A DNA stretch of 64,000 nt from Paludibacteraceae bacterium (GTDB lineage Bacteria; Bacteroidota; Bacteroidia; Bacteroidales; Paludibacteraceae): positions 191,510 to 255,509 of the forward strand of contig JAEERP010000003.1 in the NCBI GenBank assembly GCA_016285885.1, in the 5' to 3' direction. The first letter of the stretch is position 1; each line of letters opens with the position of its first letter. Shown here in pieces: positions 1 through 64,000 of this stretch. Under the pieces are notes generated by a model. The model was not told the origin of the DNA. It made no database searches and was given only the letters and a program-made list of their open reading frames with translations. A program made the translations under genes and the position numbers.

Positions 1-1035
1 AGAGGCGTCCACGTTCGGATAACCCATTTCAGACGAGTGGAAGATCTTGGAACTATTCTCCGCCTGATAACGGAACACACCATTCACCTGCGTGCCGATC
101 CAAATGCTATGGTCTGAGTCCTCAAAGATTGTGTGCACCTTCTGCAGGTCCTCCTCTCCTCCGTAAGACTTCACCTCGACGAACGAGCCGAACCGATCCA
201 TCCTCCACAGCCCATCTCCCCATGTGCCGAACCAAACTCGTCCTTTCGCATCCTTCAGCATGACGGATATATTCTTGAAAGGCGTATTCAACTCCTTGGC
301 GACCGGCAATCCATGTTCAGGAATATCATATAGCCAAACACCCCCCATGTTGGTGGAGACCAAGACACGGGAGGAATCTAGTTCCAGAATCGAGGAGGCA
401 GGCGCCTTATCCTTGGAGAGCGTATAAAACTTCAACTCCTCCCCTTTGGCAGAGAAGAGGTGAAGCCCGTCGAAAGAGCCCACCCAAAGATCACCAAATC
501 TATCCTCATAAAAAGATTGTACAAGCAGTTGACTCGTGATGCCTGTCAAAAGTGAATCCTCCGAAAAACGACTCCGTAACGTGTCATACGGGAAGATGCC
601 GCTTGTGGTCAACAATAGACTCCTTCCGTCACGCAATCGGGAGAACCCGGTCACGGACTTCACGTACTTCTCCATCAATTCAGGAAAACGTCGGCTGACG
701 AAGGTGTCCGTCGACCAATCATACGATTGGAGCATGCCATTGTCTCCTCCAAAAAGGATGTCCCCCTCAGGAGTGTTCGACAGGCAACTCACATTGTTCC
801 GCATCAGTCCGCCCCGCTTCTTCGAATAGTTCTTGAAGTTTGTGCCATCGAACCGGCTCACACCATCCTGCGTGGCGGTCCAAATGAAGCCGTTACGGTC
901 TTGCCCGATGCCTAACACGAAGTCACAGCACAACCCATCCTTCGTCTTGTAATGGTCAAAACAAAGACGTTCGCTCGCGCGAGGAACCGCGCAAGTAATA
1001 AGCAAAGACAAGGTTATGAGCAACTTTAAACGCAT
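1..1035 (-). CDS. Propeller-type membrane regulator, N-terminal part (cut by window edge)
   Basis: The frame is open from an ATG at 1035 to base 1, giving 345 codons, and the 3' part lies outside the window. It starts with a signal peptide (MRLKLLITLSLLITCAV) followed by FDHYKTKDGLCCDFVLGIGQDRNG-like Reg_prop beta-propeller repeats with GxIWxATxDGVSRFDG and WVGSFDGLHLFS blades. It is closely colinear with the complete regulator at 5514-8216, even at the cut (SSEMGYPNVDAS versus SSEMGYPNIDAS), so the missing part probably carries a Y_Y_Y domain, a membrane segment and an AraC-type HTH. Propellers of this type in Bacteroidetes sense oligosaccharides in the periplasm. Its position beside mannanase genes suggests a mannan-derived ligand, which is inference. 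A -7 element TATTTTTG lies on the minus strand at 1054-1061. Confidence 0.9.
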   Translation of the reverse strand, partial: MRLKLLITLSLLITCAVPRASERLCFDHYKTKDGLCCDFVLGIGQDRNGFIWTATQDGVSRFDGTNFKNYSKKRGGLMRNNVSCLSNTPEGDILFGGDNGMLQSYDWSTDTFVSRRFPELMEKYVKSVTGFSRLRDGRSLLLTTSGIFPYDTLRSRFSEDSLLTGITSQLLVQSFYEDRFGDLWVGSFDGLHLFSAKGEELKFYTLSKDKAPASSILELDSSRVLVSTNMGGVWLYDIPEHGLPVAKELNTPFKNISVMLKDAKGRVWFGTWGDGLWRMDRFGSFVEVKSYGGEEDLQKVHTIFEDSDHSIWIGTQVNGVFRYQAENSSKIFHSSEMGYPNVDAS

Positions 1036-1173
1036 AAACTGAAAGAAGTGCTACAAAAATAATTTTTTTCTTTCTCTTTTCCACGCCCCAACTTTCTATT
1101 TTTGAGAAATCAAGGCAGAAAAAGGAAACATCTCCTTAACGGTTCGGACGCTTTGGTTTTGCTATCTATGTGT

Positions 1174-2364
1174 CTACGATGATAAATCCTTCATCATCAG
1201 AAAATCTTTGAGGCGGATGTGTTGCACGGTGCTCGTCGAATAATCGTTCTCATCGTTGGTGATGAGGATCTTCTTACGGGAATTGTCAAGTTCATTGAAT
1301 GGTGCGAATTCACGTTTGTAGGTGCTCTCCTCAACCACGCTGTAGGCCACTTGCACAAGATACTCATGTCCATTCTTTACAGCAAGGAAATCGATTTCTT
1401 TGTTGTTCATGTTGTACACCTTGAGTTGGTAGCCCATGTAGATAAGTTCGTTATATACCACATTTTCAAGGTTATGCGAGATATCAAAACGATTATTGGG
1501 CTGACGGATGGAGTTGAAGGCCACATCCTCGTCATATAGTTTCGTGTAGAATTCAAGCTGTTTCTTCGCCTTGGTTGAGTATTGCTCGACCTTTCGGATA
1601 ACGTATGCCTCTTCCAGGTAATCGAGGTATTTCATCACCGTATTTACCGAACAATCAGTCTTTTGTGATTTCAGATAATTGTGGACGGAGTTGGAACTGA
1701 AGATACGTGCGTTCGATATGAGCACATAATTCACCAGCTTGGTGAATATTTCCTTCTTGCGGATGTTATAACGGTTGATGATGTCGTTCAATACAATCGT
1801 CTCGTCCAAGTCGTTCAGGTAACGGAGCATCTCATCTTCTCCTTTGAATTCTATCCTTTTAGGAAATCCCCCATATATCAGATAGTCGTTTATGGATACT
1901 GTGCGCCCGAGTTCTTGGGCATATTCCACAATCTCCTTGTACACGAACGGACGTATGGTGAATGAGACATAGCGCCCGCTCAGCTCCTTCGTGAACTCGC
2001 GCGAAAGCAGTTTTGAGTTCGATCCTGTAATAAAAAGAGAGATGTTCCGCAGACGGAGCGAACGGCACGCGAGATTCCAGTCCTTCACCATTTGTACCTC
2101 ATCAAGGAAAACGTAGACCTTCTTTTCTGAAACAATCTGTTTTTCAATGTATTCAATGAGTTCGATGTCATTGGTGATTTGGGAAGAAATATGCCTGTCC
2201 TCGAAGTTCAGGTAGATAATATCCTTCCCCTGCGCAGTGAGTTCGCTTTTTATCTGTTCCAGCACTACCGATTTGCCACATCGACGAATGCCGGTGATAA
2301 CTTTTATTAGATCGCTTTCATAAAACGGTCTGATTTGTGAAATGTATCTTTCCCTGACTATCAT
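1174..2364 (-). CDS. AAA_14 / DUF4143 family ATPase
   Basis: This 396-aa protein has the layout of the common AAA_14-DUF4143 family. The N-terminal P-loop ATPase has Walker A GIRRCGKSVVL at about residues 26-36 and Walker B VYVFLDEVQ near residue 88. The C-terminal half has the DUF4143 pattern, with a winged-helix-like middle and NKEIDFLAVKNGHEYLVQVAYS, which resembles a PD-(D/E)xK nuclease-like fold. The cellular role of the family is not established. These genes are abundant, mobile-looking and often strain-variable in Bacteroidales. It sits alone between a regulator and a mannanase and is unlikely to belong to the sugar pathway. Its promoter region is an unusual array of palindromes (2372-2453), so it is probably tightly or self-regulated. 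Confidence 0.9.
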   Translation of the reverse strand: MIVRERYISQIRPFYESDLIKVITGIRRCGKSVVLEQIKSELTAQGKDIIYLNFEDRHISSQITNDIELIEYIEKQIVSEKKVYVFLDEVQMVKDWNLACRSLRLRNISLFITGSNSKLLSREFTKELSGRYVSFTIRPFVYKEIVEYAQELGRTVSINDYLIYGGFPKRIEFKGEDEMLRYLNDLDETIVLNDIINRYNIRKKEIFTKLVNYVLISNARIFSSNSVHNYLKSQKTDCSVNTVMKYLDYLEEAYVIRKVEQYSTKAKKQLEFYTKLYDEDVAFNSIRQPNNRFDISHNLENVVYNELIYMGYQLKVYNMNNKEIDFLAVKNGHEYLVQVAYSVVEESTYKREFAPFNELDNSRKKILITNDENDYSTSTVQHIRLKDFLMMKDLSS

Positions 2365-2371
2365 ACGCTTC

Positions 2372-2453
2372 CTACTGAAAACTTTTTACAAATATAGCAA
2401 AAGTTTTCACTATACTGAAAACTTTTTCAAAAATCGGCAAAAGTTTTCAGTAG
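2372..2453 (-). promoter_or_regulatory. Tandem 40-bp palindromic operator/promoter of the AAA_14 gene
   Basis: Two 40-bp units lie in tandem. Each contains ACTGAAAACTTTT, a short spacer and AAAAGTTTTCA in inverse orientation. Direct copies of ACTGAAAACTTTT start at 2374 and 2414, and inverted copies at 2399 and 2439, both pairs exactly 40 bp apart. The outermost arms CTACTGAAAACTTTT and AAAAGTTTTCAGTAG are perfect inverted repeats of 15 bp. On the minus strand a perfect Bacteroidetes -7 element, TATATTTG (2389-2396), lies in the loop of the gene-proximal unit, 25 bp from the start codon. A protein bound to the palindromes would therefore block the promoter. Operator function is inferred. Confidence 0.6.
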
Positions 2454-2563
2454 CGGGTCGCCTCTGACAAAATCCATATCATTTCCTGCTATCGATAGAG
2501 CCCACCAATTCTAATGTCATGCCTATACGATGAAAATGGGCCTAAATGCAACAAATGTATATC

Positions 2564-2585
2564 TTTTTGCCACACACAGATAACC
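2564..2585 (+). promoter_or_regulatory. Candidate regulator site upstream of the GH26/GH5 mannanase
   Basis: TTTTTGCCAC followed by a few bases and ACAGATAACC occurs here and again at 8416-8437 upstream of the second mannanase gene. The following 40 bp also align loosely (CTTTATT...ATTTG...GTAAG). Shared conservation upstream of two mannan genes, next to AraC-type regulators, suggests an activator binding site. This is inference. Confidence 0.5.
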
Positions 2586-2663
2586 TACAGAATGCTTTAT
2601 TTCTCGACATTTGCAGAGTAAGTATTAATGAAGCATATGTATTTTATTAAAACAAGAGTTATC

Positions 2664-5366
2664 ATGAAAACAACAAAACTTGTATTACTATTTTGCGCAC
2701 TGTTTTGGATCGTAGGAGAGTCGACAGCGGCGATTTCCACCCAACCCGTCACAAAGGACGCTACGGAGGGGGCTACACTATTGTATAAATTTCTGTATGA
2801 TCATTTCAAGAAAAACACGATTTCAGGGGTTATGTGCGGCGACATGGACAATGGGGCAAGCTACAAGACCCAAGTGGATGTGGCTTACCTCTATTCCATC
2901 GACGGTAATAAGTACCCCGCATTGGTGGGCGTTGACCTCCTGAACGCCACGGGCGCGCAATCGGACGAGGCATGGTTCAAGACCTACACACAGTCGGGCA
3001 TCAGCCTCGCCAAGGAGCTTTGGAAGGATGGCGGAATACCTTCCTTCAACTGGCACTGGAAGGTGGGCTCGGAGAATGCCTTCTACGCCAAAGGGGCGAA
3101 CGATAGCTACACGGACTTCGATTATACCAAAGGCTTCAAGGCTGGCACCACCGAGTGGGACACCTCCTCGGAGACCTACCGACTGCTTATCGCGGACATC
3201 GACCATGTGGCTGACCTCTTCCTGGAACTGCAGGCATCTGGCGTGGCAGCTATCTGGAGACCGCTCCACGAGGCTTCCGGCGGATGGTTCTGGTGGGGCA
3301 CGAAGGGCGCGAAGAGCTACGTGGCGCTCTATAGACTGGTGTACGACCGCATGGTGAACGTCAAGGGCGTCAAGAACCTGATATGGGTCTGGAACCTCGA
3401 AAAGGACCCTACCCAAAGCTATGCCTACAACGAGGCATGGTACCCGGGAGATCAATATATCGATGTGATCGGTGTGGATATCTACAACGGGGCGAATAAT
3501 ACCCAGTCTAATATTAATACCTGGAACACCATCATATCCAAGATGGGTAGCGATAAGATCCTCGCCCTCACGGAGAACGGTCCGATCGTGGACCCTGCCG
3601 AAGCGCAGAAAAATGGTGACATATGGTCTTGGTGGATGCCTTGGTACAACTCATGGAGCGGTGGTTTCATCGACCAAACCAGCGCCAGTCTCTGGAAGAG
3701 CGCCATGAGCAGCGACCTCATCATCACCCTCGACGAGATGCCGGGATGGGGCACTTACCATGAGGTGGAGGATCCCTCCTGCGCGGAATCACTCAAGAAG
3801 AATATCTACGAGGCGGAATGCTCCGCGGACTATGTGGCGTCCGTTGAGTCGGTGAACAAGGTGTCCGGGAGCGGTGCGCTGAACCTCAAGGAGAGCACCG
3901 ACTACATCAATATCAACATTCCCTTGGAGAAAAAGGGCTCTTATAAGGTATATGTGGGCTACAACTCCGTCTACGGATTCAAACAGATCGACTGCGCGGT
4001 GAACGGTGTGAGCGGAACCGCCAACCTAGGAGAAGACAAGGATGATGAGAGCGTGGACAAGATGGGGGAGACCCTCGTGGGCACGTTCGAATTCGCCGCT
4101 GGCGAGAACGTGGTGAAGCTCACGCCTATCTGGACATGGGCGGTGGTAGACTACGTGCGCATAGAAAAGGACAATGACGCTCCTGTGTATGAGTTCAATG
4201 TTTCGGACGTGGACGGATTCAAGGTGAGCGGCAACAAACTGCTTGACCGTTGCGACAACGAGTTCGTGATGAGGGGTGTCAACCTAGCCTACACCTGGTA
4301 CAAAAGTTCCGCCTACGATCAGCTGAAGGCGATCTACAATAACAAGGCGAATGCGGTGCGTATCGTCCTGACCAACGGCAACGCCTACGGTTCGCCAGCG
4401 GACGACGCGGCTTCCGTCAAGAAGCTCATCGACGCTTGCAAGGCCTATGGCATGGTGGCCATCCTGGAGGTGCATGACGTGACGGGAAGCGATAAGATCA
4501 GCGACCTCGAAGGAGCGGCGCAATACTTCGCCAACCTCGCCAGCACGCTGAAGGGAACAGAACACTACGTGATCATCAATATCGCCAACGAGTGGCACAA
4601 CTCCTCCTCTGCGGCCAACTGGAAGGATGGTTATGTGAAGGCCATCCCAATCATCCGTAACGCGGGCTTGCGCCACTGCATCATGGTCGACGCAGGCGGA
4701 TACGGACAGAGCGCGGCCACCATCCACACCTATGGGAAGGATGTCTTGGCGGCAGACCCGGAGAACAACGTCCTCTTCTCTATCCACATGTACGGGACAG
4801 CGGGAAACAAGAACCGTGTGAAGAGCAATATCGACGGAGTCATCAACCAAGGACTCGCCCTCTGCATCGGAGAGTTCGGTTGGTACCATAGCGATGGGGA
4901 TGTGGACGAGGACCAAATCCTCTCCTATTGCCAAGAGAAGAACGTGGGTTGGCTGGCATGGTCATGGTATGGCAACGGAAGCCCGGTGGAGTACCTCGAC
5001 CTCGTGAAGGACGCTTCGTCCACCCCAACCCTAGCCACACAGTCTGCGGAAGGAAACTCCTGCGCATGGGGGAAAAAGATAGTGGACGCATGGAAAGAAG
5101 AAGCGAAAGCACCTTCTTTAGAGGAATGTACATCCTCAACTAATGAATTATACGCTTCCGACACCCAATATTGTCTATATGACCAGAAAAATCATCAACT
5201 TTTCATTGAGTGCATCAATGCCACATATATCAGGGTGGTGGATGTGAATGGAAAAATTGTGATGGACAAAATAGTGAATGGAGTTCTAACCATAAACACT
5301 ACCGGATGGGCAAACGGAGTATATTTTGTGATGGTCAACGAGAAATCTTATAAATTCATTAGATAG
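2664..5366 (+). CDS. Double endo-beta-mannanase GH26-CBM35-GH5_8, secreted
   Basis: Start ATG 2664 is preferred over 2628 because it opens directly into a signal peptide (MKTTKLVLLFCALFWIVGESTAA); the product has 900 aa. Residues of about 25-365 form a GH26 mannanase with acid/base Glu203 in RPLHEASGGWFWWG and nucleophile Glu304 in ALTENG. Residues of about 380-502 are a CBM35-like module (IYEAECSADY...VDYVRIE). Residues of about 518-800 are a GH5 subfamily 8 mannanase, closely resembling Bacillus enzymes, with acid/base Glu643 in NIANEW and nucleophile Glu737 in IGEFGWYHSDGDVD. The last ~70 residues (VVDVNGKIVMD...GVYFVMV) resemble a T9SS sorting domain, so the enzyme is probably exported and surface-bound. 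It should cut beta-1,4-mannan or glucomannan internally at two active sites. Confidence 0.95.
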   Translation: MKTTKLVLLFCALFWIVGESTAAISTQPVTKDATEGATLLYKFLYDHFKKNTISGVMCGDMDNGASYKTQVDVAYLYSIDGNKYPALVGVDLLNATGAQSDEAWFKTYTQSGISLAKELWKDGGIPSFNWHWKVGSENAFYAKGANDSYTDFDYTKGFKAGTTEWDTSSETYRLLIADIDHVADLFLELQASGVAAIWRPLHEASGGWFWWGTKGAKSYVALYRLVYDRMVNVKGVKNLIWVWNLEKDPTQSYAYNEAWYPGDQYIDVIGVDIYNGANNTQSNINTWNTIISKMGSDKILALTENGPIVDPAEAQKNGDIWSWWMPWYNSWSGGFIDQTSASLWKSAMSSDLIITLDEMPGWGTYHEVEDPSCAESLKKNIYEAECSADYVASVESVNKVSGSGALNLKESTDYININIPLEKKGSYKVYVGYNSVYGFKQIDCAVNGVSGTANLGEDKDDESVDKMGETLVGTFEFAAGENVVKLTPIWTWAVVDYVRIEKDNDAPVYEFNVSDVDGFKVSGNKLLDRCDNEFVMRGVNLAYTWYKSSAYDQLKAIYNNKANAVRIVLTNGNAYGSPADDAASVKKLIDACKAYGMVAILEVHDVTGSDKISDLEGAAQYFANLASTLKGTEHYVIINIANEWHNSSSAANWKDGYVKAIPIIRNAGLRHCIMVDAGGYGQSAATIHTYGKDVLAADPENNVLFSIHMYGTAGNKNRVKSNIDGVINQGLALCIGEFGWYHSDGDVDEDQILSYCQEKNVGWLAWSWYGNGSPVEYLDLVKDASSTPTLATQSAEGNSCAWGKKIVDAWKEEAKAPSLEECTSSTNELYASDTQYCLYDQKNHQLFIECINATYIRVVDVNGKIVMDKIVNGVLTINTTGWANGVYFVMVNEKSYKFIR

Positions 5367-5445
5367 TATCGAGTATCTTTACCTCTCCTTGACATATGGG
5401 AGATTAGAGCCGCAGCTTCGTTATTCGGCTGATTTTTATAACAAG

Positions 5446-5493
5446 AAGAGCACCTATTTTCGTATATCCGCGATATACAGAATGGGTGTTCTT
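5446..5493. terminator. Bidirectional hairpin between convergent genes
   Basis: AAGAGCACCTATT at 5446-5458 is an imperfect inverted repeat of AATGGGTGTTCTT at 5481-5493, with an inner GTATAT/ATATAC stem. It sits between the convergent mannanase and regulator genes. Terminator function is inferred from position. Confidence 0.5.
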
Positions 5494-5513
5494 CTTCCTT
5501 GTTTACAGGATTA

Positions 5514-8216
5514 TCACTCTCTTTTTTGCCGTGAAGGGGGATAACCAAAGTATTCTTTGTACTTGCGGCTGAAATAATATGGATTACTAAACCCTGTCAG
5601 GAATGACACTTCTTTGATAGGCATACACATAGTGCGCAACATCTCATCCGCCTTTTTTAATCGATAAACCCCAATGAGTTCTGCCGGGGTGAGATCCGTT
5701 AGTGGCTTCAACTTACGAATCAAAGTGGACTTACTGACTCTTAATTCTTTCGCCAAGTCCTCTACCGAAAAATTTGGATTCGTATAGTTCTGGTCTATGG
5801 TGGACATCACTTGTGCCATGAACGGATTGATGGGAGGTTCTTTCTCAGATTCGTTTGATGCGCCCAAAGCATTTGCATGTGTTTTCACATATCTAAGCCA
5901 TGCAAATAGTCCGTATGACAACATAACCAAGATGATCACGACAAGAGAGATGAACCACCATGACTGCCACCACGGTGAGGCAACACTCAACTTCAAGCAC
6001 AATTGAGACGGATTGTTCTCATGTCCATCGACATATACCGATAATTCCAACTCGTAATCTCCTGCAGGAAGATGGTTCAAAACGATCTCTCGCTTCCCTT
6101 TCAGATCTATCCATGTATTGTCGTATTCTTTCAGTCTATAACAACATACGACATCCCTTCCAGAGAGAGAGACAACATCGAACGATATACGGGTCTCTTC
6201 ATTATCTCCATCCATTTTGACAAGTCTTTCTATGATGGGCAGAGTGAACCTTTCCCCGTTATGTTTCGTCCCTTCCACTTTTGACCATGTCACGCATTTA
6301 AGCCGTTCTGATGAATTTATATCATTGGGATTCAGTACAATAAATCCATTTGAGCAACCAAAGAACAAATTACCTTTGGAACTTTCATATATGGCGCGAG
6401 GCTGGAAGAATAGATTGCCGTATTTATCCTTAGGAAGTGGAATTTTTCTGAATGTTCGTTTCTTCAAATTTACGCAAAAGATGCCTGCAGAACCATCACA
6501 CCATAAAAAACCTTGTTTGTCAAGATAAACAGATGTATAGCTCGCCTCAGGTAAGAAATCAAGCATACTCAGGTCTCCCGTTTCCTTGGATGCCTGTAAA
6601 ACGCCACAAATGGTGGCGACATATAGGTCCCCCTCCTCATCACATACCCCATCCATCAATATGCAAGGTTCAGAGGTGTTAGGGTCACTCTTCCATGAAG
6701 AAATACGCATGTCATAACCGTTACAATACCAAATATTAAAAGGAGAAACTATCCACTTCGTTCCATCTCGGTTCTCCTCCATATCTTCAATCCATCTATC
6801 CTCGATCTCACTGTTTATATTGAATTTACGTTTCTCCCACGAACCATCAACATGGCGCACATAGACACCGTCACCTTGTGTGGCAACCCATATCTCACCA
6901 TTCCTCATATAACGCACACATTTGGAACTATTGACTATGTTAGTCAAGTTCCCGTATTGTATTGGAGTCACTTCTCCTCCTACCGAAACCTTACCAATGC
7001 CATTAAACCAAGAAGAAACCAAAAATGAGTCTTCCTTCCATGAACAGAAGGAGAGGATGCTTCCACCCATGTTGGAAAAACTACTCTCTGGTTCTACGTA
7101 TTTTCCTCCAGCTGTCACCAAATGGACTCCGGAGCCATCCGAACCAACGTACAGGTTTCCGTCGGAACGTTCCAGAAAGCAGGAAGCGTCAATATTTGGA
7201 TATCCCATCTCGGAAGAATGTGAAATTCTCGAATTGTTTTCAGCCTGATAGCGAAATAAACCATTAACTTGCGTACCCACCCATATGCTATGATCCGAAT
7301 CTTCAAACAACGCATGAACTTTTTTCAAATCATCGTCCTCTCCAAAGGTTTTTATCTCGGTAAACTTTCCGAAATGATCCATTCGCCACAATCCATAACC
7401 CCATGTCCCAAACCATATTCGACTCTTTGTGTCCTTCAGCATAACAGAGACATTTCTGAATGGTGTGTTAAACTCTTCACATGTGGGCGTATCATGTCCG
7501 GAAACATCAAATAGCCAAACATGTCCCATATTGGAGGAAACCAAAACATGGGTGGAATCCAATTCGACGATCGATGAAGCGGGCGCTTTATCCTTGGAAA
7601 GCAAGTAAGACTTCAGTTCCTTCCCTTGTCGGGAAAAGAGGTGAAGTCCGTCGAATGTTCCCACCCAATAATTTCCTAATCTGTCCTGATAAAACGATGT
7701 GACGAACAGCGGACTTGTGATATCTGTCAGAAGTGAGTCCGCCGCAAAACATTTTTTTATCGTATCGTATGTGAAAATGCCACTCGTCGACAATAATAGA
7801 GCCCTTCCATCATGTAATGTCGAGAAACCTGTCACCGACTTCACATATTTTTCCATCAACTCTGGGAATCGCTTACTAAGAAATGTATCGGCAGAAAGTT
7901 CATAAGTTTGTAACATGCCATTGTCACCGCCGAAAACGATTTCCCCCGCTGAGGTGTTTGTAATGCAATTCACATTGTTTTGCATCAATCCTCCCCGATT
8001 CTTCGAATAGTTCTTGAAATATATACCGTCAAATCGACTTACTCCATTTTGAGTCACGACCCATATAAATCCATTGGCATCCTGTTCCACTCCCAATACA
8101 AAATCACAGCACAATCCATCCTGTGTCCTATAGTGGTCAAAACTAAGGCGCTCACTCAAGCACGTGATTCTGCAGGAAAAGAGAATCGTGAACAATATGA
8201 ATATTTTCTTTCGCAT
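5514..8216 (-). CDS. Kinase-less propeller/Y_Y_Y/AraC membrane regulator
   Basis: Start ATG 8216 is preferred over 8234 because it opens into a signal peptide (MRKKIFILFTILFSCRITC); the product has 900 aa. Most of the protein is a Reg_prop beta-propeller (repeated GxIWVxTxxG and WVGTxxGLxxF blades), followed by a Y_Y_Y-like domain (YRLKEYDNTWIDL...LPAGDYELELSVYV). One membrane segment follows (WWFISLVVIILVMLSYGLFAWL), then an AraC-family HTH of about 105 residues (FSVEDLAKELRVSKSTLIRKL...GFSNPYYFSRKYKEYFG). Hybrid two-component sensors of this layout normally carry histidine kinase and receiver domains between the membrane segment and the HTH. None is present here, so ligand binding outside must act directly on a membrane-tethered DNA-binding domain. 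It is flanked by mannanase genes on both sides and is the likely regulator of both. Confidence 0.93.
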   Translation of the reverse strand: MRKKIFILFTILFSCRITCLSERLSFDHYRTQDGLCCDFVLGVEQDANGFIWVVTQNGVSRFDGIYFKNYSKNRGGLMQNNVNCITNTSAGEIVFGGDNGMLQTYELSADTFLSKRFPELMEKYVKSVTGFSTLHDGRALLLSTSGIFTYDTIKKCFAADSLLTDITSPLFVTSFYQDRLGNYWVGTFDGLHLFSRQGKELKSYLLSKDKAPASSIVELDSTHVLVSSNMGHVWLFDVSGHDTPTCEEFNTPFRNVSVMLKDTKSRIWFGTWGYGLWRMDHFGKFTEIKTFGEDDDLKKVHALFEDSDHSIWVGTQVNGLFRYQAENNSRISHSSEMGYPNIDASCFLERSDGNLYVGSDGSGVHLVTAGGKYVEPESSFSNMGGSILSFCSWKEDSFLVSSWFNGIGKVSVGGEVTPIQYGNLTNIVNSSKCVRYMRNGEIWVATQGDGVYVRHVDGSWEKRKFNINSEIEDRWIEDMEENRDGTKWIVSPFNIWYCNGYDMRISSWKSDPNTSEPCILMDGVCDEEGDLYVATICGVLQASKETGDLSMLDFLPEASYTSVYLDKQGFLWCDGSAGIFCVNLKKRTFRKIPLPKDKYGNLFFQPRAIYESSKGNLFFGCSNGFIVLNPNDINSSERLKCVTWSKVEGTKHNGERFTLPIIERLVKMDGDNEETRISFDVVSLSGRDVVCCYRLKEYDNTWIDLKGKREIVLNHLPAGDYELELSVYVDGHENNPSQLCLKLSVASPWWQSWWFISLVVIILVMLSYGLFAWLRYVKTHANALGASNESEKEPPINPFMAQVMSTIDQNYTNPNFSVEDLAKELRVSKSTLIRKLKPLTDLTPAELIGVYRLKKADEMLRTMCMPIKEVSFLTGFSNPYYFSRKYKEYFGYPPSRQKRE

Positions 8217-8610
8217 ATAATAGAAATTCCACAATAAAAATAGTCATAATTTTTGAATCTTAAAACAGACAATCATGTCTCTCGCTATGCAATAATCGGA
8301 CATTCCTCTTACAGATTTACTACTACAAAAGGGTTCAGAAATACGGATGCGCCAAAAAGATATTTTTTGCCACATATAAATATCATAATCTGAGGCGAGG
8401 TGTCAATTTTATATTTTTTTGCCACGTACAGATAACCGCAAAAACGCTTTATTCACCGAAATTTGTGACGTAAGCATTACAACAAAAAGAGGATCCTCTC
8501 TAAAAAATGTTGCAGTAATATTTTTTTATCATTCATAACTTAAGGTGTACTATTCCTGTCATACTTGATTTGACAAAAAGGGATGTGTCCCTTATTTTAA
8601 TCTAACGCGT
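8217..8610 (+). promoter_or_regulatory. Divergent regulatory region between regulator and esterase-mannanase
   Basis: This 394-bp AT-rich gap contains no credible gene. It holds two copies of the TTTTTGCCAC motif, at 8364-8373 and 8416-8425. The second continues with GTACAGATAACC and matches the site upstream of the first mannanase at 2564-2585. The start of the downstream gene follows an AT-rich stretch without a clear Shine-Dalgarno sequence, as is usual in this phylum. Confidence 0.5.
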
Positions 8611-11061
8611 ATGAAAAACAAAATCATTTCATTTCTCATTAGAATTTATCTAATTCTACAATGTGTAAATTCTTTTGCTGCTCCTGATCCCAATTTCCAC
8701 ATCTATTTGTGTTTTGGGCAATCCAATATGGAGGGACAAGGCAGAATAGAAAATCAAGACAGGATGGTGAGCGATCGGTTTCAAATGATGTCCACCCAGT
8801 CATGTGGTTCTCGTGAGTTGTATAAATGGTACACGGCTGTTCCGCCATTGGCCGGTTGTTATAAGCAATTGGGGCCAGCGGATTATTTCGGAAGGACAAT
8901 GATTGACAATCTTTCTTCCGAAATAAAAGTCGGAGTGGTTGTAGTTGCTGTTGGTGGTTGCGACATCAAATTATTTGATAAGGATAACTATTTAAGTTAT
9001 TCATATAATGTCGAAGACTACATGAAGGAGATCATTCGGGCATACGGAGGTAACCCATACGGCAGACTTATCGACTGTGCGAAAAAGGCTCAGGAAGTAG
9101 GTGTTATCAAGGGAATCCTTTTGCATCAAGGGGAAACGAACACAGGTGATTACAGTTGGCCTGGAAAGGTGAAAAAGGTTTATGAGAACATCCTAAATGA
9201 TTTGAATTTGGATGGTAAAGAGGTTCCTCTACTTGTCGGTGAGGTGGTTCGCACAGAGCAAGGAGGATCTTGCGGAAGACATAATGATGTGATCGCAAAG
9301 GTTCCTTCCACTATTCCTAATTCTTACGTCATTTCTGCCGAAGGACTAGGACATCAAGGTGACAATGTGCATTTCTCCGCAGAAAGTTATCGTAAACTTG
9401 GTGCGCGATACGCAAATCAAATGCTTAAATTGCTGAACAATGAACCGATCGACATGCCCAACACGGAGTGTAAAAAATACGAGACAGACCTGAAGAAGGA
9501 GGCTGAATGTGCAGATTACCAAGGAACGTTACTTACGCTTCAAAATCAATCTGGAACTGGAGTTGTCAATCTTCCCAACGACGATGATTACATCAATTTC
9601 AGTTTCAACATTGAGACAGCTGCGAATTATAAGGTGTATGTGGGTTACAACACTGCTTATGGTTATAAGCAAGCTCAGTGCAGTGTGAACGGGATTCTCG
9701 GAACAGTGGATTTCGACTACGACAAAGAGGCGGATGGTGAGGATATGAAAAAGGAGGCTTTTGTGGGATCTTATTCACTCAGGAAGGGAGATAACAAAAT
9801 ATCGATAACACCCATTTGGACCTGGGTCCCTATAGATTATGTCCGCATCGAATCGGACAACGACTCGCCTTATCAGGAGCCTACAACCTCTGACGTTGAT
9901 GGATTTCATGTTGATGGAAACAAGCTTCTTGATGCCTGCGGCGACGAATTCATCATGAGAGGGGTCAGCATGGCTTACACATGGTACAAAAGTTCTGCTT
10001 ATGATCAATTGAAAGCGATACACAACTACGGAGCCAATGCCGTACGCATTGTACTGACCGACGGGAAAGACTACGGCACCCCTGCCGATGATGCCTCATC
10101 GGTGAAAAAATTGATTGAAGCTTGTCGAGAAGATGGTATGGCTGCTATCCTTGAAGTGCACGATGAAACAGGAAGCGATAAAATCAGCGACTTGGAGGAT
10201 GCAGCACGCTATTTTGCCAATCTTGCGCCGATACTAAAAGGAACGGAAGCATACGTAATCATCAACATTGCCAACGAATGGCACAACTCATCATCGACCA
10301 CCAACTGGCGAGATGGATATAAAAAAGCAATTCCTATCATCCGAAAGGCAGGTCTTAGGCACTGTATCATGGTCGATGCCGGAGGATACGGGCAGAACGC
10401 TTCCACTATCCACTCCTACGGAAAGGAGGTGCTGGCTGCTGACGAGGAGAACAACGTGATATTCTCTATTCACATGTACGGAACAGCGGGTAACAGTAGT
10501 AGAGTGACATCCAATATTGATGGTGTTATAAATCAAGGTCTTGCCCTGTGTATCGGAGAGTTCGGTTGGTATCATAGCGACGGAGACGTGGACGAAGCCA
10601 AGATACTCTCATACTGCAAAGAGAAGAGGGTCGGATGGTTAGCTTGGTCATGGTATGGAAACGGTAATCCCGTACAATATCTCGACCTTGTGAAGGATCC
10701 TTCCAGAAATCCAACACTGGCAACCCAATCCACCTCGGGAAAGTCTTGCAATTGGGGAAAAATCATCACCGACGCATGGAAAAACGAAGCGAAAGCTCCT
10801 CACCTGAGGAAGTGTCAATCGACCGACAACAATGATCTCGCTTCCTACGACGACAAAACGATACTATACTATGCACAGAGAGAGCAATGCTTACACATTA
10901 ACTCTGAGACAGAAGGAATGCTTCGTGTCGTCAATCTCAATGGATTAATCATCAATACCATTCATATCACAGGCAAGGAGAATGTAGTTCGATTTGATAA
11001 CCTACCTAATGGTATTTACATTGCGCATTTCAACCATCTAACATTAAAAATAGTAAAATAA
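8611..11061 (+). CDS. Esterase (SASA/CE6-like)-CBM35-GH5_8 mannanase fusion, secreted
   Basis: The 816-aa product has a signal peptide (ends near residue 23). It is followed by an SGNH-type carbohydrate esterase with nucleophile Ser38 in FGQSNMEG, an HQGETNT block near 172 and the catalytic pair Asp251/His254 in GDNVHFSAESY. This matches the SASA/CE6-like acetylesterases. A CBM35-like module (about 290-415) and a GH5 subfamily 8 mannanase (about 425-735; NIANEW and IGEFGWYHSDGDVD) follow; these two parts are clear paralogues of the same domains at 2664-5366. The C-terminus (LRVVNLNGLIINT...GIYIAHFN) resembles a T9SS sorting domain. The protein would remove acetyl groups and cut the mannan backbone in one molecule. 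The downstream esterase gene starts 20 bp later and is probably co-transcribed. Confidence 0.93.
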   Translation: MKNKIISFLIRIYLILQCVNSFAAPDPNFHIYLCFGQSNMEGQGRIENQDRMVSDRFQMMSTQSCGSRELYKWYTAVPPLAGCYKQLGPADYFGRTMIDNLSSEIKVGVVVVAVGGCDIKLFDKDNYLSYSYNVEDYMKEIIRAYGGNPYGRLIDCAKKAQEVGVIKGILLHQGETNTGDYSWPGKVKKVYENILNDLNLDGKEVPLLVGEVVRTEQGGSCGRHNDVIAKVPSTIPNSYVISAEGLGHQGDNVHFSAESYRKLGARYANQMLKLLNNEPIDMPNTECKKYETDLKKEAECADYQGTLLTLQNQSGTGVVNLPNDDDYINFSFNIETAANYKVYVGYNTAYGYKQAQCSVNGILGTVDFDYDKEADGEDMKKEAFVGSYSLRKGDNKISITPIWTWVPIDYVRIESDNDSPYQEPTTSDVDGFHVDGNKLLDACGDEFIMRGVSMAYTWYKSSAYDQLKAIHNYGANAVRIVLTDGKDYGTPADDASSVKKLIEACREDGMAAILEVHDETGSDKISDLEDAARYFANLAPILKGTEAYVIINIANEWHNSSSTTNWRDGYKKAIPIIRKAGLRHCIMVDAGGYGQNASTIHSYGKEVLAADEENNVIFSIHMYGTAGNSSRVTSNIDGVINQGLALCIGEFGWYHSDGDVDEAKILSYCKEKRVGWLAWSWYGNGNPVQYLDLVKDPSRNPTLATQSTSGKSCNWGKIITDAWKNEAKAPHLRKCQSTDNNDLASYDDKTILYYAQREQCLHINSETEGMLRVVNLNGLIINTIHITGKENVVRFDNLPNGIYIAHFNHLTLKIVK

Positions 11062-11081
11062 CATCACTAATTTTTACATCC

Positions 11082-12536
11082 ATGAAAAACTTATTATTAC
11101 ATATCATTTTGTTGCTTGTTAGTACAACAACAATGGCAGCCAAATACAATCAAGTAACCCGCATTCAAACAGGAGGCAAATGGAGAGAAGCTTTCATCTA
11201 TGTTCCTGATGGTCTGACAGAAAATCGACCATTGGTTATCGCTGCCCACGGAATGGGAGACAATATGGAAAATATGAAAACAGCATCGCAGTGGAACCTA
11301 ATTGCAGACACTGCTAAATTCGCAGTCGTTTACCCTCAAGGAGATGGTAATCAATGGGACATCAATGGTATGACTGACATAAATTTCATGTTGGATATCA
11401 TAAAAAAAATGTCGTCAGAATATAATATCGACGAAAGCCGTGTATATATGACAGGCTTCTCGATGGGTGGTATGCTGACCTACCACATCATCAACAACGT
11501 GGCGGATAAATTTGCCGCCTTCGGACCCATTTCCGGCTACAATCTTTGGGGTGCGAATTTCAACTGCTCTCGTCCGGTGCCTATCTGCCATATACATGGG
11601 CAAGAAGACTCTTTTGTGGATTATAATGGCGTTCCAGCTATTATAAAAGGATTCGCAAAAAAAGACAACTGTGACCCCACCCCGGAGGTGACACAAGTCT
11701 CAAACTTTTGCACCAAAACACACTACAAGAATGGCGACTGTAGCACAGAGGTGATTCTTTATTCGGTGAAAAATCGCTGGCATGAATATAAAAATGATTA
11801 TGATGATTTCCAAACGTCAAAGGCTTTATGGGACTTCTTCCGTAAATATTCCAACAAATGTGGAGAGACGCAAGAGGTCAATGACACTCTATGTGAAGAG
11901 TCCGCAAAAAAGAACATCTACGAGGTGGAATGTTCATCAGACTATGTCGCCAGCCATGAAACAGTGTCACAGATGTCTGGAACAGGTGTGTTGAGCCTTA
12001 AAGAAGCGACAGACTATGTCGACATCAACATACCATTAGAAGAGAAAGGAGCTTATAAGGTATATGTCGGTTACAACTCCATTTACGGTTTCAAGGAGAT
12101 CAATTGCACAGTGAACGGAGAAAGCAATACCATTAAATTAGGAAACACTTCAGACGATAAAAGCGAAGATAAGCAAGGGGAAACACTTGTGGGTTCATTT
12201 CTGTTTTCTGAGGGTGACAACGATGTGAGACTCACGCCTATCTGGACATGGGCCGTTGTTGACTATGTGCGGATAGAAAAGATCGAAAACACATCTGCGT
12301 GTGTGTCGGAGGCAAATGATGACAAAGGGAATTTCAATTGTCTTTATAAGCGAAAGGATGAGACCTTATACATAAAGACGAAAGAGGAAGGAACCATACG
12401 TATCACTGACCTCAATGGCATGCTCATATATACGTCCCGCATCGCCGCGGAAGAGAATATCATTCGGTTAGATAAACTACCGAAAGGCATTTACATCGTG
12501 TATTTCAGAGGATTGACAATGAAAATAGTAAAATAA
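11082..12536 (+). CDS. CE1-like esterase with CBM35, secreted
   Basis: The 484-aa protein has a signal peptide (MKNLLLHIILLLVSTTTMAA). An alpha/beta-hydrolase of the PHB-depolymerase/LpqC/CE1 type follows, with an oxyanion HG region in VIAAHGMGD, nucleophile Ser127 in GFSMGG and a likely catalytic His in NRWHEY near residue 230. A CBM35-like module (IYEVECSSDY...VVDYVRIEK) is nearly the same as in the two mannanases. The C-terminus (IRITDLNGMLIYT...GIYIVYFRGLTMKIVK) is T9SS-like and close to that of the upstream gene. It is probably an acetyl or feruloyl esterase acting on decorated mannan. The substrate is inferred from the shared CBM and the operon position. Confidence 0.9.
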   Translation: MKNLLLHIILLLVSTTTMAAKYNQVTRIQTGGKWREAFIYVPDGLTENRPLVIAAHGMGDNMENMKTASQWNLIADTAKFAVVYPQGDGNQWDINGMTDINFMLDIIKKMSSEYNIDESRVYMTGFSMGGMLTYHIINNVADKFAAFGPISGYNLWGANFNCSRPVPICHIHGQEDSFVDYNGVPAIIKGFAKKDNCDPTPEVTQVSNFCTKTHYKNGDCSTEVILYSVKNRWHEYKNDYDDFQTSKALWDFFRKYSNKCGETQEVNDTLCEESAKKNIYEVECSSDYVASHETVSQMSGTGVLSLKEATDYVDINIPLEEKGAYKVYVGYNSIYGFKEINCTVNGESNTIKLGNTSDDKSEDKQGETLVGSFLFSEGDNDVRLTPIWTWAVVDYVRIEKIENTSACVSEANDDKGNFNCLYKRKDETLYIKTKEEGTIRITDLNGMLIYTSRIAAEENIIRLDKLPKGIYIVYFRGLTMKIVK

Positions 12537-12553
12537 GGGTGGCGAAGAGATGA

Positions 12554-13348
12554 TCACACGGAGACCTTGCCTGCGATGTGCGGGTGGGGGTCATAATTCT
12601 CCAGGGTGAAATCCTCGTAATCAAAGGAGAAGATATCCTTCTTCTCAGGATTAATCCTCATTTGTGGCAGCTGGCGAGGTTCCCTTGTCAGCTGCAATTT
12701 TACTTGCTCCAAGTGATTCGTGTAGATATGCGCGTCGCCCAACGTGTGGACGAAGTCACCCGCCTTGAGGCCCGTCACCTGCGCCATCATCTGGAGGAGC
12801 AAGGCGTAGGAGGCGATATTGAAAGGAACGCCCAAGAAGATATCCGCGCTGCGTTGGTAGAGTTGGAGGCTTAGCCGGCCATCCGCCACGTAGAACTGGA
12901 AGAAGGCGTGGCAAGGCGGCAGGTTCATCCGCTTGAGGTCCGCCACGTTCCAAGCGCTGACGATGATACGGCGCGAGTTCGGGTCCTCTTTGAGGGTCCG
13001 CACCACCTCCGCTATTTGGTCGATATGCCCGCCGTCATAGTCCGGCCAGGAGCGCCACTGGTATCCGTAGATATGTCCGAGGTCACCATCCGGGTCCGCC
13101 CATTCGTTCCAGATACGCACGCCATGCTCCTGCAGGTACTTCACGTTCGTGTCGCCCTTCAGGAACCAAAGCAGTTCATAGATGATGGATTTCAGGTGAA
13201 GCTTCTTCGTCGTGAGCAGGGGAAAACCCTCCTCCAGATTGAAGCGCATCTGATGTCCGAAAACGCTGATAGTACCCGTACCTGTGCGGTCGCCCTTCTG
13301 CGTGCCCTCGTCCAGCACACGCTGCAAAAGATCCAAATATTGTTTCAT
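12554..13348 (-). CDS. thyA: Thymidylate synthase
   Basis: The product has 264 aa, the same length as the E. coli enzyme, and is full length. It converts dUMP to dTMP using methylene-tetrahydrofolate in the cytoplasm. The active-site Cys146 is in [14 protein letters not shown], the phosphate-binding Arg pair is in [13 protein letters not shown], and the C-terminal [11 protein letters not shown] is intact. It converges with the esterase operon with only 17 bp between stop codons. A dihydrofolate reductase gene often follows thyA, but none is adjacent here. A -7 element TATCTTTG lies on the minus strand at 13386-13393. Confidence 0.98.
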
Positions 13349-13400
13349 GCCAGTTCTGTCAAGTCTAGTCTTGTCAATTCGAAGACAAAGATAAAAAAAT

Positions 13401-13510
13401 TTACTATTTAGCTATTTACGATTTACTATTTTCATAGCGGAGGGAAGCGGGAGGGGTTGGGGGTTGGGCGGTGTGATTATTTACTATTTAGCTATTTACG
13501 ATTTACTATT
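13401..13510. repeat. 30-bp direct repeat, two copies 80 bp apart
   Basis: An identical 30-bp AT-rich sequence (starting TTACTATTTAGCTATTTACG) occurs at 13401-13430 and 13481-13510, with a G-rich spacer between them. Relatives containing CGATTTAC/CAATTTAC words are in the gaps near 32840-32870 and 42645-42672. It carries no gene. Confidence 0.8.
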
Positions 13511-13605
13511 CGAATTTCACTATCTTTACGGCGAAACTTTGTCAAGTGTCAAAATAGATGATATCAATATGTAAAAGAGCACCACCTTTCAAATAATGAT
13601 TCCCC

Positions 13606-14319
13606 ATGAATAAAATAATATTAAAACCTCGAAGTGATTGCGCATATTCATTGCCTGAGATAAAGGAAGGTGATGTGTTGATGCACTTTGCGCCATATAT
13701 TCCAGACACGGCTAAAAAAGTTAGATACGTTGAATCGAACAAAGATAAATTTGAGATATACACTGAGCCCCATTGGATAGAATGTGGATTAATGGAAAAG
13801 GGGTTGATTGGCGACCTGGATATGATAAATGAACATGCTGACGAAATCAGTCGTTATGATTCATTAGAGGAATATAGGTGCGTAAGAGAAAAAAGAATTA
13901 AGAAAAAGGATTTCGATTATATAGAAACTGGAGGGAGACGCTTGATTTACACCCTATACAGAAACCTTAAAAATGATCCTTTCTTAGAAATAAACACGAC
14001 AGGGCTATCATTTCCATCCATGCTATCCTTGTTCGACTATGTCCTGGATACTCACGATAAATACCCAACGACGTCGTATCTATTTATCCAGCATGTAGAT
14101 GAACTTTTCTACAAGACAATAGAAACCCCAACAATAGCTATAACCAAGGAGAACGAAAAAGATATTATAACGATCTTCGAATCCTTTTCCGCCTACAACA
14201 AGAAAATATCTCAACAAGAGTTAGCATCAAGGGAGAATAGCCCACAGAAAAATATTTTTTGGAAACGGTTGCAGTATCAGAAAATATACTTAACTTTGCG
14301 GTCGATTTTTAAACATTAA
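13606..14319 (+). CDS. Hypothetical protein, 237 aa
   Basis: I do not recognise this protein. It has no signal peptide, no membrane segment and no known catalytic motif. It is rich in charged residues (DEISRYDSLEEYRCVREKRIKKKDFDY) and ends with a basic helix (KNIFWKRLQYQKIYLTLRSIFKH). The gene is clearly more AT-rich than its neighbours thyA and dCMP deaminase and is preceded by a duplicated AT-rich repeat, both suggestive of acquisition by transfer. The frame is intact, and the protein has an ordered composition, so it is probably a real gene. The promoter of rpsO lies inside its 3' end. Confidence 0.75.
   Translation: MNKIILKPRSDCAYSLPEIKEGDVLMHFAPYIPDTAKKVRYVESNKDKFEIYTEPHWIECGLMEKGLIGDLDMINEHADEISRYDSLEEYRCVREKRIKKKDFDYIETGGRRLIYTLYRNLKNDPFLEINTTGLSFPSMLSLFDYVLDTHDKYPTTSYLFIQHVDELFYKTIETPTIAITKENEKDIITIFESFSAYNKKISQQELASRENSPQKNIFWKRLQYQKIYLTLRSIFKH
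14269..14298 (+). promoter_or_regulatory. rpsO promoter
   Basis: TTG at 14269-14271, a 19-bp spacer and TAACTTTG at 14291-14298 match the Bacteroidetes -33/-7 consensus. It lies within the end of the upstream coding region, about 33 bp before the rpsO ATG. Confidence 0.7.
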
Positions 14320-14331
14320 AATTTAAACATT

Positions 14332-14601
14332 ATGTATTTAGATGCTGCTAAGAAGCAAGAAATCTTCGGTACATACGGGAAGTCGAATACCGATACTGGC
14401 TCACCTGAGGCTCAGATAGCGTTATTTTCATACCGTATTACTCATTTGACTGACCACATGAAGTCAAATGCGAAGGATTATAGTACGCAAAGATCATTGA
14501 AGGCCTTGGTAGGTAAGCGTCGTCGTATGCTTGACTACTTGAAGGAGATCGATATCGAAAGATATCGTGCCATCGTTAAGGCGCTCAATCTTCGTAAGTA
14601 A
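14332..14601 (+). CDS. rpsO: 30S ribosomal protein S15
   Basis: The 89-aa product has the standard S15 length and sequence. It shows the motifs GSPEAQIALFSYRITHLTDHMKS and LKALVGKRRRMLDYLKEID, which contact 16S rRNA in the central domain of the small subunit. It is transcribed from its own promoter at 14269-14298 and ends at a strong intrinsic terminator, so it is monocistronic. pnp, which follows rpsO in many bacteria, is absent here. Confidence 0.98.
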   Translation: MYLDAAKKQEIFGTYGKSNTDTGSPEAQIALFSYRITHLTDHMKSNAKDYSTQRSLKALVGKRRRMLDYLKEIDIERYRAIVKALNLRK

Positions 14602-14620
14602 TCTCGAAGGAGAAAAGGTA

Positions 14621-14656
14621 AAAGGGTGGATCCGATGGGTTCACCCTTTCTTTTTC
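14621..14656 (+). terminator. rpsO intrinsic terminator
   Basis: AAAGGGTG(G)A and TCACCCTTT form a stem, followed by CTTTTTCC. It lies 20 bp after the rpsO stop codon. Confidence 0.85.
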
Positions 14657-14702
14657 CCGAAAAGGAAGATAACTTTGCATTTTTAGTTGTATTTTTGCGG
14701 AT

Positions 14703-15149
14703 ATGGAAGAAAAATCAAACGAAAAAAGGCATCAATTCGACCTCCGCTACATGCGCATGGCCAAGATTTGGGCGGAAAACTCCTACTGCGAGCGCAGGAA
14801 GGTGGGCGCCCTCATCGTGAAGGAACGAATGATCATATCCGACGGATACAACGGCACACCGTGCGGCTTCGAGAACGTGTGCGAGGACGAGAACAACAAG
14901 ACCAAACCTTACGTCCTACACGCCGAGGCCAACGCCATCACAAAGGTGGCCCGCTCCTCCAACAGCAGCGAGGGCGCTACCCTTTACGTCACCTCCTCCC
15001 CTTGCATCGAGTGCGCCAAGCTCATCATCCAAGCGGGCATCCGCCGCGTGGTCTACGAGGAGGAGTACCACACGCCCGACGGAATAGACCTGCTGAAAAG
15101 GGCGGGCGTGGAGATCGAACACCTGGAAATCGGAAACAACAAAGACTGA
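14703..15149 (+). CDS. dCMP / cytidine deaminase family protein (ComEB-like)
   Basis: The 148-aa zinc deaminase has the ligand and proton-shuttle motif HAEANAI and the second zinc motif TSSPCIECAKLI. It probably deaminates dCMP to dUMP, feeding thymidylate synthesis, and so fits with the nearby thyA. A -7 element TATTTTTG (14690-14697) sits just upstream, so the leader is nearly absent. The S41 peptidase gene begins 6 bp after its stop codon, an arrangement that is common in Bacteroidales. Confidence 0.95.
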   Translation: MEEKSNEKRHQFDLRYMRMAKIWAENSYCERRKVGALIVKERMIISDGYNGTPCGFENVCEDENNKTKPYVLHAEANAITKVARSSNSSEGATLYVTSSPCIECAKLIIQAGIRRVVYEEEYHTPDGIDLLKRAGVEIEHLEIGNNKD

Positions 15150-15155
15150 CATACC

Positions 15156-16751
15156 ATGCAAAAAATATTCAACCCCCTCTTCGTGGCGATCGCAGCCATC
15201 TGCGGAATCCTGGCGGGCTCCATCATCACTGAAAGGCATAACGAGCGCATCACCCGCACCCACAAGAAGCTGGACAACAAAATAGACATGATGCTGAACC
15301 TCGTCAACCTGCAGTACGTGGACAAGGTGGACATCGATTCGCTCGTGGAGAAATCTCTCCCGAAGATATTGGAGGAGCTGGATCCACACACCGTGTACGT
15401 GCCAGCCAAAGACCTCCAGATGGTGAACGATGAGCTCGAGGGCAGTTTCTCTGGCATCGGTGTGCAATTCAACATACAGAACGACACCGTGATGATCGTG
15501 AGCGTCATCAGCGGCGGGCCCTCCGAGAAGTTGGGCATCCTGCCGGGCGACCGTATCGTGAAGGTGAACGACACCCTCTTCGTGGGCGAGACCATCAACA
15601 ACGAGAAGGTGATGCACAAGCTCCGCGGACCTAAGGGAACACATGTGACGCTTGGCATCAAGAGACATAGCGCCGACTCACTGCTCACCTTCGACATCAC
15701 ACGGGGCGATGTGCCGGTCAATAGCGTGGACGCACACTTCATGATGCAGAATCACATCGGCTACATCAAAGTAGGCAAGTTCGGGGCGAACACCTATAAC
15801 GAGTTCCTATACGCCTTGGAAGGATTGAAGGAGAAGGGCGCCAATAAGTTCATCATCGACCTCAGAGGCAACTCAGGAGGACTATTGGACGCCGCATGCT
15901 ACATGATCAACGAGTTCCTGCACAGAGGCGACATGATTGTCTACACGGAAGGCAAAGCCCAGAAACGTCAGGATATCAAAGCCGACGGAAACGGATTGTA
16001 CCAAAACTATCCAATAACAGTCCTCATCGATGAGTGGTCCGCCTCCGCCAGCGAGATTTTCGCAGGGGCCATGCAGGACAACGACAGAGGCACCATCATC
16101 GGCAGACGCTCTTTCGGAAAGGGATTGGTGCAACAACAGATCACCCTGAACGACAGCTCCGCCATCCGCCTCACCGTGGCCCGCTACTACACCCCTTCGG
16201 GACGTTGTATCCAGAAGCCATACAGGGATAAGAACAAGTACCAACAGGAGGTGTTCGACCGCTACTCCAGCGGAGAGATCTACAACCAAGACAGCATGAA
16301 GTCGACCAGCGACACCGTGAAATACTATACCGTGGGCAATCGCGTGGTCTATGGCGGCGGCGGAATCATGCCGGACATCTTCGTGCCATACGACACCACC
16401 TACAATTCGGTCTACTACACCAAGCTAGTCAACTCCAGCATTCTCTACGATTTCGCCTTCAAGTACTCCGACGAGCACCGTCAGCTTTTCAATAGCTTCG
16501 AAAGCTATAAGAAGGCGGACGAATACCTGAAGAGAGAACCTCTTTTCGATCAAGTGCTGGAATTCGCCGAGGCGAAGAACATCAAGAAGAACCTATTGCA
16601 GGCGGAACATTCGAAGAGCAAGATCACACAGTTGGTCCGCTCCTACATCCTGCGTAATATCTATGGGGAAAACGCCTTCTACGATGTGTTCTACGAAGAC
16701 GATCCAGTCGTCAAGGAGGCATTGAATATGTTGAAGAAGGATTCGAAGTAG
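15156..16751 (+). CDS. S41 family C-terminal processing peptidase (CtpA/Prc type)
   Basis: The 531-aa protein has an N-terminal membrane anchor or signal (FNPLFVAIAAICGILAGSII). A PDZ domain follows (GSFSGIGVQFNIQNDTVMIVSVISGGPSEKLGILPGDRIVKVND), then an S41 serine protease domain with catalytic Ser in DEWSASASEIFAGAMQDN and Lys in GRRSFGKGLVQQQ. It acts in the periplasm on C-terminal tails of envelope proteins. The family commonly follows a dCMP deaminase gene in this phylum, and the two are co-transcribed here. It ends 25 bp before the convergent ATPase gene. Confidence 0.95.
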   Translation: MQKIFNPLFVAIAAICGILAGSIITERHNERITRTHKKLDNKIDMMLNLVNLQYVDKVDIDSLVEKSLPKILEELDPHTVYVPAKDLQMVNDELEGSFSGIGVQFNIQNDTVMIVSVISGGPSEKLGILPGDRIVKVNDTLFVGETINNEKVMHKLRGPKGTHVTLGIKRHSADSLLTFDITRGDVPVNSVDAHFMMQNHIGYIKVGKFGANTYNEFLYALEGLKEKGANKFIIDLRGNSGGLLDAACYMINEFLHRGDMIVYTEGKAQKRQDIKADGNGLYQNYPITVLIDEWSASASEIFAGAMQDNDRGTIIGRRSFGKGLVQQQITLNDSSAIRLTVARYYTPSGRCIQKPYRDKNKYQQEVFDRYSSGEIYNQDSMKSTSDTVKYYTVGNRVVYGGGGIMPDIFVPYDTTYNSVYYTKLVNSSILYDFAFKYSDEHRQLFNSFESYKKADEYLKREPLFDQVLEFAEAKNIKKNLLQAEHSKSKITQLVRSYILRNIYGENAFYDVFYEDDPVVKEALNMLKKDSK

Positions 16752-16776
16752 ATCCCAAAAGATTTATATTCAACAA

Positions 16777-17505
16777 TCATTTCGTCAGCAGACCCAGTTC
16801 CCGCTGGATCAGGGGAACATTGTCGATGAAGGAGCGCATATCGTTGTAGATGTAGCTCTCCTCGTACGTTGTCTCCCGTATGCCCTCCTCGTTGAGGTGG
16901 TAGATCACTGCCCCGGGATAGGCGAGGAGAACGGGCGAGTGAGTGCTGATGATCAGTTGGCTACCCGCATCCACGGCCCGTTTCATCCAAACGAGGAACC
17001 TCAGTTGGTTTTGGTACGATAATGCGGCCTCGGGCTCGTCGAAGAGATAGAAGCCCCGCCTCAACCGATTCTCGAAGAAGAGGACCATTCCCTCCCCATG
17101 ACTATATTCGTGCAGATTCTCTCCCCCATAAGACCGGAAGGGGTCATCTTCAAGGCTTGCGAGGTAGGTGATAGCATTGTAGAAACTCTCCGCACGGTAG
17201 AAAAACATATCCTGCAATCGGTAGGGAGTTTTGGCCAGGCGAAGGGATTCGCTGAGGTCCGAGTGGGTCTCTTGGGTGCTGAAACGAAAGTTCTGTCCGC
17301 CCCCTTCCGCATTCATTCCCAAGTTCACGGCGATGGCCTCCATCAGGGTCGATTTGCCACTACCGTTCTCCCCGATGAGGTAGGTCACGTCCGACGTGAG
17401 TTCCAACGTCTTCAGCGCCTTTATCGCAGGGATGGAGAAAGGATACTTGTCACCCTCGCTTGAAACGTGGGTGTTGGTGATGCGGGAAAGAAAGATATTG
17501 GGCAT
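16777..17505 (-). CDS. AAA family ATPase (RecF/SMC-like)
   Basis: ATG 17505 (MPNIFLSRITN, 242 aa) is preferred over the upstream start at 17529, which would overlap the helicase stop codon. Walker A is YLIGENGSGKSTLMEAIA; the signature-like region is around SHGEGMVLFFENRLRRG; Walker B is YLFDEPEAALS; and the H-loop is IISTHSPVLLAYPGA. These mark an ABC-type ATPase without a membrane partner, of the predicted ATPase group related to AAA_21/AAA_23. The substrate is unknown. It probably shares a transcript with the RecD-like helicase directly upstream, which hints at a DNA-related role. Confidence 0.9.
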   Translation of the reverse strand: MPNIFLSRITNTHVSSEGDKYPFSIPAIKALKTLELTSDVTYLIGENGSGKSTLMEAIAVNLGMNAEGGGQNFRFSTQETHSDLSESLRLAKTPYRLQDMFFYRAESFYNAITYLASLEDDPFRSYGGENLHEYSHGEGMVLFFENRLRRGFYLFDEPEAALSYQNQLRFLVWMKRAVDAGSQLIISTHSPVLLAYPGAVIYHLNEEGIRETTYEESYIYNDMRSFIDNVPLIQRELGLLTK

Positions 17506-17522
17506 AGGTCGTTGCGATTCGT

Positions 17523-18911
17523 TTACCAATTGATTAAATAGAGTTTCTTCGTCGCACGGGTAAAGGCGGTGTAGAGCCAGCGGAGGTACTCGGCGTTCAC
17601 CATATCGTCCGTCACGTACCCCTTATCGAGGAAGACGTTGCTCCACTGCCCACCCTGCGCCTTGTGGCAAGTGACCGCATAGGCGAACTTCAGCTGCAGC
17701 GCATTCAGGAAAGGGTCTTCCCGCATCGCTTTCATACGGTCTCTTTTGTTACCGATGTTCATGTAATCCTCCTGAACAGCAAGGAAGAGGCGGTTACTCT
17801 CCTCGTAAGTGAGGGCGGGCGATTCGCTCCGCAAGGTGTCCAGCAATATCTTCGCATCAATTTCGATGTCATAATCAGGGAAATAGAGGGAAGCTTCGGC
17901 GAAGTGGAAGCCATAGACCTCGCTCCGACGACGCACACGGCGCACCTCCGCGATATCACCATTAGCGATGAAGTCCAGCTTACCGTCCGTCTGTTTAGCC
18001 CAGAAGTAATTGTTCTTCACCACCATCACCCAATCGCCCGAAGAGAAATCCTCCTCGCGATAGAGGATTCTATTACGTATTCCCTCGTTAAAAATATTCG
18101 TCCGCTTATTTGTCCTCGAGACGATGATGGTCTCGTCCATCCCCTCTTGGTTGTAGGAAGAGGAGATCTCCTCGATAAGGTCCTCCCCCGAGATCTTCCT
18201 AATATCAGGGAAGTCCATGTCCACTTTCGGGAAGGAACCCTCCACACCCTGCATCAGGAGGAGACGGAGAGCAGTCGCGTTGTACAGGATACCCGATTCA
18301 TTCGCTTGGCGGACCACATCCGTCAGAAGGAACTCGTCGACAGGGAAGCCATACCCCCTCATATACTCCGCGCACAAGGCGGGGCTCTCTTCCTGGCCCA
18401 CAGGCGGGAGCTGCGCCGTATCGCCCACCAGGATCATGCGGCAACCATCCCCGCCATAGACATACGACATCAGGTCGTCCAGCAAGTTACCCGTACCGAA
18501 GACGGAATCCCCCGCATTGGCGAGCATAGAAGCCTCATCCACAATGAATAGCGTATGCTTATGGAGGTTCACGTTCAGGGAGAAATCCGCATCCAGGCTC
18601 CCCCCCACCCGTTGGCGGTAAATCTTCCGATGCACCGTGGAGGCGGGATGTCCCGAATAGGAGGAGAGCACCTTAGCGGCCCGACCAGTGGGAGCCATCA
18701 GCACGACGGGCTGTTCCAGCTCATCCATCACTCTGATCAAAGCCGAAACGACCGAAGTCTTACCCGTTCCCGCATAACCCTTCAGAAGGAAAAGATGGTC
18801 CAGGCCATCCACGACAAAAGCAGACAACATATCGATCAAGGTCTGTTGCTGCGCCGTGGGAGCATGCTCAAACGAGGCGATTATTTTGTCCGACAAGAAC
18901 CGTTTCATCAC
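17523..18911 (-). CDS. RecD-like ATP-dependent DNA helicase
   Basis: The 462-aa superfamily 1 helicase has Walker A FLLKGYAGTGKTSVVSAL, Walker B LFIVDEASML, motif III LVGDTAQLPPVGQEESPAL and the C-terminal UvrD_C_2 motif YAVTCHKAQGGQWSNVFLD followed by YTAFTRATKKLYLI. It is shorter than RecD of RecBCD and lacks an N-terminal extension, so it is the stand-alone exonuclease V-like helicase often found in Bacteroidetes next to DUF3822 and rsmD. That neighbourhood is conserved here in divergent orientation. Confidence 0.95.
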   Translation of the reverse strand: MMKRFLSDKIIASFEHAPTAQQQTLIDMLSAFVVDGLDHLFLLKGYAGTGKTSVVSALIRVMDELEQPVVLMAPTGRAAKVLSSYSGHPASTVHRKIYRQRVGGSLDADFSLNVNLHKHTLFIVDEASMLANAGDSVFGTGNLLDDLMSYVYGGDGCRMILVGDTAQLPPVGQEESPALCAEYMRGYGFPVDEFLLTDVVRQANESGILYNATALRLLLMQGVEGSFPKVDMDFPDIRKISGEDLIEEISSSYNQEGMDETIIVSRTNKRTNIFNEGIRNRILYREEDFSSGDWVMVVKNNYFWAKQTDGKLDFIANGDIAEVRRVRRRSEVYGFHFAEASLYFPDYDIEIDAKILLDTLRSESPALTYEESNRLFLAVQEDYMNIGNKRDRMKAMREDPFLNALQLKFAYAVTCHKAQGGQWSNVFLDKGYVTDDMVNAEYLRWLYTAFTRATKKLYLINW

Positions 18912-19013
18912 TTTTTTTCAAAATAACTTTGGTTAAAAGCCCATGTTAAAACCTTTTTTTTTATTTTTGTGCATCAAAAAGAAAAGAGAACAAAAATAAT
19001 TATTAAAAACGAT

Positions 19014-19697
19014 ATGAGAAACGTATTAAAAGCCCTTTTGATTGTAGCCTCAGTTCTTTTGGTGTACATGTGCTACAGAAGCGTGATGAACCCTATTGAA
19101 TTTGAGGAACAGAAGGCCGCCCGTGACAAAGTGGTCATCGAAAAATTGATCAACATCCGTAAAGCACAGATCGCTTACAACGAAGCCAACATGAAGTATG
19201 CAGGCAGCATGTCAGAATTGATCAACTTCATCAACACGGGTGTGATTCCTAAGGTGGCCAAGAAAGGTGAGTTGACCGACGACCAGATGAAGGCAGGTTT
19301 GACAGAAGAGATCGCTATTCGCCTCACACCAGAAGATGCACCAAAATACGGCATCGCCAACTACGATTCCTTCATGACCAACTTCCGTCGTGACACGAAC
19401 TACGTAAAGGTGAAGTCTACCATCTTCGGCGAGGGCTTCAACACAGATACATTCGATGTAGTGCCTTTCACCAACAAGCAAGCTAAGTTTGATTTGAAGA
19501 GCACCATGTTCACTACCAAATCACAACTTAAGGTGCCTTTGTTCGAGGCAAGCGTTCCTTTCGACGTATACTTGAACGGGTTGAACAAACAAGAGATCAT
19601 CAACCTCAACGAAAAGGCTAAGACATTAGAGAAATTTGCGGGATTGAAGGTGGGAGACATCACCTCTCCAAACAATAACGCAGGAAACTGGGAGTAA
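19014..19697 (+). CDS. Hypothetical membrane-anchored protein
   Basis: ATG 19014 (MRNVLKALLIVASVLLVYMCYRS, 227 aa) is preferred over 18969, because it opens directly into the single N-terminal membrane helix. The rest is predicted to be periplasmic or cytosolic and mostly mixed helix and strand; the segment KLINIRKAQIAYNEANMKYAGSMSELINFI resembles the first part of pilin-like proteins. The function is unknown. DUF3822 follows after 4 bp, then rsmD and folB overlap, so the four genes form one operon. Confidence 0.85.
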   Translation: MRNVLKALLIVASVLLVYMCYRSVMNPIEFEEQKAARDKVVIEKLINIRKAQIAYNEANMKYAGSMSELINFINTGVIPKVAKKGELTDDQMKAGLTEEIAIRLTPEDAPKYGIANYDSFMTNFRRDTNYVKVKSTIFGEGFNTDTFDVVPFTNKQAKFDLKSTMFTTKSQLKVPLFEASVPFDVYLNGLNKQEIINLNEKAKTLEKFAGLKVGDITSPNNNAGNWE

Positions 19698-19701
19698 ACT
19701 T

Positions 19702-20538
19702 ATGGTGGAGATAGCGGAGTCATCATTCGACCCGGCGGATTCGCCCAATCATACATTATCCATTCGGTTTTTGCCGGATGGATTTTGTTTTGTCGTGGCC
19801 TCCCTCACAGAGAGGCGACCGCTCTATTTCTGTCTGATAAAAGAGGCGGGGAAGAGCGTCATGCAGCAATTCACCGAGCAGTTCAACAAATTGGACTCTC
19901 TGCGGCGCCAATACAGCGAGGTCTTCTTCCTGAACGACGACAAGGCGTACACACTGATGCCTTCAACCATCCTCAACGAGGCGGACAGATTGGCCTATTG
20001 GCAATTCAGCACCCACGGGGAGGCGGAACAGGTCAAGATCATGCAAGACCCTCTGGAGTTTTGTGACGCCGCCCTGCTCCACGGCATTCCAACCGAACTG
20101 GCCAACCTCCTGACGGATCGCTTCCCATCCATCCAGTTCATCCATCGGCAAAGCATTCTCGCCACCCAGACCATGGTGCAGAACAAAGAGAGCGGCGAGG
20201 AGTCTGTAGGCATCCTGATGGGGAACGGATTCTTCGACCTGGTGGTCGTGAAAGAGAAGAGCCTGCAGATGGTCAACACCTTCCCTCGAAGAAACGACGA
20301 GGAGTTCCTCTACTTCACGCTCAACGTATTCGACCAACTGAAGCTAGACCCTTACAAGGCCAAGGTGACAATGCGGGGAGATCTGACCGGGAAGGAGCCT
20401 GTGATCACCCAATTGGGCAAGTATGTCAACGACATCAACATCATCAACCGACCCGTCACCGAGTTGGGCAAGTCGTTCACAAAGTCCAACCACTGCCAGA
20501 AACAAACGATTCTTTTCGATTTACCAACATGCGTATAG
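19702..20538 (+). CDS. DUF3822 family protein
   Basis: The 278-aa protein matches the Bacteroidetes-specific DUF3822 family. It has an N-terminal SIRFLPDGFCFVV strand, a central ETMVQNKESGEESVGILMGNGFFDLVVVK region and a C-terminal LTGKEPVITQLGKYV segment. The fold is thought to resemble actin/HSP70-type ATPases, but catalytic residues are not obvious and no function is established. It overlaps rsmD by 10 bp, so translation is probably coupled. Confidence 0.9.
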   Translation: MVEIAESSFDPADSPNHTLSIRFLPDGFCFVVASLTERRPLYFCLIKEAGKSVMQQFTEQFNKLDSLRRQYSEVFFLNDDKAYTLMPSTILNEADRLAYWQFSTHGEAEQVKIMQDPLEFCDAALLHGIPTELANLLTDRFPSIQFIHRQSILATQTMVQNKESGEESVGILMGNGFFDLVVVKEKSLQMVNTFPRRNDEEFLYFTLNVFDQLKLDPYKAKVTMRGDLTGKEPVITQLGKYVNDINIINRPVTELGKSFTKSNHCQKQTILFDLPTCV

Positions 20539-21071
20539 TAAGTGGGAAATACAAGGGAAAACGGTTTTCGCCGCCCAAGAACCTGAAAGCGCGTCCAACC
20601 ACGGACGTGGCGAAGGAAGCGTTGTTCGACATCCTCAGCAACCGTATCGATTACGAGGAGACAAGGGTGCTGGACATGTTCGGTGGAACCGGCAGCATCA
20701 GCCTCGAGTTCGCCTCGAGAGGTTGCCCGAGCGTCACCCTGATCGAGATGAACGCCACCAACTACCTATTCATCAAGAAGACCCTCTCCGAACTGAAGGC
20801 GACCGAAATCAACGCCATCAAGGGAGACACCTTCAAGTACATAGAGAGATGCGGCTCTAAGTTCGACGTGATCTTCGCCGATCCGCCGTACGATCATCCA
20901 CGCCTCCAGGAGATACCAGACCTCGTGTTCCAAAACGACGCATTGCACGGCGAAGGGCTCCTCATATTGGAGCACCCAAAAGAGTTCAGCTTCGAGGATC
21001 ATCCGAACTTCCTCGAACACAGGAAATATGGTCATGTGAACTTCACGTTCTTCCAAAAAACGACAGAATGA
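20529..21071 (+). CDS. rsmD: 16S rRNA (guanine(966)-N(2))-methyltransferase RsmD
   Basis: The 180-aa Rossmann methyltransferase has RIVSGKYKGKRFSPPKNLKARPTTD at the N-terminus, SAM-binding VLDMFGGTGSISLEFASRG and the catalytic FADPPYDHP (DPPY) motif. It methylates G966 of 16S rRNA during assembly of the small subunit. It overlaps both the preceding DUF3822 gene and folB by a few bases, indicating a tight operon. Confidence 0.97.
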   Translation: MRIVSGKYKGKRFSPPKNLKARPTTDVAKEALFDILSNRIDYEETRVLDMFGGTGSISLEFASRGCPSVTLIEMNATNYLFIKKTLSELKATEINAIKGDTFKYIERCGSKFDVIFADPPYDHPRLQEIPDLVFQNDALHGEGLLILEHPKEFSFEDHPNFLEHRKYGHVNFTFFQKTTE

Positions 21072-21427
21072 ATTATCTAATAGTAGACAATCTGCAGATC
21101 TACGCCTACCACGGCGCAATCCCCACGGAGAACAAAGTGGGCGGTGAGTACAGCATCTCACTGAAGATCGGTTACGACTTCTCGCAAGCCGCCCGCATGG
21201 ACAGCCTGAAGGACGCCATCAACTACGCGGAAATCTGCGAATTGATCCGGAAGGAGATGAAACAACCCTCCCAGCTGATCGAAAACGTGGCGTGGAGGAT
21301 ACAACAGACCATCCTATCGAAATACCCGCAGATAGAGACGATGGAGACCACCATCCGCAAGATGCACCCACCCGTACCCTTCCCTATGGAGGCGGCCGCC
21401 GTAGTGCTCAACTACACGAAGGAATGA
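21068..21427 (+). CDS. folB: Dihydroneopterin aldolase
   Basis: The 119-aa tunnelling-fold enzyme of folate synthesis cleaves 7,8-dihydroneopterin to 6-hydroxymethyl-dihydropterin and glycolaldehyde. The match is to YAYHGAIPTENKVGGEYSISLKI at the N-terminus and INYAEICELIRKEMKQPSQLIENVAWRI in the middle, with the usual catalytic Lys/Glu context. It is the last gene of the operon, overlapping rsmD by 4 bp. Confidence 0.95.
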   Translation: MNYLIVDNLQIYAYHGAIPTENKVGGEYSISLKIGYDFSQAARMDSLKDAINYAEICELIRKEMKQPSQLIENVAWRIQQTILSKYPQIETMETTIRKMHPPVPFPMEAAAVVLNYTKE

Positions 21428-21494
21428 CCCAAACGCGGGAAGATCGCAGGGGGCAGACAATCCGCAGACGTCCCAAAAATTTCCGCCAAATTAT

Positions 21495-21525
21495 TTTGCG
21501 CATAAGAAAAAAATAATTTCCTTTG
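21495..21525 (+). promoter_or_regulatory. Promoter of the trp leader-trpB2 unit
   Basis: TTTG at 21495-21498, a 19-bp spacer and TTCCTTTG at 21518-21525 match the -33/-7 consensus with one mismatch. Transcription should start near 21532, just before the leader peptide. Confidence 0.55.
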
Positions 21526-21553
21526 TGAAAGATAAACATAGATGATTTTATCC

Positions 21554-21601
21554 ATGAATAATTCGAAGAATAACAACAAACGTTGGTGGCGCAGATTCTG
21601 A
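21554..21601 (+). CDS. trp leader peptide with tandem Trp codons
   Basis: ATG 21554 encodes MNNSKNNNKRWWRRF followed by TGA. An in-frame ATG at 21542 would add four residues (MILS). Two adjacent TGG codons lie at 21584-21589, and the peptide is immediately followed by alternative RNA stems and an intrinsic terminator in front of a tryptophan synthase gene. This is the arrangement of transcription attenuation by ribosome stalling: at low charged tRNA-Trp the ribosome stops on the Trp codons and the terminator does not form. It is too short for ordinary gene prediction. Confidence 0.85.
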   Translation: MNNSKNNNKRWWRRF

Positions 21602-21690
21602 TTCAAACGGAGGGTCTGCAACTAGCGTATGAGACATATTCAAACAAGATAGTGAAACCGCAAGCCTCCGAGGTCTGCGGTTTTTCTTTT
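21590..21690 (+). promoter_or_regulatory. trp attenuator (antiterminator and terminator)
   Basis: Region 1 (GCAGA, 21590-21595) can pair with region 2 (TCTGC, 21615-21619). Region 2 (CGGAGG at 21608-21613 plus TGC) can instead pair with region 3 (GCA...CCTCCG, ending 21670) to form an antiterminator. Region 3 as AAACCGCA...CCT (21655-21667) pairs with region 4 AGG...TGCGGTTT (21671-21683), followed by TTTCTTTT, as the terminator. All four elements of a classical attenuator are visible. Confidence 0.8.
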
Positions 21691-21727
21691 GCTTTTTAGG
21701 AAACAATATTTTTAATAACATATCAAA

Positions 21728-23095
21728 ATGGAAAAACAAAAAAGATTCTTTTTGCAAGAGAACGAAATACCACGGAAGTGGTATAACATCGTAGCGGATA
21801 TGAAGAACAAGCCGCTTCCTATGTTGAACCCACAGACAAAGAAACCTATCACCGTCGATGAGATGTGCGGACTCTTCAACCGCGCATGTTCCGAGCAGGA
21901 GTTGAACACGACGGACGCATGGATTGAGATACCTGAGGAGGTGCGTGACCTCTACAAGAGCTATCGTTCCACGCCTTTGGTAAGAGCATACGGGCTCGAG
22001 AAGGCATTGGACACACCAGCCCACATCTACTTCAAGAACGAGAGCGTCAGCCCTGTCGGCTCACACAAACTGAACTCCGCTTTGGCGCAGGCTTACTACT
22101 GCAAGAAGGAGGGTGTGACCAATATCACGACAGAGACCGGCGCAGGACAATGGGGTGCCGCCCTCTCTTACGCCGCGAAGGCATTCGGCCTGGAGTTGGC
22201 TGTCTTCATGGTAAAGGTCAGCTACCACCAGAAACCATACCGTCGCTCCATCATGCAGACCTTCGGTGCGCAGGTGATCGCTTCCCCAAGCATGAGCACG
22301 CGCGCCGGTAAAGATATATTGACCGCCAACCCTAGCTACCAAGGTAGTTTGGGTACCGCCATCTCAGAGGCGGTGGAGCTCGCCATGCAGACACCTAACT
22401 GCAAATACGTGTTGGGTAGCGTCTTGAACCACGTGACCCTCCACCAGACCATCATCGGTTTGGAGGCTGAAAAGCAGATGGAGATGGCTGGCGAATACCC
22501 AGACATCATCATCGGTTGCTTCGGTGGTGGTTCCAACTTCGGCGGACTCTCCTTCCCATTCATGAGACACAACATCTTGGACGGCAAGAACACGCAGTTC
22601 TTTGCGGCGGAGCCGGCTTCCTGTCCTAAGTTGACCCGTGGTGTCTTCCAATATGACTTCGGTGATGAGGCAGGTTACACACCAATGTTGCCTATGTACA
22701 CGTTGGGTCATAACTTCGCACCAGCCCACATCCACGCCGGCGGTCTCCGCTACCATGGTGCGGGAACCATCGTCAGCCAGTTGATCAAGGACGGCATGAT
22801 GAAGGGTGTGGACATCCCTCAGTTGGAGACGTTCGAAGCGGCTACGTTGTTCGCCCGCACAGAGGGAATCATCCCTGCTCCAGAGTCCTCCCACGCCATC
22901 GCCGCCGCTATCCGCGAGGCGAAGAAAGCCAAGGAAGAGGGCAAGGAGAAGGTCATCCTCTTCAACCTTTCCGGACACGGATTGATCGACATGACCGCTT
23001 ACGACCAGTTCATCGAAGGCGACCTCGTCAACTACGAATTGCCAGATGAGGTGATCAAAGCGAACGTGGAGAAGCTTGAGCAAATCATCAAATAA
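21728..23095 (+). CDS. trpB2: Tryptophan synthase beta chain, TrpB2 type
   Basis: The 455-aa PLP enzyme has catalytic Lys114 in SPVGSHKLNSAL and a phosphate-binding glycine loop GCFGGGSNFGG. Its longer N-terminus (IPRKWYNIVADMKNKPLPMLNP) and length place it in the TrpB2 class rather than the 390-residue TrpB1 class. It makes tryptophan from indole and serine. No trpA or other trp gene is adjacent, so it may act as an indole-salvage or stand-alone enzyme. Expression is evidently controlled by the Trp-responsive attenuator upstream, and the transcript ends at a hairpin at 23115-23150, so it is monocistronic. Confidence 0.96.
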   Translation: MEKQKRFFLQENEIPRKWYNIVADMKNKPLPMLNPQTKKPITVDEMCGLFNRACSEQELNTTDAWIEIPEEVRDLYKSYRSTPLVRAYGLEKALDTPAHIYFKNESVSPVGSHKLNSALAQAYYCKKEGVTNITTETGAGQWGAALSYAAKAFGLELAVFMVKVSYHQKPYRRSIMQTFGAQVIASPSMSTRAGKDILTANPSYQGSLGTAISEAVELAMQTPNCKYVLGSVLNHVTLHQTIIGLEAEKQMEMAGEYPDIIIGCFGGGSNFGGLSFPFMRHNILDGKNTQFFAAEPASCPKLTRGVFQYDFGDEAGYTPMLPMYTLGHNFAPAHIHAGGLRYHGAGTIVSQLIKDGMMKGVDIPQLETFEAATLFARTEGIIPAPESSHAIAAAIREAKKAKEEGKEKVILFNLSGHGLIDMTAYDQFIEGDLVNYELPDEVIKANVEKLEQIIK

Positions 23096-23114
23096 AGTAT
23101 ACTTCACATTACAA

Positions 23115-23150
23115 CGAAGGAGGCGAACCCAATGGCTCGCCTCCTTTGTT
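23115..23150 (+). terminator. trpB2 intrinsic terminator
   Basis: AAGGAGGCGA (23117-23126) and TCGCCTCCTT (23138-23147) form a perfect 10-bp stem followed by a short T tract. Confidence 0.85.
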
Positions 23151-23199
23151 ATACTATTATCTTAACATTTATGACCTAAACACCCATGTCTCGATTTAC

Positions 23200-25134
23200 C
23201 TATTCACCCACAAATTTGATGCCCTCCTTGTAGGTTGACGGAACTGCGATATAGCACTTGTTTCTCTGCAACTCTTTTCGCTCCACCTGCTTCCCCTTCA
23301 AATCATAAAACAGCGCCCCTTCGAGGGTGTTGATCTTGTCACCCTTCAAATTAGAGATGGAAGAGGGATCTGAGACCGCAAAGTTCAGCCAGTCCACATT
23401 CACGTAGTTGCCCTCTATGAGCAGTTTGAGGGTATGCTCGCCCTTCTCCAGTTGCGCGGTGGCGACACGAACCTCCTCGTAGGTGCTCCAATCCTCGCTG
23501 GTCTGGGCAATGGTGTACGCCTCCGTGATGCACACCCCGTCAATGTAGAGTTGGAAGCCATCCACCTCGCCACCATTGGAGACGTTGGCCGTGATATCGT
23601 ATGTGTTCGATTCCTTCACATCGACCGTATACTCCAGCCATTCGCCTTTCTCCGTATAGCCAACCGCATAGCCGTCGCCCGCCTTCACGATGTCCACCCC
23701 CTCGTCCGTGCGAAACTCACCGTCGCCTCTGTTCTTCTCCTCGTTATCGTAGTAGGAGAAGCCCTGACCCGCCACGTCGAAGTGCTCCGCCTCCACCCGT
23801 CCGGGGATGCTGGCAGTCTCGTTCTTATAGGGCGTTTGGGGCACGTCCAGCGGAGTGATGTAGATGCGATAGCCGTACAACTCACTCTCCACCTTCACAG
23901 GGACGGTGAGGCTACCACCCTCGACCACCATGTCCGATTCGGAGATGAGGTCGGTACCATTGACCGGCGTGTTGATGCTCTTCCAAGTGACACGCTCCAC
24001 CTTCACCCTGACGACACCGCTGAGGAAGTCCGGCATCTTTTGGAATACGACGTTCACATCGCCCACCGATTTACCGCCCAGCACGAGGCTGGCGCAGTGG
24101 TGTTTCCTATCCACGGAGGCGAAACCGTCCACGCCCTCGCTTCTGTCGTTAGGCGGGGTCACGCTCGTCATGTAGCCCTCCATGTCGCCGTACCATTTGT
24201 AGAGCCACCAGCCGCCACCCTTCTGACCATTGTCTGTCAGCAGGCTGCCCAAGCGGCCTGGGTGCGGAACGTGCCACCAAGAGATGGTGGCGCTCTCCAC
24301 GTTGTAGCGCTCGAACTTCGCGATGAAAGGCACGGAATAGCCCGGGCAACCCTCATACTGCTGCTTGTCCGAGTCCGAGCCCGCACAATACTCGTTGATA
24401 CAGTACGGACGCTCCGGAATACCCAGCTCCTGCTGTAACTTGCGCACGCTCTTCACAGCGTCTGCGAAGCCTGCGCTTCCCCATTGGTGCCAGCAGATCA
24501 GGTCAGGGAGGCAGTTGTTCTGCTTGCAGAAGGTGAGGAAGGTCCTCATCCTCGACTCGTTGTAGTAGGACATGCCTGGGCCGACGATCGGCGTCTCAGG
24601 ATCTAATTTGCGTAGTAGTTCGTAAGTAGGTTTCCATACCGTAGTGTTGATGTCTCCGTTGGAGGTGTTCCAAGTACCATCCGGCTCGTTCCAGATCACA
24701 TAGCTATGGATGTTGGTCAGCCCTTCGGAGAACTTTTTCTTCACGACCCGCTCCACGGAGCTCAGCCAACTCTGCTGTCCCGGCCAACGGTAAGGCCAGT
24801 TCGGGAGCAGGTCAGCCAGCGTGATCTGCACTTGGGCGGTAGTGTTCTTCAATCTACCCGCCACGATGTATCCGTCCCCGAAATTGTGTTGGTTACCATT
24901 CTTTCCCTCAGGCGGTTGGCAGAACATGTGCGGTTTCAGAGGAGCCACCAACGCCTCTATATCAGCCGGTTCATTCTCCGTCATTCCATAGAGTGCGCCA
25001 GAAGCACAATGAGTCACAGGACGGATGCTGTCCGTCAAATCCACCTTTAACGTCTCCGCCGCACCCGCAATCTGAGAAGATGCGACGATCCAAGAGGTCA
25101 AAAGCAATACAATATTTTTACGAATGTGGTTCAT
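23200..25134 (-). CDS. Secreted clan-A-like glycoside hydrolase with CBM6, family unassigned
   Basis: The 644-aa protein has a signal peptide (ends near residue 26). Residues of about 28-400 look like a TIM-barrel hydrolase of clan GH-A (GH39-like). The acid/base candidate is Glu150 in YVIWNEPDG and the nucleophile candidate is Glu248 in YCINEYCAG, with the barrel tryptophan motifs CWHQWG and ISWWHVPHPGR. Residues of about 440-585 form a CBM6 (PGRVEAEHFD...GEWLEYTVDV...GNYVNVDWLNF), paralogous to the one in the GH30 protein at 33007-35184. The tail (LEGALFYDLKGKQV...) resembles a T9SS-like domain. The exact family and substrate cannot be read from the sequence; CBM6 favours xylan or a related plant glycan. 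A -7 element TACATTTG lies at 25170-25177. Confidence 0.8.
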   Translation of the reverse strand: MNHIRKNIVLLLTSWIVASSQIAGAAETLKVDLTDSIRPVTHCASGALYGMTENEPADIEALVAPLKPHMFCQPPEGKNGNQHNFGDGYIVAGRLKNTTAQVQITLADLLPNWPYRWPGQQSWLSSVERVVKKKFSEGLTNIHSYVIWNEPDGTWNTSNGDINTTVWKPTYELLRKLDPETPIVGPGMSYYNESRMRTFLTFCKQNNCLPDLICWHQWGSAGFADAVKSVRKLQQELGIPERPYCINEYCAGSDSDKQQYEGCPGYSVPFIAKFERYNVESATISWWHVPHPGRLGSLLTDNGQKGGGWWLYKWYGDMEGYMTSVTPPNDRSEGVDGFASVDRKHHCASLVLGGKSVGDVNVVFQKMPDFLSGVVRVKVERVTWKSINTPVNGTDLISESDMVVEGGSLTVPVKVESELYGYRIYITPLDVPQTPYKNETASIPGRVEAEHFDVAGQGFSYYDNEEKNRGDGEFRTDEGVDIVKAGDGYAVGYTEKGEWLEYTVDVKESNTYDITANVSNGGEVDGFQLYIDGVCITEAYTIAQTSEDWSTYEEVRVATAQLEKGEHTLKLLIEGNYVNVDWLNFAVSDPSSISNLKGDKINTLEGALFYDLKGKQVERKELQRNKCYIAVPSTYKEGIKFVGE

Positions 25135-25431
25135 AGATGTACTGAATCTTTGGGTTCAACATATCATCGCAAATGTAGAGATGGATCCAAAGATGCCCTA
25201 TGAGAATAAAACCAAATAACATTAAATTCGGTTCGGAGAATTGGAGCATTCAGTCACGGGGAAGGCTCGACTAAGAAAATCGATTCACAAATAATTAGGA
25301 AATAGGTGCGATTATTTTTATAATAAATTTATTATTAGGTAGATAAAAGATTCACATCACCATTCACGAGGAGGTTCCATAGCATATCACACAACACCAT
25401 CCCTACGATTAGGGAATTCGTTCCGGCCCGT

Positions 25432-25926
25432 TTACCGACGTCCCCAGCGTTTGATGGCCCAATCCACAGGCGTCTCCTTCAGTTCGAATATGAAAGGCAG
25501 TTTATAGTAGGAGTCGCATGGCTTTCCATCCTTTATTGCGGGCTTCCACTTCGGCATCACCTTGAGGAGGCGGAGCACCTCGTCCGTGAAGAGCGGGTGG
25601 CTGCTGCAGATGATTTCAGGGTCTGACACGGATCCATCCTTGCGGACGACGAAGCGGGCGATGACGGCGGTCTGCAAGCCAGACTGTTTAGCCACCTGAG
25701 GGTAGCGATGGTTCTTGGCGAAGAATGCCTCCCAACCTGACCTTCCGCCAGGGAATATCGCCTTCCGATCCACCTGCGTGTAGATCATATCCTCCAGCTC
25801 ATTATCAGTCGCCGCCGATGGCTTTTCCCCCTGCTGGGCGAAGAGTCCGAAAGGAAACAGAAGGCCCAACAAGATCGTTGCGCAATACTTAAAGAGGGTT
25901 TCCCCAGCCATCACATGTCTATTCAT
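25432..25926 (-). CDS. TonB C-terminal-domain protein with cleavable signal
   Basis: ATG 25926 (164 aa) overlaps the end of the upstream gene; 25911 (MAGETLFKYCATILLGLLF...) is also possible. After a signal peptide ending LFAQQ, residues of about 60-150 match the TonB C-terminal domain (FPGGRSGWEAFFAKNHRYPQVAKQSG...VIARFVVRKDGSVSDPEI...MPKWKPA). Normal TonB keeps its N-terminal helix as an anchor and has a long Pro-rich linker to span the periplasm. Here the linker is short and the helix looks cleavable, so this is probably a periplasmic accessory rather than an ExbBD-driven energiser. It is the third gene of an operon with two DUF4139 proteins, one of which holds a SusC-type plug. Confidence 0.85.
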   Translation of the reverse strand: MNRHVMAGETLFKYCATILLGLLFPFGLFAQQGEKPSAATDNELEDMIYTQVDRKAIFPGGRSGWEAFFAKNHRYPQVAKQSGLQTAVIARFVVRKDGSVSDPEIICSSHPLFTDEVLRLLKVMPKWKPAIKDGKPCDSYYKLPFIFELKETPVDWAIKRWGRR

Positions 25927-25927
25927 A

Positions 25928-27802
25928 TCAATCCACACTGAATGCACGATACTTTGATTTGACGGAATAAGAGAACTTCAAGACCTTCTTCTCCATCGGT
26001 TTCAGATCCAATTTCCAGGTGAGCTTACCCTCCGTCTCATCCACCTCGGCGCCTCCGCTATCGATCAGCACCACCTTGACATCCTCATCGGTAGAAATAG
26101 GATATTGGTCCTCCACCGTGATCTTCACCGATTCAGACTTATTATTCTTCACCGTAATCATCCATTCACGCTCCACCTTGTCGGAGGTCTTTATCAAGTT
26201 CTTGGAAGAGTAGGTCTTCATATCCTTACGGTCCACCGCCAAATCCTTATCCTTTCCGATGGAGAGGTTTAGGGTGTCCTCTGTTTGTCTGGCGTTGATG
26301 AAGCTCTCGCCCATGAACATGTTATTCAGGTATAGCTTCACGTTTCCGTCGAGCAGGTCTAAGTTCTTCCAGTTAGGGATAGAGGCGACCAGGTAGACAT
26401 CCTTGGAGAGTTTAGGGACGGCGAAGTAGTTATACTCCGCGTCGACGAGGATATCCTTCACCATCACCTCATGATCCGCGCCATCGTCCGGGATGGAGTT
26501 CTTGCCCGGCACCTTATCCGTCACGTTACGGATAATCATCTGCGGGATATTCGATTCGAGACCACTGTTGAGGCTGGAGGAGGGAGGAACGCTCTTTATC
26601 CTCTCCTGCTCGATATAGTTCAAGAACTGTTGCACCTTCATGTTCTCCAACACCGTGGAGTGGCCCGACTCCATCCTAACGTTTTTGATGGTCGCATTCT
26701 TTCCGTTGGCATTGCTGCTGACTGGGGAATACCCCGAGTAGCTATATACCACAGGACTATTCTTCGGCACCAACAACTCATAGTAACCATTAGCGTCGGT
26801 CTCTGTTTTACGGTCTTCCCCGCAGGTCACCAAGGCATCCTTCAGCGGACCTTTCCTGTCGCGCACCACGCCCATCACCTTCACGTAAGGGTTATCCTCA
26901 ACGTTGGTATGGGTTGTTTGTCCGATATATTGGCAAGAAGGGAGGATGTACCTTCCCAGTTCAGGCTTCTCGTTGGTCACGGCAGGGTCGTTTTGCGACA
27001 AGACAAGGTTCACGTTCGACCATTTCTCCTTGCTGGCTTGGCTGACGTAAGCCTTCTGGACGAGGTGCAGCTTCGTGTCGCTTCTGTTGATGCGAGCCTC
27101 ATAGAAAGGCATCCATGAAGCGTTCTGCACGAAGTAGCTAAGTTCCAGTTCACAATTTGTGGCGTAAGGTGCCTCAAAGGAAATGAGCACGAAGCTCATC
27201 GGCTCCATCTGCTTGTCGTAGAACAGATTCACCTTCTGGTCATTCAGCGTCAGCTCGTCTTGGTACTTGCTGATTCTCTGTTGGTACATATACTGCATGC
27301 TGACGATCTCATTGAGGTCCTTGCGGACATACGAAGCGATGCCTTGGAGCGTAGGGGCGGTGAACCCGTTTTCGCCACCGATGTTATTGCTTTGCATGAT
27401 CAGTTCACGTTCCTTGTCGAGCACCCCGCACTTACTCATCAGGATGTCGATCGAGTCACGCAACGCGGCGGAGCGTTTTGTCAAGGACTCCACCTCCCGA
27501 CCGATCTGCTTACGGTTCGGCACCTCCACACCATATTTGATGCCGGCAAGCGATACGCTACCACCCTTCACACCGACCTGCAGAGAGTTCTGGTCCAACA
27601 ACGAAGTCAACAAAGGAACCTTCACCTCCGTAATGCCACCCTTAACGTTCACATTAGCGGTACGTTTCACCATAGCGCCCGTGGCATATACCATCACCTC
27701 CTTGATCTTCGAATCAGCCTCAGTAGGCGCCGCGACACCGGTAAAGGCGTGGAGGGAGAGGGCCCCAACCAATAGGAAAGCATAAATCTTCATCTGTCTC
27801 AT
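25928..27802 (-). CDS. DUF4139 (MuiA-like) protein with CarboxypepD_reg domain
   Basis: The 624-aa secreted protein has a signal peptide near MKIYAFLLVGALSLHAFTGVAA. It has the DUF4140 N-terminal domain (VMVYATGAMVKRTANVNVKGGITEVKVPLL), a helical middle, and the DUF4139 beta domain (SYFVQNASWMPFYEARI...VNLVLSQNDP...). A carboxypeptidase-regulatory-like domain (VKVMGVVRDRKGPLKDALVTCGEDRKTETDANGYYELLVP) sits in an insertion near residues 310-380. The family is called mucoidy inhibitor A-like, and its molecular role is unknown. It follows its paralogue by 15 bp and overlaps the downstream TonB-domain gene, forming a three-gene operon. Confidence 0.92.
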   Translation of the reverse strand: MRQMKIYAFLLVGALSLHAFTGVAAPTEADSKIKEVMVYATGAMVKRTANVNVKGGITEVKVPLLTSLLDQNSLQVGVKGGSVSLAGIKYGVEVPNRKQIGREVESLTKRSAALRDSIDILMSKCGVLDKERELIMQSNNIGGENGFTAPTLQGIASYVRKDLNEIVSMQYMYQQRISKYQDELTLNDQKVNLFYDKQMEPMSFVLISFEAPYATNCELELSYFVQNASWMPFYEARINRSDTKLHLVQKAYVSQASKEKWSNVNLVLSQNDPAVTNEKPELGRYILPSCQYIGQTTHTNVEDNPYVKVMGVVRDRKGPLKDALVTCGEDRKTETDANGYYELLVPKNSPVVYSYSGYSPVSSNANGKNATIKNVRMESGHSTVLENMKVQQFLNYIEQERIKSVPPSSSLNSGLESNIPQMIIRNVTDKVPGKNSIPDDGADHEVMVKDILVDAEYNYFAVPKLSKDVYLVASIPNWKNLDLLDGNVKLYLNNMFMGESFINARQTEDTLNLSIGKDKDLAVDRKDMKTYSSKNLIKTSDKVEREWMITVKNNKSESVKITVEDQYPISTDEDVKVVLIDSGGAEVDETEGKLTWKLDLKPMEKKVLKFSYSVKSKYRAFSVD

Positions 27803-27817
27803 CGTATGCTGTGTTTT

Positions 27818-30238
27818 TTATAAATCGTTATTATTCCGTAAAATATATTCATGAGCACCATCCTTCACGACGACTTCGTAACTGAGGTTGATGATCTTCT
27901 TTTCGCCAGGAGCAAGTTTCAGGTTCCATGTGAGTCTACCCATCGCCTCGTCCACCTTCGCCTGGGACGATTCAATAAGGTTCACCTTCACCTCCGAGCC
28001 AGTGGAGACAGGTATCTGGTCCTCCACCGTGACCTCCACGGCAAAATCCTTGTTGTTCTTCACAATGATCTCCCACTCCCTCAAGACCTTGTCAGAGGTT
28101 CTCAGCAGGTTCTTGCCCTTGTTGGTTGCCTTCAGCCTACGCTCGACGCCGATGTTCTTCTCGATGCCGGCGGAGAAGTGCAGGGTGTCCTGGATCTCTT
28201 CCGGGTGCCAATAGGACTCTCCGATATACGTGTTGTCATGGAAAAGCCTAAGCTTGCCTTGCAGGATATCATACACCTTCCAATTCGGCACCTCCGCCAA
28301 CATATAGACGTTAGGGGAGATCTTTGGAGCAGTATAGTAGGAGTATTTGACAGGTATGGACACCTTGCCGATCATCGCCTCATGCTCCGAACCGTCGGAA
28401 GGGATGCTATTCAAGGTTGTTGCCTCCGCCGTGTAATCCTTTAGGTGGGAGAAGGTGGAGAGGTATAGACCAGAACCGTGGTTCCCTTTCTTCGTGGTGA
28501 TCATCACGACAACACCGCTTGACGCACGTGAGCCATAGATGCTAGTCGAGCTTGCATCTTTCAGGATTTCCATCGAAAGAATATCATCTGGATTGATGGA
28601 TGCCAGCGGATTATCTCCGAATGAAACTCCTCCTCCATTGATAGGTATGCCATCAACGACATACAAAGGCTCGTTGCTTCCCGTCAAAGATGACTGACCA
28701 CGAATCTGAATGGACGACGCCGAACCTGGACTGCCACTGGCACTAGATATTTTCACACCACTTGCCCTACCCGCCAAAGCTTGGTCGATAGAATATTCGA
28801 GTTTATTATGACCACCTGAAACCTTCGCGGACCATTGCGGGGTCACGATCTGCGGCTCTAACTCTACATCAATCGTCCTGGAGTAGTTCATGTTATCGAT
28901 TTTCACCTGTTTCATCTTAAAATCCTCATGCGCTATCTCCAATGTGGACCCGATCATCGCATTAATCTCAAAATACCCATTTTCATTGGAGAACGCATAA
29001 CTGGATGAACCTGTGGCTATCACACTGGCTCCAGAAAGAGGGCCACGACTGCTGCGGACTTGACCTTTTACCACAACTCCACGGCCATAGATTTTTTGGG
29101 CGTTCTCCATCATCCTGACATTCAACACCTTCACATATCCCTCACCCACAGAACGATCCACTGCAAGGTGGCTGGCATGGGAGAATGTGAGCTCCGTGTT
29201 TTCAGGCACGAGGATCTGGTAAAAACCGGACTCGTCCGTCTGTGTGGATTGGTTGTTCTTGGCTTGCACAATCACACCGGATATGCTCCCCTTCGCATCC
29301 CGCACATTACCCATCACCTTCACCATCTTCTTCTCGGCAGGAGCAGAAGGCTTGCTCCTTTGGGTGGCGTACGGCAACGTGTACCGTTCCAACGTTGGCT
29401 TTGCGTTGCTTTCGGACGGATTGGTCTTCGTGACGGTCAACTTGACCTCTTTCCAATCCTCCATGGAGTTCTGGTGCACCATCACCTTCTTGCTCACCTC
29501 CATCATCGCCTTATCCTCCACGATCTTCAACTCATAGAAAGGCGTCCACTCCGCATCCTTCACCACGTAGTTGAGCTCGATCTCCGTCTCGGCGGGAGCC
29601 TCCGTCACCAAGGAGACGTACACCACCCCCTTCGGCACCATCTGACGCTCATCCAAGAGCTTAAGCTGCTGACTGATCAATTGTTGCTCCAACTCATAAA
29701 CCTTACGTTTCTGCGAATAGCCTTGTTGGAGGTCCTCGATCTCACCCAGGTCCTTGCGAAGGTAAGCGGCCACCCCGCCCAACTGTTCGGCATTGAATCC
29801 TTTCGAGCCGCCTATATCATCGTTGGAAAGGCGAATATCACGCTCATGGTCCAACACACCACTGAAGGATTGTACCAGCTGGATAGAGTCCTCGCACACT
29901 TTCGAACGCTTTACCAGAGAATCGTTCGCATGGGAGATCTCCTTGATGTTCGGCAACTCAATGTGCGTATCCACCTTGCCTATCTTAATGTCAAGGTTGG
30001 AAACCCCCACCTGTAAGGTTTTAGGGTCAAATGCAGGGCTCAGCAACGGCAGCTTAACCATCGTCACACCCGTCGGCAACTTGAGGCGGGCCTTTCGGTT
30101 CACCAATGCGCCCCGCTCGTAGATCGTCACCTTCTGGATGGCTGTCTGGACCGTCAGCGTATCCGCCAATATGCCCTGAGCATACAAAAAGACCATTAAA
30201 AAGCTGATAGCTAAACGCATAACAGATCTCTTACTCAT
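27818..30238 (-). CDS. DUF4139 protein with embedded SusC-type TonB plug domain
   Basis: The 806-aa product (start ATG 30238 preferred over 30259; signal MSKRSVMRLAISFLMVFLYAQG) has the same DUF4140/DUF4139 frame as its neighbour. A first CarboxypepD_reg domain is at about 308-376, at the position seen in the paralogue. It then carries a second one (about 392-460; VVVKGQVRSSRGPLSGASVIATGSS) and a complete TonB-dependent receptor plug of SusC/RagA type (about 483-585). That plug has the signature SPGSASSIQIRGQSSLTG, NEPLYVVDGIPI, SINPDDILSMEILKDAS and IYGSRASSGVVVMITTKKG. No beta-barrel follows; the chain returns to DUF4139. The plug-containing segment is thus an in-frame insertion of a receptor's front end into another scaffold. 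A -7 element TAAATTTG lies at 30295-30302. Confidence 0.92.
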   Translation of the reverse strand: MSKRSVMRLAISFLMVFLYAQGILADTLTVQTAIQKVTIYERGALVNRKARLKLPTGVTMVKLPLLSPAFDPKTLQVGVSNLDIKIGKVDTHIELPNIKEISHANDSLVKRSKVCEDSIQLVQSFSGVLDHERDIRLSNDDIGGSKGFNAEQLGGVAAYLRKDLGEIEDLQQGYSQKRKVYELEQQLISQQLKLLDERQMVPKGVVYVSLVTEAPAETEIELNYVVKDAEWTPFYELKIVEDKAMMEVSKKVMVHQNSMEDWKEVKLTVTKTNPSESNAKPTLERYTLPYATQRSKPSAPAEKKMVKVMGNVRDAKGSISGVIVQAKNNQSTQTDESGFYQILVPENTELTFSHASHLAVDRSVGEGYVKVLNVRMMENAQKIYGRGVVVKGQVRSSRGPLSGASVIATGSSSYAFSNENGYFEINAMIGSTLEIAHEDFKMKQVKIDNMNYSRTIDVELEPQIVTPQWSAKVSGGHNKLEYSIDQALAGRASGVKISSASGSPGSASSIQIRGQSSLTGSNEPLYVVDGIPINGGGVSFGDNPLASINPDDILSMEILKDASSTSIYGSRASSGVVVMITTKKGNHGSGLYLSTFSHLKDYTAEATTLNSIPSDGSEHEAMIGKVSIPVKYSYYTAPKISPNVYMLAEVPNWKVYDILQGKLRLFHDNTYIGESYWHPEEIQDTLHFSAGIEKNIGVERRLKATNKGKNLLRTSDKVLREWEIIVKNNKDFAVEVTVEDQIPVSTGSEVKVNLIESSQAKVDEAMGRLTWNLKLAPGEKKIINLSYEVVVKDGAHEYILRNNNDL

Positions 30239-30413
30239 ATTGTCATATCTAATATTCATTTTTCAATCCAGCTATTCATACCCATTAAAACGCCCAAATT
30301 TAATGATTATTCGTTTCCCTCCCTACCGTTTAAACAATTTTTTAGTTTTCTTATCAATTAGCACCATTTGATAACATATTTTCTTACCTTCGTGGTGGAT
30401 TTAATGATGGGAC

Positions 30414-31694
30414 ATGGTATGTGATAAAGGTTTTTTGTATCCCTTAGGATGGTTATTCCTGTATGTTATCCTGGCGACATCTTGCGGGCTTGACAACGCC
30501 TCAAAGAGAGCGGTTGACGAGCAGGCGGATTCCCTTTGCGTCGACTCCATCATGCCTGACACTTCCGTATTGGTGGAGGACGAGCCGCTTCGTAGGCTTC
30601 GTATCGGTGCGGTGGGTGACCTGATGATGCATGATTACCAGATGGAGAAAGCCTACCGGAACGATACCGATACCTTCGATTTCAGCCCTATCTTCCAACA
30701 AATCCAGTCTTACTTGGACGAGAATGACCTCCTGATCGGCAACTTGGAGACCGTCTTTGCCGGCAAGGAGAAGGGTCGCAGGGCGGATGTCTACGGATAT
30801 GCCTCCTTCCCCTATTTCAATGCGCCGGACTGCTTCGCCGCAACGTTGGCGGAGGCTGGGTTCGATCTGCTGGCTACGGCGAATAACCACACGATGGATG
30901 GCTACCCGGAGGGGGTCACCGCCACCCTGGACCTGCTCGACTCCCTGCATATCCTCCACCATGGCACATCGCGCGACTCCACGGAGCGGGAGAGGCTCTG
31001 CATCGTCGAACGCAACGGTATCAAGGTGGGTTTCTGCAGTTATACCTATAGCCTGAATGGGGTCTTCGTGCCTAAGAATAATCGTTTCATGGTCAATGAG
31101 TTCTGTAAGTACGACTCTGCGAAGGTGAGCGACATGTGCGAGACGATCCGTCGGCTGAGGCGGGCGGGCGCGGACTTCACCGTGGCGTACCTGCACTGCG
31201 GCACGGAGTACCAGAAACAGCCGAACCGCTACCAACGCAGGATGGCCGACTCGCTTCACCGTGCGGGCTGCGACCTCATCCTAATGGCCCATCCGCACAT
31301 CCTCCAACGCATGGATATCCTTCCGGCGGATAGTACCGCACCGAGGAGCTTGGTCGCCTACTCCCTAGGCAACTTCCTCTCCAGCCAAGTCTTCCGCGAC
31401 AGTATTCCCAAGGACATCGGGGCAATCCTACAAGTGGACATCGTCAAGAAGAGAGATAGCACTTACATCCAGAACGTCTATGTCGTACCGACCTACACCT
31501 ACTGGCGCTCCACCCATATCGGTGTCCTGCCCGTCGTAAAGGCGAAGGACAAGCCTGACGAGGTGATAAAACTTTGGGCGAAGGACAAGAAACGCATCCG
31601 ACATGCCTACGACGATGCGCTGCGGGTACTGCGTGGCACAATGGATTCCACATTGTGGAACATTGAGGGGGATCGGTATCGATTGGCATGGTAG
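30414..31694 (+). CDS. CapA family lipoprotein (PGA_cap metallophosphatase fold)
   Basis: The 426-aa protein starts with a signal and lipobox (VILATSCGLDN), so it is predicted to be a lipoprotein. The rest is the bacterial capsule synthesis CapA domain: AVGDLMMHDYQ (metal site 1), LIGNLETVFAG, LLATANNHTMDG (metal site 2), and LILMAHPHILQRMD with GNFLSSQ. These are the calcineurin-like phosphoesterase motifs of CapA/PgsA. The family is linked to polyglutamate capsule in Bacillus, but Bacteroidales paralogues occur alone, as here, without capBC. Substrate unknown. Confidence 0.93.
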   Translation: MVCDKGFLYPLGWLFLYVILATSCGLDNASKRAVDEQADSLCVDSIMPDTSVLVEDEPLRRLRIGAVGDLMMHDYQMEKAYRNDTDTFDFSPIFQQIQSYLDENDLLIGNLETVFAGKEKGRRADVYGYASFPYFNAPDCFAATLAEAGFDLLATANNHTMDGYPEGVTATLDLLDSLHILHHGTSRDSTERERLCIVERNGIKVGFCSYTYSLNGVFVPKNNRFMVNEFCKYDSAKVSDMCETIRRLRRAGADFTVAYLHCGTEYQKQPNRYQRRMADSLHRAGCDLILMAHPHILQRMDILPADSTAPRSLVAYSLGNFLSSQVFRDSIPKDIGAILQVDIVKKRDSTYIQNVYVVPTYTYWRSTHIGVLPVVKAKDKPDEVIKLWAKDKKRIRHAYDDALRVLRGTMDSTLWNIEGDRYRLAW

Positions 31695-31732
31695 CAAAAA
31701 CGCCCGTGTGAACTCCTCACACGGACGTCTTC
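31695..31732. terminator. Bidirectional terminator between CapA and a lipoprotein gene
   Basis: CGCCCGTGTGA (31701-31711) and TCACACGGACG (31717-31727) form a stem flanked by an A run upstream and T-rich DNA downstream, so it can serve both convergent genes. Confidence 0.8.
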
Positions 31733-31772
31733 CTTATCATTGTTGTATGTATTACAATCAATAACCGGTTTT

Positions 31773-32375
31773 TTAATAATTGGTGTAATCCATTGAGAAC
31801 TGGAACAAATACGATGGGTCAGTGAAACAGGCAGGGAGCTCGCTCTCCTTCGTGAGTATGACATCGTCAATGGAGAAATCATCGTTCTCGAAGTATTCAG
31901 ACTTAGGCTGAGCCAACATCTCCGTGTCGGAGACTTTTTTCAACGTGTAGCCATAAGTGTTTGTTAGGAACGAGGCGGAAAAGCCCAGCAAATTATTGGT
32001 GACATTGGTGCCGGTCAATTTCAGGGAAAGCCAATTGTCCTCACCCATATAGGATGTGTTGTATCGTATTATGTGCGTGTTGACACCATCGATCTGAATA
32101 TACTCTTCAGGGCCATTCTCTTTCTTCACGTGCCAGATGCCTTGTACGTCGTCAAGGGTGTACTGGACCACCTCCTCTTCTTTTACGGGAGTGGTATCGT
32201 TCTCTATCTTCGTGGTATCGTCCGTGATGATAGTCGGAGTGACATCCGTCGTGTCGGTGGAAACAGGTTTTGTTGTGTTGTTATCGTCATTGTCATCATC
32301 GTCGCCGCATGAAGCAAGAGGAAGTAATACAACTGTTCCGATTGTCAGGAATAAAAGGAGAATCTTTTTCTTCAT
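31773..32375 (-). CDS. Hypothetical lipoprotein, 200 aa
   Basis: The protein starts with a lipoprotein signal and lipobox (LLPLASCGDDDDND). An acidic/Thr-rich linker of about 45 residues follows, then a compact beta-rich domain (YTLDDVQGIWHVKKENGPEEYIQI...LSLKLTGTNVTNNLLGFSASFL). The GIWHV start and strand pattern recall lipocalin-like proteins of Bacteroidales, but no family is certain. The Asp tract after the lipidated Cys is compatible with the acidic lipoprotein surface-export signal of Bacteroidetes. A -7 element TACCTTTG lies at 32457-32464. Confidence 0.8.
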   Translation of the reverse strand: MKKKILLLFLTIGTVVLLPLASCGDDDDNDDNNTTKPVSTDTTDVTPTIITDDTTKIENDTTPVKEEEVVQYTLDDVQGIWHVKKENGPEEYIQIDGVNTHIIRYNTSYMGEDNWLSLKLTGTNVTNNLLGFSASFLTNTYGYTLKKVSDTEMLAQPKSEYFENDDFSIDDVILTKESELPACFTDPSYLFQFSMDYTNY

Positions 32376-33006
32376 AATTATATTATTTAATGTTTATAGA
32401 ATCTATTTTTTATACATCATTGGACTCAACACATCAACCGTCGCCCTATGGTTGTACAAAGGTATATAAAAATATATATAGTTTTCCCTTTTGTAGATAT
32501 TTGGACATGGTATTTATTATTTAACTCAAGTTTCGCCAGTGATTTTAAGTTAATCCATATATCGCACGTCGCTATCCCAGAATGGGCGTCACATCTTAGG
32601 CAGGGGGTTCAACCCTGTTTTGTGAACGGTGTGTGTGACGGAAAACCCGAAGGGATGTCATAATGGATGTGTCGCCTCTTCGAGGCTTTTAATCATCACC
32701 AAATGCCCATTATACAGGGGTTATCACCCCCGCCTGTAATATACCGTTCCTCTGGGACTTATCTAAACTTTTACCTGTTTTTCTTTACGATACTTAATCG
32801 TTTTTTTGCACTTATATATTTACTTGCGAAACTTAAACATTTAACGATTAGCTATTTACAATTTCAGAAACGCAGGCTGGAGCGAAAGATTTTTGTCCTA
32901 CATAATATACCACCGAATGACGAAGATATAGGTCGTACCATAACGAGAACAAGGGGGCGTCAAATCATTGGCGCCCCCATAATTTTCATAGCATAATAAT
33001 ACACAC
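32376..33006. other. 631-bp intergenic region with dispersed repeats
   Basis: No credible gene is present. Beyond the lipoprotein promoter it holds a dispersed-repeat block at about 32590-32760 with short hairpins (GCCTCTTCGAGGC at 32674-32686, ACAGGGGTTATCACCCCCGC near 32715). The CAGGGGTT...CACCCC words recur at about 44020-44040. A CGATTAGCTATTTACAATTT stretch near 32846 is related to the 13401-13510 repeats. A strong hairpin ends the region at 32953-32978. Confidence 0.6.
32953..32978. terminator. Hairpin downstream of the GH30 gene
   Basis: GGGGGCG and CGCCCCC form a 7-bp GC stem extended by CAA/TTG across a wobble pair. It lies 28 bp after the GH30 stop codon, with weak T tracts on either side. 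Confidence 0.65.
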
Positions 33007-35184
33007 TTATTTCACCTCTATCTTCAGGGAAGTATCCTCGTTGGAGAGGAGGTAGATACCCGTGCGGAATCCTTTCGCTTGGAGCAAGGAAGATACGTCG
33101 TCGCCTGGGTTGATATCGATATTCCCTAAAACCTTTCCGTTCATGTCTATGATGGAGAATGTGCCTTGGATGGATAGCAGGTTCCCAGTATTAGCCAAGC
33201 CCGATTCGAAACCGCTCTCCGCCTCGAATTGGAGCCAGTCCACGTTAGCATAGTTACCGTCGATGACAAGCTTGAGGACGTGCGTGCCCTCCTCTATCTG
33301 CGAGGTCTTGCCCTCTATGACGGTATAGGTGTCCCAATCGCCTCCGTTAGGTACTTTAATGGTTGAGGTGATCTCCTTGCCGTCGATCATCAGGTGGAAG
33401 GAGGAGCCGTCACTACCGGAGGCGACACGTGCGCTCCATTTGTAGGTGTCTGTCTTCTTCACATCCACCGTATATTCGAGCCACTCTCCTTCGTTGGTGT
33501 AACCGATAGCCATGCCATCACCGCATTTTTCCACGTCCACGCCTTCGTTCGTGCGGAAGTTCGCCTTCCCTTTGTTCTCTTCCTCCGCATCGCTGTAGGC
33601 GATACCGCTGCCGCCGAGGTCATACTCTTCCACCTCAATCTTGCCAGGCAGAACGCTAGGCGTGCCCTTGTAAGGCGTTTGTGGCACATGCACGGTCACC
33701 GTGACGGTTGATTTCCCTTCGTTCCCCTCGTTGTCTGTGGCAACGGCGGAGAGAGTGTAGGTACCCTCCTTCAGTCCCTCAATCGTGTAGGTGTAAGGTG
33801 CGGAGGTAGACTCGCCCAGCTTCGTGTCGCCATTGTAGAAAGCCACGGAGCGGATGGAGCCGTCCTCGTCCGTCGCATCGACGGAGAGGGTAATGTTTGC
33901 GGGCGCCTCCAGGTCATCGCTGGCGGTAGGCGAAGTGAAGCTCACCTTCGGCGTGCCCTTCTTCCCGCCGCCCACAAGGGTCGTGGCGCTCTGGGCCTCC
34001 AAAGTGATTTGGAAAGAAGTACCACCGTTGACGTCCTCCTCCTTCTTCACGTTCTTCTGACCACTGGTCACGTAGCGCTCCCACGAGGAGACCTGCGAGC
34101 CAGGGATGGAGATGGTCAACGTCTTGGAGCTCGTGTTCTTGTTGACGAGCACGAGGACGATATCGTTATCCTTCTTGAAGGCGGATATATTCACGTTATT
34201 CGTCGGGTTCTGGGTAGCGTCCACCCTGACGAAGCCCGGACGAACGAACTTAGAGTACTGTGCGAAGCAATAGCCACGTTTGGAGACCTTGCCGTTATCC
34301 TTGATCAAGCTGTAGGAGCGGCGGATGTACCACCACACGTAGGTTTGGAAATTACCCCTCACAACAGCGTTCGTCATGTGGTCCGCCACCTCCAGCGCCT
34401 CCGGCCAGGTATCCGCATCGCTGCTGCTGTTCGGGTAGTAGACCTCCGTCATCCAGAGCTCCTTTCCCGCGCCCTTCTGTTGGAAGAGCGGGTAGCTGAA
34501 TTGGTTCACCTGCGTACCGTAGAGGTGTGTGGCGAGGATATCCAAGTTGGCAAGCGCCTTGGAGTTGTTGAGGATTGGGTCGGACGTGCTCTTCGTGTAT
34601 TGGAAAGACTCCGGCGCCATGACCCTGCACTTGATGTCCTGTGCGTAGTTCGCCATGAAAGTAGCCATGTCGTTCGAAGGCCACCACGTCCAGTCGGAAC
34701 CATAGTCCGGCTCGTTTTGGATGGACATGGCGTAGAGATCCACACCATTCTGTTTCATATAATCGATGAACTTGTTCAGGTGCTGCACGTAAGCCCCGTA
34801 CGAACTCGTTTTCAGACGCTTGGACGATTGGTAAGGCTCACACATGCTCGACGGCGGACTCCAAGGGGAGGCGAAGACGGTCACGCCCTTCTTCACAGCG
34901 TTTTGCGCCGTAGCGACCTCCTTGCTCCAGTTGCTCTCCTCAGGGTCCACATGGATACGCAGGACGGAGAGGCCCAATTGCCCCTCGTCATTACCGAAAG
35001 CCGTCTCACGCTGGCTGGCGGAGAGGTCATCGATCCATGTCGGGAAGTTAATGCCACCGAACCCCTTGATGAGTTGGTACTCCTTGCTGAGGTCCACGTT
35101 AACCGTCTGCGCTGTAGCCATCATAGGCATGAGGGCGATACAAGCGCAAACCCATTTCTTCAAATCTGCTCTAAAATTTTTCAT
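33007..35184 (-). CDS. Secreted GH30_8 glucuronoxylanase with Big and CBM6 domains
   Basis: The 725-aa protein has a signal peptide (ends ATA-QT near residue 25). GH30 residues of about 27-420 include acid/base Glu158 in SIQNEPDY and nucleophile Glu247 in WMTEVYYPN. The C-terminal part of the catalytic domain (WWYIRRSYSLIKDNGKVSKRGYCFAQYSKFVRPGFVRVDATQNP) is the hallmark of GH30 subfamily 8 XynC enzymes, which cleave xylan next to methylglucuronic acid branches. A bacterial Ig-like domain (about 425-510; ITLSVDATDEDGSIRSVAFYNG) is followed by CBM6 (about 515-655), and then a T9SS-like tail (SIIDMNGKVLG...GIYLLSNEDTSLKIEVK). It stands alone between terminators. A -7 element TAAATTTG lies at 35330-35337. 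Confidence 0.95.
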   Translation of the reverse strand: MKNFRADLKKWVCACIALMPMMATAQTVNVDLSKEYQLIKGFGGINFPTWIDDLSASQRETAFGNDEGQLGLSVLRIHVDPEESNWSKEVATAQNAVKKGVTVFASPWSPPSSMCEPYQSSKRLKTSSYGAYVQHLNKFIDYMKQNGVDLYAMSIQNEPDYGSDWTWWPSNDMATFMANYAQDIKCRVMAPESFQYTKSTSDPILNNSKALANLDILATHLYGTQVNQFSYPLFQQKGAGKELWMTEVYYPNSSSDADTWPEALEVADHMTNAVVRGNFQTYVWWYIRRSYSLIKDNGKVSKRGYCFAQYSKFVRPGFVRVDATQNPTNNVNISAFKKDNDIVLVLVNKNTSSKTLTISIPGSQVSSWERYVTSGQKNVKKEEDVNGGTSFQITLEAQSATTLVGGGKKGTPKVSFTSPTASDDLEAPANITLSVDATDEDGSIRSVAFYNGDTKLGESTSAPYTYTIEGLKEGTYTLSAVATDNEGNEGKSTVTVTVHVPQTPYKGTPSVLPGKIEVEEYDLGGSGIAYSDAEEENKGKANFRTNEGVDVEKCGDGMAIGYTNEGEWLEYTVDVKKTDTYKWSARVASGSDGSSFHLMIDGKEITSTIKVPNGGDWDTYTVIEGKTSQIEEGTHVLKLVIDGNYANVDWLQFEAESGFESGLANTGNLLSIQGTFSIIDMNGKVLGNIDINPGDDVSSLLQAKGFRTGIYLLSNEDTSLKIEVK

Positions 35185-35540
35185 TTTTACGTGTTTTTCA
35201 AAAAGCGTGACAACCCATCAGTGCGGATAACCACACATCTCCGGACTATGCGCTTGTTGTTAATATATGCTTTACTACTTAATACAATCTCTTTTAGTCA
35301 CCACAGTCTATCACGACCATCAACGCTAGCAAATTTAAACATTCACCACAAGATGTAATATGAAATTTGTTCCTTTTTGGTAGTAAAATTGTTGCAAACG
35401 GGCGAAATGGGTAGAGACGCAACATTTTGCGTCTCTCGTCTGGTGCCGTAGGATTTTTCGGGTACCGTAGAGACGCACGGCCGTGCGTCTCTACGGGCAG
35501 ACGACGTTCAGCCATGTGTGAGGTTGAAGGAAGGGAAAAT
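35185..35540. other. Intergenic region with GH30 promoter and two REP palindromes
   Basis: No gene is visible. The gene-proximal part holds the putative GH30 promoter (minus-strand TAAATTTG at 35330-35337), giving a leader of about 140 nt. The distal part carries REP palindromes at 35411-35437 and 35467-35494. Confidence 0.6.
35411..35494. repeat. REP pair (GTAGAGACGC palindromes)
   Basis: Two palindromes, GTAGAGACGC-x-GCGTCTCT types with CAACATTTT and ACGGCCGT loops, are separated by a spacer containing GCCGTAGGATTTTTCGGG. The same spacer words recur between REPs at 36853-36884. They belong to the set around the RAYT gene. Confidence 0.85.
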
Positions 35541-35990
35541 TTATTTAACCCTTTTCATATTACGAATAACCTTCGCCTTACGAGGAAGAACACTTGGAAC
35601 ATCTAATTGAAATGACAATTTATCGCCACTAAGATCAACGACAGACAGTTCTTTTGTCCTTTGTTTAATAATTTTTTCTATCTCATCAGTTTCCAACACA
35701 TAGAAATCGATGGTGTCTGAAACAAATGTCACTTTTTTCTCTGAAGAATTATACGTATAGTCGCCTACTTCACGGAGAACCAATCCAGGGACCTTCATTG
35801 GCGGGGTTTTGCAAGGATTCACCATTTCATAACGACCGTTCTCATAAAAAGAATAGACGGCATTTTTCTCATAAGCCACAAAAGCCGATTGCTGCTGATC
35901 CGCCGCACCAGCAACAAAGAAACCTTCCGTCTCCCATTTTCCACATATATTACCTGAAGAACATGCGCATAACCCAATCAAGGTCAGCAT
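35541..35990 (-). CDS. Hypothetical lipoprotein, signal possibly frameshifted
   Basis: The frame from ATG 35990 gives 149 aa starting MLTLIGLCACSSGNICGKWE, with a lipobox (LCAC) but a very short n-region. An ATG at 36009-36007 followed by a run of seven A would, with one A fewer, give MKKLFYMLTLIGLCACSSG, a normal lipoprotein signal. So this is either phase variation or slippage in the A tract, a sequencing error, or true initiation at 35990. The mature protein has CGKWETEGFF and YSFYENGRYEM strands, a beta-rich small fold of unknown function. Confidence 0.75.
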   Translation of the reverse strand: MLTLIGLCACSSGNICGKWETEGFFVAGAADQQQSAFVAYEKNAVYSFYENGRYEMVNPCKTPPMKVPGLVLREVGDYTYNSSEKKVTFVSDTIDFYVLETDEIEKIIKQRTKELSVVDLSGDKLSFQLDVPSVLPRKAKVIRNMKRVK

Positions 35991-36114
35991 ATAAAATAAT
36001 TTTTTTCATATTTGTCTATTATGTTTTTAGTTTCACAAGTGATTACAAATATAAAAAAATATATAAAATCCAACTGATTCAAAATGACAAACAATCTGCC
36101 GTACATCCAAATGC

Positions 36115-36140
36115 GGAGACGCAACATTTTGCGTCTCTAC
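36115..36140. repeat. REP palindrome containing the RAYT stop codon
   Basis: GGAGACGC-AACATTTT-GCGTCTCTAC. The minus-strand TAG stop codon of the RAYT gene (36137-36139) lies inside its right arm. Confidence 0.85.
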
Positions 36141-36709
36141 GGTGTAGTCTGATTCATTGCGTCATATTTCCATCGTGCCACATTGTTTTCAATATATTCC
36201 GCGATACGGTTCATTTCCTCTTGGTTACGAATGATACGGTCATGGAACCGTGCCTGCCAGGCGAATGGGATGTTGTTTCTGTGCGCATAGACGGTGGTCC
36301 CGATTTTTATTCCCCGCACAATCGATGACAGGTTTTGGGATTGAGGTCCGAAACCCTGCCGGACGTCGCATTGTAGAGACGCAACATATTGCGTCTCCGC
36401 GGATTGAGACGCAATATGTTGCGTCTCTACATTCGGGCGATCAATGATTATAATTATATGCACATGATTAGGCATTACGACATACAATGGCACATCAGCG
36501 TTAGAAAAATGATTATGAACCTCTTGTATGCATTTTTCCGCCATTTTCCCCACCTCCGACAGCCTCATTTCCCCATTCACAATCTCTCCGAAAAAATGTT
36601 CACGATTTTGGGTGCAGATCGTTACGAAATATTCGCCACCCTCATAATCATGCCAATGTGCACGGGCGGAAGGTATACGATAGATCCCTTTGAATTTATT
36701 GTCAGACAT
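36137..36709 (-). CDS. REP-associated tyrosine transposase (RAYT, Y1_Tnp)
   Basis: The 190-aa protein has an HUH motif in VVMPNHVHIIII (His82-Val-His84) and a catalytic Tyr172 in NRIAEYIENN, the pair that makes single-strand nicks in the IS200/IS605-like Y1 transposase family. The start YRIPSARAHWHDYEGGEYFVTICTQNREHFFGEI is typical of stand-alone RAYT proteins, which act on REP palindromes rather than on their own ends. The gene is surrounded by matching palindromes at 35411-35494, 36115-36140 and 36825-36942. Residues 94-113 (VETQHIAS...ETQYVASLQ) are encoded by a 58-bp REP pair inserted in frame, just after the HUH motif, and the stop codon is also in a REP. The enzyme may or may not tolerate the insertion. 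Confidence 0.92.
   Translation of the reverse strand: MSDNKFKGIYRIPSARAHWHDYEGGEYFVTICTQNREHFFGEIVNGEMRLSEVGKMAEKCIQEVHNHFSNADVPLYVVMPNHVHIIIIIDRPNVETQHIASQSAETQYVASLQCDVRQGFGPQSQNLSSIVRGIKIGTTVYAHRNNIPFAWQARFHDRIIRNQEEMNRIAEYIENNVARWKYDAMNQTTP
36373..36430. repeat. REP pair inside the RAYT coding region
   Basis: Two palindromes (GAGACGCAACAT-ATTGCGTC and its inverse), joined by CGCGGATT, form a 58-bp unit that is itself an inverted repeat. Its length leaves the reading frame open (residues 94-113). The same two-hairpin layout with a near-identical spacer (CGTGGATT) occurs at 36885-36942. Confidence 0.9.
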
Positions 36710-36824
36710 AACAGATGGATTTTAAATACAATTTTCACATCTATAACGTGAAAAAATGGATTTATTGTATTGGTAGGAATGCAATGTTGTGATGCATTGC
36801 ATTTTTGACGTGTCGTGTTGCATT

Positions 36825-36942
36825 GTAGAGACGCAAGATTTTGCGTCTCTACGACTGAAACCGTAGGATTTTTCGAATGTACTGGTAGAGATGCACAGCC
36901 GTGCGTCTCCGTGGATTGAGACGCAATATGTTGCGTCTCTAC
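36825..36942. repeat. Cluster of three REP palindromes upstream of RAYT
   Basis: Palindromes at 36825-36852, 36885-36909 and 36918-36942 all have GAGACGC/GCGTCTC arms. The first two are separated by a spacer containing CCGTAGGATTTTTCG, as in the 35411-35494 pair, and the last two by CGTGGATT, as in the copy inside RAYT. Confidence 0.88.
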
Positions 36943-36973
36943 AGCTAACGATAATCCCCTGCCTTGAAAAAAC

Positions 36974-37002
36974 AAAAAGGGCACCCCACACGAGGTGCCC
37001 TT
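36974..37002 (-). terminator. pckA intrinsic terminator
   Basis: On the minus strand GGGCACC...GGTGCCC forms a stem followed by TTTTTG, 19 bp after the pckA stop codon. Confidence 0.85.
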
Positions 37003-37020
37003 CTATTGAGAGAAAATTGA

Positions 37021-38622
37021 TTACAATTTAGGGCCAGCGGCAACCAAAGCCTTACCAGCTGCGTTACCAGTGTACTTCACGAAGTTCTTTTGGAAGCGTG
37101 AAGCCAAATCCTTCGCCTTCGTCTCCCACTCGGAAGCGTTAGCGTAAGTGTCGCGAGGATCCAAGATAGCTGGGTTCACGCCTGGCAATGCGGTAGGAAC
37201 CTCGAAGTCGAACATAGGGATCTTCTTCGTAGGAGCCTTCAAGATGTCACCGCTCAAGATAGCGTCGATGATACCACGGGTATCAGGGATAGAGATACGC
37301 TTGCCTGTTCCGTTCCATCCAGTGTTCACCAAGTATGCCTTAGCGCCAGACTTCTGCATCTTCTTCACCAACTCCTCAGCGTATTTGGTTGGGTGCAACT
37401 CCAAGAATGCCTGTCCGAAGCAAGCGGAGAAGGTTGGAGTAGGCTCCGTGATACCACGCTCCGTTCCGGCCAACTTAGCCGTGAAACCGCTCAAGAAGTA
37501 GTATTGAGTCTGCTCAGGAGTCAAGATGGATACTGGAGGCAACACACCGAACGCGTCAGCCGACAAGAAGATAACGTTCTTAGCGGCAGGAGCGGAAGAT
37601 CCTGGTTGGATGTTGTTGATGTGGTTGATAGGATAAGAAACACGGGTGTTCTCGGTAACGGACTTGTCGTTGAAGTCGATCTTGCCGTTCTTGTCCACCG
37701 TAACGTTCTCCAACAAAGCGTTGCGTTTGATGGCGCCGTAGATGTCTGGCTCATGCTCTTTGCTCAAGCCGATCACCTTAGCGTAGCAACCGCCCTCGAG
37801 GTTGAACACGCCCTCGTCGTCCCATCCGTGCTCGTCGTCACCGATCAAGCGACGCTTAGGGTCAGTTGACAAGGTAGTCTTACCTGTACCGGAGAGACCG
37901 AAGAAGATAGCGGTGTTCTTGCCCTGCATGTCGCAGTTAGCGGAGCAGTGCATGGAAGCGATGCCCTTCAATGGCAAGTAGTAGTTCTGCATGGAGAACA
38001 TACCCTTCTTCATCTCACCGCCGTACCAAGTGTTGATGATCACTTGCTCGCGGGAAGTAACGTTGAAGGCAACGCAAGTCTCGGAGTTCAGACCCAATTC
38101 CTTGTAGTTCTCTACCTTCGCCTTAGAAGCGTTGTAGATGACGAAGTTAGGCTCGAAGTTAGCCAACTCCTCAGCGGTAGGTTGGATGAACATGTTCTTC
38201 ACGAAGTGAGCTTGCCAAGCCACCTCCATGATGAAACGAACAGCCAAGCGGGTTGCCTTGTTGGCACCGCAGAAAGCGTCCACTACATAAAGTTGCTTGT
38301 TGGAAAGTTCCTTCTTCGCAATCTCCTTCACCTTAGCCCAAACCTCTTCGCTCATTGGGTGGTTATCGTTCTTGTACTCCTCTGAAGTCCACCATACAGT
38401 GTCCTTGGAGTTCTTGTCCATCACGATGTATTTATCCTTAGGAGAACGACCGGTGTAGATACCTGTCATCACATTCACTGCTCCGAGTTCAGTCACTTGT
38501 CCTACCTCATAGCCGCTCAATCCGGCTTTTGTTTCCTCTTTGAAAAGATCCTCGTAGGATGGATTGTGGGCGATCACCGTGGATCCAGTGATGCCGTACT
38601 TGCTTAAATCTAAGTTTGCCAT
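37021..38622 (-). CDS. pckA: Phosphoenolpyruvate carboxykinase (ATP)
   Basis: The 533-aa cytoplasmic enzyme interconverts oxaloacetate + ATP and PEP + CO2 + ADP. In succinate-forming anaerobes of this group it often runs towards oxaloacetate, fixing CO2. The kinase-1a P-loop [13 protein letters not shown] is at residues 241-252; the metal-binding region is [18 protein letters not shown] and the substrate-binding region is [12 protein letters not shown]. The length is typical. A -7 element TAAATTTG on the minus strand at 38710-38717 suggests a leader of about 85 nt. It is monocistronic and ends at the hairpin at 36974-37002. Confidence 0.98.
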
Positions 38623-38822
38623 GCTAACTTTAAACTATATTTGTTTATAAATAATTAATCCTAATCAATTAAAAGGGGGATCGTGTCCTTACGGAACTCT
38701 CAATCCACGCAAATTTAATAAAAAATTTTATATATCCTTTTCTGAAAGAAAAAACATCATCATTTTTTATCACGCTTCTTTTCCCGTCAACCGGCGCACC
38801 AGCCTTACCCCTCCCGAAGCAA

Positions 38823-39479
38823 TTAATCACTCAAACTGGCGATCAGGGAGATGGTGAGGTGGAAGCTCGTCGTCATGTTCTTTTCCCGCTCTTTGCGCGT
38901 GACATGGGAATAGCTGTCGTAGATCTTAGTCTTCCGTATTTGCTCCATCACCGGGATGCTGAATCCGATGCAGACTGTCCGGAAGCGAACGCCCACCTCA
39001 GGGTTGATGTACAAGCCACCCAGCTTTTCCTGATATTCGTTATATTTATAGAACCATCTGCCACCCTCCCGCTGGAATAGATCATAATCCTCGTAATCAT
39101 GGTCTATCAGGTTGACACTGCCTCCCACTTTCAGCCCGAAATAGGGAGAGACCTTTTTGTCGGAGAGGCTCATGCGGACCTCACCGTAGATCGGCAAGGA
39201 GAGTTGCGGGTTGCAAAAATCATACAGCCAGCGTCTGCATTCAACCCCCACGCCATAGTAGAAATGTTCGTCATGCTGGTATCCAATATCAAACGCAAGA
39301 GCATGTGCGACAGATAGATAGCTTATTTTATCCTCCAAATCCGTATACCAAAGGAACCCGAATGCGGAACGCTCCGTCTTAAACTTCAGGCCTCGTGAAA
39401 GGAAGTGGTCCGATGATCCCTCCGCACATAGGCCCAACGCATAAAACGCACATAGCACGATTAGTAATATTTTCTTCAT
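38823..39479 (-). CDS. Hypothetical outer-membrane beta-barrel-like protein
   Basis: The 218-aa protein has a signal peptide (MKKILLIVLCAFYALGLCAEG). The remainder alternates hydrophobic and polar residues in strand-sized pieces with aromatic ends (AHALAFDIGYQHDEHFYYGVGVECRRWLYDF, LPIYGEVRMSL, VSPYFGLKVGGSVNL, GGLYINPEVGVRFRTVCIGFSIPV), typical of small eight-stranded barrels of the porin-family type in Bacteroidetes. The function is unknown. It stands alone. Confidence 0.85.
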   Translation of the reverse strand: MKKILLIVLCAFYALGLCAEGSSDHFLSRGLKFKTERSAFGFLWYTDLEDKISYLSVAHALAFDIGYQHDEHFYYGVGVECRRWLYDFCNPQLSLPIYGEVRMSLSDKKVSPYFGLKVGGSVNLIDHDYEDYDLFQREGGRWFYKYNEYQEKLGGLYINPEVGVRFRTVCIGFSIPVMEQIRKTKIYDSYSHVTRKEREKNMTTSFHLTISLIASLSD

Positions 39480-39795
39480 ATTCTGCTCCTATTCATTCAT
39501 GTGCCCCTAAGGGAAGGCGACATGGTTATATGTTACATTCAACTGATTAACAATCACATAAAACATCACTTATTCCCCCATGCTCTCCCTGTTTCACAGA
39601 TCTAAAGTCCTGAAACAGTTCAATCCACGGCGGAAACAGCATAACAAAGATAGGGCATTTTTGATACAAAAAAAATATATCGGCGGGTAGTTACGGAGGG
39701 GGAAGGTTCGTGACGACAAATGCGATCAATTCTTAAAACCTTAACGCCTAATTTTCAATTTTTTTGTAATTTTGCGCCCGAAAAATGAAGCAGAT
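39480..39795. other. Divergent intergenic region
   Basis: No gene is visible. A -7 element TAATTTTG for the downstream thioesterase lies at 39767-39774, in a T-rich tract. Apart from that I see no repeat or structure worth naming. Confidence 0.5.
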
Positions 39796-40200
39796 ATGGC
39801 GATCGAAGATTTAATGGCGAAGGAAAGGATGCGCCGCTACGTGGTGGACGAGTCCAAACTGAACATCAACAAGACGCTTTTCGGCGGGGAGGTGATGGCT
39901 TGGATGGACAAGGTGGGGCATGAGCTCGCCGTCGAGCTGACACAACGGACCATGTGCACGGCGGCGGCGGACAAGATCCGTTTCCATAAACCTGCCTATC
40001 TGGGTGAGACCATCGAGGTCGTGGCGAAACCGCTGGACCTCGGACCTGTGAAGATGGTGCTGGCGCTGACCGCCACAGCAGACCCCGACGGGGAGAACCG
40101 ACGCGTCATCCTGACCGGAGTCTATACCTTCGTGCAACTGGACGGGAAGGGCCGTCCCCAACGGATATCCTACCATGACCCGTATGGTTGCTTGGCTTAA
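39796..40200 (+). CDS. Acyl-CoA thioesterase, hotdog fold (YciA/ACOT type)
   Basis: ATG 39796 (MAIEDLMAKERMRRYVVDES, 134 aa) is chosen; an upstream TTG at 39772 lies inside the -7 element and is unlikely. The conserved hotdog motifs are NKTLFGGEVMAWMDKVGHELAVEL (with the catalytic Asp/Gly context) and DKIRFHKPAYLGETIEVVAKP. It cleaves acyl-CoA thioesters in the cytoplasm, probably controlling CoA pools. The TsaC/Sua5 gene follows after 37 bp and may be co-transcribed. Confidence 0.92.
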   Translation: MAIEDLMAKERMRRYVVDESKLNINKTLFGGEVMAWMDKVGHELAVELTQRTMCTAAADKIRFHKPAYLGETIEVVAKPLDLGPVKMVLALTATADPDGENRRVILTGVYTFVQLDGKGRPQRISYHDPYGCLA

Positions 40201-40237
40201 TGATACGAATTGAATATTGAAGTAAAGAATTGATACG

Positions 40238-40849
40238 ATGCTAATTAGAATTTATCCTGAAAACCCGAACGAGCGGGAAATCGAGAAGGTGGTGCAGTTC
40301 CTTCGCGACGGCGGACTCATCGTCTACCCGACGGACACCATCTACGGTTTGGGCTGCGACATCTTCAACACGAGAGCCGTGGAGAAGATTTGCCGCTACA
40401 AGAACATCGACCCCCGCAAGGCGAACCTCTCCTTCATCTGCTACGACCTGAGCAACATCAGCGAGTACGCGAAGGTGGACAATAATACCTTCAAACTGAT
40501 GAAGAAGAACCTCCCCGGACCTTTCACCTTCATCCTGAACGGCAACAGCAACCTCCCGAAGCTCTTCCGCAACAAGAAGACGGTGGGTATCAGGGTGCCG
40601 GACAATAACATCATCCGCGAGCTGGTCAGGGGCTTGGGCAACCCTATCCTCTCCACCTCCGTGCGCGACGATGACGACGAGATACTGGAGTACTTCACCG
40701 ACCCCGAACTGATCCACGAACGGTATGAGAACATAGCCGACGTGGTGATCAATGGCGGTTTCGGCACCTTGGATCCCTCCACCGTCGTGGACTGCACCGG
40801 CGACGAACCCGTCATCGTCCGTCAAGGCAAAGGCGAACTCATCCTATAA
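40238..40849 (+). CDS. L-threonylcarbamoyladenylate synthase (TsaC/YrdC/Sua5)
   Basis: The 203-aa YrdC-fold protein makes threonylcarbamoyl-AMP, the donor for t6A37 of ANN-decoding tRNAs. Supporting motifs are GGLIVYPTDTIYGLGCDI, KRKxxDP-like YKNIDPRKANLSFICYDLSNISEYA, PGPFTFILNGN and PILSTSVRDDDDE with STVVDCTGDEPVIVRQGKGEL. It lacks the C-terminal Sua5 domain, so it is the short TsaC type. Confidence 0.95.
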   Translation: MLIRIYPENPNEREIEKVVQFLRDGGLIVYPTDTIYGLGCDIFNTRAVEKICRYKNIDPRKANLSFICYDLSNISEYAKVDNNTFKLMKKNLPGPFTFILNGNSNLPKLFRNKKTVGIRVPDNNIIRELVRGLGNPILSTSVRDDDDEILEYFTDPELIHERYENIADVVINGGFGTLDPSTVVDCTGDEPVIVRQGKGELIL

Positions 40850-40863
40850 TTTTCAACTCTTAA

Positions 40864-40893
40864 TTGACTTCGTCGAACTAACGTTTCATAATT
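40864..40893 (+). repeat. Intergenic element TTGACT(A/T)CGTCGAACT, copy 1
   Basis: First of 12 copies of a 30-bp element starting TTGACTTCGTCGAACTAACG and running to TTTCATAATT. It lies between the TsaC and EamA genes. Other copies are at 42773, 43901, 43929, 44173, 44293, 49109 (inverted), 50779, 50875, 51002, 53870 and 63667. Confidence 0.85.
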
Positions 40894-40914
40894 CAAAATT
40901 CATAATTCTCTAAA

Positions 40915-41817
40915 GTGTGGGTCTTTTTAGCACTACTATCGGCCATCTTGTTAGGCATCTATGATGTCTTCAAGAAACGTTCCCTGAAGGAGAACGCGGT
41001 GATACCCGTATTGGCCTCATCCATATTCATCTCGGCGGTGTTCTTCTCGTTCTTCCTGTTCGCCTCGAAGGTGGCGCCCGAGCAGGTGTCCGGCACCTGG
41101 TTCTACGTGCCCGAGATGGATCTCCACGCCCACCTCTGCATCTTCCTGAAATCGGCCATCGTGTTAGGCTCCTGGATATCCGCCTATTTCGGCATGAAGA
41201 ACGTGCCGATCACCATCTTCTCGCCCATCCGCGCGACGCAACCCGTCTGGACGGTCATAGGCGCCTTCATCATCTTCGCGGAGCGGCTGACGCCCCTGCA
41301 GGCGACCGGCATCATCGTCACCATCGTATCCTTCTACCTCTTCTCGTTGGCGGGGCTCAAGGAAGGCATCTCATGGAAGCGCAACAAGTGGATATGGCTC
41401 ATCATCCTCGCCACGCTCCTAGGCGCCGCAAGCGGGTTGTACGACAAGCACCTGATGCGGTCGTTCGACCGGGTAGGCGTGCAGGTCTTCAGCACGATGT
41501 ACCAGGCCCTGTTGATGCTCGTCATCCTATTCGCCCTGTGGTATCCACGGAGGAAGCACACCACACCGTTCGAGTGGCGGTGGAGCATCGTGGGCATCTC
41601 CGTCTTCCTGATCTTGGCCGATTACGTATACTTCTGGGCGCTCTCTTCGGACAATGCGCTCATCTCCATCGTCTCCACCATCCGTCGTTCGGGGGCGGTC
41701 GTCCCGTTCCTCTATGGCGCGCTCATGCTGAAGGAGAAGAACCTGAAACTGAAGGGAATACTGCTCTGCGGTATCCTCTGCGGCGTCTGCCTGCTGACGA
41801 TCGGGGCGTTGCGTTGA
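40915..41817 (+). CDS. EamA/DMT family transporter
   Basis: The 300-aa integral membrane protein starts at GTG 40915, directly after the repeat element. It has about ten hydrophobic helices in two EamA halves (FLALLSAILLGIYDVFKKRSL; and LIILATLLGAASGLYDKHLMR) with a characteristic RSGAVVPFLYGALMLKEKNLKLKGILL end, typical of the drug/metabolite transporter superfamily. Substrate not assignable. The next gene begins 21 bp later. Confidence 0.92.
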   Translation: MWVFLALLSAILLGIYDVFKKRSLKENAVIPVLASSIFISAVFFSFFLFASKVAPEQVSGTWFYVPEMDLHAHLCIFLKSAIVLGSWISAYFGMKNVPITIFSPIRATQPVWTVIGAFIIFAERLTPLQATGIIVTIVSFYLFSLAGLKEGISWKRNKWIWLIILATLLGAASGLYDKHLMRSFDRVGVQVFSTMYQALLMLVILFALWYPRRKHTTPFEWRWSIVGISVFLILADYVYFWALSSDNALISIVSTIRRSGAVVPFLYGALMLKEKNLKLKGILLCGILCGVCLLTIGALR

Positions 41818-41838
41818 TGGTATATTACACGGAAGAAT

Positions 41839-42603
41839 ATGGATAGAACATTAGAAAACATAAAGAGGATCATTGCGGAAAGCATAAAAGAACACCTGAC
41901 GGACGTTTCAGTCGATGAACTCGAAGAGAATGGATCGCTCTACTATATGAACGGACAGAATGGAACCTCCTTCGACTGGCACGTCAACGACAGGCTTTCG
42001 TCCTTCATGTCTTTTTACGACGACAAGGAGAACCTCGGGGCCGCCAAAGCGAACGTTTACAAGGGAGGTGTGGTCGCCCTCAACCTTTACGGGGCACACG
42101 GCAAAGAGATGGTCCATCAGGCGGAAATACCCCTGAGCGCCACGGAGGCGGACCTGCTACGTCTAGCTGTTTTGTTAAAGCGCAATGCGGACGACAAGGA
42201 TCTTTTTGACGTATCCATCGAAGAAATCGATACGGATAGTGAACCGAAGGCGGAAGAGGTCGCCGCATTCCTCGAAGAGAGGAAGAACCATGAAGCCATG
42301 ATAAAGCGGAGGGAGCTGTTGACCCAGAAAGCCTGCGTGTCGAGGATGATCGTCGACGATGGGTATCAGGTAGGATATATGGTGCGGGAAGAACCCCACG
42401 CCGAAGAGGATAGCGGATGGGCCTTTTACGGAGGAGAGGAAGACGAGGAATACGTTTCCGACCCGAACAATTTTATCATCTCCACCATTTTCCCCGTCGT
42501 CTCCGCAGACCCGGTTGTCGAGGATTATCTAGAGCGTCCCGTTGGCTCGAAACTCATCAGGGTATCATCCGATAAATTCGAAGAGGATGAGGAGGAGATG
42601 TAG
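41839..42603 (+). CDS. DUF2185 (Imm33-like) domain protein
   Basis: The 254-aa cytosolic protein has an N-terminal part (1-150) that is acidic and unassigned (SLYYMNGQNGTSFDWHVNDRLSSFM). The C-terminal part (about 160-250) matches DUF2185: ACVSRMIVDDGYQVGYMVREEP, SGWAFYGGEEDEEYVSDPNNFIIS, YLERPVGSKLIRV. The domain is found in putative immunity proteins and as a stand-alone in many Bacteroidetes. No toxin gene is adjacent, so an immunity role is not supported here. Confidence 0.82.
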   Translation: MDRTLENIKRIIAESIKEHLTDVSVDELEENGSLYYMNGQNGTSFDWHVNDRLSSFMSFYDDKENLGAAKANVYKGGVVALNLYGAHGKEMVHQAEIPLSATEADLLRLAVLLKRNADDKDLFDVSIEEIDTDSEPKAEEVAAFLEERKNHEAMIKRRELLTQKACVSRMIVDDGYQVGYMVREEPHAEEDSGWAFYGGEEDEEYVSDPNNFIISTIFPVVSADPVVEDYLERPVGSKLIRVSSDKFEEDEEEM

Positions 42604-42683
42604 GGTTATGCAGGCATCCGACAAAGCCTCAGAGAGATTTACAATTTAACGATTTACGATTTACAATTTACGACCAACATATT

Positions 42684-42802
42684 CCCTAGGGCGTTGCCCC
42701 AGGCTATATATGTATCGCCCTTTCAGGGCTCGGGTATGTGCAGCGCGTAGAATTGCACGTCCCCAAAAGAAATTGACTACGTCGAACTGACGTTTCAAAA
42801 TT
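42684..42802. repeat. Intergenic repeat block (GGGCGTTGCCCC element plus TTGACTACG element)
   Basis: 42684-42730 is a copy of the CCCTAGGGCGTTGCCCCAGG...CGCCCTTTCAGGGCT element, which is also at 44204-44250 and 50906-50952. 42773-42802 is a copy of the 30-bp TTGACTACGTCGAACT element, just before the stop codon of the repeat-protein gene. These dispersed repeats are a Bacteroidales feature without known function. Confidence 0.8.
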
Positions 42803-42828
42803 CAAAATTCTTAATTAACAATTGACTA

Positions 42829-43836
42829 TCATTCATCAAAAAACACCACCTTCCAATCTTTAGGGACTCTGTTTACATCAAACACTATGGAAAGATCTGA
42901 CGAGCAGACGAAAGTGCCGAAGTCGCTGACGCCGGAGAGCCACAAAAAAGTCTCCAAACGTTCTTTTCTTACGCCATCTCTCCACCTCTCGCCGTGATCC
43001 TCGGCCCACCAATCGATAAAAGCCACCTTCACATAGGCGAGGTTAGAACAGCCCTCAAACATATGGGCGTAGCATTCATCCGCCAACATCGTGGCGGGGA
43101 GGGCGGGCGCCTCCGTCATGCTGACACAGCGGAAGAACATCCCATTATAGCAATATGGGGCTAACCGGGTGGCGGGAAGAGTAGGTGCATGCACCAAGCG
43201 TCGGCAGTGGAGGAACATATCCTCGTAGCATCTTTCCGCCAATGCGGTGGAGGGCAAAGAAGAGACCTGCATCAAGTTGTTGCAATAACAGAACATGCCT
43301 TGGTAGCAACCCTCAGCCATCACAGTGGCGGGAAGAAGAGGCATTCGTCTCAGGCTGGAACACTTACGGAACATCCTGCTGTAACAATATGCGGACAATG
43401 TGGTGGCGGGAAGCTCGGGGGCTTGCTGTAGGCTGGAGCATCTTTCGAACAAACCATAAAAACAATAATCGTTCGGTATCGTCTGGATATCCTTTGCGCC
43501 ATCGATCAAGCTCATCACACTACCGCTGGCATAAATGGGACCAGACATGGCGAAATGTGTGTAGCTCTTCTCGCCTCGGGAGAATCCATCCGGGTTCTCT
43601 CCCTTCAACAAGGCTTTGTCACCCATCTTCTTCAGCCTGACACGCTTTCCAACTTCACAAACGTTCCAACTCTCTCCTCCATCCAATGAATATTGCACAT
43701 CGGGCCCGTCTGCACCTTTCCTGATAATCCAAAACGAAGCACCGTCCTCCCCTGCCGTGAAAGTGAGGTAGTTGGCGGCGGAAGCGGAACAGAAGAGGCA
43801 TAGCAGCATCAAAAGGAGTGTGTTTCTCTTTAACAT
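42829..43836 (-). CDS. BspA/LRR_5-like 26-residue repeat surface protein, one module
   Basis: The 335-aa protein has a signal peptide (MLKRNTLLLMLLCLFCSASAA). A head domain follows (NYLTFTAGEDGASF...VQYSLDGGESWNVC...MSGPIYASGSVMSLIDG). Five 26-residue repeats follow, of the kind CSSLQQAPELPATTLSAYCYSRMF, and then the cap domain, which is degenerate (GVSDFGTFVCSSD...RVPKDWKVVF). No C-terminal sorting domain follows. It is the smallest of six paralogues here. Its promoter (43862-43891) is shared with the 507-codon paralogue. Surface location and adhesion are inferred from the relation to BspA-like repeats. Confidence 0.88.
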   Translation of the reverse strand: MLKRNTLLLMLLCLFCSASAANYLTFTAGEDGASFWIIRKGADGPDVQYSLDGGESWNVCEVGKRVRLKKMGDKALLKGENPDGFSRGEKSYTHFAMSGPIYASGSVMSLIDGAKDIQTIPNDYCFYGLFERCSSLQQAPELPATTLSAYCYSRMFRKCSSLRRMPLLPATVMAEGCYQGMFCYCNNLMQVSSLPSTALAERCYEDMFLHCRRLVHAPTLPATRLAPYCYNGMFFRCVSMTEAPALPATMLADECYAHMFEGCSNLAYVKVAFIDWWAEDHGERWRDGVRKERLETFLWLSGVSDFGTFVCSSDLSIVFDVNRVPKDWKVVFFDE

Positions 43837-43861
43837 AAGTATTTAGATTTATGAATCTGTG

Positions 43862-43891
43862 CAAAAATAATGAAGGGCGTGGAAAAACAAA
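43862..43891 (-). promoter_or_regulatory. Promoter of the single-module repeat gene
   Basis: On the minus strand TTTG (43888-43891), an 18-bp spacer and TATTTTTG (43862-43869) match the Bacteroidetes consensus. The sequence around it is duplicated at 50699-50729. Confidence 0.7.
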
Positions 43892-43900
43892 AATGATAAA

Positions 43901-43958
43901 TTGACTTCGTCGAACTAACGTTTCATAATTGACTTCGTCGAACTAACGTTTCAAAATT
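43901..43958 (+). repeat. Intergenic element, copies 3 and 4 in tandem
   Basis: Two copies of the 30-bp TTGACTTCGTCGAACTAACG element overlap by two bases (43901-43930 and 43929-43958), as if one had been inserted at the end of the other. Confidence 0.85.
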
Positions 43959-44134
43959 CTTAATTCTTAATTATCATGTATCGCCCTTTCAGGGCTCGGT
44001 GTCCAAAACCCGTTCGTCATCAGGGGTTTACACCCCTGCCTGGGGGATGTCGCCCCGCTGGGGCTAGGGGGTGCGTAGCGTGAAAAGAGACGCACTTCCC
44101 TTAACTCTTAATTCATAATTCAAAATTCATAATT

Positions 44135-44163
44135 AAAAAAGGGGCATGCAAACCGCACGCCCC
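44135..44163 (-). terminator. Terminator of the 1380-aa repeat-protein gene
   Basis: On the minus strand GGGGCGTGCGGTTTGCATGCCCC followed by TTTTTT. Near-identical hairpins lie at 50831-50858 and 53838-53868, downstream of paralogous genes. Confidence 0.8.
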
Positions 44164-44172
44164 AACTCTTAA

Positions 44173-44322
44173 TTGACTTCATCGAACTATCGTTTCTTAA
44201 TTACCCTAGGGCGTTGCCCCAGGCTATATATGTTTCGCCCCTTCAGGGCTGGGATATACGCAACATGCAAGGATACGCGCGTCCCGCCCTAATTGACTTC
44301 GTCGAACTGACGTTTCTTAATT
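44173..44322. repeat. Repeat block: TTGACTTC element, GGGCGTTGCCCC element, TTGACTTCG element
   Basis: Copies of the 30-bp element at 44173-44202 and 44293-44322 flank the GGGCGTTGCCCC element (44204-44250) and its tail. The last copy overlaps the end of the gene and provides its stop codon region (TAA at 44317-44319). The whole block is repeated at 50875-51031. Confidence 0.85.
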
Positions 44323-47300
44323 CATAATTTTCACGCTCTTCGTTTCCGTCTTAACAACGTACGTTCCCTTGTCAGGCAAAACGAAGCGGACGGTCTCATT
44401 CTCCCTGCCCTGTGCGCTACGCAGCAGTTTGCCGTTGAGGTCATAGACCTCGATGCGGCCCATAGCGCCACGTACGAAGATGGAGTGATCTTCCGTCCAG
44501 ACGGAGCAGGACGATGCGGTGACATTCTCCGCCCCCGATTTGCTGAATTGGACCACCTCCCATCCTTCAGGTATTCTACTCACACCATACTCTATATTCA
44601 ACTCATCCGGGCAGATGAAGGTGCCGGTAGGGGCGACATTATATACCCAAGATTCCATGGACCCCGCGAACATAATACAATCACAATCGCTTATATTATC
44701 GCCCATATAGCTGTCCCATCGGGTAAAATTGACCTTGATTTTAGAGAGACTGGTGCATCCAATGAACATCTCCGTATAGCTATCTTCGGCACCTTCAACA
44801 AGGATTTCCGGCGCCTCCGTCAGACTGGTACAACCAGAGAACATTCCCCTATAACACCCGTAGGCCATCCCCGTGGCAGGAAGTTCCGGTGCTTGCGTCA
44901 GGCTGGTGCAACCGGAGAACATGTGGCTGTAGCAATTTCCACTCAGTATGGTGGCAGGAAGGGCGGGCGCCTCCGTCAGGCTGGTGCAACCAGAGAACAT
45001 ATACTCATAGCAGTTATAGTCCACCTCCGTGGAAGGAAGGGCGGGCGCTTGCGTCAGGCTGGTGCAACCATCGAACATGTGGACGTAGCAAGCTTCACGC
45101 ATTCGGATAGCGGGAAGTACGGGTGCCTGCGTCAAGTTGGTGCAGCCAAAGAACATATACCCATAACATCCATCGGCCAACTCCATGGAAGGAAGGGCGG
45201 GCGCTTGCGTCAGACTGGTGCAACCAGCGAACATGTGGTCGCAGCAACCACTCACCAACTCAGTGGAAGGAAGGGCGGGCGCCTCCGTCAAGCTAGTGCA
45301 GTCAGAGAACATATACTCATAACATTTTTCGGCCAACTTCGTGGCAGGAAGTTTCGGCGCTTGCGTCAGGCCGGTGCAACCCGCAAACATGTGGTCGTAG
45401 CAGGTCCTACCCAATTGGGTGGCAGGGAGGGCGGGCGCCTCCGTCAAGCTGGTGCAACCAGAGAACATATACTCATAACATCTTTCGGCCAAATCCGTGG
45501 CACGAAGGACAGGCGCTTGCGTCAGGCTGGTACAACCGGCGAACATGTGGCTGTAGCAAGCTTCACTCAGTTGGAGGGCAGGAAGCGCAGGCGCTTGCGT
45601 CAAGCTGGTGCAGCCAGAGAACATATACTCATAACATCTTTCGGCCAAATCCGTGGCACGAAGAGCAGGCGCTTGCGTCAAACTGGTGCAGCCAGAGAAC
45701 ATAGACCCATAACATCCATAGTCCAACTCCTTGGCAGGAAGGACAGGCGCTTGCGTCAGGCTGATGCAGCCGTCAAACATGTGCTCGTAGCAAAAATGAT
45801 TCATATGAGTGGCAGGAAGTTCGGGCGCTTGCGTCAAGCTGGTACAATTACGGAACATATATCCATAACATCCATAGTCCAAATCCGTGGCAGGAAGGGC
45901 GGGCGCTTGCGTCAGGCTGGTACAACTATCAAACATTTGCTTGTAACATTCGATGGCAATGCTGGTGGCGGGGAGAACCGGCGCTTGCGTCAGCCCGGTG
46001 CAACCACGGAACATGCCAGCGTAGCAATCTGTCGCCAACTTCGTGGCAGGGAGCTCGGGCGCCTGCGTCAGACCAGTGCAACCGGAGAACATATACATGT
46101 AACATCCGTGTTCAAGATCTGTGACAGGGAGAACAGGCGCCTGCGTCAGACCGGTGCAACCACGGAACATGCCAGCGTAGCATTCTATCTCCAACTTCGT
46201 GGCAGGGAGCTCGGGTGTCTCCGTCAGACCAGTGCAACCGGAGAACATAAATTCGTAGCATCCAGTTTCCAATTCGGTGACGGAGAGCGTTGGTGCCTTT
46301 TTCAGGCCGGTACAACCCTCAAACATGCCGGAATAGCATCTCTCCGCCAGTTGGGTGGCAGGGAGCTCGGGCGCTTGCGTCAATCCAGTACAACCCTTAA
46401 ACAAACCTCGGAAGCAATAAATGGCGGAGATCGTCTTGCTTTTTCCTGTCCCGTCGATAAGGCTCATCACGCTTCCGCTGGCGGCAATAGAGCCCTTCAT
46501 GATAAAACGGGTATAGTCGTCCCGGTATTCATCGGATCTCTCCCAAAGGCCTTTAGGGTTTACGCCTTTCAACAGAACCTTATCGCCCTTCTTTTCAAGT
46601 GCGACATACGAGTTGTTTTCGAGAGGAGTCCATGTCTGGCCATCATCAGAAGAGAAGAAAATGCTATGTTTGCTAGTTGATGTTGTGATGCCGAAGGCGG
46701 AGTTATCCTCTTCGGCGGTGAAGGTGAGGTAGTTGGCCGGTGCATCTTCGTCAACGACATAATTAACCTTCCAACCCGCAGGTATCCTATCCTTGCCAAA
46801 TTCCTCAGCCAATGCTTCCGGGCAAAGGAAAGTGCCTGAGGAGTCGACATCGACGACCCAATCGCCCGTTCCCGACCATTGGGAAAAGTTGACCTCTATT
46901 TTGGACAAATTGGTACAACCGGAGAAGATCTCCGAGTAACACCCGGCCGACAGATTCGTCGCAGAGAGGATAGGCGCCTTCTCCAGGCTGGTGCAACCGG
47001 CGAACAGACGTTTAAAGCAATATTCGTTCGGGATCGTCTTGCTGTTTCCTGTCCCGTCGATGAGGCTCATCACGCTTCCGCTGGCAGAGACATCACCCGT
47101 CATGACGAAGTAGGTATAGCTATTCTCATGGCTGAATCCCTCTGGGTTCAATCCCTTCAACATAATCTTCTGATGTTTCAATTCGATGTCCCTCCCCTCT
47201 CTGAGTTGGCTCCATGTCATACCGTTATTCAAAGAGTAACTGATGTCAGGTTTATTATCACCCACGTTTACGTAACTGATGGTGCATCCATAGCTTCCGC

Positions 47301-48459
47301 TGAAGGTGAGGCAATTGATCAGCGCCTCCTCCCCATCGGTATACTTCACCGTCCAGCCAACCGGTATCTTGTCCCTTCCGAATTCCAGCTCTACCCCTTT
47401 CTCGCAGATAAACGTGCCGGTAGGAGCAACACCTGCAACCCAATCATCCGCGTTCCACCATTGAGTGGTCCGAGCGAGGTTAGCCTCTATCCGAGACAGT
47501 CTCACACAACCTGAGAACATCCCCGCATAAGAATTTCCTGCCAACTCGGAGGCGGGAAGCACAGGCGATTCGGTTAGGCTGGCACACCCATTGAACATAT
47601 TGGAATAACACGCTTCGGCCAAAAGGGTGGCAGGAAGAGCAGGAGCCTTAGCCAAACTAGCGCAACCATAGAACATCCCTTTATAGCAACTATTGGCCAA
47701 CATTATGGCAGGAAGTTCCTCCGGTGCTTCGGTCAGACTAGTACAACCATAGAACATATCCTGATAGCATCTTTCGGATATCTCCGTGGCGGGCAGTTCG
47801 GGCGCCTTCGTCAAAGCGGTGCAACCGGCGAACATTATCCTGTAACAGTCGTTGGCCAATTGTGTGGCGGGAAGTTCCGGTGCTTTAGCCAGACTGGTAC
47901 AATTTGAGAACATCGACGAGTAGCAGCCTTCGGCCAACTGCGTGGCGGGAAGAGCAGGGGCCTCGGTCAGACGAGTACAGCCTGAAAACATTTCCCTATA
48001 ACAATCTTCTTTGGTCAACTTCGTGGCGGGGAGCTCCGGCGCTTTGGTCAAACTGGTACAATCCAAGAAGATTCCACGGAAATTGACCGCTTCTGGCTTC
48101 ACGTCCTCTTCCGTCTCGCTTATCAAACTCAGCACACTACCGCTGGCGGCGATGGAACCTGTCATGAGGAAACGGAAAACGCCCAACTCCGGAACAACTC
48201 CATTAGGATTGTTGCCCTTTAGCAATACCTTGTCACCTTTCTTTGCCAAAACCACCGTGTCACGATAATATACAAGATCTTTCCATGTCTGTCCGTCATC
48301 CAAAGAGTATTGGATATTCACATGAGAATCATCCATAACGTCCTCGTATATTCTAAAGGACGAACTATCCTCCTCGGCCGTAAAGGTGAGGTAATTGGCC
48401 GCAAATACGGTACAATACGCACACAATAACGCAATAATTGAAGTAATCTTCTTTCCCAT
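44317..48459 (-). CDS. Three-module 26-residue repeat surface protein with T9SS-like tail
   Basis: ATG 48459 (MGKKITSIIALLCAYCTVFAA) is preferred over 48465; the product has 1380 aa. There are three modules. Module 1 has seven repeats, module 2 has one, and module 3 has 21 repeats of the GCTSLTQAPELPAT-x5-CY-x2-MF type. Each module starts with a head (NYLTFTAEEDSSSF, NCLTFSGSYG, NYLTFTAEEDNSAF) containing YSLDDGQTW and SIAASGSVMSLI, and ends with a cap (APTGTFICP...RIPEGW or equivalent). The last ~65 residues (CSVWTEDHSIFVRG...IEVYDLNGKLLRS...GTYVVKTETKSVKIMN) match a T9SS-type sorting domain. The repeats have two conserved Cys each. From about repeat 7 of module 3 on, YMF and HMF alternate, showing a 156-bp amplification unit. 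Confidence 0.92.
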   Translation of the reverse strand: MGKKITSIIALLCAYCTVFAANYLTFTAEEDSSSFRIYEDVMDDSHVNIQYSLDDGQTWKDLVYYRDTVVLAKKGDKVLLKGNNPNGVVPELGVFRFLMTGSIAASGSVLSLISETEEDVKPEAVNFRGIFLDCTSLTKAPELPATKLTKEDCYREMFSGCTRLTEAPALPATQLAEGCYSSMFSNCTSLAKAPELPATQLANDCYRIMFAGCTALTKAPELPATEISERCYQDMFYGCTSLTEAPEELPAIMLANSCYKGMFYGCASLAKAPALPATLLAEACYSNMFNGCASLTESPVLPASELAGNSYAGMFSGCVRLSRIEANLARTTQWWNADDWVAGVAPTGTFICEKGVELEFGRDKIPVGWTVKYTDGEEALINCLTFSGSYGCTISYVNVGDNKPDISYSLNNGMTWSQLREGRDIELKHQKIMLKGLNPEGFSHENSYTYFVMTGDVSASGSVMSLIDGTGNSKTIPNEYCFKRLFAGCTSLEKAPILSATNLSAGCYSEIFSGCTNLSKIEVNFSQWSGTGDWVVDVDSSGTFLCPEALAEEFGKDRIPAGWKVNYVVDEDAPANYLTFTAEEDNSAFGITTSTSKHSIFFSSDDGQTWTPLENNSYVALEKKGDKVLLKGVNPKGLWERSDEYRDDYTRFIMKGSIAASGSVMSLIDGTGKSKTISAIYCFRGLFKGCTGLTQAPELPATQLAERCYSGMFEGCTGLKKAPTLSVTELETGCYEFMFSGCTGLTETPELPATKLEIECYAGMFRGCTGLTQAPVLPVTDLEHGCYMYMFSGCTGLTQAPELPATKLATDCYAGMFRGCTGLTQAPVLPATSIAIECYKQMFDSCTSLTQAPALPATDLDYGCYGYMFRNCTSLTQAPELPATHMNHFCYEHMFDGCISLTQAPVLPAKELDYGCYGSMFSGCTSLTQAPALRATDLAERCYEYMFSGCTSLTQAPALPALQLSEACYSHMFAGCTSLTQAPVLRATDLAERCYEYMFSGCTSLTEAPALPATQLGRTCYDHMFAGCTGLTQAPKLPATKLAEKCYEYMFSDCTSLTEAPALPSTELVSGCCDHMFAGCTSLTQAPALPSMELADGCYGYMFFGCTNLTQAPVLPAIRMREACYVHMFDGCTSLTQAPALPSTEVDYNCYEYMFSGCTSLTEAPALPATILSGNCYSHMFSGCTSLTQAPELPATGMAYGCYRGMFSGCTSLTEAPEILVEGAEDSYTEMFIGCTSLSKIKVNFTRWDSYMGDNISDCDCIMFAGSMESWVYNVAPTGTFICPDELNIEYGVSRIPEGWEVVQFSKSGAENVTASSCSVWTEDHSIFVRGAMGRIEVYDLNGKLLRSAQGRENETVRFVLPDKGTYVVKTETKSVKIMN

Positions 48460-48699
48460 AGGCATTAAAATTTAATCTAAAACATTTATTTACAAAGAAG
48501 AGTTAATCCGACATCCATTTGTTGTTCTATATATCACCCTTATAAAAACCAACGTCGAACATTTACCCTTCCGCAAATATAATAAAAAACAATTGGATTG
48601 ATGGTTTTCGATAAAAATAACTGCGAATATGATTCTACCAAGAGTAGCACACCCGCAACCCAACTCTGTTTCCCCTTATACTTCACAAGATCCAATCGA

Positions 48700-49092
48700 T
48701 CATATCAGAATACTTTTAGCCAAAAAACAAGGGAATAACAAGAAAAAAAATTGTGAGATAAATATTGCGACAAATAAACAAAGCGCCTTTGCCTTTGACA
48801 TCTTATTAAAGTTATAGAAATAAGCTTGTATTGTGCTATCTTTAATCGCCAATACTTTCCAAAGTAAGATCAATAGCATGATTATCAATAAAATAAAGCA
48901 TGCTTTGTAAAACGTGTCTATCGAGTCCAAAATCAATGAAAGCGCAATAGCCGGAATGAAAGAAAAAGCCAAAGCGAGGTATATAGCCACAAAACCTTCC
49001 ACTCTATACATGGGAGAATCCATTTTGTCTCCGAGGAATAGAAATTTTGGTGCCGATCCAACAAACAAAAGGGAAACGATTGTTTTTTCCAT
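48700..49092 (-). CDS. Hypothetical small membrane protein
   Basis: The 130-aa product has three or four hydrophobic helices (FVAIYLALAFSFIPAIALSLIL, ACFILLIIMLLILLWKVLAI, LCLFVAIFISQFFFLLFPCFLA) with a short acidic loop. It matches no family I know. It is the only gene in the repeat-protein cluster that is not of that family and is AT-rich. The coding status is likely but not certain. Confidence 0.6.
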   Translation of the reverse strand: MEKTIVSLLFVGSAPKFLFLGDKMDSPMYRVEGFVAIYLALAFSFIPAIALSLILDSIDTFYKACFILLIIMLLILLWKVLAIKDSTIQAYFYNFNKMSKAKALCLFVAIFISQFFFLLFPCFLAKSILI

Positions 49093-49108
49093 ACAGCAAG
49101 ATAATTTT

Positions 49109-49132
49109 GAAACTTTAGTTCAACGTAGTCAA
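49109..49132 (-). repeat. Intergenic element, inverted and degenerate copy
   Basis: The minus strand reads TTGACTACGTTGAACTAAAG, matching the TTGACTACGTCGAACTAACG element at 18 of 20 positions. It is the only copy of the 12 in inverse orientation, yet like others it abuts the stop codon of a repeat-protein gene. Confidence 0.7.
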
Positions 49133-49136
49133 TTAA

Positions 49137-50594
49137 TTATTTTTTTGCGCGTTCCACTTTCCAATTCTCGGGTATCTTGTTGTCGCTGAATTCCTTCGGA
49201 AGGACTTTGGGGCAGATGAATGTGCCGTTAGGGGAGATACCGGAGAGCCAACCCTCTGTGTTCCAGTTTCTTGCATCATCCCCATTACCGAATTGCATGC
49301 CCCAGTCCGTGAAATTCACCGTGATGGAGGATAGTTTAGCGCAGTGGGAGAACATCTCCATGTAGCAACCCTTCACCAGCTTGGGAGCGGGCAGAATGGG
49401 CGCTTGGGATAGGTTGGCGCAATCGACGAACATACCTTTGTAGCAGTCCGTGGCCAGCCTTGTGGCGGGTAGTTCAGGCGCCTGGGTCAGGTTGGTGCAG
49501 TAGGAGAACATGCCGGCATAACACTTCTCGGTCAGCGACGTGGCAGGCAGGGCGGGTGCCTGCGTCAGACTGATGCACTTGGAAAACATATGTTCATAGC
49601 ACTCCATCGCCAAGCCTGTAGCGGGGAGCTCGGGCGCTTGCGTCAGATTGAGGCAAAGGGCGAACATCGCCTCGTAGCATCCGCCGGACAACTCCGTGGC
49701 GGGCAGTGCGGGCGCTTGTTTCAAACCGATACAATTATAGAACATCTCATGGTAACAAGCCAATGCCAACGACTTGGCGGGGAGCTCTGGGGCCTGCGTC
49801 AGGTTGAGGCAGGAGGAAAACATTCCTCGGTAGCAGGCCATCGCCAACTTCGTGGCAGGTAGTTCCGGCGCCTGGGTCAGGCTGGTACAACTGTCGAACA
49901 TTTGGGCATAGCACTCCTCAGCCAATTGCGTGGCGGGCAGTGCGGGCGCTTGCGTCAGGTGGGTGCAGCCAGCGAACATGCTGCGGCAGCAATCGGTGGC
50001 CAATATCGTGGCGGAGAGCGCGGGCGCCTGGGTCAGGTTGGCGCACTTGGCGAACATCTCGTAGTAGCATCCATTCGCCAGCCTCAGGGCAGGCAAGGCA
50101 GGGGCTTGGGTAAGGCCCGTGCAATCATAGAACATGTGCGAATAGCAATTCGTGGTGAGACCCGTGGCGGGCAGTTCGGGCGCCTGCGTCAGGCTGGCGC
50201 ACCTCTCGAACAGTTTGCAGAAGCAGTAATCGTTCGGGATCACCTTGTTCTCTCCCTTCCCATCGATGAGGCTCATCACGCTACCACTGGCGGCGATGGA
50301 ACCAGTCATGACGAAACGCATGTAGTTGTACCAATCTTTGGAGATGCCCAAAGGGTTATTTCCCTTCAATAGGATCTTGTCTCCCTTTCCCATGGTGATC
50401 ACATCACCTTCCGCGAGAAAGGTCCATCGTTTCCCTCCATCCATGGAGATGTGCAGGTCCGGGTTACAATCACCCTTGCATACGATTTCGAAGGAAGATC
50501 CGTTCTCTTCCGCGGTGAATGTGAGGAAGTTAGCGGCGGAGGCGGAGCAGAAGACGCATAGCAGCATCAAAAGAAGTGTGTTTTTCTTTAACAT
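49137..50594 (-). CDS. Single-module repeat surface protein without sorting tail
   Basis: ATG 50594 (MLKKNTLLLMLLCVFCSASAA, 485 aa) is preferred over the upstream 50660, which has no signal peptide; the signal is almost identical to that of the 335-aa paralogue. The head (NFLTFTAEENGSSF...LHISMDGGKRWTFL...TGSIAASGSVMSLIDGKGENK) is followed by 11 repeats (GCTHLTQAPALPATQLAEECYAQMF type) and a cap (GISPNGTFICPKVLPKEFSDNKIPENWKVERAKK). It lacks a T9SS-type C-terminal domain. How it would be held at the surface is unclear; it may be secreted to the periplasm only, or represent a single cassette. Confidence 0.9.
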   Translation of the reverse strand: MLKKNTLLLMLLCVFCSASAANFLTFTAEENGSSFEIVCKGDCNPDLHISMDGGKRWTFLAEGDVITMGKGDKILLKGNNPLGISKDWYNYMRFVMTGSIAASGSVMSLIDGKGENKVIPNDYCFCKLFERCASLTQAPELPATGLTTNCYSHMFYDCTGLTQAPALPALRLANGCYYEMFAKCANLTQAPALSATILATDCCRSMFAGCTHLTQAPALPATQLAEECYAQMFDSCTSLTQAPELPATKLAMACYRGMFSSCLNLTQAPELPAKSLALACYHEMFYNCIGLKQAPALPATELSGGCYEAMFALCLNLTQAPELPATGLAMECYEHMFSKCISLTQAPALPATSLTEKCYAGMFSYCTNLTQAPELPATRLATDCYKGMFVDCANLSQAPILPAPKLVKGCYMEMFSHCAKLSSITVNFTDWGMQFGNGDDARNWNTEGWLSGISPNGTFICPKVLPKEFSDNKIPENWKVERAKK

Positions 50595-50698
50595 GAGCCT
50601 AGAATAATCTAAAAAGTTGTCCTCGCCAGAGAGTATTGTCTGAAGGGAATGGCTGTACAACGCCTAAAAACATCTCCGACGGATTTTTTGAATCTGTG

Positions 50699-50729
50699 CA
50701 AAAATAATGAAAAGGGTAAGAAAAACAAA
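50699..50729 (-). promoter_or_regulatory. Promoter of the 485-aa repeat gene
   Basis: On the minus strand TTTG (50726-50729), a 19-bp spacer and TATTTTTG (50699-50706) match the Bacteroidetes consensus. It is closely similar to the promoter at 43862-43891, so promoter and gene were duplicated together. Confidence 0.7.
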
Positions 50730-50778
50730 AATGATTGTGCGCATCGTGTAGGGATACACACTCCCCCCCGATTCAAAA

Positions 50779-51031
50779 TTGACTACGTCGAACTATCGTT
50801 TCATAATTCATAATTCATAATTCATAATTCAAAAAGGGGCATGCAAATCGCACGCCCCAACTCTTAACTATTAATTGACTACGTCGAACTATCATTTCTT
50901 AATTACCCTAGGGCGTTGCCCCAGGCTATATATGTTTCGCCCCTTCAGGGCTGGGATATACGCAACATGCAAGGATACGCACGTCCCTCCCCAATTCAAA
51001 ATTGACTACGTCGAACTATCGTTTCTTAATT
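50779..51031. repeat. Repeat block: three TTGACTACG elements and a GGGCGTTGCCCC element
   Basis: The 30-bp element occurs at 50779-50808, 50875-50904 and 51002-51031. The CCCTAGGGCGTTGCCCCAGG element is at 50906-50952. The last copy overlaps the stop codon (51026-51028) of the downstream-lying minus-strand gene. Extended TTCATAA tandem repeats follow the first copy. Confidence 0.85.
50831..50858 (-). terminator. Terminator of the 873-aa repeat-protein gene
   Basis: On the minus strand GGGGCGTGCGATTTGCATGCCCC followed by TTTTTG. It is nearly identical to the hairpin at 44135-44163. Confidence 0.8.
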
Positions 51032-53647
51032 CATAATTTTCACGTTATTCGCTTCCATCTTAACAACATACGTTCCCTTGCCAGGCAAGACGAAACGGAC
51101 GGTCTCATGCTCTTTGCCCTCAGCACTACGCACCAGTCTGCCGTTGAGGTCATAGACCTCGATGCGGCCCTCGACGCCACGCACGAAGAGGGTGCGGTCC
51201 TCGGTCCAGATGTCGCAATGCGTCGCCTCAACCACTTGCGTGGAGCTTCCCTCCTCGACGAATTCCACTCTCCAACCCTCTGGTATCCTGTTCACACCAT
51301 ACTCTTTAGCCAACGCTTTCGGACAGATGAAGGTGCCGGTAGGGGCGACACCAGCGACCCAAGAAATATCCGTTCCCTTCCATTCAGAAAAATGCACTTT
51401 TATTTTGGAAAGGCTTTGGCAACTATCGAACATTGTCCGGTAACACCCCTCGCCCGATTCAGAGATAGTGATGATTTCAGCCGCAGGAAGCTCAGGAGCC
51501 TCCGTCAGGCTAATGCAATTGTAGAACATAGCCTGATAGCACCCATCATGTAGCACCGTGGCCGGGAGAGCCGGGGCTTGCCTCAGACTGTCGCAGTAGG
51601 CAAACATGAGTGCATAGCTATATTCGTTCAATTCTGTGGCGGGCAGTGCAGGCGCCTGCGTCAGGCTGCTACAACCGATAAACATGCGCAAATAACACCA
51701 GGGAGAGAGTCTTGTGGCAGGAAGTTCAGAGGCCCGCCTCAAGTTAGTACATTCCGCAAACATCTCACTGTAACATCCTTCTTTCAGTTCCGTGGCGGGC
51801 AGTTCAGGCGCTTGGGTCAGGCTGGCGCACCCCTGGAACAATCTTTCAAAACAACTCTCCGAAGGAATTGTCTTGCTTACACCCGCCACATCCAATAGGC
51901 TCATCACACTTCCGCTCGCGGCGATGGAGCCGGTCATGACGAAGGATGAGATATTCGGCTCTCTATAATGGACAAATCCTTTCGGGTTGTTTCCCTTCAA
52001 CAAGGCCTTGTCCCCCTTCTTTTTCAATATAATCGAATCACCTCCGGCGATAGGGAACCATGTTTCCCCATTATCCAAAGAGCACTGGATATCAGCGAAT
52101 AGGATCGTTGAGTAATAGAAGAGACCATCTAAACCGAATGTGGAGTTATCCTCCTCCGCAGTGAAGGTGAGGTAATTAAGTGGCTCCACCTGCCACCCCT
52201 CGGGGATGTTGTCCGCGCCAAACGCCTTCGCCAATGCCTGTGGGGCGATGAATGTGCCGGTAGGGGCGACATGAGCAACCCATTCCGCGGTCCTGCTATT
52301 ATCAGCCCAATCGTTAAAGCACACCACTATTCTGTTGACATTCAGACAGCTGTCAAACATCGACTCGTAGCAATGCGCCGCCAGCTTTGTGGCAGGCAGT
52401 TCCGGCGCCTTGACCATGCGAGTACACCCGCTGAACATCCTCTTGTAGCACCCCTCCGCCAACTCCGTGGACGGAAGATCTGGAGCGGCGGACAATCTGC
52501 TACAACCTTCAAACAAACCATAGAAGCAGTTGGCGTTCGGGATCTTCTTTTCCGCACCTATACCGTCAATGAGGCTCATCACACTTCCGCTCGCGGCGAT
52601 GGTCCCGCTCATGGTGAAATGGGTGTATTCCTCCTCACCTATGGAGAATCCTTGAGGATTGACACCTCTCAACCATGCGCAGTCGCTGTATTTCGCTAAG
52701 GTGATGGTCTCCCCAGGGAGAAGAGGGGACCATGTGTGACCACTGTCTAACGAGTACTGCACATCCGGGATGTGCTCTCCTATGGTTGCGATACCAAAGG
52801 AGGCTCCGTCCAACATGGCAGTGAATGTGAGATAATCGATATACTTCACCTCCCATCCATTAGGTATCCTATCTTCACCATATGATTTAGTGGCCCCTTT
52901 CGGTAGGATAAACGTGCCGTGCGGAGCCACACCACGAACCCATGCCCCCGAACGGGAAGCATAATTATAATCCGTGAAGCACACCATTATCTCGGATAAT
53001 TTTGCGCACTCGGAAAACATATTTTTGTAGCTATTATACTCCACCTCCGTAGCGAGAAGGGCAGGAGACTTCGTCAAACTGGTGCAGCCGTAGAACATAT
53101 CCATGTAGCACCCATTGGTCAACTCCCTAGCGGGTAATTCAGGGGCCTTCGTCAGATTGGTGCAGTAGGAGAACATCGCGTAGTAGCAATAATCCGCCAG
53201 CGTTGTGGCAGGTAGTTCAGGGGCCTGCGTCAACGCTTCGCAACCCGAAAACAATCCGGAGAAGCAGAGTTCGCAAGGGATCGTCTTGCTATCTCCCGTA
53301 CCATCAATGATGCTCATCACACTTCCGCTGGCGGCGATGGCGCCAGACATCTCGAACCTTGTTCCCAAAAACGCCGCAGTAACAGGGAATCCCTGTGGAT
53401 TCACCCCTTTCAGCAACGCTTTGTCGCCTCTCTTCGCTAAAACAACCCTAGGACCTCCCGTGAGTGTATCCCACGTCTGCCCGTCGTCTAATGAATATTG
53501 CACCACAGTGGGAGTGGAATCCATGTCATACACTTCCATCCCAAACGAGGAACTATCCTCCTCGGCTGTGAAGGTGAGGTAATTGGTCGCAAAAACAGAA
53601 CAACAAGCGCATATCAGCGCAAGAAATAGTGTGAACTTCTTTGTCAT
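51026..53647 (-). CDS. Three-module 26-residue repeat surface protein with T9SS-like tail
   Basis: ATG 53647 (MTKKFTLFLALICACCSVFA) is preferred over 53662; the product has 873 aa. Three modules carry short arrays of three, two and five repeats. The heads are NYLTFTAEEDSSSFGMEV, DYLTFTAMLDGASF and NYLTFTAEEDNSTFGLDG. Caps follow the pattern VAPHGTFILP/VAPTGTFIAP/VAPTGTFICP and RIPNGWEVKY/NIPEGWQVEP/RIPEGWRVEF. The tail (HCDIWTEDRTLFVRG...IEVYDLNGRLVRS...GTYVVKMEANNVKIMN) is T9SS-like. The short arrays with divergent copies suggest that this is an older or less amplified relative of the neighbouring genes. The stop codon lies in a copy of the 30-bp intergenic element. Confidence 0.92.
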   Translation of the reverse strand: MTKKFTLFLALICACCSVFATNYLTFTAEEDSSSFGMEVYDMDSTPTVVQYSLDDGQTWDTLTGGPRVVLAKRGDKALLKGVNPQGFPVTAAFLGTRFEMSGAIAASGSVMSIIDGTGDSKTIPCELCFSGLFSGCEALTQAPELPATTLADYCYYAMFSYCTNLTKAPELPARELTNGCYMDMFYGCTSLTKSPALLATEVEYNSYKNMFSECAKLSEIMVCFTDYNYASRSGAWVRGVAPHGTFILPKGATKSYGEDRIPNGWEVKYIDYLTFTAMLDGASFGIATIGEHIPDVQYSLDSGHTWSPLLPGETITLAKYSDCAWLRGVNPQGFSIGEEEYTHFTMSGTIAASGSVMSLIDGIGAEKKIPNANCFYGLFEGCSRLSAAPDLPSTELAEGCYKRMFSGCTRMVKAPELPATKLAAHCYESMFDSCLNVNRIVVCFNDWADNSRTAEWVAHVAPTGTFIAPQALAKAFGADNIPEGWQVEPLNYLTFTAEEDNSTFGLDGLFYYSTILFADIQCSLDNGETWFPIAGGDSIILKKKGDKALLKGNNPKGFVHYREPNISSFVMTGSIAASGSVMSLLDVAGVSKTIPSESCFERLFQGCASLTQAPELPATELKEGCYSEMFAECTNLRRASELPATRLSPWCYLRMFIGCSSLTQAPALPATELNEYSYALMFAYCDSLRQAPALPATVLHDGCYQAMFYNCISLTEAPELPAAEIITISESGEGCYRTMFDSCQSLSKIKVHFSEWKGTDISWVAGVAPTGTFICPKALAKEYGVNRIPEGWRVEFVEEGSSTQVVEATHCDIWTEDRTLFVRGVEGRIEVYDLNGRLVRSAEGKEHETVRFVLPGKGTYVVKMEANNVKIMN

Positions 53648-53837
53648 AAGCCTTATTCGCAAGTTTTAATATATTTATAGCAAAGGATATATCCGAACAA
53701 AATGTGCTGCTCATTCTCCCCACGTAACACTTTCCCTAATCCCTTATCTTTTGCAAAATTAGTAAAAGTTCATTGAAATGTTGTGTGCGGCAAAAAAAAT
53801 AAATTCACCTCACATCAGCCACACACAAATACCCAAT

Positions 53838-53868
53838 AAAAAGAGGCATGCACAATATGCATGCCCCA
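53838..53868 (-). terminator. Terminator of the giant repeat-protein gene
   Basis: On the minus strand GGGGCATGCATATTGTGCATGCC and then TCTTTTT form a stem-loop with a T-rich tail, about 40 bp after the stop codon. Confidence 0.8.
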
Positions 53869-53869
53869 A

Positions 53870-53899
53870 TTGACTACGTCGAACTAACGTTTCATAATT
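53870..53899 (+). repeat. Intergenic element, copy 11
   Basis: A copy of the 30-bp TTGACTACGTCGAACTAACG element, between the terminator and the stop codon of the giant gene. Confidence 0.85.
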
Positions 53900-53907
53900 C
53901 ACAATTC

Positions 53908-56900
53908 TCACAGCACCACCTTCACCACCTTCTTTCCCGTCTTAACAAGGTAGGCACCATCGGCAGGCATGACGAAACGAACGGTCTCATGCTCCGTGCC
54001 CTGTGCGCCACGCAACAGTTTGCCGTTGAGGTCATAGACCTCGATGCGGCCCTCAGCGCCACGCACGAGGATGGTGCGGTCCTCGGTCCAGACAACGCAA
54101 GAAGAGGAGACGATGTACTCCGTCCCAGTCTCTTCCTCACCACCTACAAATTGCACTCTCCAATCCACAGGAATCCTGCTTTCGCCATATTCCTCCGACA
54201 ATCCCTTCGGGCAGATGAAGGTACCGGTAGGAGCGACATTGGAAACCCATTCTTCCGTTCCCTTCCATTCGGTAAAGCCCACCTCGATTTGGGAAAGGCT
54301 CGCGCAACCAGAGAACATACTACTATAGCAATCTTCCGCCAACTGGGTGGCAGGAAGCACGGGTGCTTGCGTCAGACCGGTGCAACCAGAGAACATACCA
54401 GCGTAGCATCCTTCACCCAGCTCCGTGGCTGGCAATTCAGGGGCCTGCGTCAGAGCGGTGCAATCATAGAATAGTCTATAGAAGCATTCCTGTGGTACGC
54501 TCTTGCTCTTCCCTTTCCCATCCAATAGGCTCATCACGCTACCGCTGGCGGCGATGGAACCGCTCATCACAAACGTGTAATAGTCATCCATCGAACTGAA
54601 AGTCCAAGAATTGTAGCCCTTCAGGATTGCCTTGTCGCCTTTCTTAGGCAAGACGACAGTGGTCGATTCCGATGGACTGAGTCGCTGCCATGTTCCACCA
54701 TTGTCCAAAGAGAACTGAACATCTATGAGATCCCAGAAGGAACTGCCACTTTGATCCGATTGGAATCGGGCCAAAGAGAAGGTGCAACTATCCTCCTCGG
54801 CGGTGAAAGTGAGGTAGTTGGCATCCGGCACTTCCTCACCGATATATTTCACTTGCCATCCTTCTGGGATCCAACTTTCACCATACACCTCCCTCAATCT
54901 ATTAGGACGGATGAAGGTGCCGGTAGGGGCGACACTGGAAACCCACTTGTCAGTTTCCTTCCATTCGGTAAAGCCCACCTTGATATAGGAAAGGTTCGAA
55001 CAACCAGAGAACATATAATCATAGCATTTCTCCGCCAACTGGGTGGCAGGAAGTAGTGGCGCTTGGGTCAGGCCCGTACAACCAGAGAACATGGCAGTAT
55101 AGCATCTCTCCACCATTTGGGTGGCAGGTAACTCTGGCGCCTGCGTCAGACTAGTGCAACCATAGAACATACCCATGTAGCATCCCTTCGCCAATTGAGT
55201 GGCAGGAAGTACTGGCGCTTGGGTCAGGCTCGTGCAGCCATAGAACATATTCTCGTAGCAATAATCCGACATTTGAGTGGCAGGCAACACTGGCGCTTGC
55301 GTCAGACTAGTGCACAAGGCGAACATACCCATGTAGCATTCCTTCGCCAACTGAGTGGCAGGAAGTACCGGCGCTTGAGTCAGGCTAGTGCAACCAGAGA
55401 ACATATTCTCGTAGCACGAACTCTGCAGTTCCGTAGCAGGCAGTGCTGGCGCTTGCGTCAGACTGGTACATTCAGCGAACATATTGGAGTAACATGAACT
55501 AATTGCAACCGTGGCTGGAAGTGCTGGTGCCTGGGTCAGACGGGTGCAACCAGAGAACATGCCAGCGTAGCATCCCACACCTAGTTCCGTGGATGGCAAC
55601 TCAGGAGCCTGCGTCAGAGCGGTGCAACCATAGAATAGACTATAGAAACAGCCTTGTGGTACACTCTCGCTCTCCCTTGTTTCACCCAATAAGCTCATCA
55701 CACTTCCGCTCGCGGCGATGGAACCAGTCATCACAAACGTGTAATAGTCATCCATGGAACTGAATGAGCTAGGATTGGAGCCCCTCAGCAATGCCTTGTC
55801 GCCTTTCTTAGGCAAAACGACAGTGGTCGCAAGCGAAGGAGTAAGTTGCTGCCATGTTCTACCATTGTCCAAAGAGTACTGAACATCTACGTCATCCCCG
55901 ATGTGGTCGTCGCTGAGATCCGAGTTGAATCGGGCCAAAGAGAAGGTGGAACCATCCTCCTCGGCGGTGAAGGTGAGGTAGTTGGCATTCTGCAACTCCT
56001 CCTCGATGTCCTCGATATACTTCACCTCCCAGCCCTCAGGGATCCTGCTTGGATCATATTCCTTGGACAAACTCTTCGGGCAGAAGAAGATGCCGGTAGG
56101 GGCGACATTGGAAACCCACTCTTCCGTTCCCTTCCATTCAGTAAAGTCCACCTCGATTTGGGAAAGGTTCGAGCAACCAGAGAACATATATCTGTAGCAA
56201 TCTTCCTCCAACTGGGTGGCAGGAAGTACTGGTGCCTGCGTCAGACCGGTGCAATCTTCGAACATGTCCGAGTAGCAATATCTCGCCAATTGGGTGGCAG
56301 GAAGTGCCGGCGCTTGCGTCAGACTGGTGCAACCATCGAACATGCCCTCGTAGCAAGCTTCCTCCATTTTGGTAGCAGGCAACGCTGGAGCCTCCTTCAG
56401 GCTGGCGCAATCAACAAACATAGCCTCGTAGCAAGCTTCCGCCAGTGTATCGGCCGGCAACTCAGGAGCTTTCTCCAAGCTGGTGCAGCCATAGAACATT
56501 GAGGCGTAGCACATAAGCTGCAGTTTCGTGGCTGGAAGTGCCGGTGCTTGCTTCAGGCTGGTACAGCCAGCGAACATATCGAAGTAACATTCGCCTGGCG
56601 CTACCATGGCTGGGAGTGCCGGTGCTTGGGTCAGACGGTTGCAATCACGGAACATGCTAGTGTAGCATCCTAGATCCAGCTCCGTAGCTGGCAATTCAGG
56701 GGCCTGCGTCAGAGCGGTGCAACCTTCGAATAGTTTAAAGAAGCAACTTTGTGGTACGCTCTTGCGCTCCCCCTTCATATCCAATAGGCTCATCACACTT
56801 CCGCTGGCGGCGATGGAACCAGTCATCATAAACGTGTAATAGTCATAATCGAAGCTGAATCTCCTAGGATTGTCGCCCCTCAGCATTGCCTTATCACCTT

Positions 56901-59900
56901 TCCTTGGCAAGACGACAGGGTCCCCATACGAGGCGGTGAGTCGCTTCCATGTCCTACCATTGTCCACAGAATACTGAACATCTGCGGCATCCTCATACAA
57001 CTGGTGGCCAGTGAGATCAAATAAGTATCGGGACAAAGAGAAGGTGGAACTATCCTCCTCGGCGGTGAAGGTGAGGTAGTTGGCATTCTGCAACTCCTCC
57101 TCGATGTCTTCAATATACCTCACATCCCAACCCTCAGGTATCCTGCTTAGACCATATTCCTCGGCCAAGCTCTTCGAGCAGAAGAAGGTGCCGGTAGGGG
57201 CAACATTATATACCCAATACTTGGTTCCGGTCTCATCCCATTCGGTGAAATTCACCTCGATTTGGGAGAGTTTCGTGCAATAATAAAAGATATCGTCATA
57301 ACACTTATCTGCCAACTGGGAGGCAGGAAGAACTGGCGCTTGCGTCAGATTGGTGCATCTAGAGAACATAGATTCATAACAGCTTTCCGCCAGTTGGATG
57401 GCAGGCAATGCTGGCGCTTGCGTCAGATTGGTGCATCCATAGAACATAGATTCATAACAACCTTCCGCCAGTTGGGTGGCAGGAAGAACCGGCGCTTGCG
57501 TCAGGCCAGTGCATCCATAGAACATAGATTCATAACAGCCTGCCGCCAGTTGGGTGGCAGGAAGAACCGGCGCTTGCGTCAGGCCAGTGCATCCATAGAA
57601 CATACGCCTATAACAGTTTTCCGCCAATTGGGTGGCAGGAAGAACCGGTGCTTGCGTCAGGCTGGTGCATCCATCGAACATAAATGAATAACAGTCTGCC
57701 GCCAGTTGGGTGGCAGGAAGAACCGGCGCTTGCGTCAGGCCAGTGCATCCATAGAACATAGATGAGTAACAGCTTTCAGCCAGTTGGGTGGCAGGCAATG
57801 CTGGCGCTTCTGTCAGGCTGGTGCATTTATAGAACATATCCATATAACAATCTTTCTCCAGTTGGGTGGCAGGAAGCGCAGAGGCTTGTGTCAGTCCAGT
57901 GCATTCATTGAACATATTATAGTAGCAGCTTGGAGCTAACTCCACAGCAGGCAAAGCCGGTGCCTGGGTCAAGCTTTCGCATAACTGGAACATATGATCG
58001 TAGCAGTTCGGAGCTAAGTCCATGGCCGGCAATATCGGTGCCTCCGCCAGGCTGCTGCATCCATAGAACATGCGTTCGTAGCAGTTCGGATCCAACTCTG
58101 CGGCGGGCAGTTCCGGAGCTTGGGTCAGGCCAGTGCATCTCTCGAACATGTTTTTGTAGCAATATGGCGCCAAATCCGTGGCAGGCAGTGACGGCGCCTG
58201 GGTCAAGCCATCGCATCCAACGAACATACTCTCGTAGCAGTGTGATGCCAACTGGGTGGCAGGCAGTTCAGGGGCCTGCGTCAGCTCATCACAAAATTCG
58301 AACAGCTTGTAGAAACAGTAATTCCCAGGTATCGTCTTGCTGACACCTACACCATCCAATAGACTCATCACGCTTCCACTGGCGGCGAGATGACCAGACA
58401 TCCGAAAATAGAAGTTGTATCCATCTTTCCGGGAGAAATCACTATTGACTCCCCTCAACATCACCTTATCGCCTTTCTTCTCCAAGGAAATAGTTTCTGA
58501 ACTAGATCTATCGTAGGTCAATTGTTCCCATGTTTGTCCATTATCCAAGGAGTATTGGATGTCTGGCCAAGAATTCGACAGATTTTTATTATAAAAATCC
58601 ATGACATACCGGCCAAGGTAGATGTGAGATCTATCCTCCTCGGCGGTGAAGGTGAGGTAATTGGCTTTCGACTCTTTGACACTCACTCTCCATCCCTCAG
58701 GTATTCTGTCTATACCATATTCCTCAGCCAACTCTTTCGGGCAGATGAATGTACCCGTAGGAGCCACATTCCCGAGCCAACCTCCGGTCTCATTCCATTC
58801 GGTAAAATCCACCTCAACTTGGGAAAGATTAGCACATCCAAAGAACATCCTGAAGTAGCAATAATCTGCCAAGTTGATGGCGGGCAGCGACGGTGCCTCC
58901 TTCAGGCTGGTGCATCCTTCGAACATTCCTTGATAGCATGCCATACCGAGTTCCGTGGCAGGCAATGCCGGCGCTTGGGACAAGCTGGTACAACCAGAGA
59001 ACATCCTTTCGTAACACCCGTATGCCGTTTTCGTGGCAGGCAGTTCAGGGGCCTTCGTCAGAGCGGTGCATCCGGCGAACATCTCTTTGTAACAATCCGT
59101 ATTCAGTTCCGTGGCAGGCAGTTCAGGCGCCTGCGTCAGAGCGGTGCAACCATAGAATAGCCTGTAAAAGCAGAAAATAGGTATTGACTTACGGCTTCCC
59201 ACCTCATCCAATAAGCTCATCACACTTCCGCTGGCAGCGATGGAACCGGTCATCCTAAAGCTATAATAATCAATATCATTGTTAAAGGCTAGCGGATTAA
59301 AGTTTCTCAGCATTGCCTTGTCGCCTTTCTTTGCCAAAACGACAGTGGTCGAAGTGGTGAGTCGCTTCCACGTCTCCCCATTGTCCAAAGAGTACTCTAA
59401 AGTTTTTTCTATTCCAGGTTCATTGTTGAAATCCAAATAGTGCCGATCCCAGGAGAAAGTGGAACCATCCTCCTCGGCGGTGAAGGTGAGGTAATTGGTC
59501 TTCGCCACCACTTCCTCGCCGTCAACGATATACTTCGCCACCCAACCATCCGGTATTCTGCTTGGGCCATATTCCAAAGCGAGTTCCTTCGGGCAGATGA
59601 ATGTACCGTAAGGAGAGACTTTACGAACCCAGTTCAGGTGATATTTCTTCTTCCACTCGGTAAAGCTAACCTTGATCAGAGTAAGGAGCCCACAATTTTC
59701 GAACATCCGGAAATAGCACTCGCCATCCAAATACGTGGCTGGCAACGCTGGCGCCTCCCGCAAAGAATGGCAGTCAGAGAACATACCCTCATAGCACTTC
59801 CCTTTTAGTTCCGTGGCAGGGAGTTCAGGACCCTTCTTCAGACTAGTACATCCTTTGAACATCTCCATGTAGCACGACTCTTCCAGTTCCTTCGCAGGTA

Positions 59901-62900
59901 GACCCAATACCTCCACCAAACCGGTACAACCAGAGAACATTTCAGCGTAGCACGATTTTGCCAATTTCGTTGCGGGCAGTACCGGAACCTTCGTTAAACT
60001 GGTACACTCTTGGAACATGCTATTATAACACCCTTCAGCTAAGTTCGTGGCAGGCAGTGCCGGCATTTCCTTCAAGCTAGTGCAACTATCGAACATTACA
60101 TAGTAGCAATATCTTGCCAACTGAGTGGCAGGGAGTTCGGGAGCCTTCGTCAAGCCGGTGCATTTGCTGAACATTCCAGCGTAGCATTCTTCCGTCAACT
60201 GCGTAGCGGGCAGTGCAGGAGCTTCCGTCAGACTGGTGCAACCTTCGAACATCCAGGAGTAGCAATAATCTGCCAACTGAGTGGCAGGCAGCTCCGGAGC
60301 CTTCGCCAGCTTGGTGCAACCCTCGAACATTCCCAAGTAGCAATAATCTGCCAACTGAGTGGCGGGCAGTGCCGGAGCCTGTGTCAGCCCGGTGCATCCA
60401 TAGAACATCTGCTCGTAGCAATCACTCGCCACCTGAGTGGCGGGCAGTGCCGGAGCTTTCGTCAGCCCAGTGCATCCAAAGAACATCCTATAGTAGCAAT
60501 AGTATTCTATCTTAGTGGCAGGAAGTTCTGGGGCCTCCGTCAAACTGGTGCAACCTTCGAACATCCTGGAGTAGCACTCACCCTTTGCCACCGTGGCGGG
60601 TAACTTAGGGGCCTTCTTCAGTCGAGTACAACTGGAGAACATTCCCGCATAGCATGCCTCAGCTAATTCCGTGGCGGGGAGCTCAGGAGCTTGCGTCAGA
60701 CTAGGACAACCTGCGAACAGATTATAGAAGCAATAACTTCCTGGTATCACCTTAGTATCCCACGTGCCGTCCACTAGACTCATCACGCTTCCGCTGGCGG
60801 CGATGGAGCCAGTCATCGCGAAGGTACTGTAGTTGTCTTCGTATAGAGAGAATCCGCCAGGATTATTTCCCCTCAACAATGCCTTGTCACCTTTTTTCTC
60901 CAATATGACACTCTTCTCCGTAAGTTCCTGCCATGTTTGTCCATCATCCAGGGAGTACTCTATGTTTGGTTGTCCCTCCGGAGTATAGTATTCGTAGCCA
61001 TAATCCGTGACGACCCAATAAATCGAGAAGGAGGAGTAGTCCTCTTCAGCGGTGAAGGTGAGGTAATTGGCTCTCCCTTCTTTACCGTCCACTTCCCAGC
61101 CTTCAGGTATCCTATCGGTGCCATATTCCACCGCCAACGCTTTTGGACAGACAAATTTGCCCTTAGAAGCGACACCCTCGACCCAATCTTTCGACTCTCC
61201 AGACCATTCCGTGAAGAGCACCCTGATTTCTCTCAGATCCTGACAACCGCTAAACATCCTGGTGTAACATGAATCAGCCGTCGTTGTGGCAAATATCTCC
61301 GGAGAACGCCACAATTTGCTTCCTTGAAACATTCCCATGTAGCACCCCTCCGCCAACTGCTTGGCAGGAAGTGGAGAGGATACTCTAACACCACTATTCT
61401 TAAACATCTCCGCATAACAATAAGGAGCCAACTCCTCAGTGGATAATTCAGGAGAATACACATAAGGACAATCGCTGAACATACCCATGTAGCACGAATC
61501 GGCCAACTTAGTGGCGACGGCTTGACCAGAGACGTTATACAGATAATCGCATCCAGAGAACATCTCCTTATAGCATCTAGGAGCCATCTCCGTGGCATGA
61601 AGGCCACGGACCACACTTACCTCGCGACAATTAGCGAACATACGTTCATAACAACCTCTGGCCAACTTCTTTGCGGGAAGGTCTGGGAGTGAATAATGTT
61701 CATAGTCATACTCTGATTCCTCGACCAAGGAGTTGCATCCCTCGAACATTTCCGCATAACAAAATGGAGCCAGTTTCCTGGATGGTAGATTAGGCGTGTT
61801 ACTCAGCTGTACGCAATACTTGAACATTCCTCTGTAACATCCCTCCGTCATCTGCTTGGCGGGAAGTAGATTGAAATCCACCACTGCCAACGAGAAACTG
61901 CCATAAAACATTTCCCTATAGCACTCCTTGGTCAATGTGGTAGCAGGTAGTTCAGGCGAATTGTCAAGAGCATTGCATTCCGCGAATAATCTATAGAAAC
62001 AGTAATCATTCGGGATCGTCTTGCTTCGTCCCGTACCATCGATCAGGCTCATCACACTTCCACTCGCCTTGAGGTATGATGAGTAACCATTGCTCATGAA
62101 GAAGTGCGTGTAGCTGTCGAGGCTCTTGGAAAATCCATTCGGGTTGTTACCCTTCAACATCGCATAATCCCCTACCTTCCTCAAAAAGACCGTGTCACCG
62201 GCGTTGAGAAGAGTCCACGTCGCTCCACTGTCCAAGGAGTACTGTACGTCCGGTGCATTCCCCCCCTCGTTGACAATGCCAAAAAAGTTTTTTTCGCCAT
62301 ATCTCGCGGTGAAGGTGAGGTAGTTGTCCTCCTCTTCCTCTACCGGGTCTTCCAACGTTCCGTAATATTCTACTGTCCAACCATCTGGTATGGCATCCGC
62401 ACCATAGATCTCTTCCAAGCCTCTCGGGCAGATGAATGTACCAGTAGGGGCAACGTTAACCATCCAGTTGTCAGGCCTCCACCACTCGGAGAAGTGCACC
62501 TTGATGCTGGAGAGGTTGACACAGCCGTTAAACATTCCATGGAATGACGAACGCACGCTCGTCGCCCATATTTCCGGCGCCTGCGTCAAGCTGGTGCAAC
62601 CAGAGAACATATCCCTGTAGCAATTATCAGCCAAACTATATGCGTGCAAATCAAACGCCTTCGTCAAACTGGTACATCCGGAAAACATCCCATTGTAACA
62701 ATTATCAGCCAAACTATATGAGTGCAAATCCGGCGTCTGCGTCAAACTGGTACAACCAGAGAACATATCCTTATAACAATTATTAGACATAGTGTATGCG
62801 GGCAAATCCGGCGCCTTCGTCAAACTGGTACATCCATGGAACATCCCACTGTAACAATCATCAGCCAAACTGTAGGCGGGCAATTCAGGCGCTTGCGTCA

Positions 62901-63291
62901 AACTGGAACAACCCGCAAATAACTCGATGAACGGACCTGAATAGCTATGCTCGCCCGTGCCATCCATCAGACTCGAAATGTTACCACTCGCGGCGATGGA
63001 TCCGGTCATGAAAAACCGAGAGCGTGCGTATTTGAAGGAAAAACCATTTGGATTATCCCCCTTCAGAAATGCCTTGTCACCCACATTCTCCAAGATGACC
63101 GTGTCTCCAACAACAAGTGCATGCCATGTCTGCCCTTCATCCAAAGAGTATTGGGCATCGATATTGTTGGTTTTCTCTGCAAATCCAAATGAGGACCTCT
63201 CCTCCTCCGCCGTAAAAGTGAGGTAATTCGCCGCAAAAAGAGAACAATACGAACCCAGCAGCATAAGAAGTAATACGATTTTTTTCTTCAT
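53908..63291 (-). CDS. Giant eight-module 26-residue repeat surface protein
   Basis: ATG 63291 (MKKKIVLLLMLLGSYCSLFAA) is preferred over 63405, which gives 38 unlikely residues; the product has about 3127 aa. There are eight modules, each with a head (NYLTFTAEED...YSLDDGQTW...KKGDKALLKGNNPxGF...GSIAASGSVMSL), a repeat array and a cap (APTGTFICPKxLAEEYG...RIPEGW). The arrays have about 5, 9, 13, 4, 13, 7, 8 and 2 repeats, total about 61, of the form GCTSLTQAPELPATQLAxxCYxxMFY. Modules 1 and 2 are the most divergent; modules 5 to 8 are close copies. The repeats resemble BspA/LRR_5 solenoids with two conserved Cys per repeat. The tail (CVVWTEDRTILVRG...IEVYDLNGKLLRG...) is T9SS-like. Probable role is adhesion or substrate binding at the cell surface; this is inference. 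Confidence 0.93.
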   Translation of the reverse strand: MKKKIVLLLMLLGSYCSLFAANYLTFTAEEERSSFGFAEKTNNIDAQYSLDEGQTWHALVVGDTVILENVGDKAFLKGDNPNGFSFKYARSRFFMTGSIAASGNISSLMDGTGEHSYSGPFIELFAGCSSLTQAPELPAYSLADDCYSGMFHGCTSLTKAPDLPAYTMSNNCYKDMFSGCTSLTQTPDLHSYSLADNCYNGMFSGCTSLTKAFDLHAYSLADNCYRDMFSGCTSLTQAPEIWATSVRSSFHGMFNGCVNLSSIKVHFSEWWRPDNWMVNVAPTGTFICPRGLEEIYGADAIPDGWTVEYYGTLEDPVEEEEDNYLTFTARYGEKNFFGIVNEGGNAPDVQYSLDSGATWTLLNAGDTVFLRKVGDYAMLKGNNPNGFSKSLDSYTHFFMSNGYSSYLKASGSVMSLIDGTGRSKTIPNDYCFYRLFAECNALDNSPELPATTLTKECYREMFYGSFSLAVVDFNLLPAKQMTEGCYRGMFKYCVQLSNTPNLPSRKLAPFCYAEMFEGCNSLVEESEYDYEHYSLPDLPAKKLARGCYERMFANCREVSVVRGLHATEMAPRCYKEMFSGCDYLYNVSGQAVATKLADSCYMGMFSDCPYVYSPELSTEELAPYCYAEMFKNSGVRVSSPLPAKQLAEGCYMGMFQGSKLWRSPEIFATTTADSCYTRMFSGCQDLREIRVLFTEWSGESKDWVEGVASKGKFVCPKALAVEYGTDRIPEGWEVDGKEGRANYLTFTAEEDYSSFSIYWVVTDYGYEYYTPEGQPNIEYSLDDGQTWQELTEKSVILEKKGDKALLRGNNPGGFSLYEDNYSTFAMTGSIAASGSVMSLVDGTWDTKVIPGSYCFYNLFAGCPSLTQAPELPATELAEACYAGMFSSCTRLKKAPKLPATVAKGECYSRMFEGCTSLTEAPELPATKIEYYCYYRMFFGCTGLTKAPALPATQVASDCYEQMFYGCTGLTQAPALPATQLADYCYLGMFEGCTKLAKAPELPATQLADYCYSWMFEGCTSLTEAPALPATQLTEECYAGMFSKCTGLTKAPELPATQLARYCYYVMFDSCTSLKEMPALPATNLAEGCYNSMFQECTSLTKVPVLPATKLAKSCYAEMFSGCTGLVEVLGLPAKELEESCYMEMFKGCTSLKKGPELPATELKGKCYEGMFSDCHSLREAPALPATYLDGECYFRMFENCGLLTLIKVSFTEWKKKYHLNWVRKVSPYGTFICPKELALEYGPSRIPDGWVAKYIVDGEEVVAKTNYLTFTAEEDGSTFSWDRHYLDFNNEPGIEKTLEYSLDNGETWKRLTTSTTVVLAKKGDKAMLRNFNPLAFNNDIDYYSFRMTGSIAASGSVMSLLDEVGSRKSIPIFCFYRLFYGCTALTQAPELPATELNTDCYKEMFAGCTALTKAPELPATKTAYGCYERMFSGCTSLSQAPALPATELGMACYQGMFEGCTSLKEAPSLPAINLADYCYFRMFFGCANLSQVEVDFTEWNETGGWLGNVAPTGTFICPKELAEEYGIDRIPEGWRVSVKESKANYLTFTAEEDRSHIYLGRYVMDFYNKNLSNSWPDIQYSLDNGQTWEQLTYDRSSSETISLEKKGDKVMLRGVNSDFSRKDGYNFYFRMSGHLAASGSVMSLLDGVGVSKTIPGNYCFYKLFEFCDELTQAPELPATQLASHCYESMFVGCDGLTQAPSLPATDLAPYCYKNMFERCTGLTQAPELPAAELDPNCYERMFYGCSSLAEAPILPAMDLAPNCYDHMFQLCESLTQAPALPAVELAPSCYYNMFNECTGLTQASALPATQLEKDCYMDMFYKCTSLTEAPALPATQLAESCYSSMFYGCTGLTQAPVLPATQLAADCYSFMFDGCTSLTQAPVLPATQLAENCYRRMFYGCTGLTQAPVLPATQLAAGCYESMFYGCTGLTQAPVLPATQLAEGCYESMFYGCTNLTQAPALPAIQLAESCYESMFSRCTNLTQAPVLPASQLADKCYDDIFYYCTKLSQIEVNFTEWDETGTKYWVYNVAPTGTFFCSKSLAEEYGLSRIPEGWDVRYIEDIEEELQNANYLTFTAEEDSSTFSLSRYLFDLTGHQLYEDAADVQYSVDNGRTWKRLTASYGDPVVLPRKGDKAMLRGDNPRRFSFDYDYYTFMMTGSIAASGSVMSLLDMKGERKSVPQSCFFKLFEGCTALTQAPELPATELDLGCYTSMFRDCNRLTQAPALPAMVAPGECYFDMFAGCTSLKQAPALPATKLQLMCYASMFYGCTSLEKAPELPADTLAEACYEAMFVDCASLKEAPALPATKMEEACYEGMFDGCTSLTQAPALPATQLARYCYSDMFEDCTGLTQAPVLPATQLEEDCYRYMFSGCSNLSQIEVDFTEWKGTEEWVSNVAPTGIFFCPKSLSKEYDPSRIPEGWEVKYIEDIEEELQNANYLTFTAEEDGSTFSLARFNSDLSDDHIGDDVDVQYSLDNGRTWQQLTPSLATTVVLPKKGDKALLRGSNPSSFSSMDDYYTFVMTGSIAASGSVMSLLGETRESESVPQGCFYSLFYGCTALTQAPELPSTELGVGCYAGMFSGCTRLTQAPALPATVAISSCYSNMFAECTSLTQAPALPATELQSSCYENMFSGCTSLTQAPVLPATQLAKECYMGMFALCTSLTQAPVLPATQMSDYCYENMFYGCTSLTQAPVLPATQLAKGCYMGMFYGCTSLTQAPELPATQMVERCYTAMFSGCTGLTQAPLLPATQLAEKCYDYMFSGCSNLSYIKVGFTEWKETDKWVSSVAPTGTFIRPNRLREVYGESWIPEGWQVKYIGEEVPDANYLTFTAEEDSCTFSLARFQSDQSGSSFWDLIDVQFSLDNGGTWQRLSPSESTTVVLPKKGDKAILKGYNSWTFSSMDDYYTFVMSGSIAASGSVMSLLDGKGKSKSVPQECFYRLFYDCTALTQAPELPATELGEGCYAGMFSGCTGLTQAPVLPATQLAEDCYSSMFSGCASLSQIEVGFTEWKGTEEWVSNVAPTGTFICPKGLSEEYGESRIPVDWRVQFVGGEEETGTEYIVSSSCVVWTEDRTILVRGAEGRIEVYDLNGKLLRGAQGTEHETVRFVMPADGAYLVKTGKKVVKVVL
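57300..57860. repeat. Near-identical 78-bp tandem repeats in module 5 of the giant gene
   Basis: Consecutive 78-bp units share long identical stretches, for example the word AAGAACCGGCGC at 57484 and 57562, exactly 78 bp apart, with identical ends (CATCCATAGAACATAG). The protein repeats here differ at only a few positions, so they are a recent tandem amplification. Confidence 0.9.
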
Positions 63292-63688
63292 ATACCTGTT
63301 TATGTTTAATTTATAGCAAAATAATTCACATCTGTAGTGTAATAATCTATACGACAGAACCATACATCCTTGCCGAAAGAAAACATTTCCCGGCTCAGAC
63401 CACATAAGATTTGACTTATATTAGATTTGACGTTACACAAAAATCACGCAAAAGTATAAAAATTATTGATTTGCAAAGGGATTTGTCGAAAAAAATTACT
63501 AATATGCGTAATAATGTCAGATTTCAGAGATGTACGTATTAATCGATTGATTATTAGATAAATAAAAATTAACCAAGGAAAAGCGAAGGGGCAATTCCTG
63601 CCCTCCTCGCCTCTTTTAGCTTTGTCGTCCCTTATTGTGTCCAGTCTACAAAACGTGAATTCAAAATTGACTACGTCGAACTAACGTT
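63292..63688. other. 397-bp intergenic region upstream of the giant gene
   Basis: No gene. On the minus strand TACTTTTG (63449-63456) is a good -7 element with a TTTG 17 bp upstream of it (63474-63477), which would give a leader of about 150 nt. A short direct repeat (TTAGATTTGAC/TAAGATTTGAC) lies at 63405-63431. A copy of the 30-bp element (63667-63696) overlaps the end of the next gene. Confidence 0.55.
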
Positions 63689-63696
63689 TCAAAATT
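63667..63696 (+). repeat. Intergenic element, copy 12
   Basis: A copy of the TTGACTACGTCGAACTAACG element followed by TTCATAA tandem repeats. It overlaps the stop codon of the truncated gene at the window end. Confidence 0.85.
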
Positions 63697-64000
63697 CATA
63701 ATTCATAATTCTCACGCTCTTCTCTCCCATCCTAACAACATACGTTCCCTTGCCAGGCAATACGAAACGGACCGTCTCGTCGGCCGAGCCCTGTGCGCTA
63801 CGCAACAGTCTGCCGTTAAGGTCATAGACCTCGATGCGGCCCTCGGCGCCACGCACGAAGAGGGAGAGGTCTTCCGCCCAGATATCGCAATGCGCCGCAT
63901 CGACACTCTGCGTGGAGGTCCACTCATCAAGATCCACCATCTTCCAACCCTCCGGAATCCTGTTCTCACCATACTCCTCCGCCAATGATTTTGGGCAAAC
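63689..64000 (-). CDS. C-terminal end of another repeat surface protein (cut by window edge)
   Basis: The frame is open to the last base of the window. It begins in the cap domain (VCPKSLAEEYGENRIPEGWKMV), and continues with the T9SS-like tail (HCDIWAEDLSLFVRG...IEVYDLNGRLLRS...GTYVVRMGEKSVRIMNYEF). It is a paralogue of the proteins at 44317-48459 and 51026-53647; the repeat arrays and the start lie outside the window. Its final residues and stop are encoded by the TTCATAA part of the intergenic repeat. Confidence 0.88.
   Translation of the reverse strand, partial: VCPKSLAEEYGENRIPEGWKMVDLDEWTSTQSVDAAHCDIWAEDLSLFVRGAEGRIEVYDLNGRLLRSAQGSADETVRFVLPGKGTYVVRMGEKSVRIMNYEF

What the first reader, a model, noticed from the sequence alone, without database searches (positions are those of the whole stretch)
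42829..64000. Expanded family of multi-module 26-residue repeat surface proteins, up to eight modules in one chain
Six adjacent paralogues share one module: head domain, BspA/LRR_5-like array, cap domain. Module number (1, 3, 1, 3, 8) and repeat number per module (1 to 21) vary, with about 116 repeats in the five complete genes. The head (NYLTFTAEED...) and cap (PTGTFICP...RIPEGW) recur so regularly that they seem to be separate folded domains not covered by the repeat family alone. Serial whole-module duplication in one gene is a striking way to build a very long surface fibre. I recall similar repeats in uncharacterised Bacteroidales proteins, but not a described function.
Basis: partly seen in the sequence, partly recalled or inferred. 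Interest (0 to 1): 0.8.

Follow-up and report, generated by a model that had tools for sequence, protein, structure and literature searches.

The report
Modular leucine-rich repeat surface protein cluster
A Bacteroidales bacterium carries a cluster of proteins built from a repeated cassette (small beta domain, leucine-rich repeat coil, cap), most of them with a tag for export to the cell surface, and the number of cassettes and genes differs from that in a close relative, which points to a recombining set of surface binding proteins.

Summary
Five complete genes, and a sixth cut by the window edge (773 aa when completed from the genome), share a head / 26-residue-repeat array / cap module: 1, 3, 1, 3, 8 and 2 modules, 1 to 21 repeats each. 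One module is predicted confidently (pLDDT 90, pTM 0.89): all-beta head with one Asp-box, LRR-like solenoid, small beta cap. No Pfam family covers the head or cap. Four of six proteins end in a type IX secretion (T9SS) sorting domain (strong in two or three, weak in P0005) and the genome encodes SprA. The family is expanded genome-wide (79 head matches) and in the genus (12 of 16 genomes, own included), scarce in order and phylum samples, and recurs in ten viral contigs, three with phage structural genes within about 6 kb. Against a near relative (92-97% DNA identity), three genes are absent, one gene has one module instead of two, and one array has one more unit; two switch points lie in shared head or tag sequence. 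'Serial duplication in one gene' is only partly right: it fits modules 4-8 of the longest gene. Best reading: recombining T9SS-exported surface binding proteins, ligand unknown. A new variant of the BspA-type LRR kind.

The parts
42829..43836 (-). P0001, 335 aa, one module, signal peptide by eye, no T9SS tag found; absent from the near relative's locus
44317..48465 (-). P0002, 1382 aa, three modules (7, 1 and 21 repeats) and T9SS type A tag; the near relative's orthologue has one more 26-residue unit in module 1
49137..50660 (-). P0003, likely start 50594, one module (11 repeats), signal peptide by eye, no T9SS tag found; dN/dS 0.065 against the near relative
51026..53662 (-). P0004, likely start 53647, three modules (3, 2 and 5 repeats), T9SS type A tag over the NCBIfam cut-off
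53908..63405 (-). P0005, 3165 aa, likely start 63291, eight modules and a weak T9SS-like tag; absent from the near relative's locus
63689..64000 (-). C-terminal part of the sixth gene (P0006), with T9SS tag; the whole gene runs to extended coordinate 66010, 773 aa, two modules
58672..59496 (-). module 4 of P0005, the module used for structure prediction
59173..59496 (-). head of that module (all-beta, one Asp-box); 16 such heads in the five complete genes
58672..58833 (-). cap of that module; 16 such caps in the five complete genes
53911..54132 (-). C-terminal sorting domain of P0005; the predicted fold resembles solved T9SS sorting domains

Best explanation
A family of secreted, mostly T9SS-exported surface proteins. 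Each module is one unit: an all-beta head with an Asp-box leads into a 26-residue LRR_5-like solenoid, closed by a small beta cap. Modules are strung through weakly predicted linkers, and the C-terminal sorting domain takes the chain through the T9SS to the outer face of the outer membrane. There it presents many related but non-identical binding surfaces (adhesion to a polymer, a host or other cells). The repertoire changes by in-frame recombination between shared head starts, repeats and sorting-tag sequences, which adds or removes units, modules and genes. Shown: architecture, sorting-tag matches, SprA gene, purifying selection, switch points against one relative. Predicted: folds. Inferred: surface display, binding, recombination as the cause, direction of change.
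For: Modules. Module model pLDDT 90.4, pTM 0.89. Nearest solved LRR 4fs7 (Bacteroides ovatus): profile E 2.7e-7; Foldseek E 9e-7 with the two-module model, whose first eight hits are all LRR proteins or receptors. Sorting tag TIGR04183, cut-off 23 bits: protein scans P0004 27.4, P0006 23.6, P0002 21.7, P0005 16.7; genome search P0004 28.4, P0002 26.8, P0006 23.6, P0005 22.6. P0005's predicted tag resembles tags in solved T9SS complexes: 8gl8_D TMt 0.62, 8gl6_D TMt 0.67, probability 1.00, E 0.05 and 0.11. SprA 2403.8 bits, 0 of 14 control genomes. Selection. Switch points: the relative's gene 6 matches our gene 6 at 98/100 into the tag, then P0004's tag at 96/100 (79/100 to gene 6) and P0004's 3' flank at 95/95; at its start it has gene 6's signal peptide, then module 2 from the first head codons (96/100 against 56/100 to module 1); one 26-residue unit more, in frame, in P0002's orthologue. 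Viral side: ten contigs with heads, nine with caps; phage structural genes within about 6 kb in three; arrays match large phage families of unknown function (phrog_9915, P0002 E 1e-58); whole-module fold match to a phage collagen-repeat protein, E 5e-12, TMq 0.70.
Against: No ligand, binding pocket or expression evidence. P0001 and P0003 lack the tag. P0005's tag is under the cut-off in both searches. The single-module model has no PDB match at E<=0.001, and the 4fs7 superposition is poor (TMt 0.28, rmsd 11.9). The most variable repeat positions are 3, 4, 7, 22 and 24-26; positions 12-18 next to the predicted strand vary less, which is not what diversified recognition on the LRR inner face would give; exposure could not be computed. 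Module placing is not predicted. The relative is a metagenome assembly, so its switch points could be assembly chimaeras; and the DNA upstream of its gene 6 does not match ours.
Confidence: 0.6

Rival explanations
1. Surface coat or spacer: the chains mainly build a layer or stalk, and the modules are spacers without a specific ligand.
For: Positions 12-18 of the repeat are fairly conserved; chains are very long (3165 aa here, matches in frames up to 3947 aa elsewhere in the genome).
Against: Single-module proteins exist and P0003 is strongly conserved; modules recur in viral contigs; 123 of 123 units differ, though neutral drift could give that too.
Confidence: 0.2
2. Phage-related role: the module is a phage tail recognition module taken over by the bacterium (or the reverse), and its variation at the surface changes phage adsorption, as decoy or receptor.
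For: Ten IMG/VR loci encode heads, nine of them caps; phage structural genes within about 6 kb in three; top hit in the viral fold library is a phage collagen-repeat protein; phrog_9915 and phrog_22899 match the arrays.
Against: Of 50,697 phage records only two, of one Synechococcus phage, matched P0003 at E<=1e-5, over the array alone at 32.6% identity. No direction of transfer was tested. In four of the seven viral loci whose neighbours were scanned, no clear structural family appeared.
Confidence: 0.12
3. PARCEL-type mobile coding repeat: the 26-residue units spread as palindromic DNA elements and the protein is a by-product.
For: TIGR02167 (PARCEL repeat) matches P0002 at 40.8 bits, cut-off 30; long antisense open frames lie opposite the arrays, a feature the PARCEL paper mentions (PMC2996958 section 9).
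Against: The 78-base consensus unit is no more self-complementary than codon-shuffled versions (34 of 78 against mean 33.2; palindromes longer than one unit were not tested). P0001, P0003 and P0004 do not reach the cut-off and P0005 is not listed at E<=0.01. dN/dS well under 1.
Confidence: 0.03

Closest known systems
BspA-type LRR surface proteins (Pfam LRR_5, PF13306; BspA of Tannerella forsythia)
   Same: LRR_5-like solenoid with the [AM]F..C..L core (core of LRR_5 recalled); secreted. BspA is surface-expressed and binds fibronectin and fibrinogen (passage of PMC2843621). Nearest solved structure 4fs7.
   Different: 26-residue unit with two cysteines and the segment L..AP.LPAT; arrays divided into modules by a head and a cap that no Pfam family covers; LRR_5 matches weak or missing in several members.
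PARCEL / TIGR02167 repeat surface proteins
   Same: Similar repeat length, MF motif, tandem arrays in surface proteins; P0002 over the cut-off.
   Different: Dyad symmetry of the DNA unit not met; four of the five complete proteins are not over the cut-off; no FNQDIS..W.VSNV pattern as in the examples of PMC2996958 section 6.
T9SS cargo with type A C-terminal sorting domain (TIGR04183)
   Same: Tag on four of six proteins, three over the cut-off in the genome search; SprA in the genome.
   Different: P0001 and P0003 lack it; P0005's is under the cut-off.
Phage proteins with LRR or 'BspA family' names (BFVD top hit A0A8S5SD61)
   Same: Whole-module fold match, TMq 0.70, 26% identity over 239 columns.
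   Different: The bacterial genes are mostly multi-module and carry T9SS tags.
Asp-box proteins (sialidases, reelin, sortilin)
   Same: One Asp-box stretch of about 30 residues in the head.
   Different: One Asp-box per head and no propeller; the match does not extend over the head.

Membership tests
BspA-type LRR (LRR_5) | profile match over the curated cut-off | tested here: inconclusive
   P0002 98.5 and P0003 36.6 bits against 27.7; P0001 and P0004 not listed; P0005 24.9, or 29.6 with neighbours, in the genome search
BspA-type LRR (LRR_5) | LRR solenoid fold | tested here: inconclusive
   two-module model: first eight Foldseek hits are LRRs, best E 9e-7 but TMt 0.28; single-module model: no PDB match at E<=0.001; profile to 4fs7 E 2.7e-7
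BspA-type LRR (LRR_5) | adhesion to host proteins | not testable with these tools
   needs binding tests
PARCEL / TIGR02167 | profile match over the curated cut-off | tested here: inconclusive
   P0002 40.8 bits over 30; P0003 11.2 and P0004 13.1; P0001 none at E<=1; P0005 none at E<=0.01
PARCEL / TIGR02167 | dyad symmetry of the coding DNA | tested here: not met
   consensus unit 34 of 78 self-complementary, shuffles mean 33.2, 49.7% of 2000 at least as high; longer palindromes not tested
T9SS cargo, type A | C-terminal sorting domain (TIGR04183, 23 bits) | tested here: met
   P0004 and P0006 over it in both searches, P0002 in the genome search only; P0005 under it in both; none in P0001, P0003
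T9SS cargo, type A | T9SS machinery in the same genome | tested here: met
   SprA 2403.8 bits; other components were not searched
T9SS cargo, type A | secretion and surface anchoring | not testable with these tools
   needs proteomics or mutants
Sialidase-like Asp-box propeller | several Asp-boxes in a beta propeller | tested here: not met
   one Asp-box per head by pattern; match to sialidases covers about 30 residues; head model has eight strands

The most novel reading that the evidence does not exclude
A repertoire generator at the cell surface: a cassette (Asp-box head, Cys-rich LRR solenoid, cap) shared by bacterial T9SS proteins and phage tail proteins, recombined at fixed homologous seams (head start, repeat, export tag), so that populations keep changing the number and kind of displayed binding units, possibly under pressure from phages that carry the same cassette.
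Probability: 0.2. Interest if true: 0.75.

Novelty: new variant of a known kind. Interest (0 to 1): 0.5.

Why it matters
Here the unit of evolution appears to be a head-array-cap module with two parts that no Pfam family covers, with 79 head matches in one genome, and its seams can be read at base level between two near relatives. That makes concrete tests possible: measure module turnover with long reads, and assay one expressed module for a ligand. The same module in viral contigs gives a second way to look for the ligand.

Tried and rejected
PARCEL palindromic coding repeat: argued against by the symmetry test, although P0002 passes the profile cut-off. Sialidase-like propeller: one Asp-box only. 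A solved relative of the whole module: none at E<=0.001 among 754 weak Foldseek matches; many of the weak head matches are to cupin-like and FNIII or GOLD folds. Reading all modules of a gene as serial copies: only modules 4-8 of P0005 group, and not firmly (P0005 label 3 changes, shuffles as low in 43 of 500; P0002 and P0004 no better than shuffled). Assembly artefact in the window: unlikely for module number; possible for the relative's switch points. Moved copies in the near relative G001: P0004's longest match is 57% identical; the chimaeric tag region gives 64% and short array stretches up to 69%. P0001: 53% over nearly all of it, shorter stretches up to 60%. For P0005 only the head of module 3 was searched; its best-scoring G001 match is 56% identical, listed ones reach 65%, and that list was cut. 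Spread: head profile in the order 9 of 295 genomes, own included; of the 8 others four are strong (E below 1e-11) and four marginal (E 2e-4 to 7e-4); at most 16 candidates a genome were scored. P0003 in a phylum sample: 0 of 197 others at E<=1e-10, a coarse search in which only 7 of 115 candidates of our own genome were scored. A pattern scan of the genome collection gave seven loci in other Bacteroidales or Bacteroidetes metagenome records; all seven have heads, three with four heads in one frame. Viral neighbours: 20 proteins of seven of the ten loci were scanned. Structural families: L030, L032, L037. L031, L036 and L038 none; L035 only a marginal terminase small subunit match, E 4e-4, behind other families; L029, L033, L034 not scanned. 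Papers: nothing describing the head-array-cap module was seen in the listings. PMC2996958 was seen as abstract, passages, section 6 part 1 of 2 and section 9; PMC2843621 as passages; others as listings only. The library holds open-licence papers only.

Full report
What is there. On the minus strand, 42829-64000 holds five complete genes and the end of a sixth (translations). A 19.9-kb stretch of the same contig completes the sixth gene: 773 aa, up to window-extended 66010. Head and cap profiles built from the window's own modules find 1, 3, 1, 3, 8 and 2 modules. The unit reads C-Y-x-x-M-F-x-x-C-x-x-L-x-x-A-P-x-L-P-A-T-x-L-x-x-x. Of 123 MF..C units in six genes, Cys9 is in all because the pattern demands it, Cys1 is in 117, and no two units are the same. 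Three listed starts are probably too far upstream; signal-peptide-like starts lie at 50594, 53647 and 63291 (by eye).

Is it coding sequence. Against the near relative UBA1181 (locus L016; contig length and place say it is G001), dN/dS is 0.065 for P0003 and 0.34 for P0002. The longest exact direct repeat in the 9.5-kb gene is 65 bp.

What it is made of. Pfam gives LRR_5 over cut-off for P0002 and P0003 and none for P0001 and P0004; in the genome search P0005 reaches it only with neighbouring matches added. NCBIfam gives the T9SS type A tag in P0002 (21.7 bits), P0004 (27.4) and P0006 (23.6), cut-off 23, and TIGR02167 over cut-off in P0002 only; P0005 gives the tag at 16.7 bits and no TIGR02167 at E<=0.01. 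Heads scanned alone: 14 of 16 match the Asp-box model, best E 0.0037, and 10 of 16 Reelin subrepeat B, best E 0.0016; P0002 as a whole exceeds the Reelin subrepeat B cut-off, 33.1 against 27 bits. A head profile matches sialidases over about 30 residues, E 8e-6. Caps: one match in 16, E 0.02, to an unrelated family. The single-module model (17 sequences) has mean pLDDT 90.4 and pTM 0.89, with eight strands in the head and strands in the cap; that the head is a sandwich is my inference, as coordinates were not at hand. The two-module-plus-tag model (11 sequences) has pLDDT 82.6 and pTM 0.57, with stretches under 50 at 25-28, 383-387, 411-416 and 615-626. Its best solved match is the LRR protein 4fs7, E 9e-7 but TMt 0.28, and its tag resembles tags in solved T9SS complexes. 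The single module has no PDB match at E<=0.001.

Export. TIGR04183 has 103 matches at E<=0.01 in the genome; P0002, P0004 and the sixth gene are over the cut-off, P0005 is at 22.6 against 23 bits. SprA is present; other T9SS parts were not searched. P0001 and P0003 show no tag with NCBIfam or with the window-built profile. P0003-like genes of G003 and G005 do carry one, while those of G006 and G013 do not; orthology by gene order was not checked.

Spread. The head of P0005 module 3 finds 79 matches in the own genome, 59 in G001 and 0 to 66 in the other fourteen; 12 of 16 genus genomes, own included, have at least one at E<=1e-5. P0003 matches 15 of 16. Order sample: 9 of 295, own included, four of the others marginal. 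Phylum sample: 0 of 197 others, a coarse search. A pattern scan of named genomes gave seven loci in Bacteroidales or Bacteroidetes metagenome records; heads are in all seven, and L017, L019 and L021 have four in one frame, so multi-module chains are not unique to this genus.

Turnover. In G001 one flank (40418-41823) and P0002 and P0003 keep their order at 92-97% identity; P0001, P0004 and P0005 are missing and gene 6 has one module. Beyond gene 6 the DNA does not match at the threshold used. First switch: the relative's gene 6 matches our gene 6 at 98/100 in one block, P0004's tag at 96/100 (79/100 to gene 6) in the next, and P0004's 3' flank at 95/95. Second: gene 6's signal peptide is followed by module 2 from the first head codons (96/100 to module 2, 56/100 to module 1). 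P0002's orthologue has one more 26-residue unit in frame. This fits recombination between homologous seams. The direction is not settled, and the relative is a metagenome assembly. Counts at the stretch fetched: six genes and 18 modules here, three genes and five modules in G001, two genes and three modules in G006, and other sets in G013, G003 and G005; gene order outside was not compared for these four.

Tree. Among 34 modules P0005 4-8 form a group (88/91, not firm by the tool's mark), 7 and 8 being closest (70% identical over head and cap); 1-3, and the modules of P0002 and of P0004, do not group by gene. Of 31 inner branches 11 are firm and 11 open.

Viral side. A scan of viral contigs with the module alignment matched 19 stretches, of which 10 encode relatives. 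Heads are in all ten, some partial, and caps in nine; the tenth, L032, stops at its contig end. Structural genes within about 6 kb: tape measure in L030, minor tail and tail fibre in L032, portal in L037. The arrays match phrog_9915 and phrog_22899, families of unknown function. The top match in the viral fold library is a phage collagen-repeat protein, 239 columns, TMq 0.70. Of isolate phages only Synechococcus phage S-CBWM1 matched, over the array.

Mechanism and judgement. I read the family as T9SS-exported surface binding proteins whose repertoire changes by recombination at shared seams. Export is well supported for P0002, P0004 and P0006, less so for P0005, and open for P0001 and P0003. 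Binding is by analogy with BspA, which binds fibronectin and fibrinogen (passage of PMC2843621). A coat or spacer role and a phage-related role remain open.

Noticed in passing
window 40862, 42771, 43899, 43927, 44171, 50777, 50873, 51000, 53868, 63665 (21 bases each, minus strand): A short intergenic repeat (GATAGTTCGACGTAGTCAATT, up to two mismatches) occurs 42 times in the genome, ten of them in this window near the 3' ends of genes, against 0 for the reversed control. An 86-bp repeat is shared by the gaps after P0002 (44193) and P0004 (50895).
   Followed up: partly
window 44485-46680 (+): A 731-residue open frame runs antisense to the 21-repeat array of P0002; perhaps a by-product of codon use in the repeats.
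   Followed up: no
window 41839-42603 (+): Next to the cluster lies a 254-aa protein with an Imm33 immunity domain, E 2e-23; no toxin partner was looked for.
   Followed up: no
window 33007-35184 (-): A protein with GH30-like, Big_7 and CBM6 domains, a hint at polysaccharide use.
   Followed up: no
L029, L033, L034, L038: Module-bearing frames in these viral contigs look broken up under the standard code; a recoded stop is one possible reason. Not read through.
   Followed up: no
G000 contigs C42, C13, C14, C11 and others: The genome also holds many LRR_5 proteins with much stronger matches (up to 139 bits) than this family.
   Followed up: no
G013 C16:174343-176324 (L041): One member of the family may be split over two overlapping frames.
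   Followed up: no
G003 C4:34213-35877, G005 C41:36090-37775: P0003-like single-module genes carry a sorting tag here, unlike P0003, so the tag may have been lost or gained in the P0003 line.
   Followed up: no
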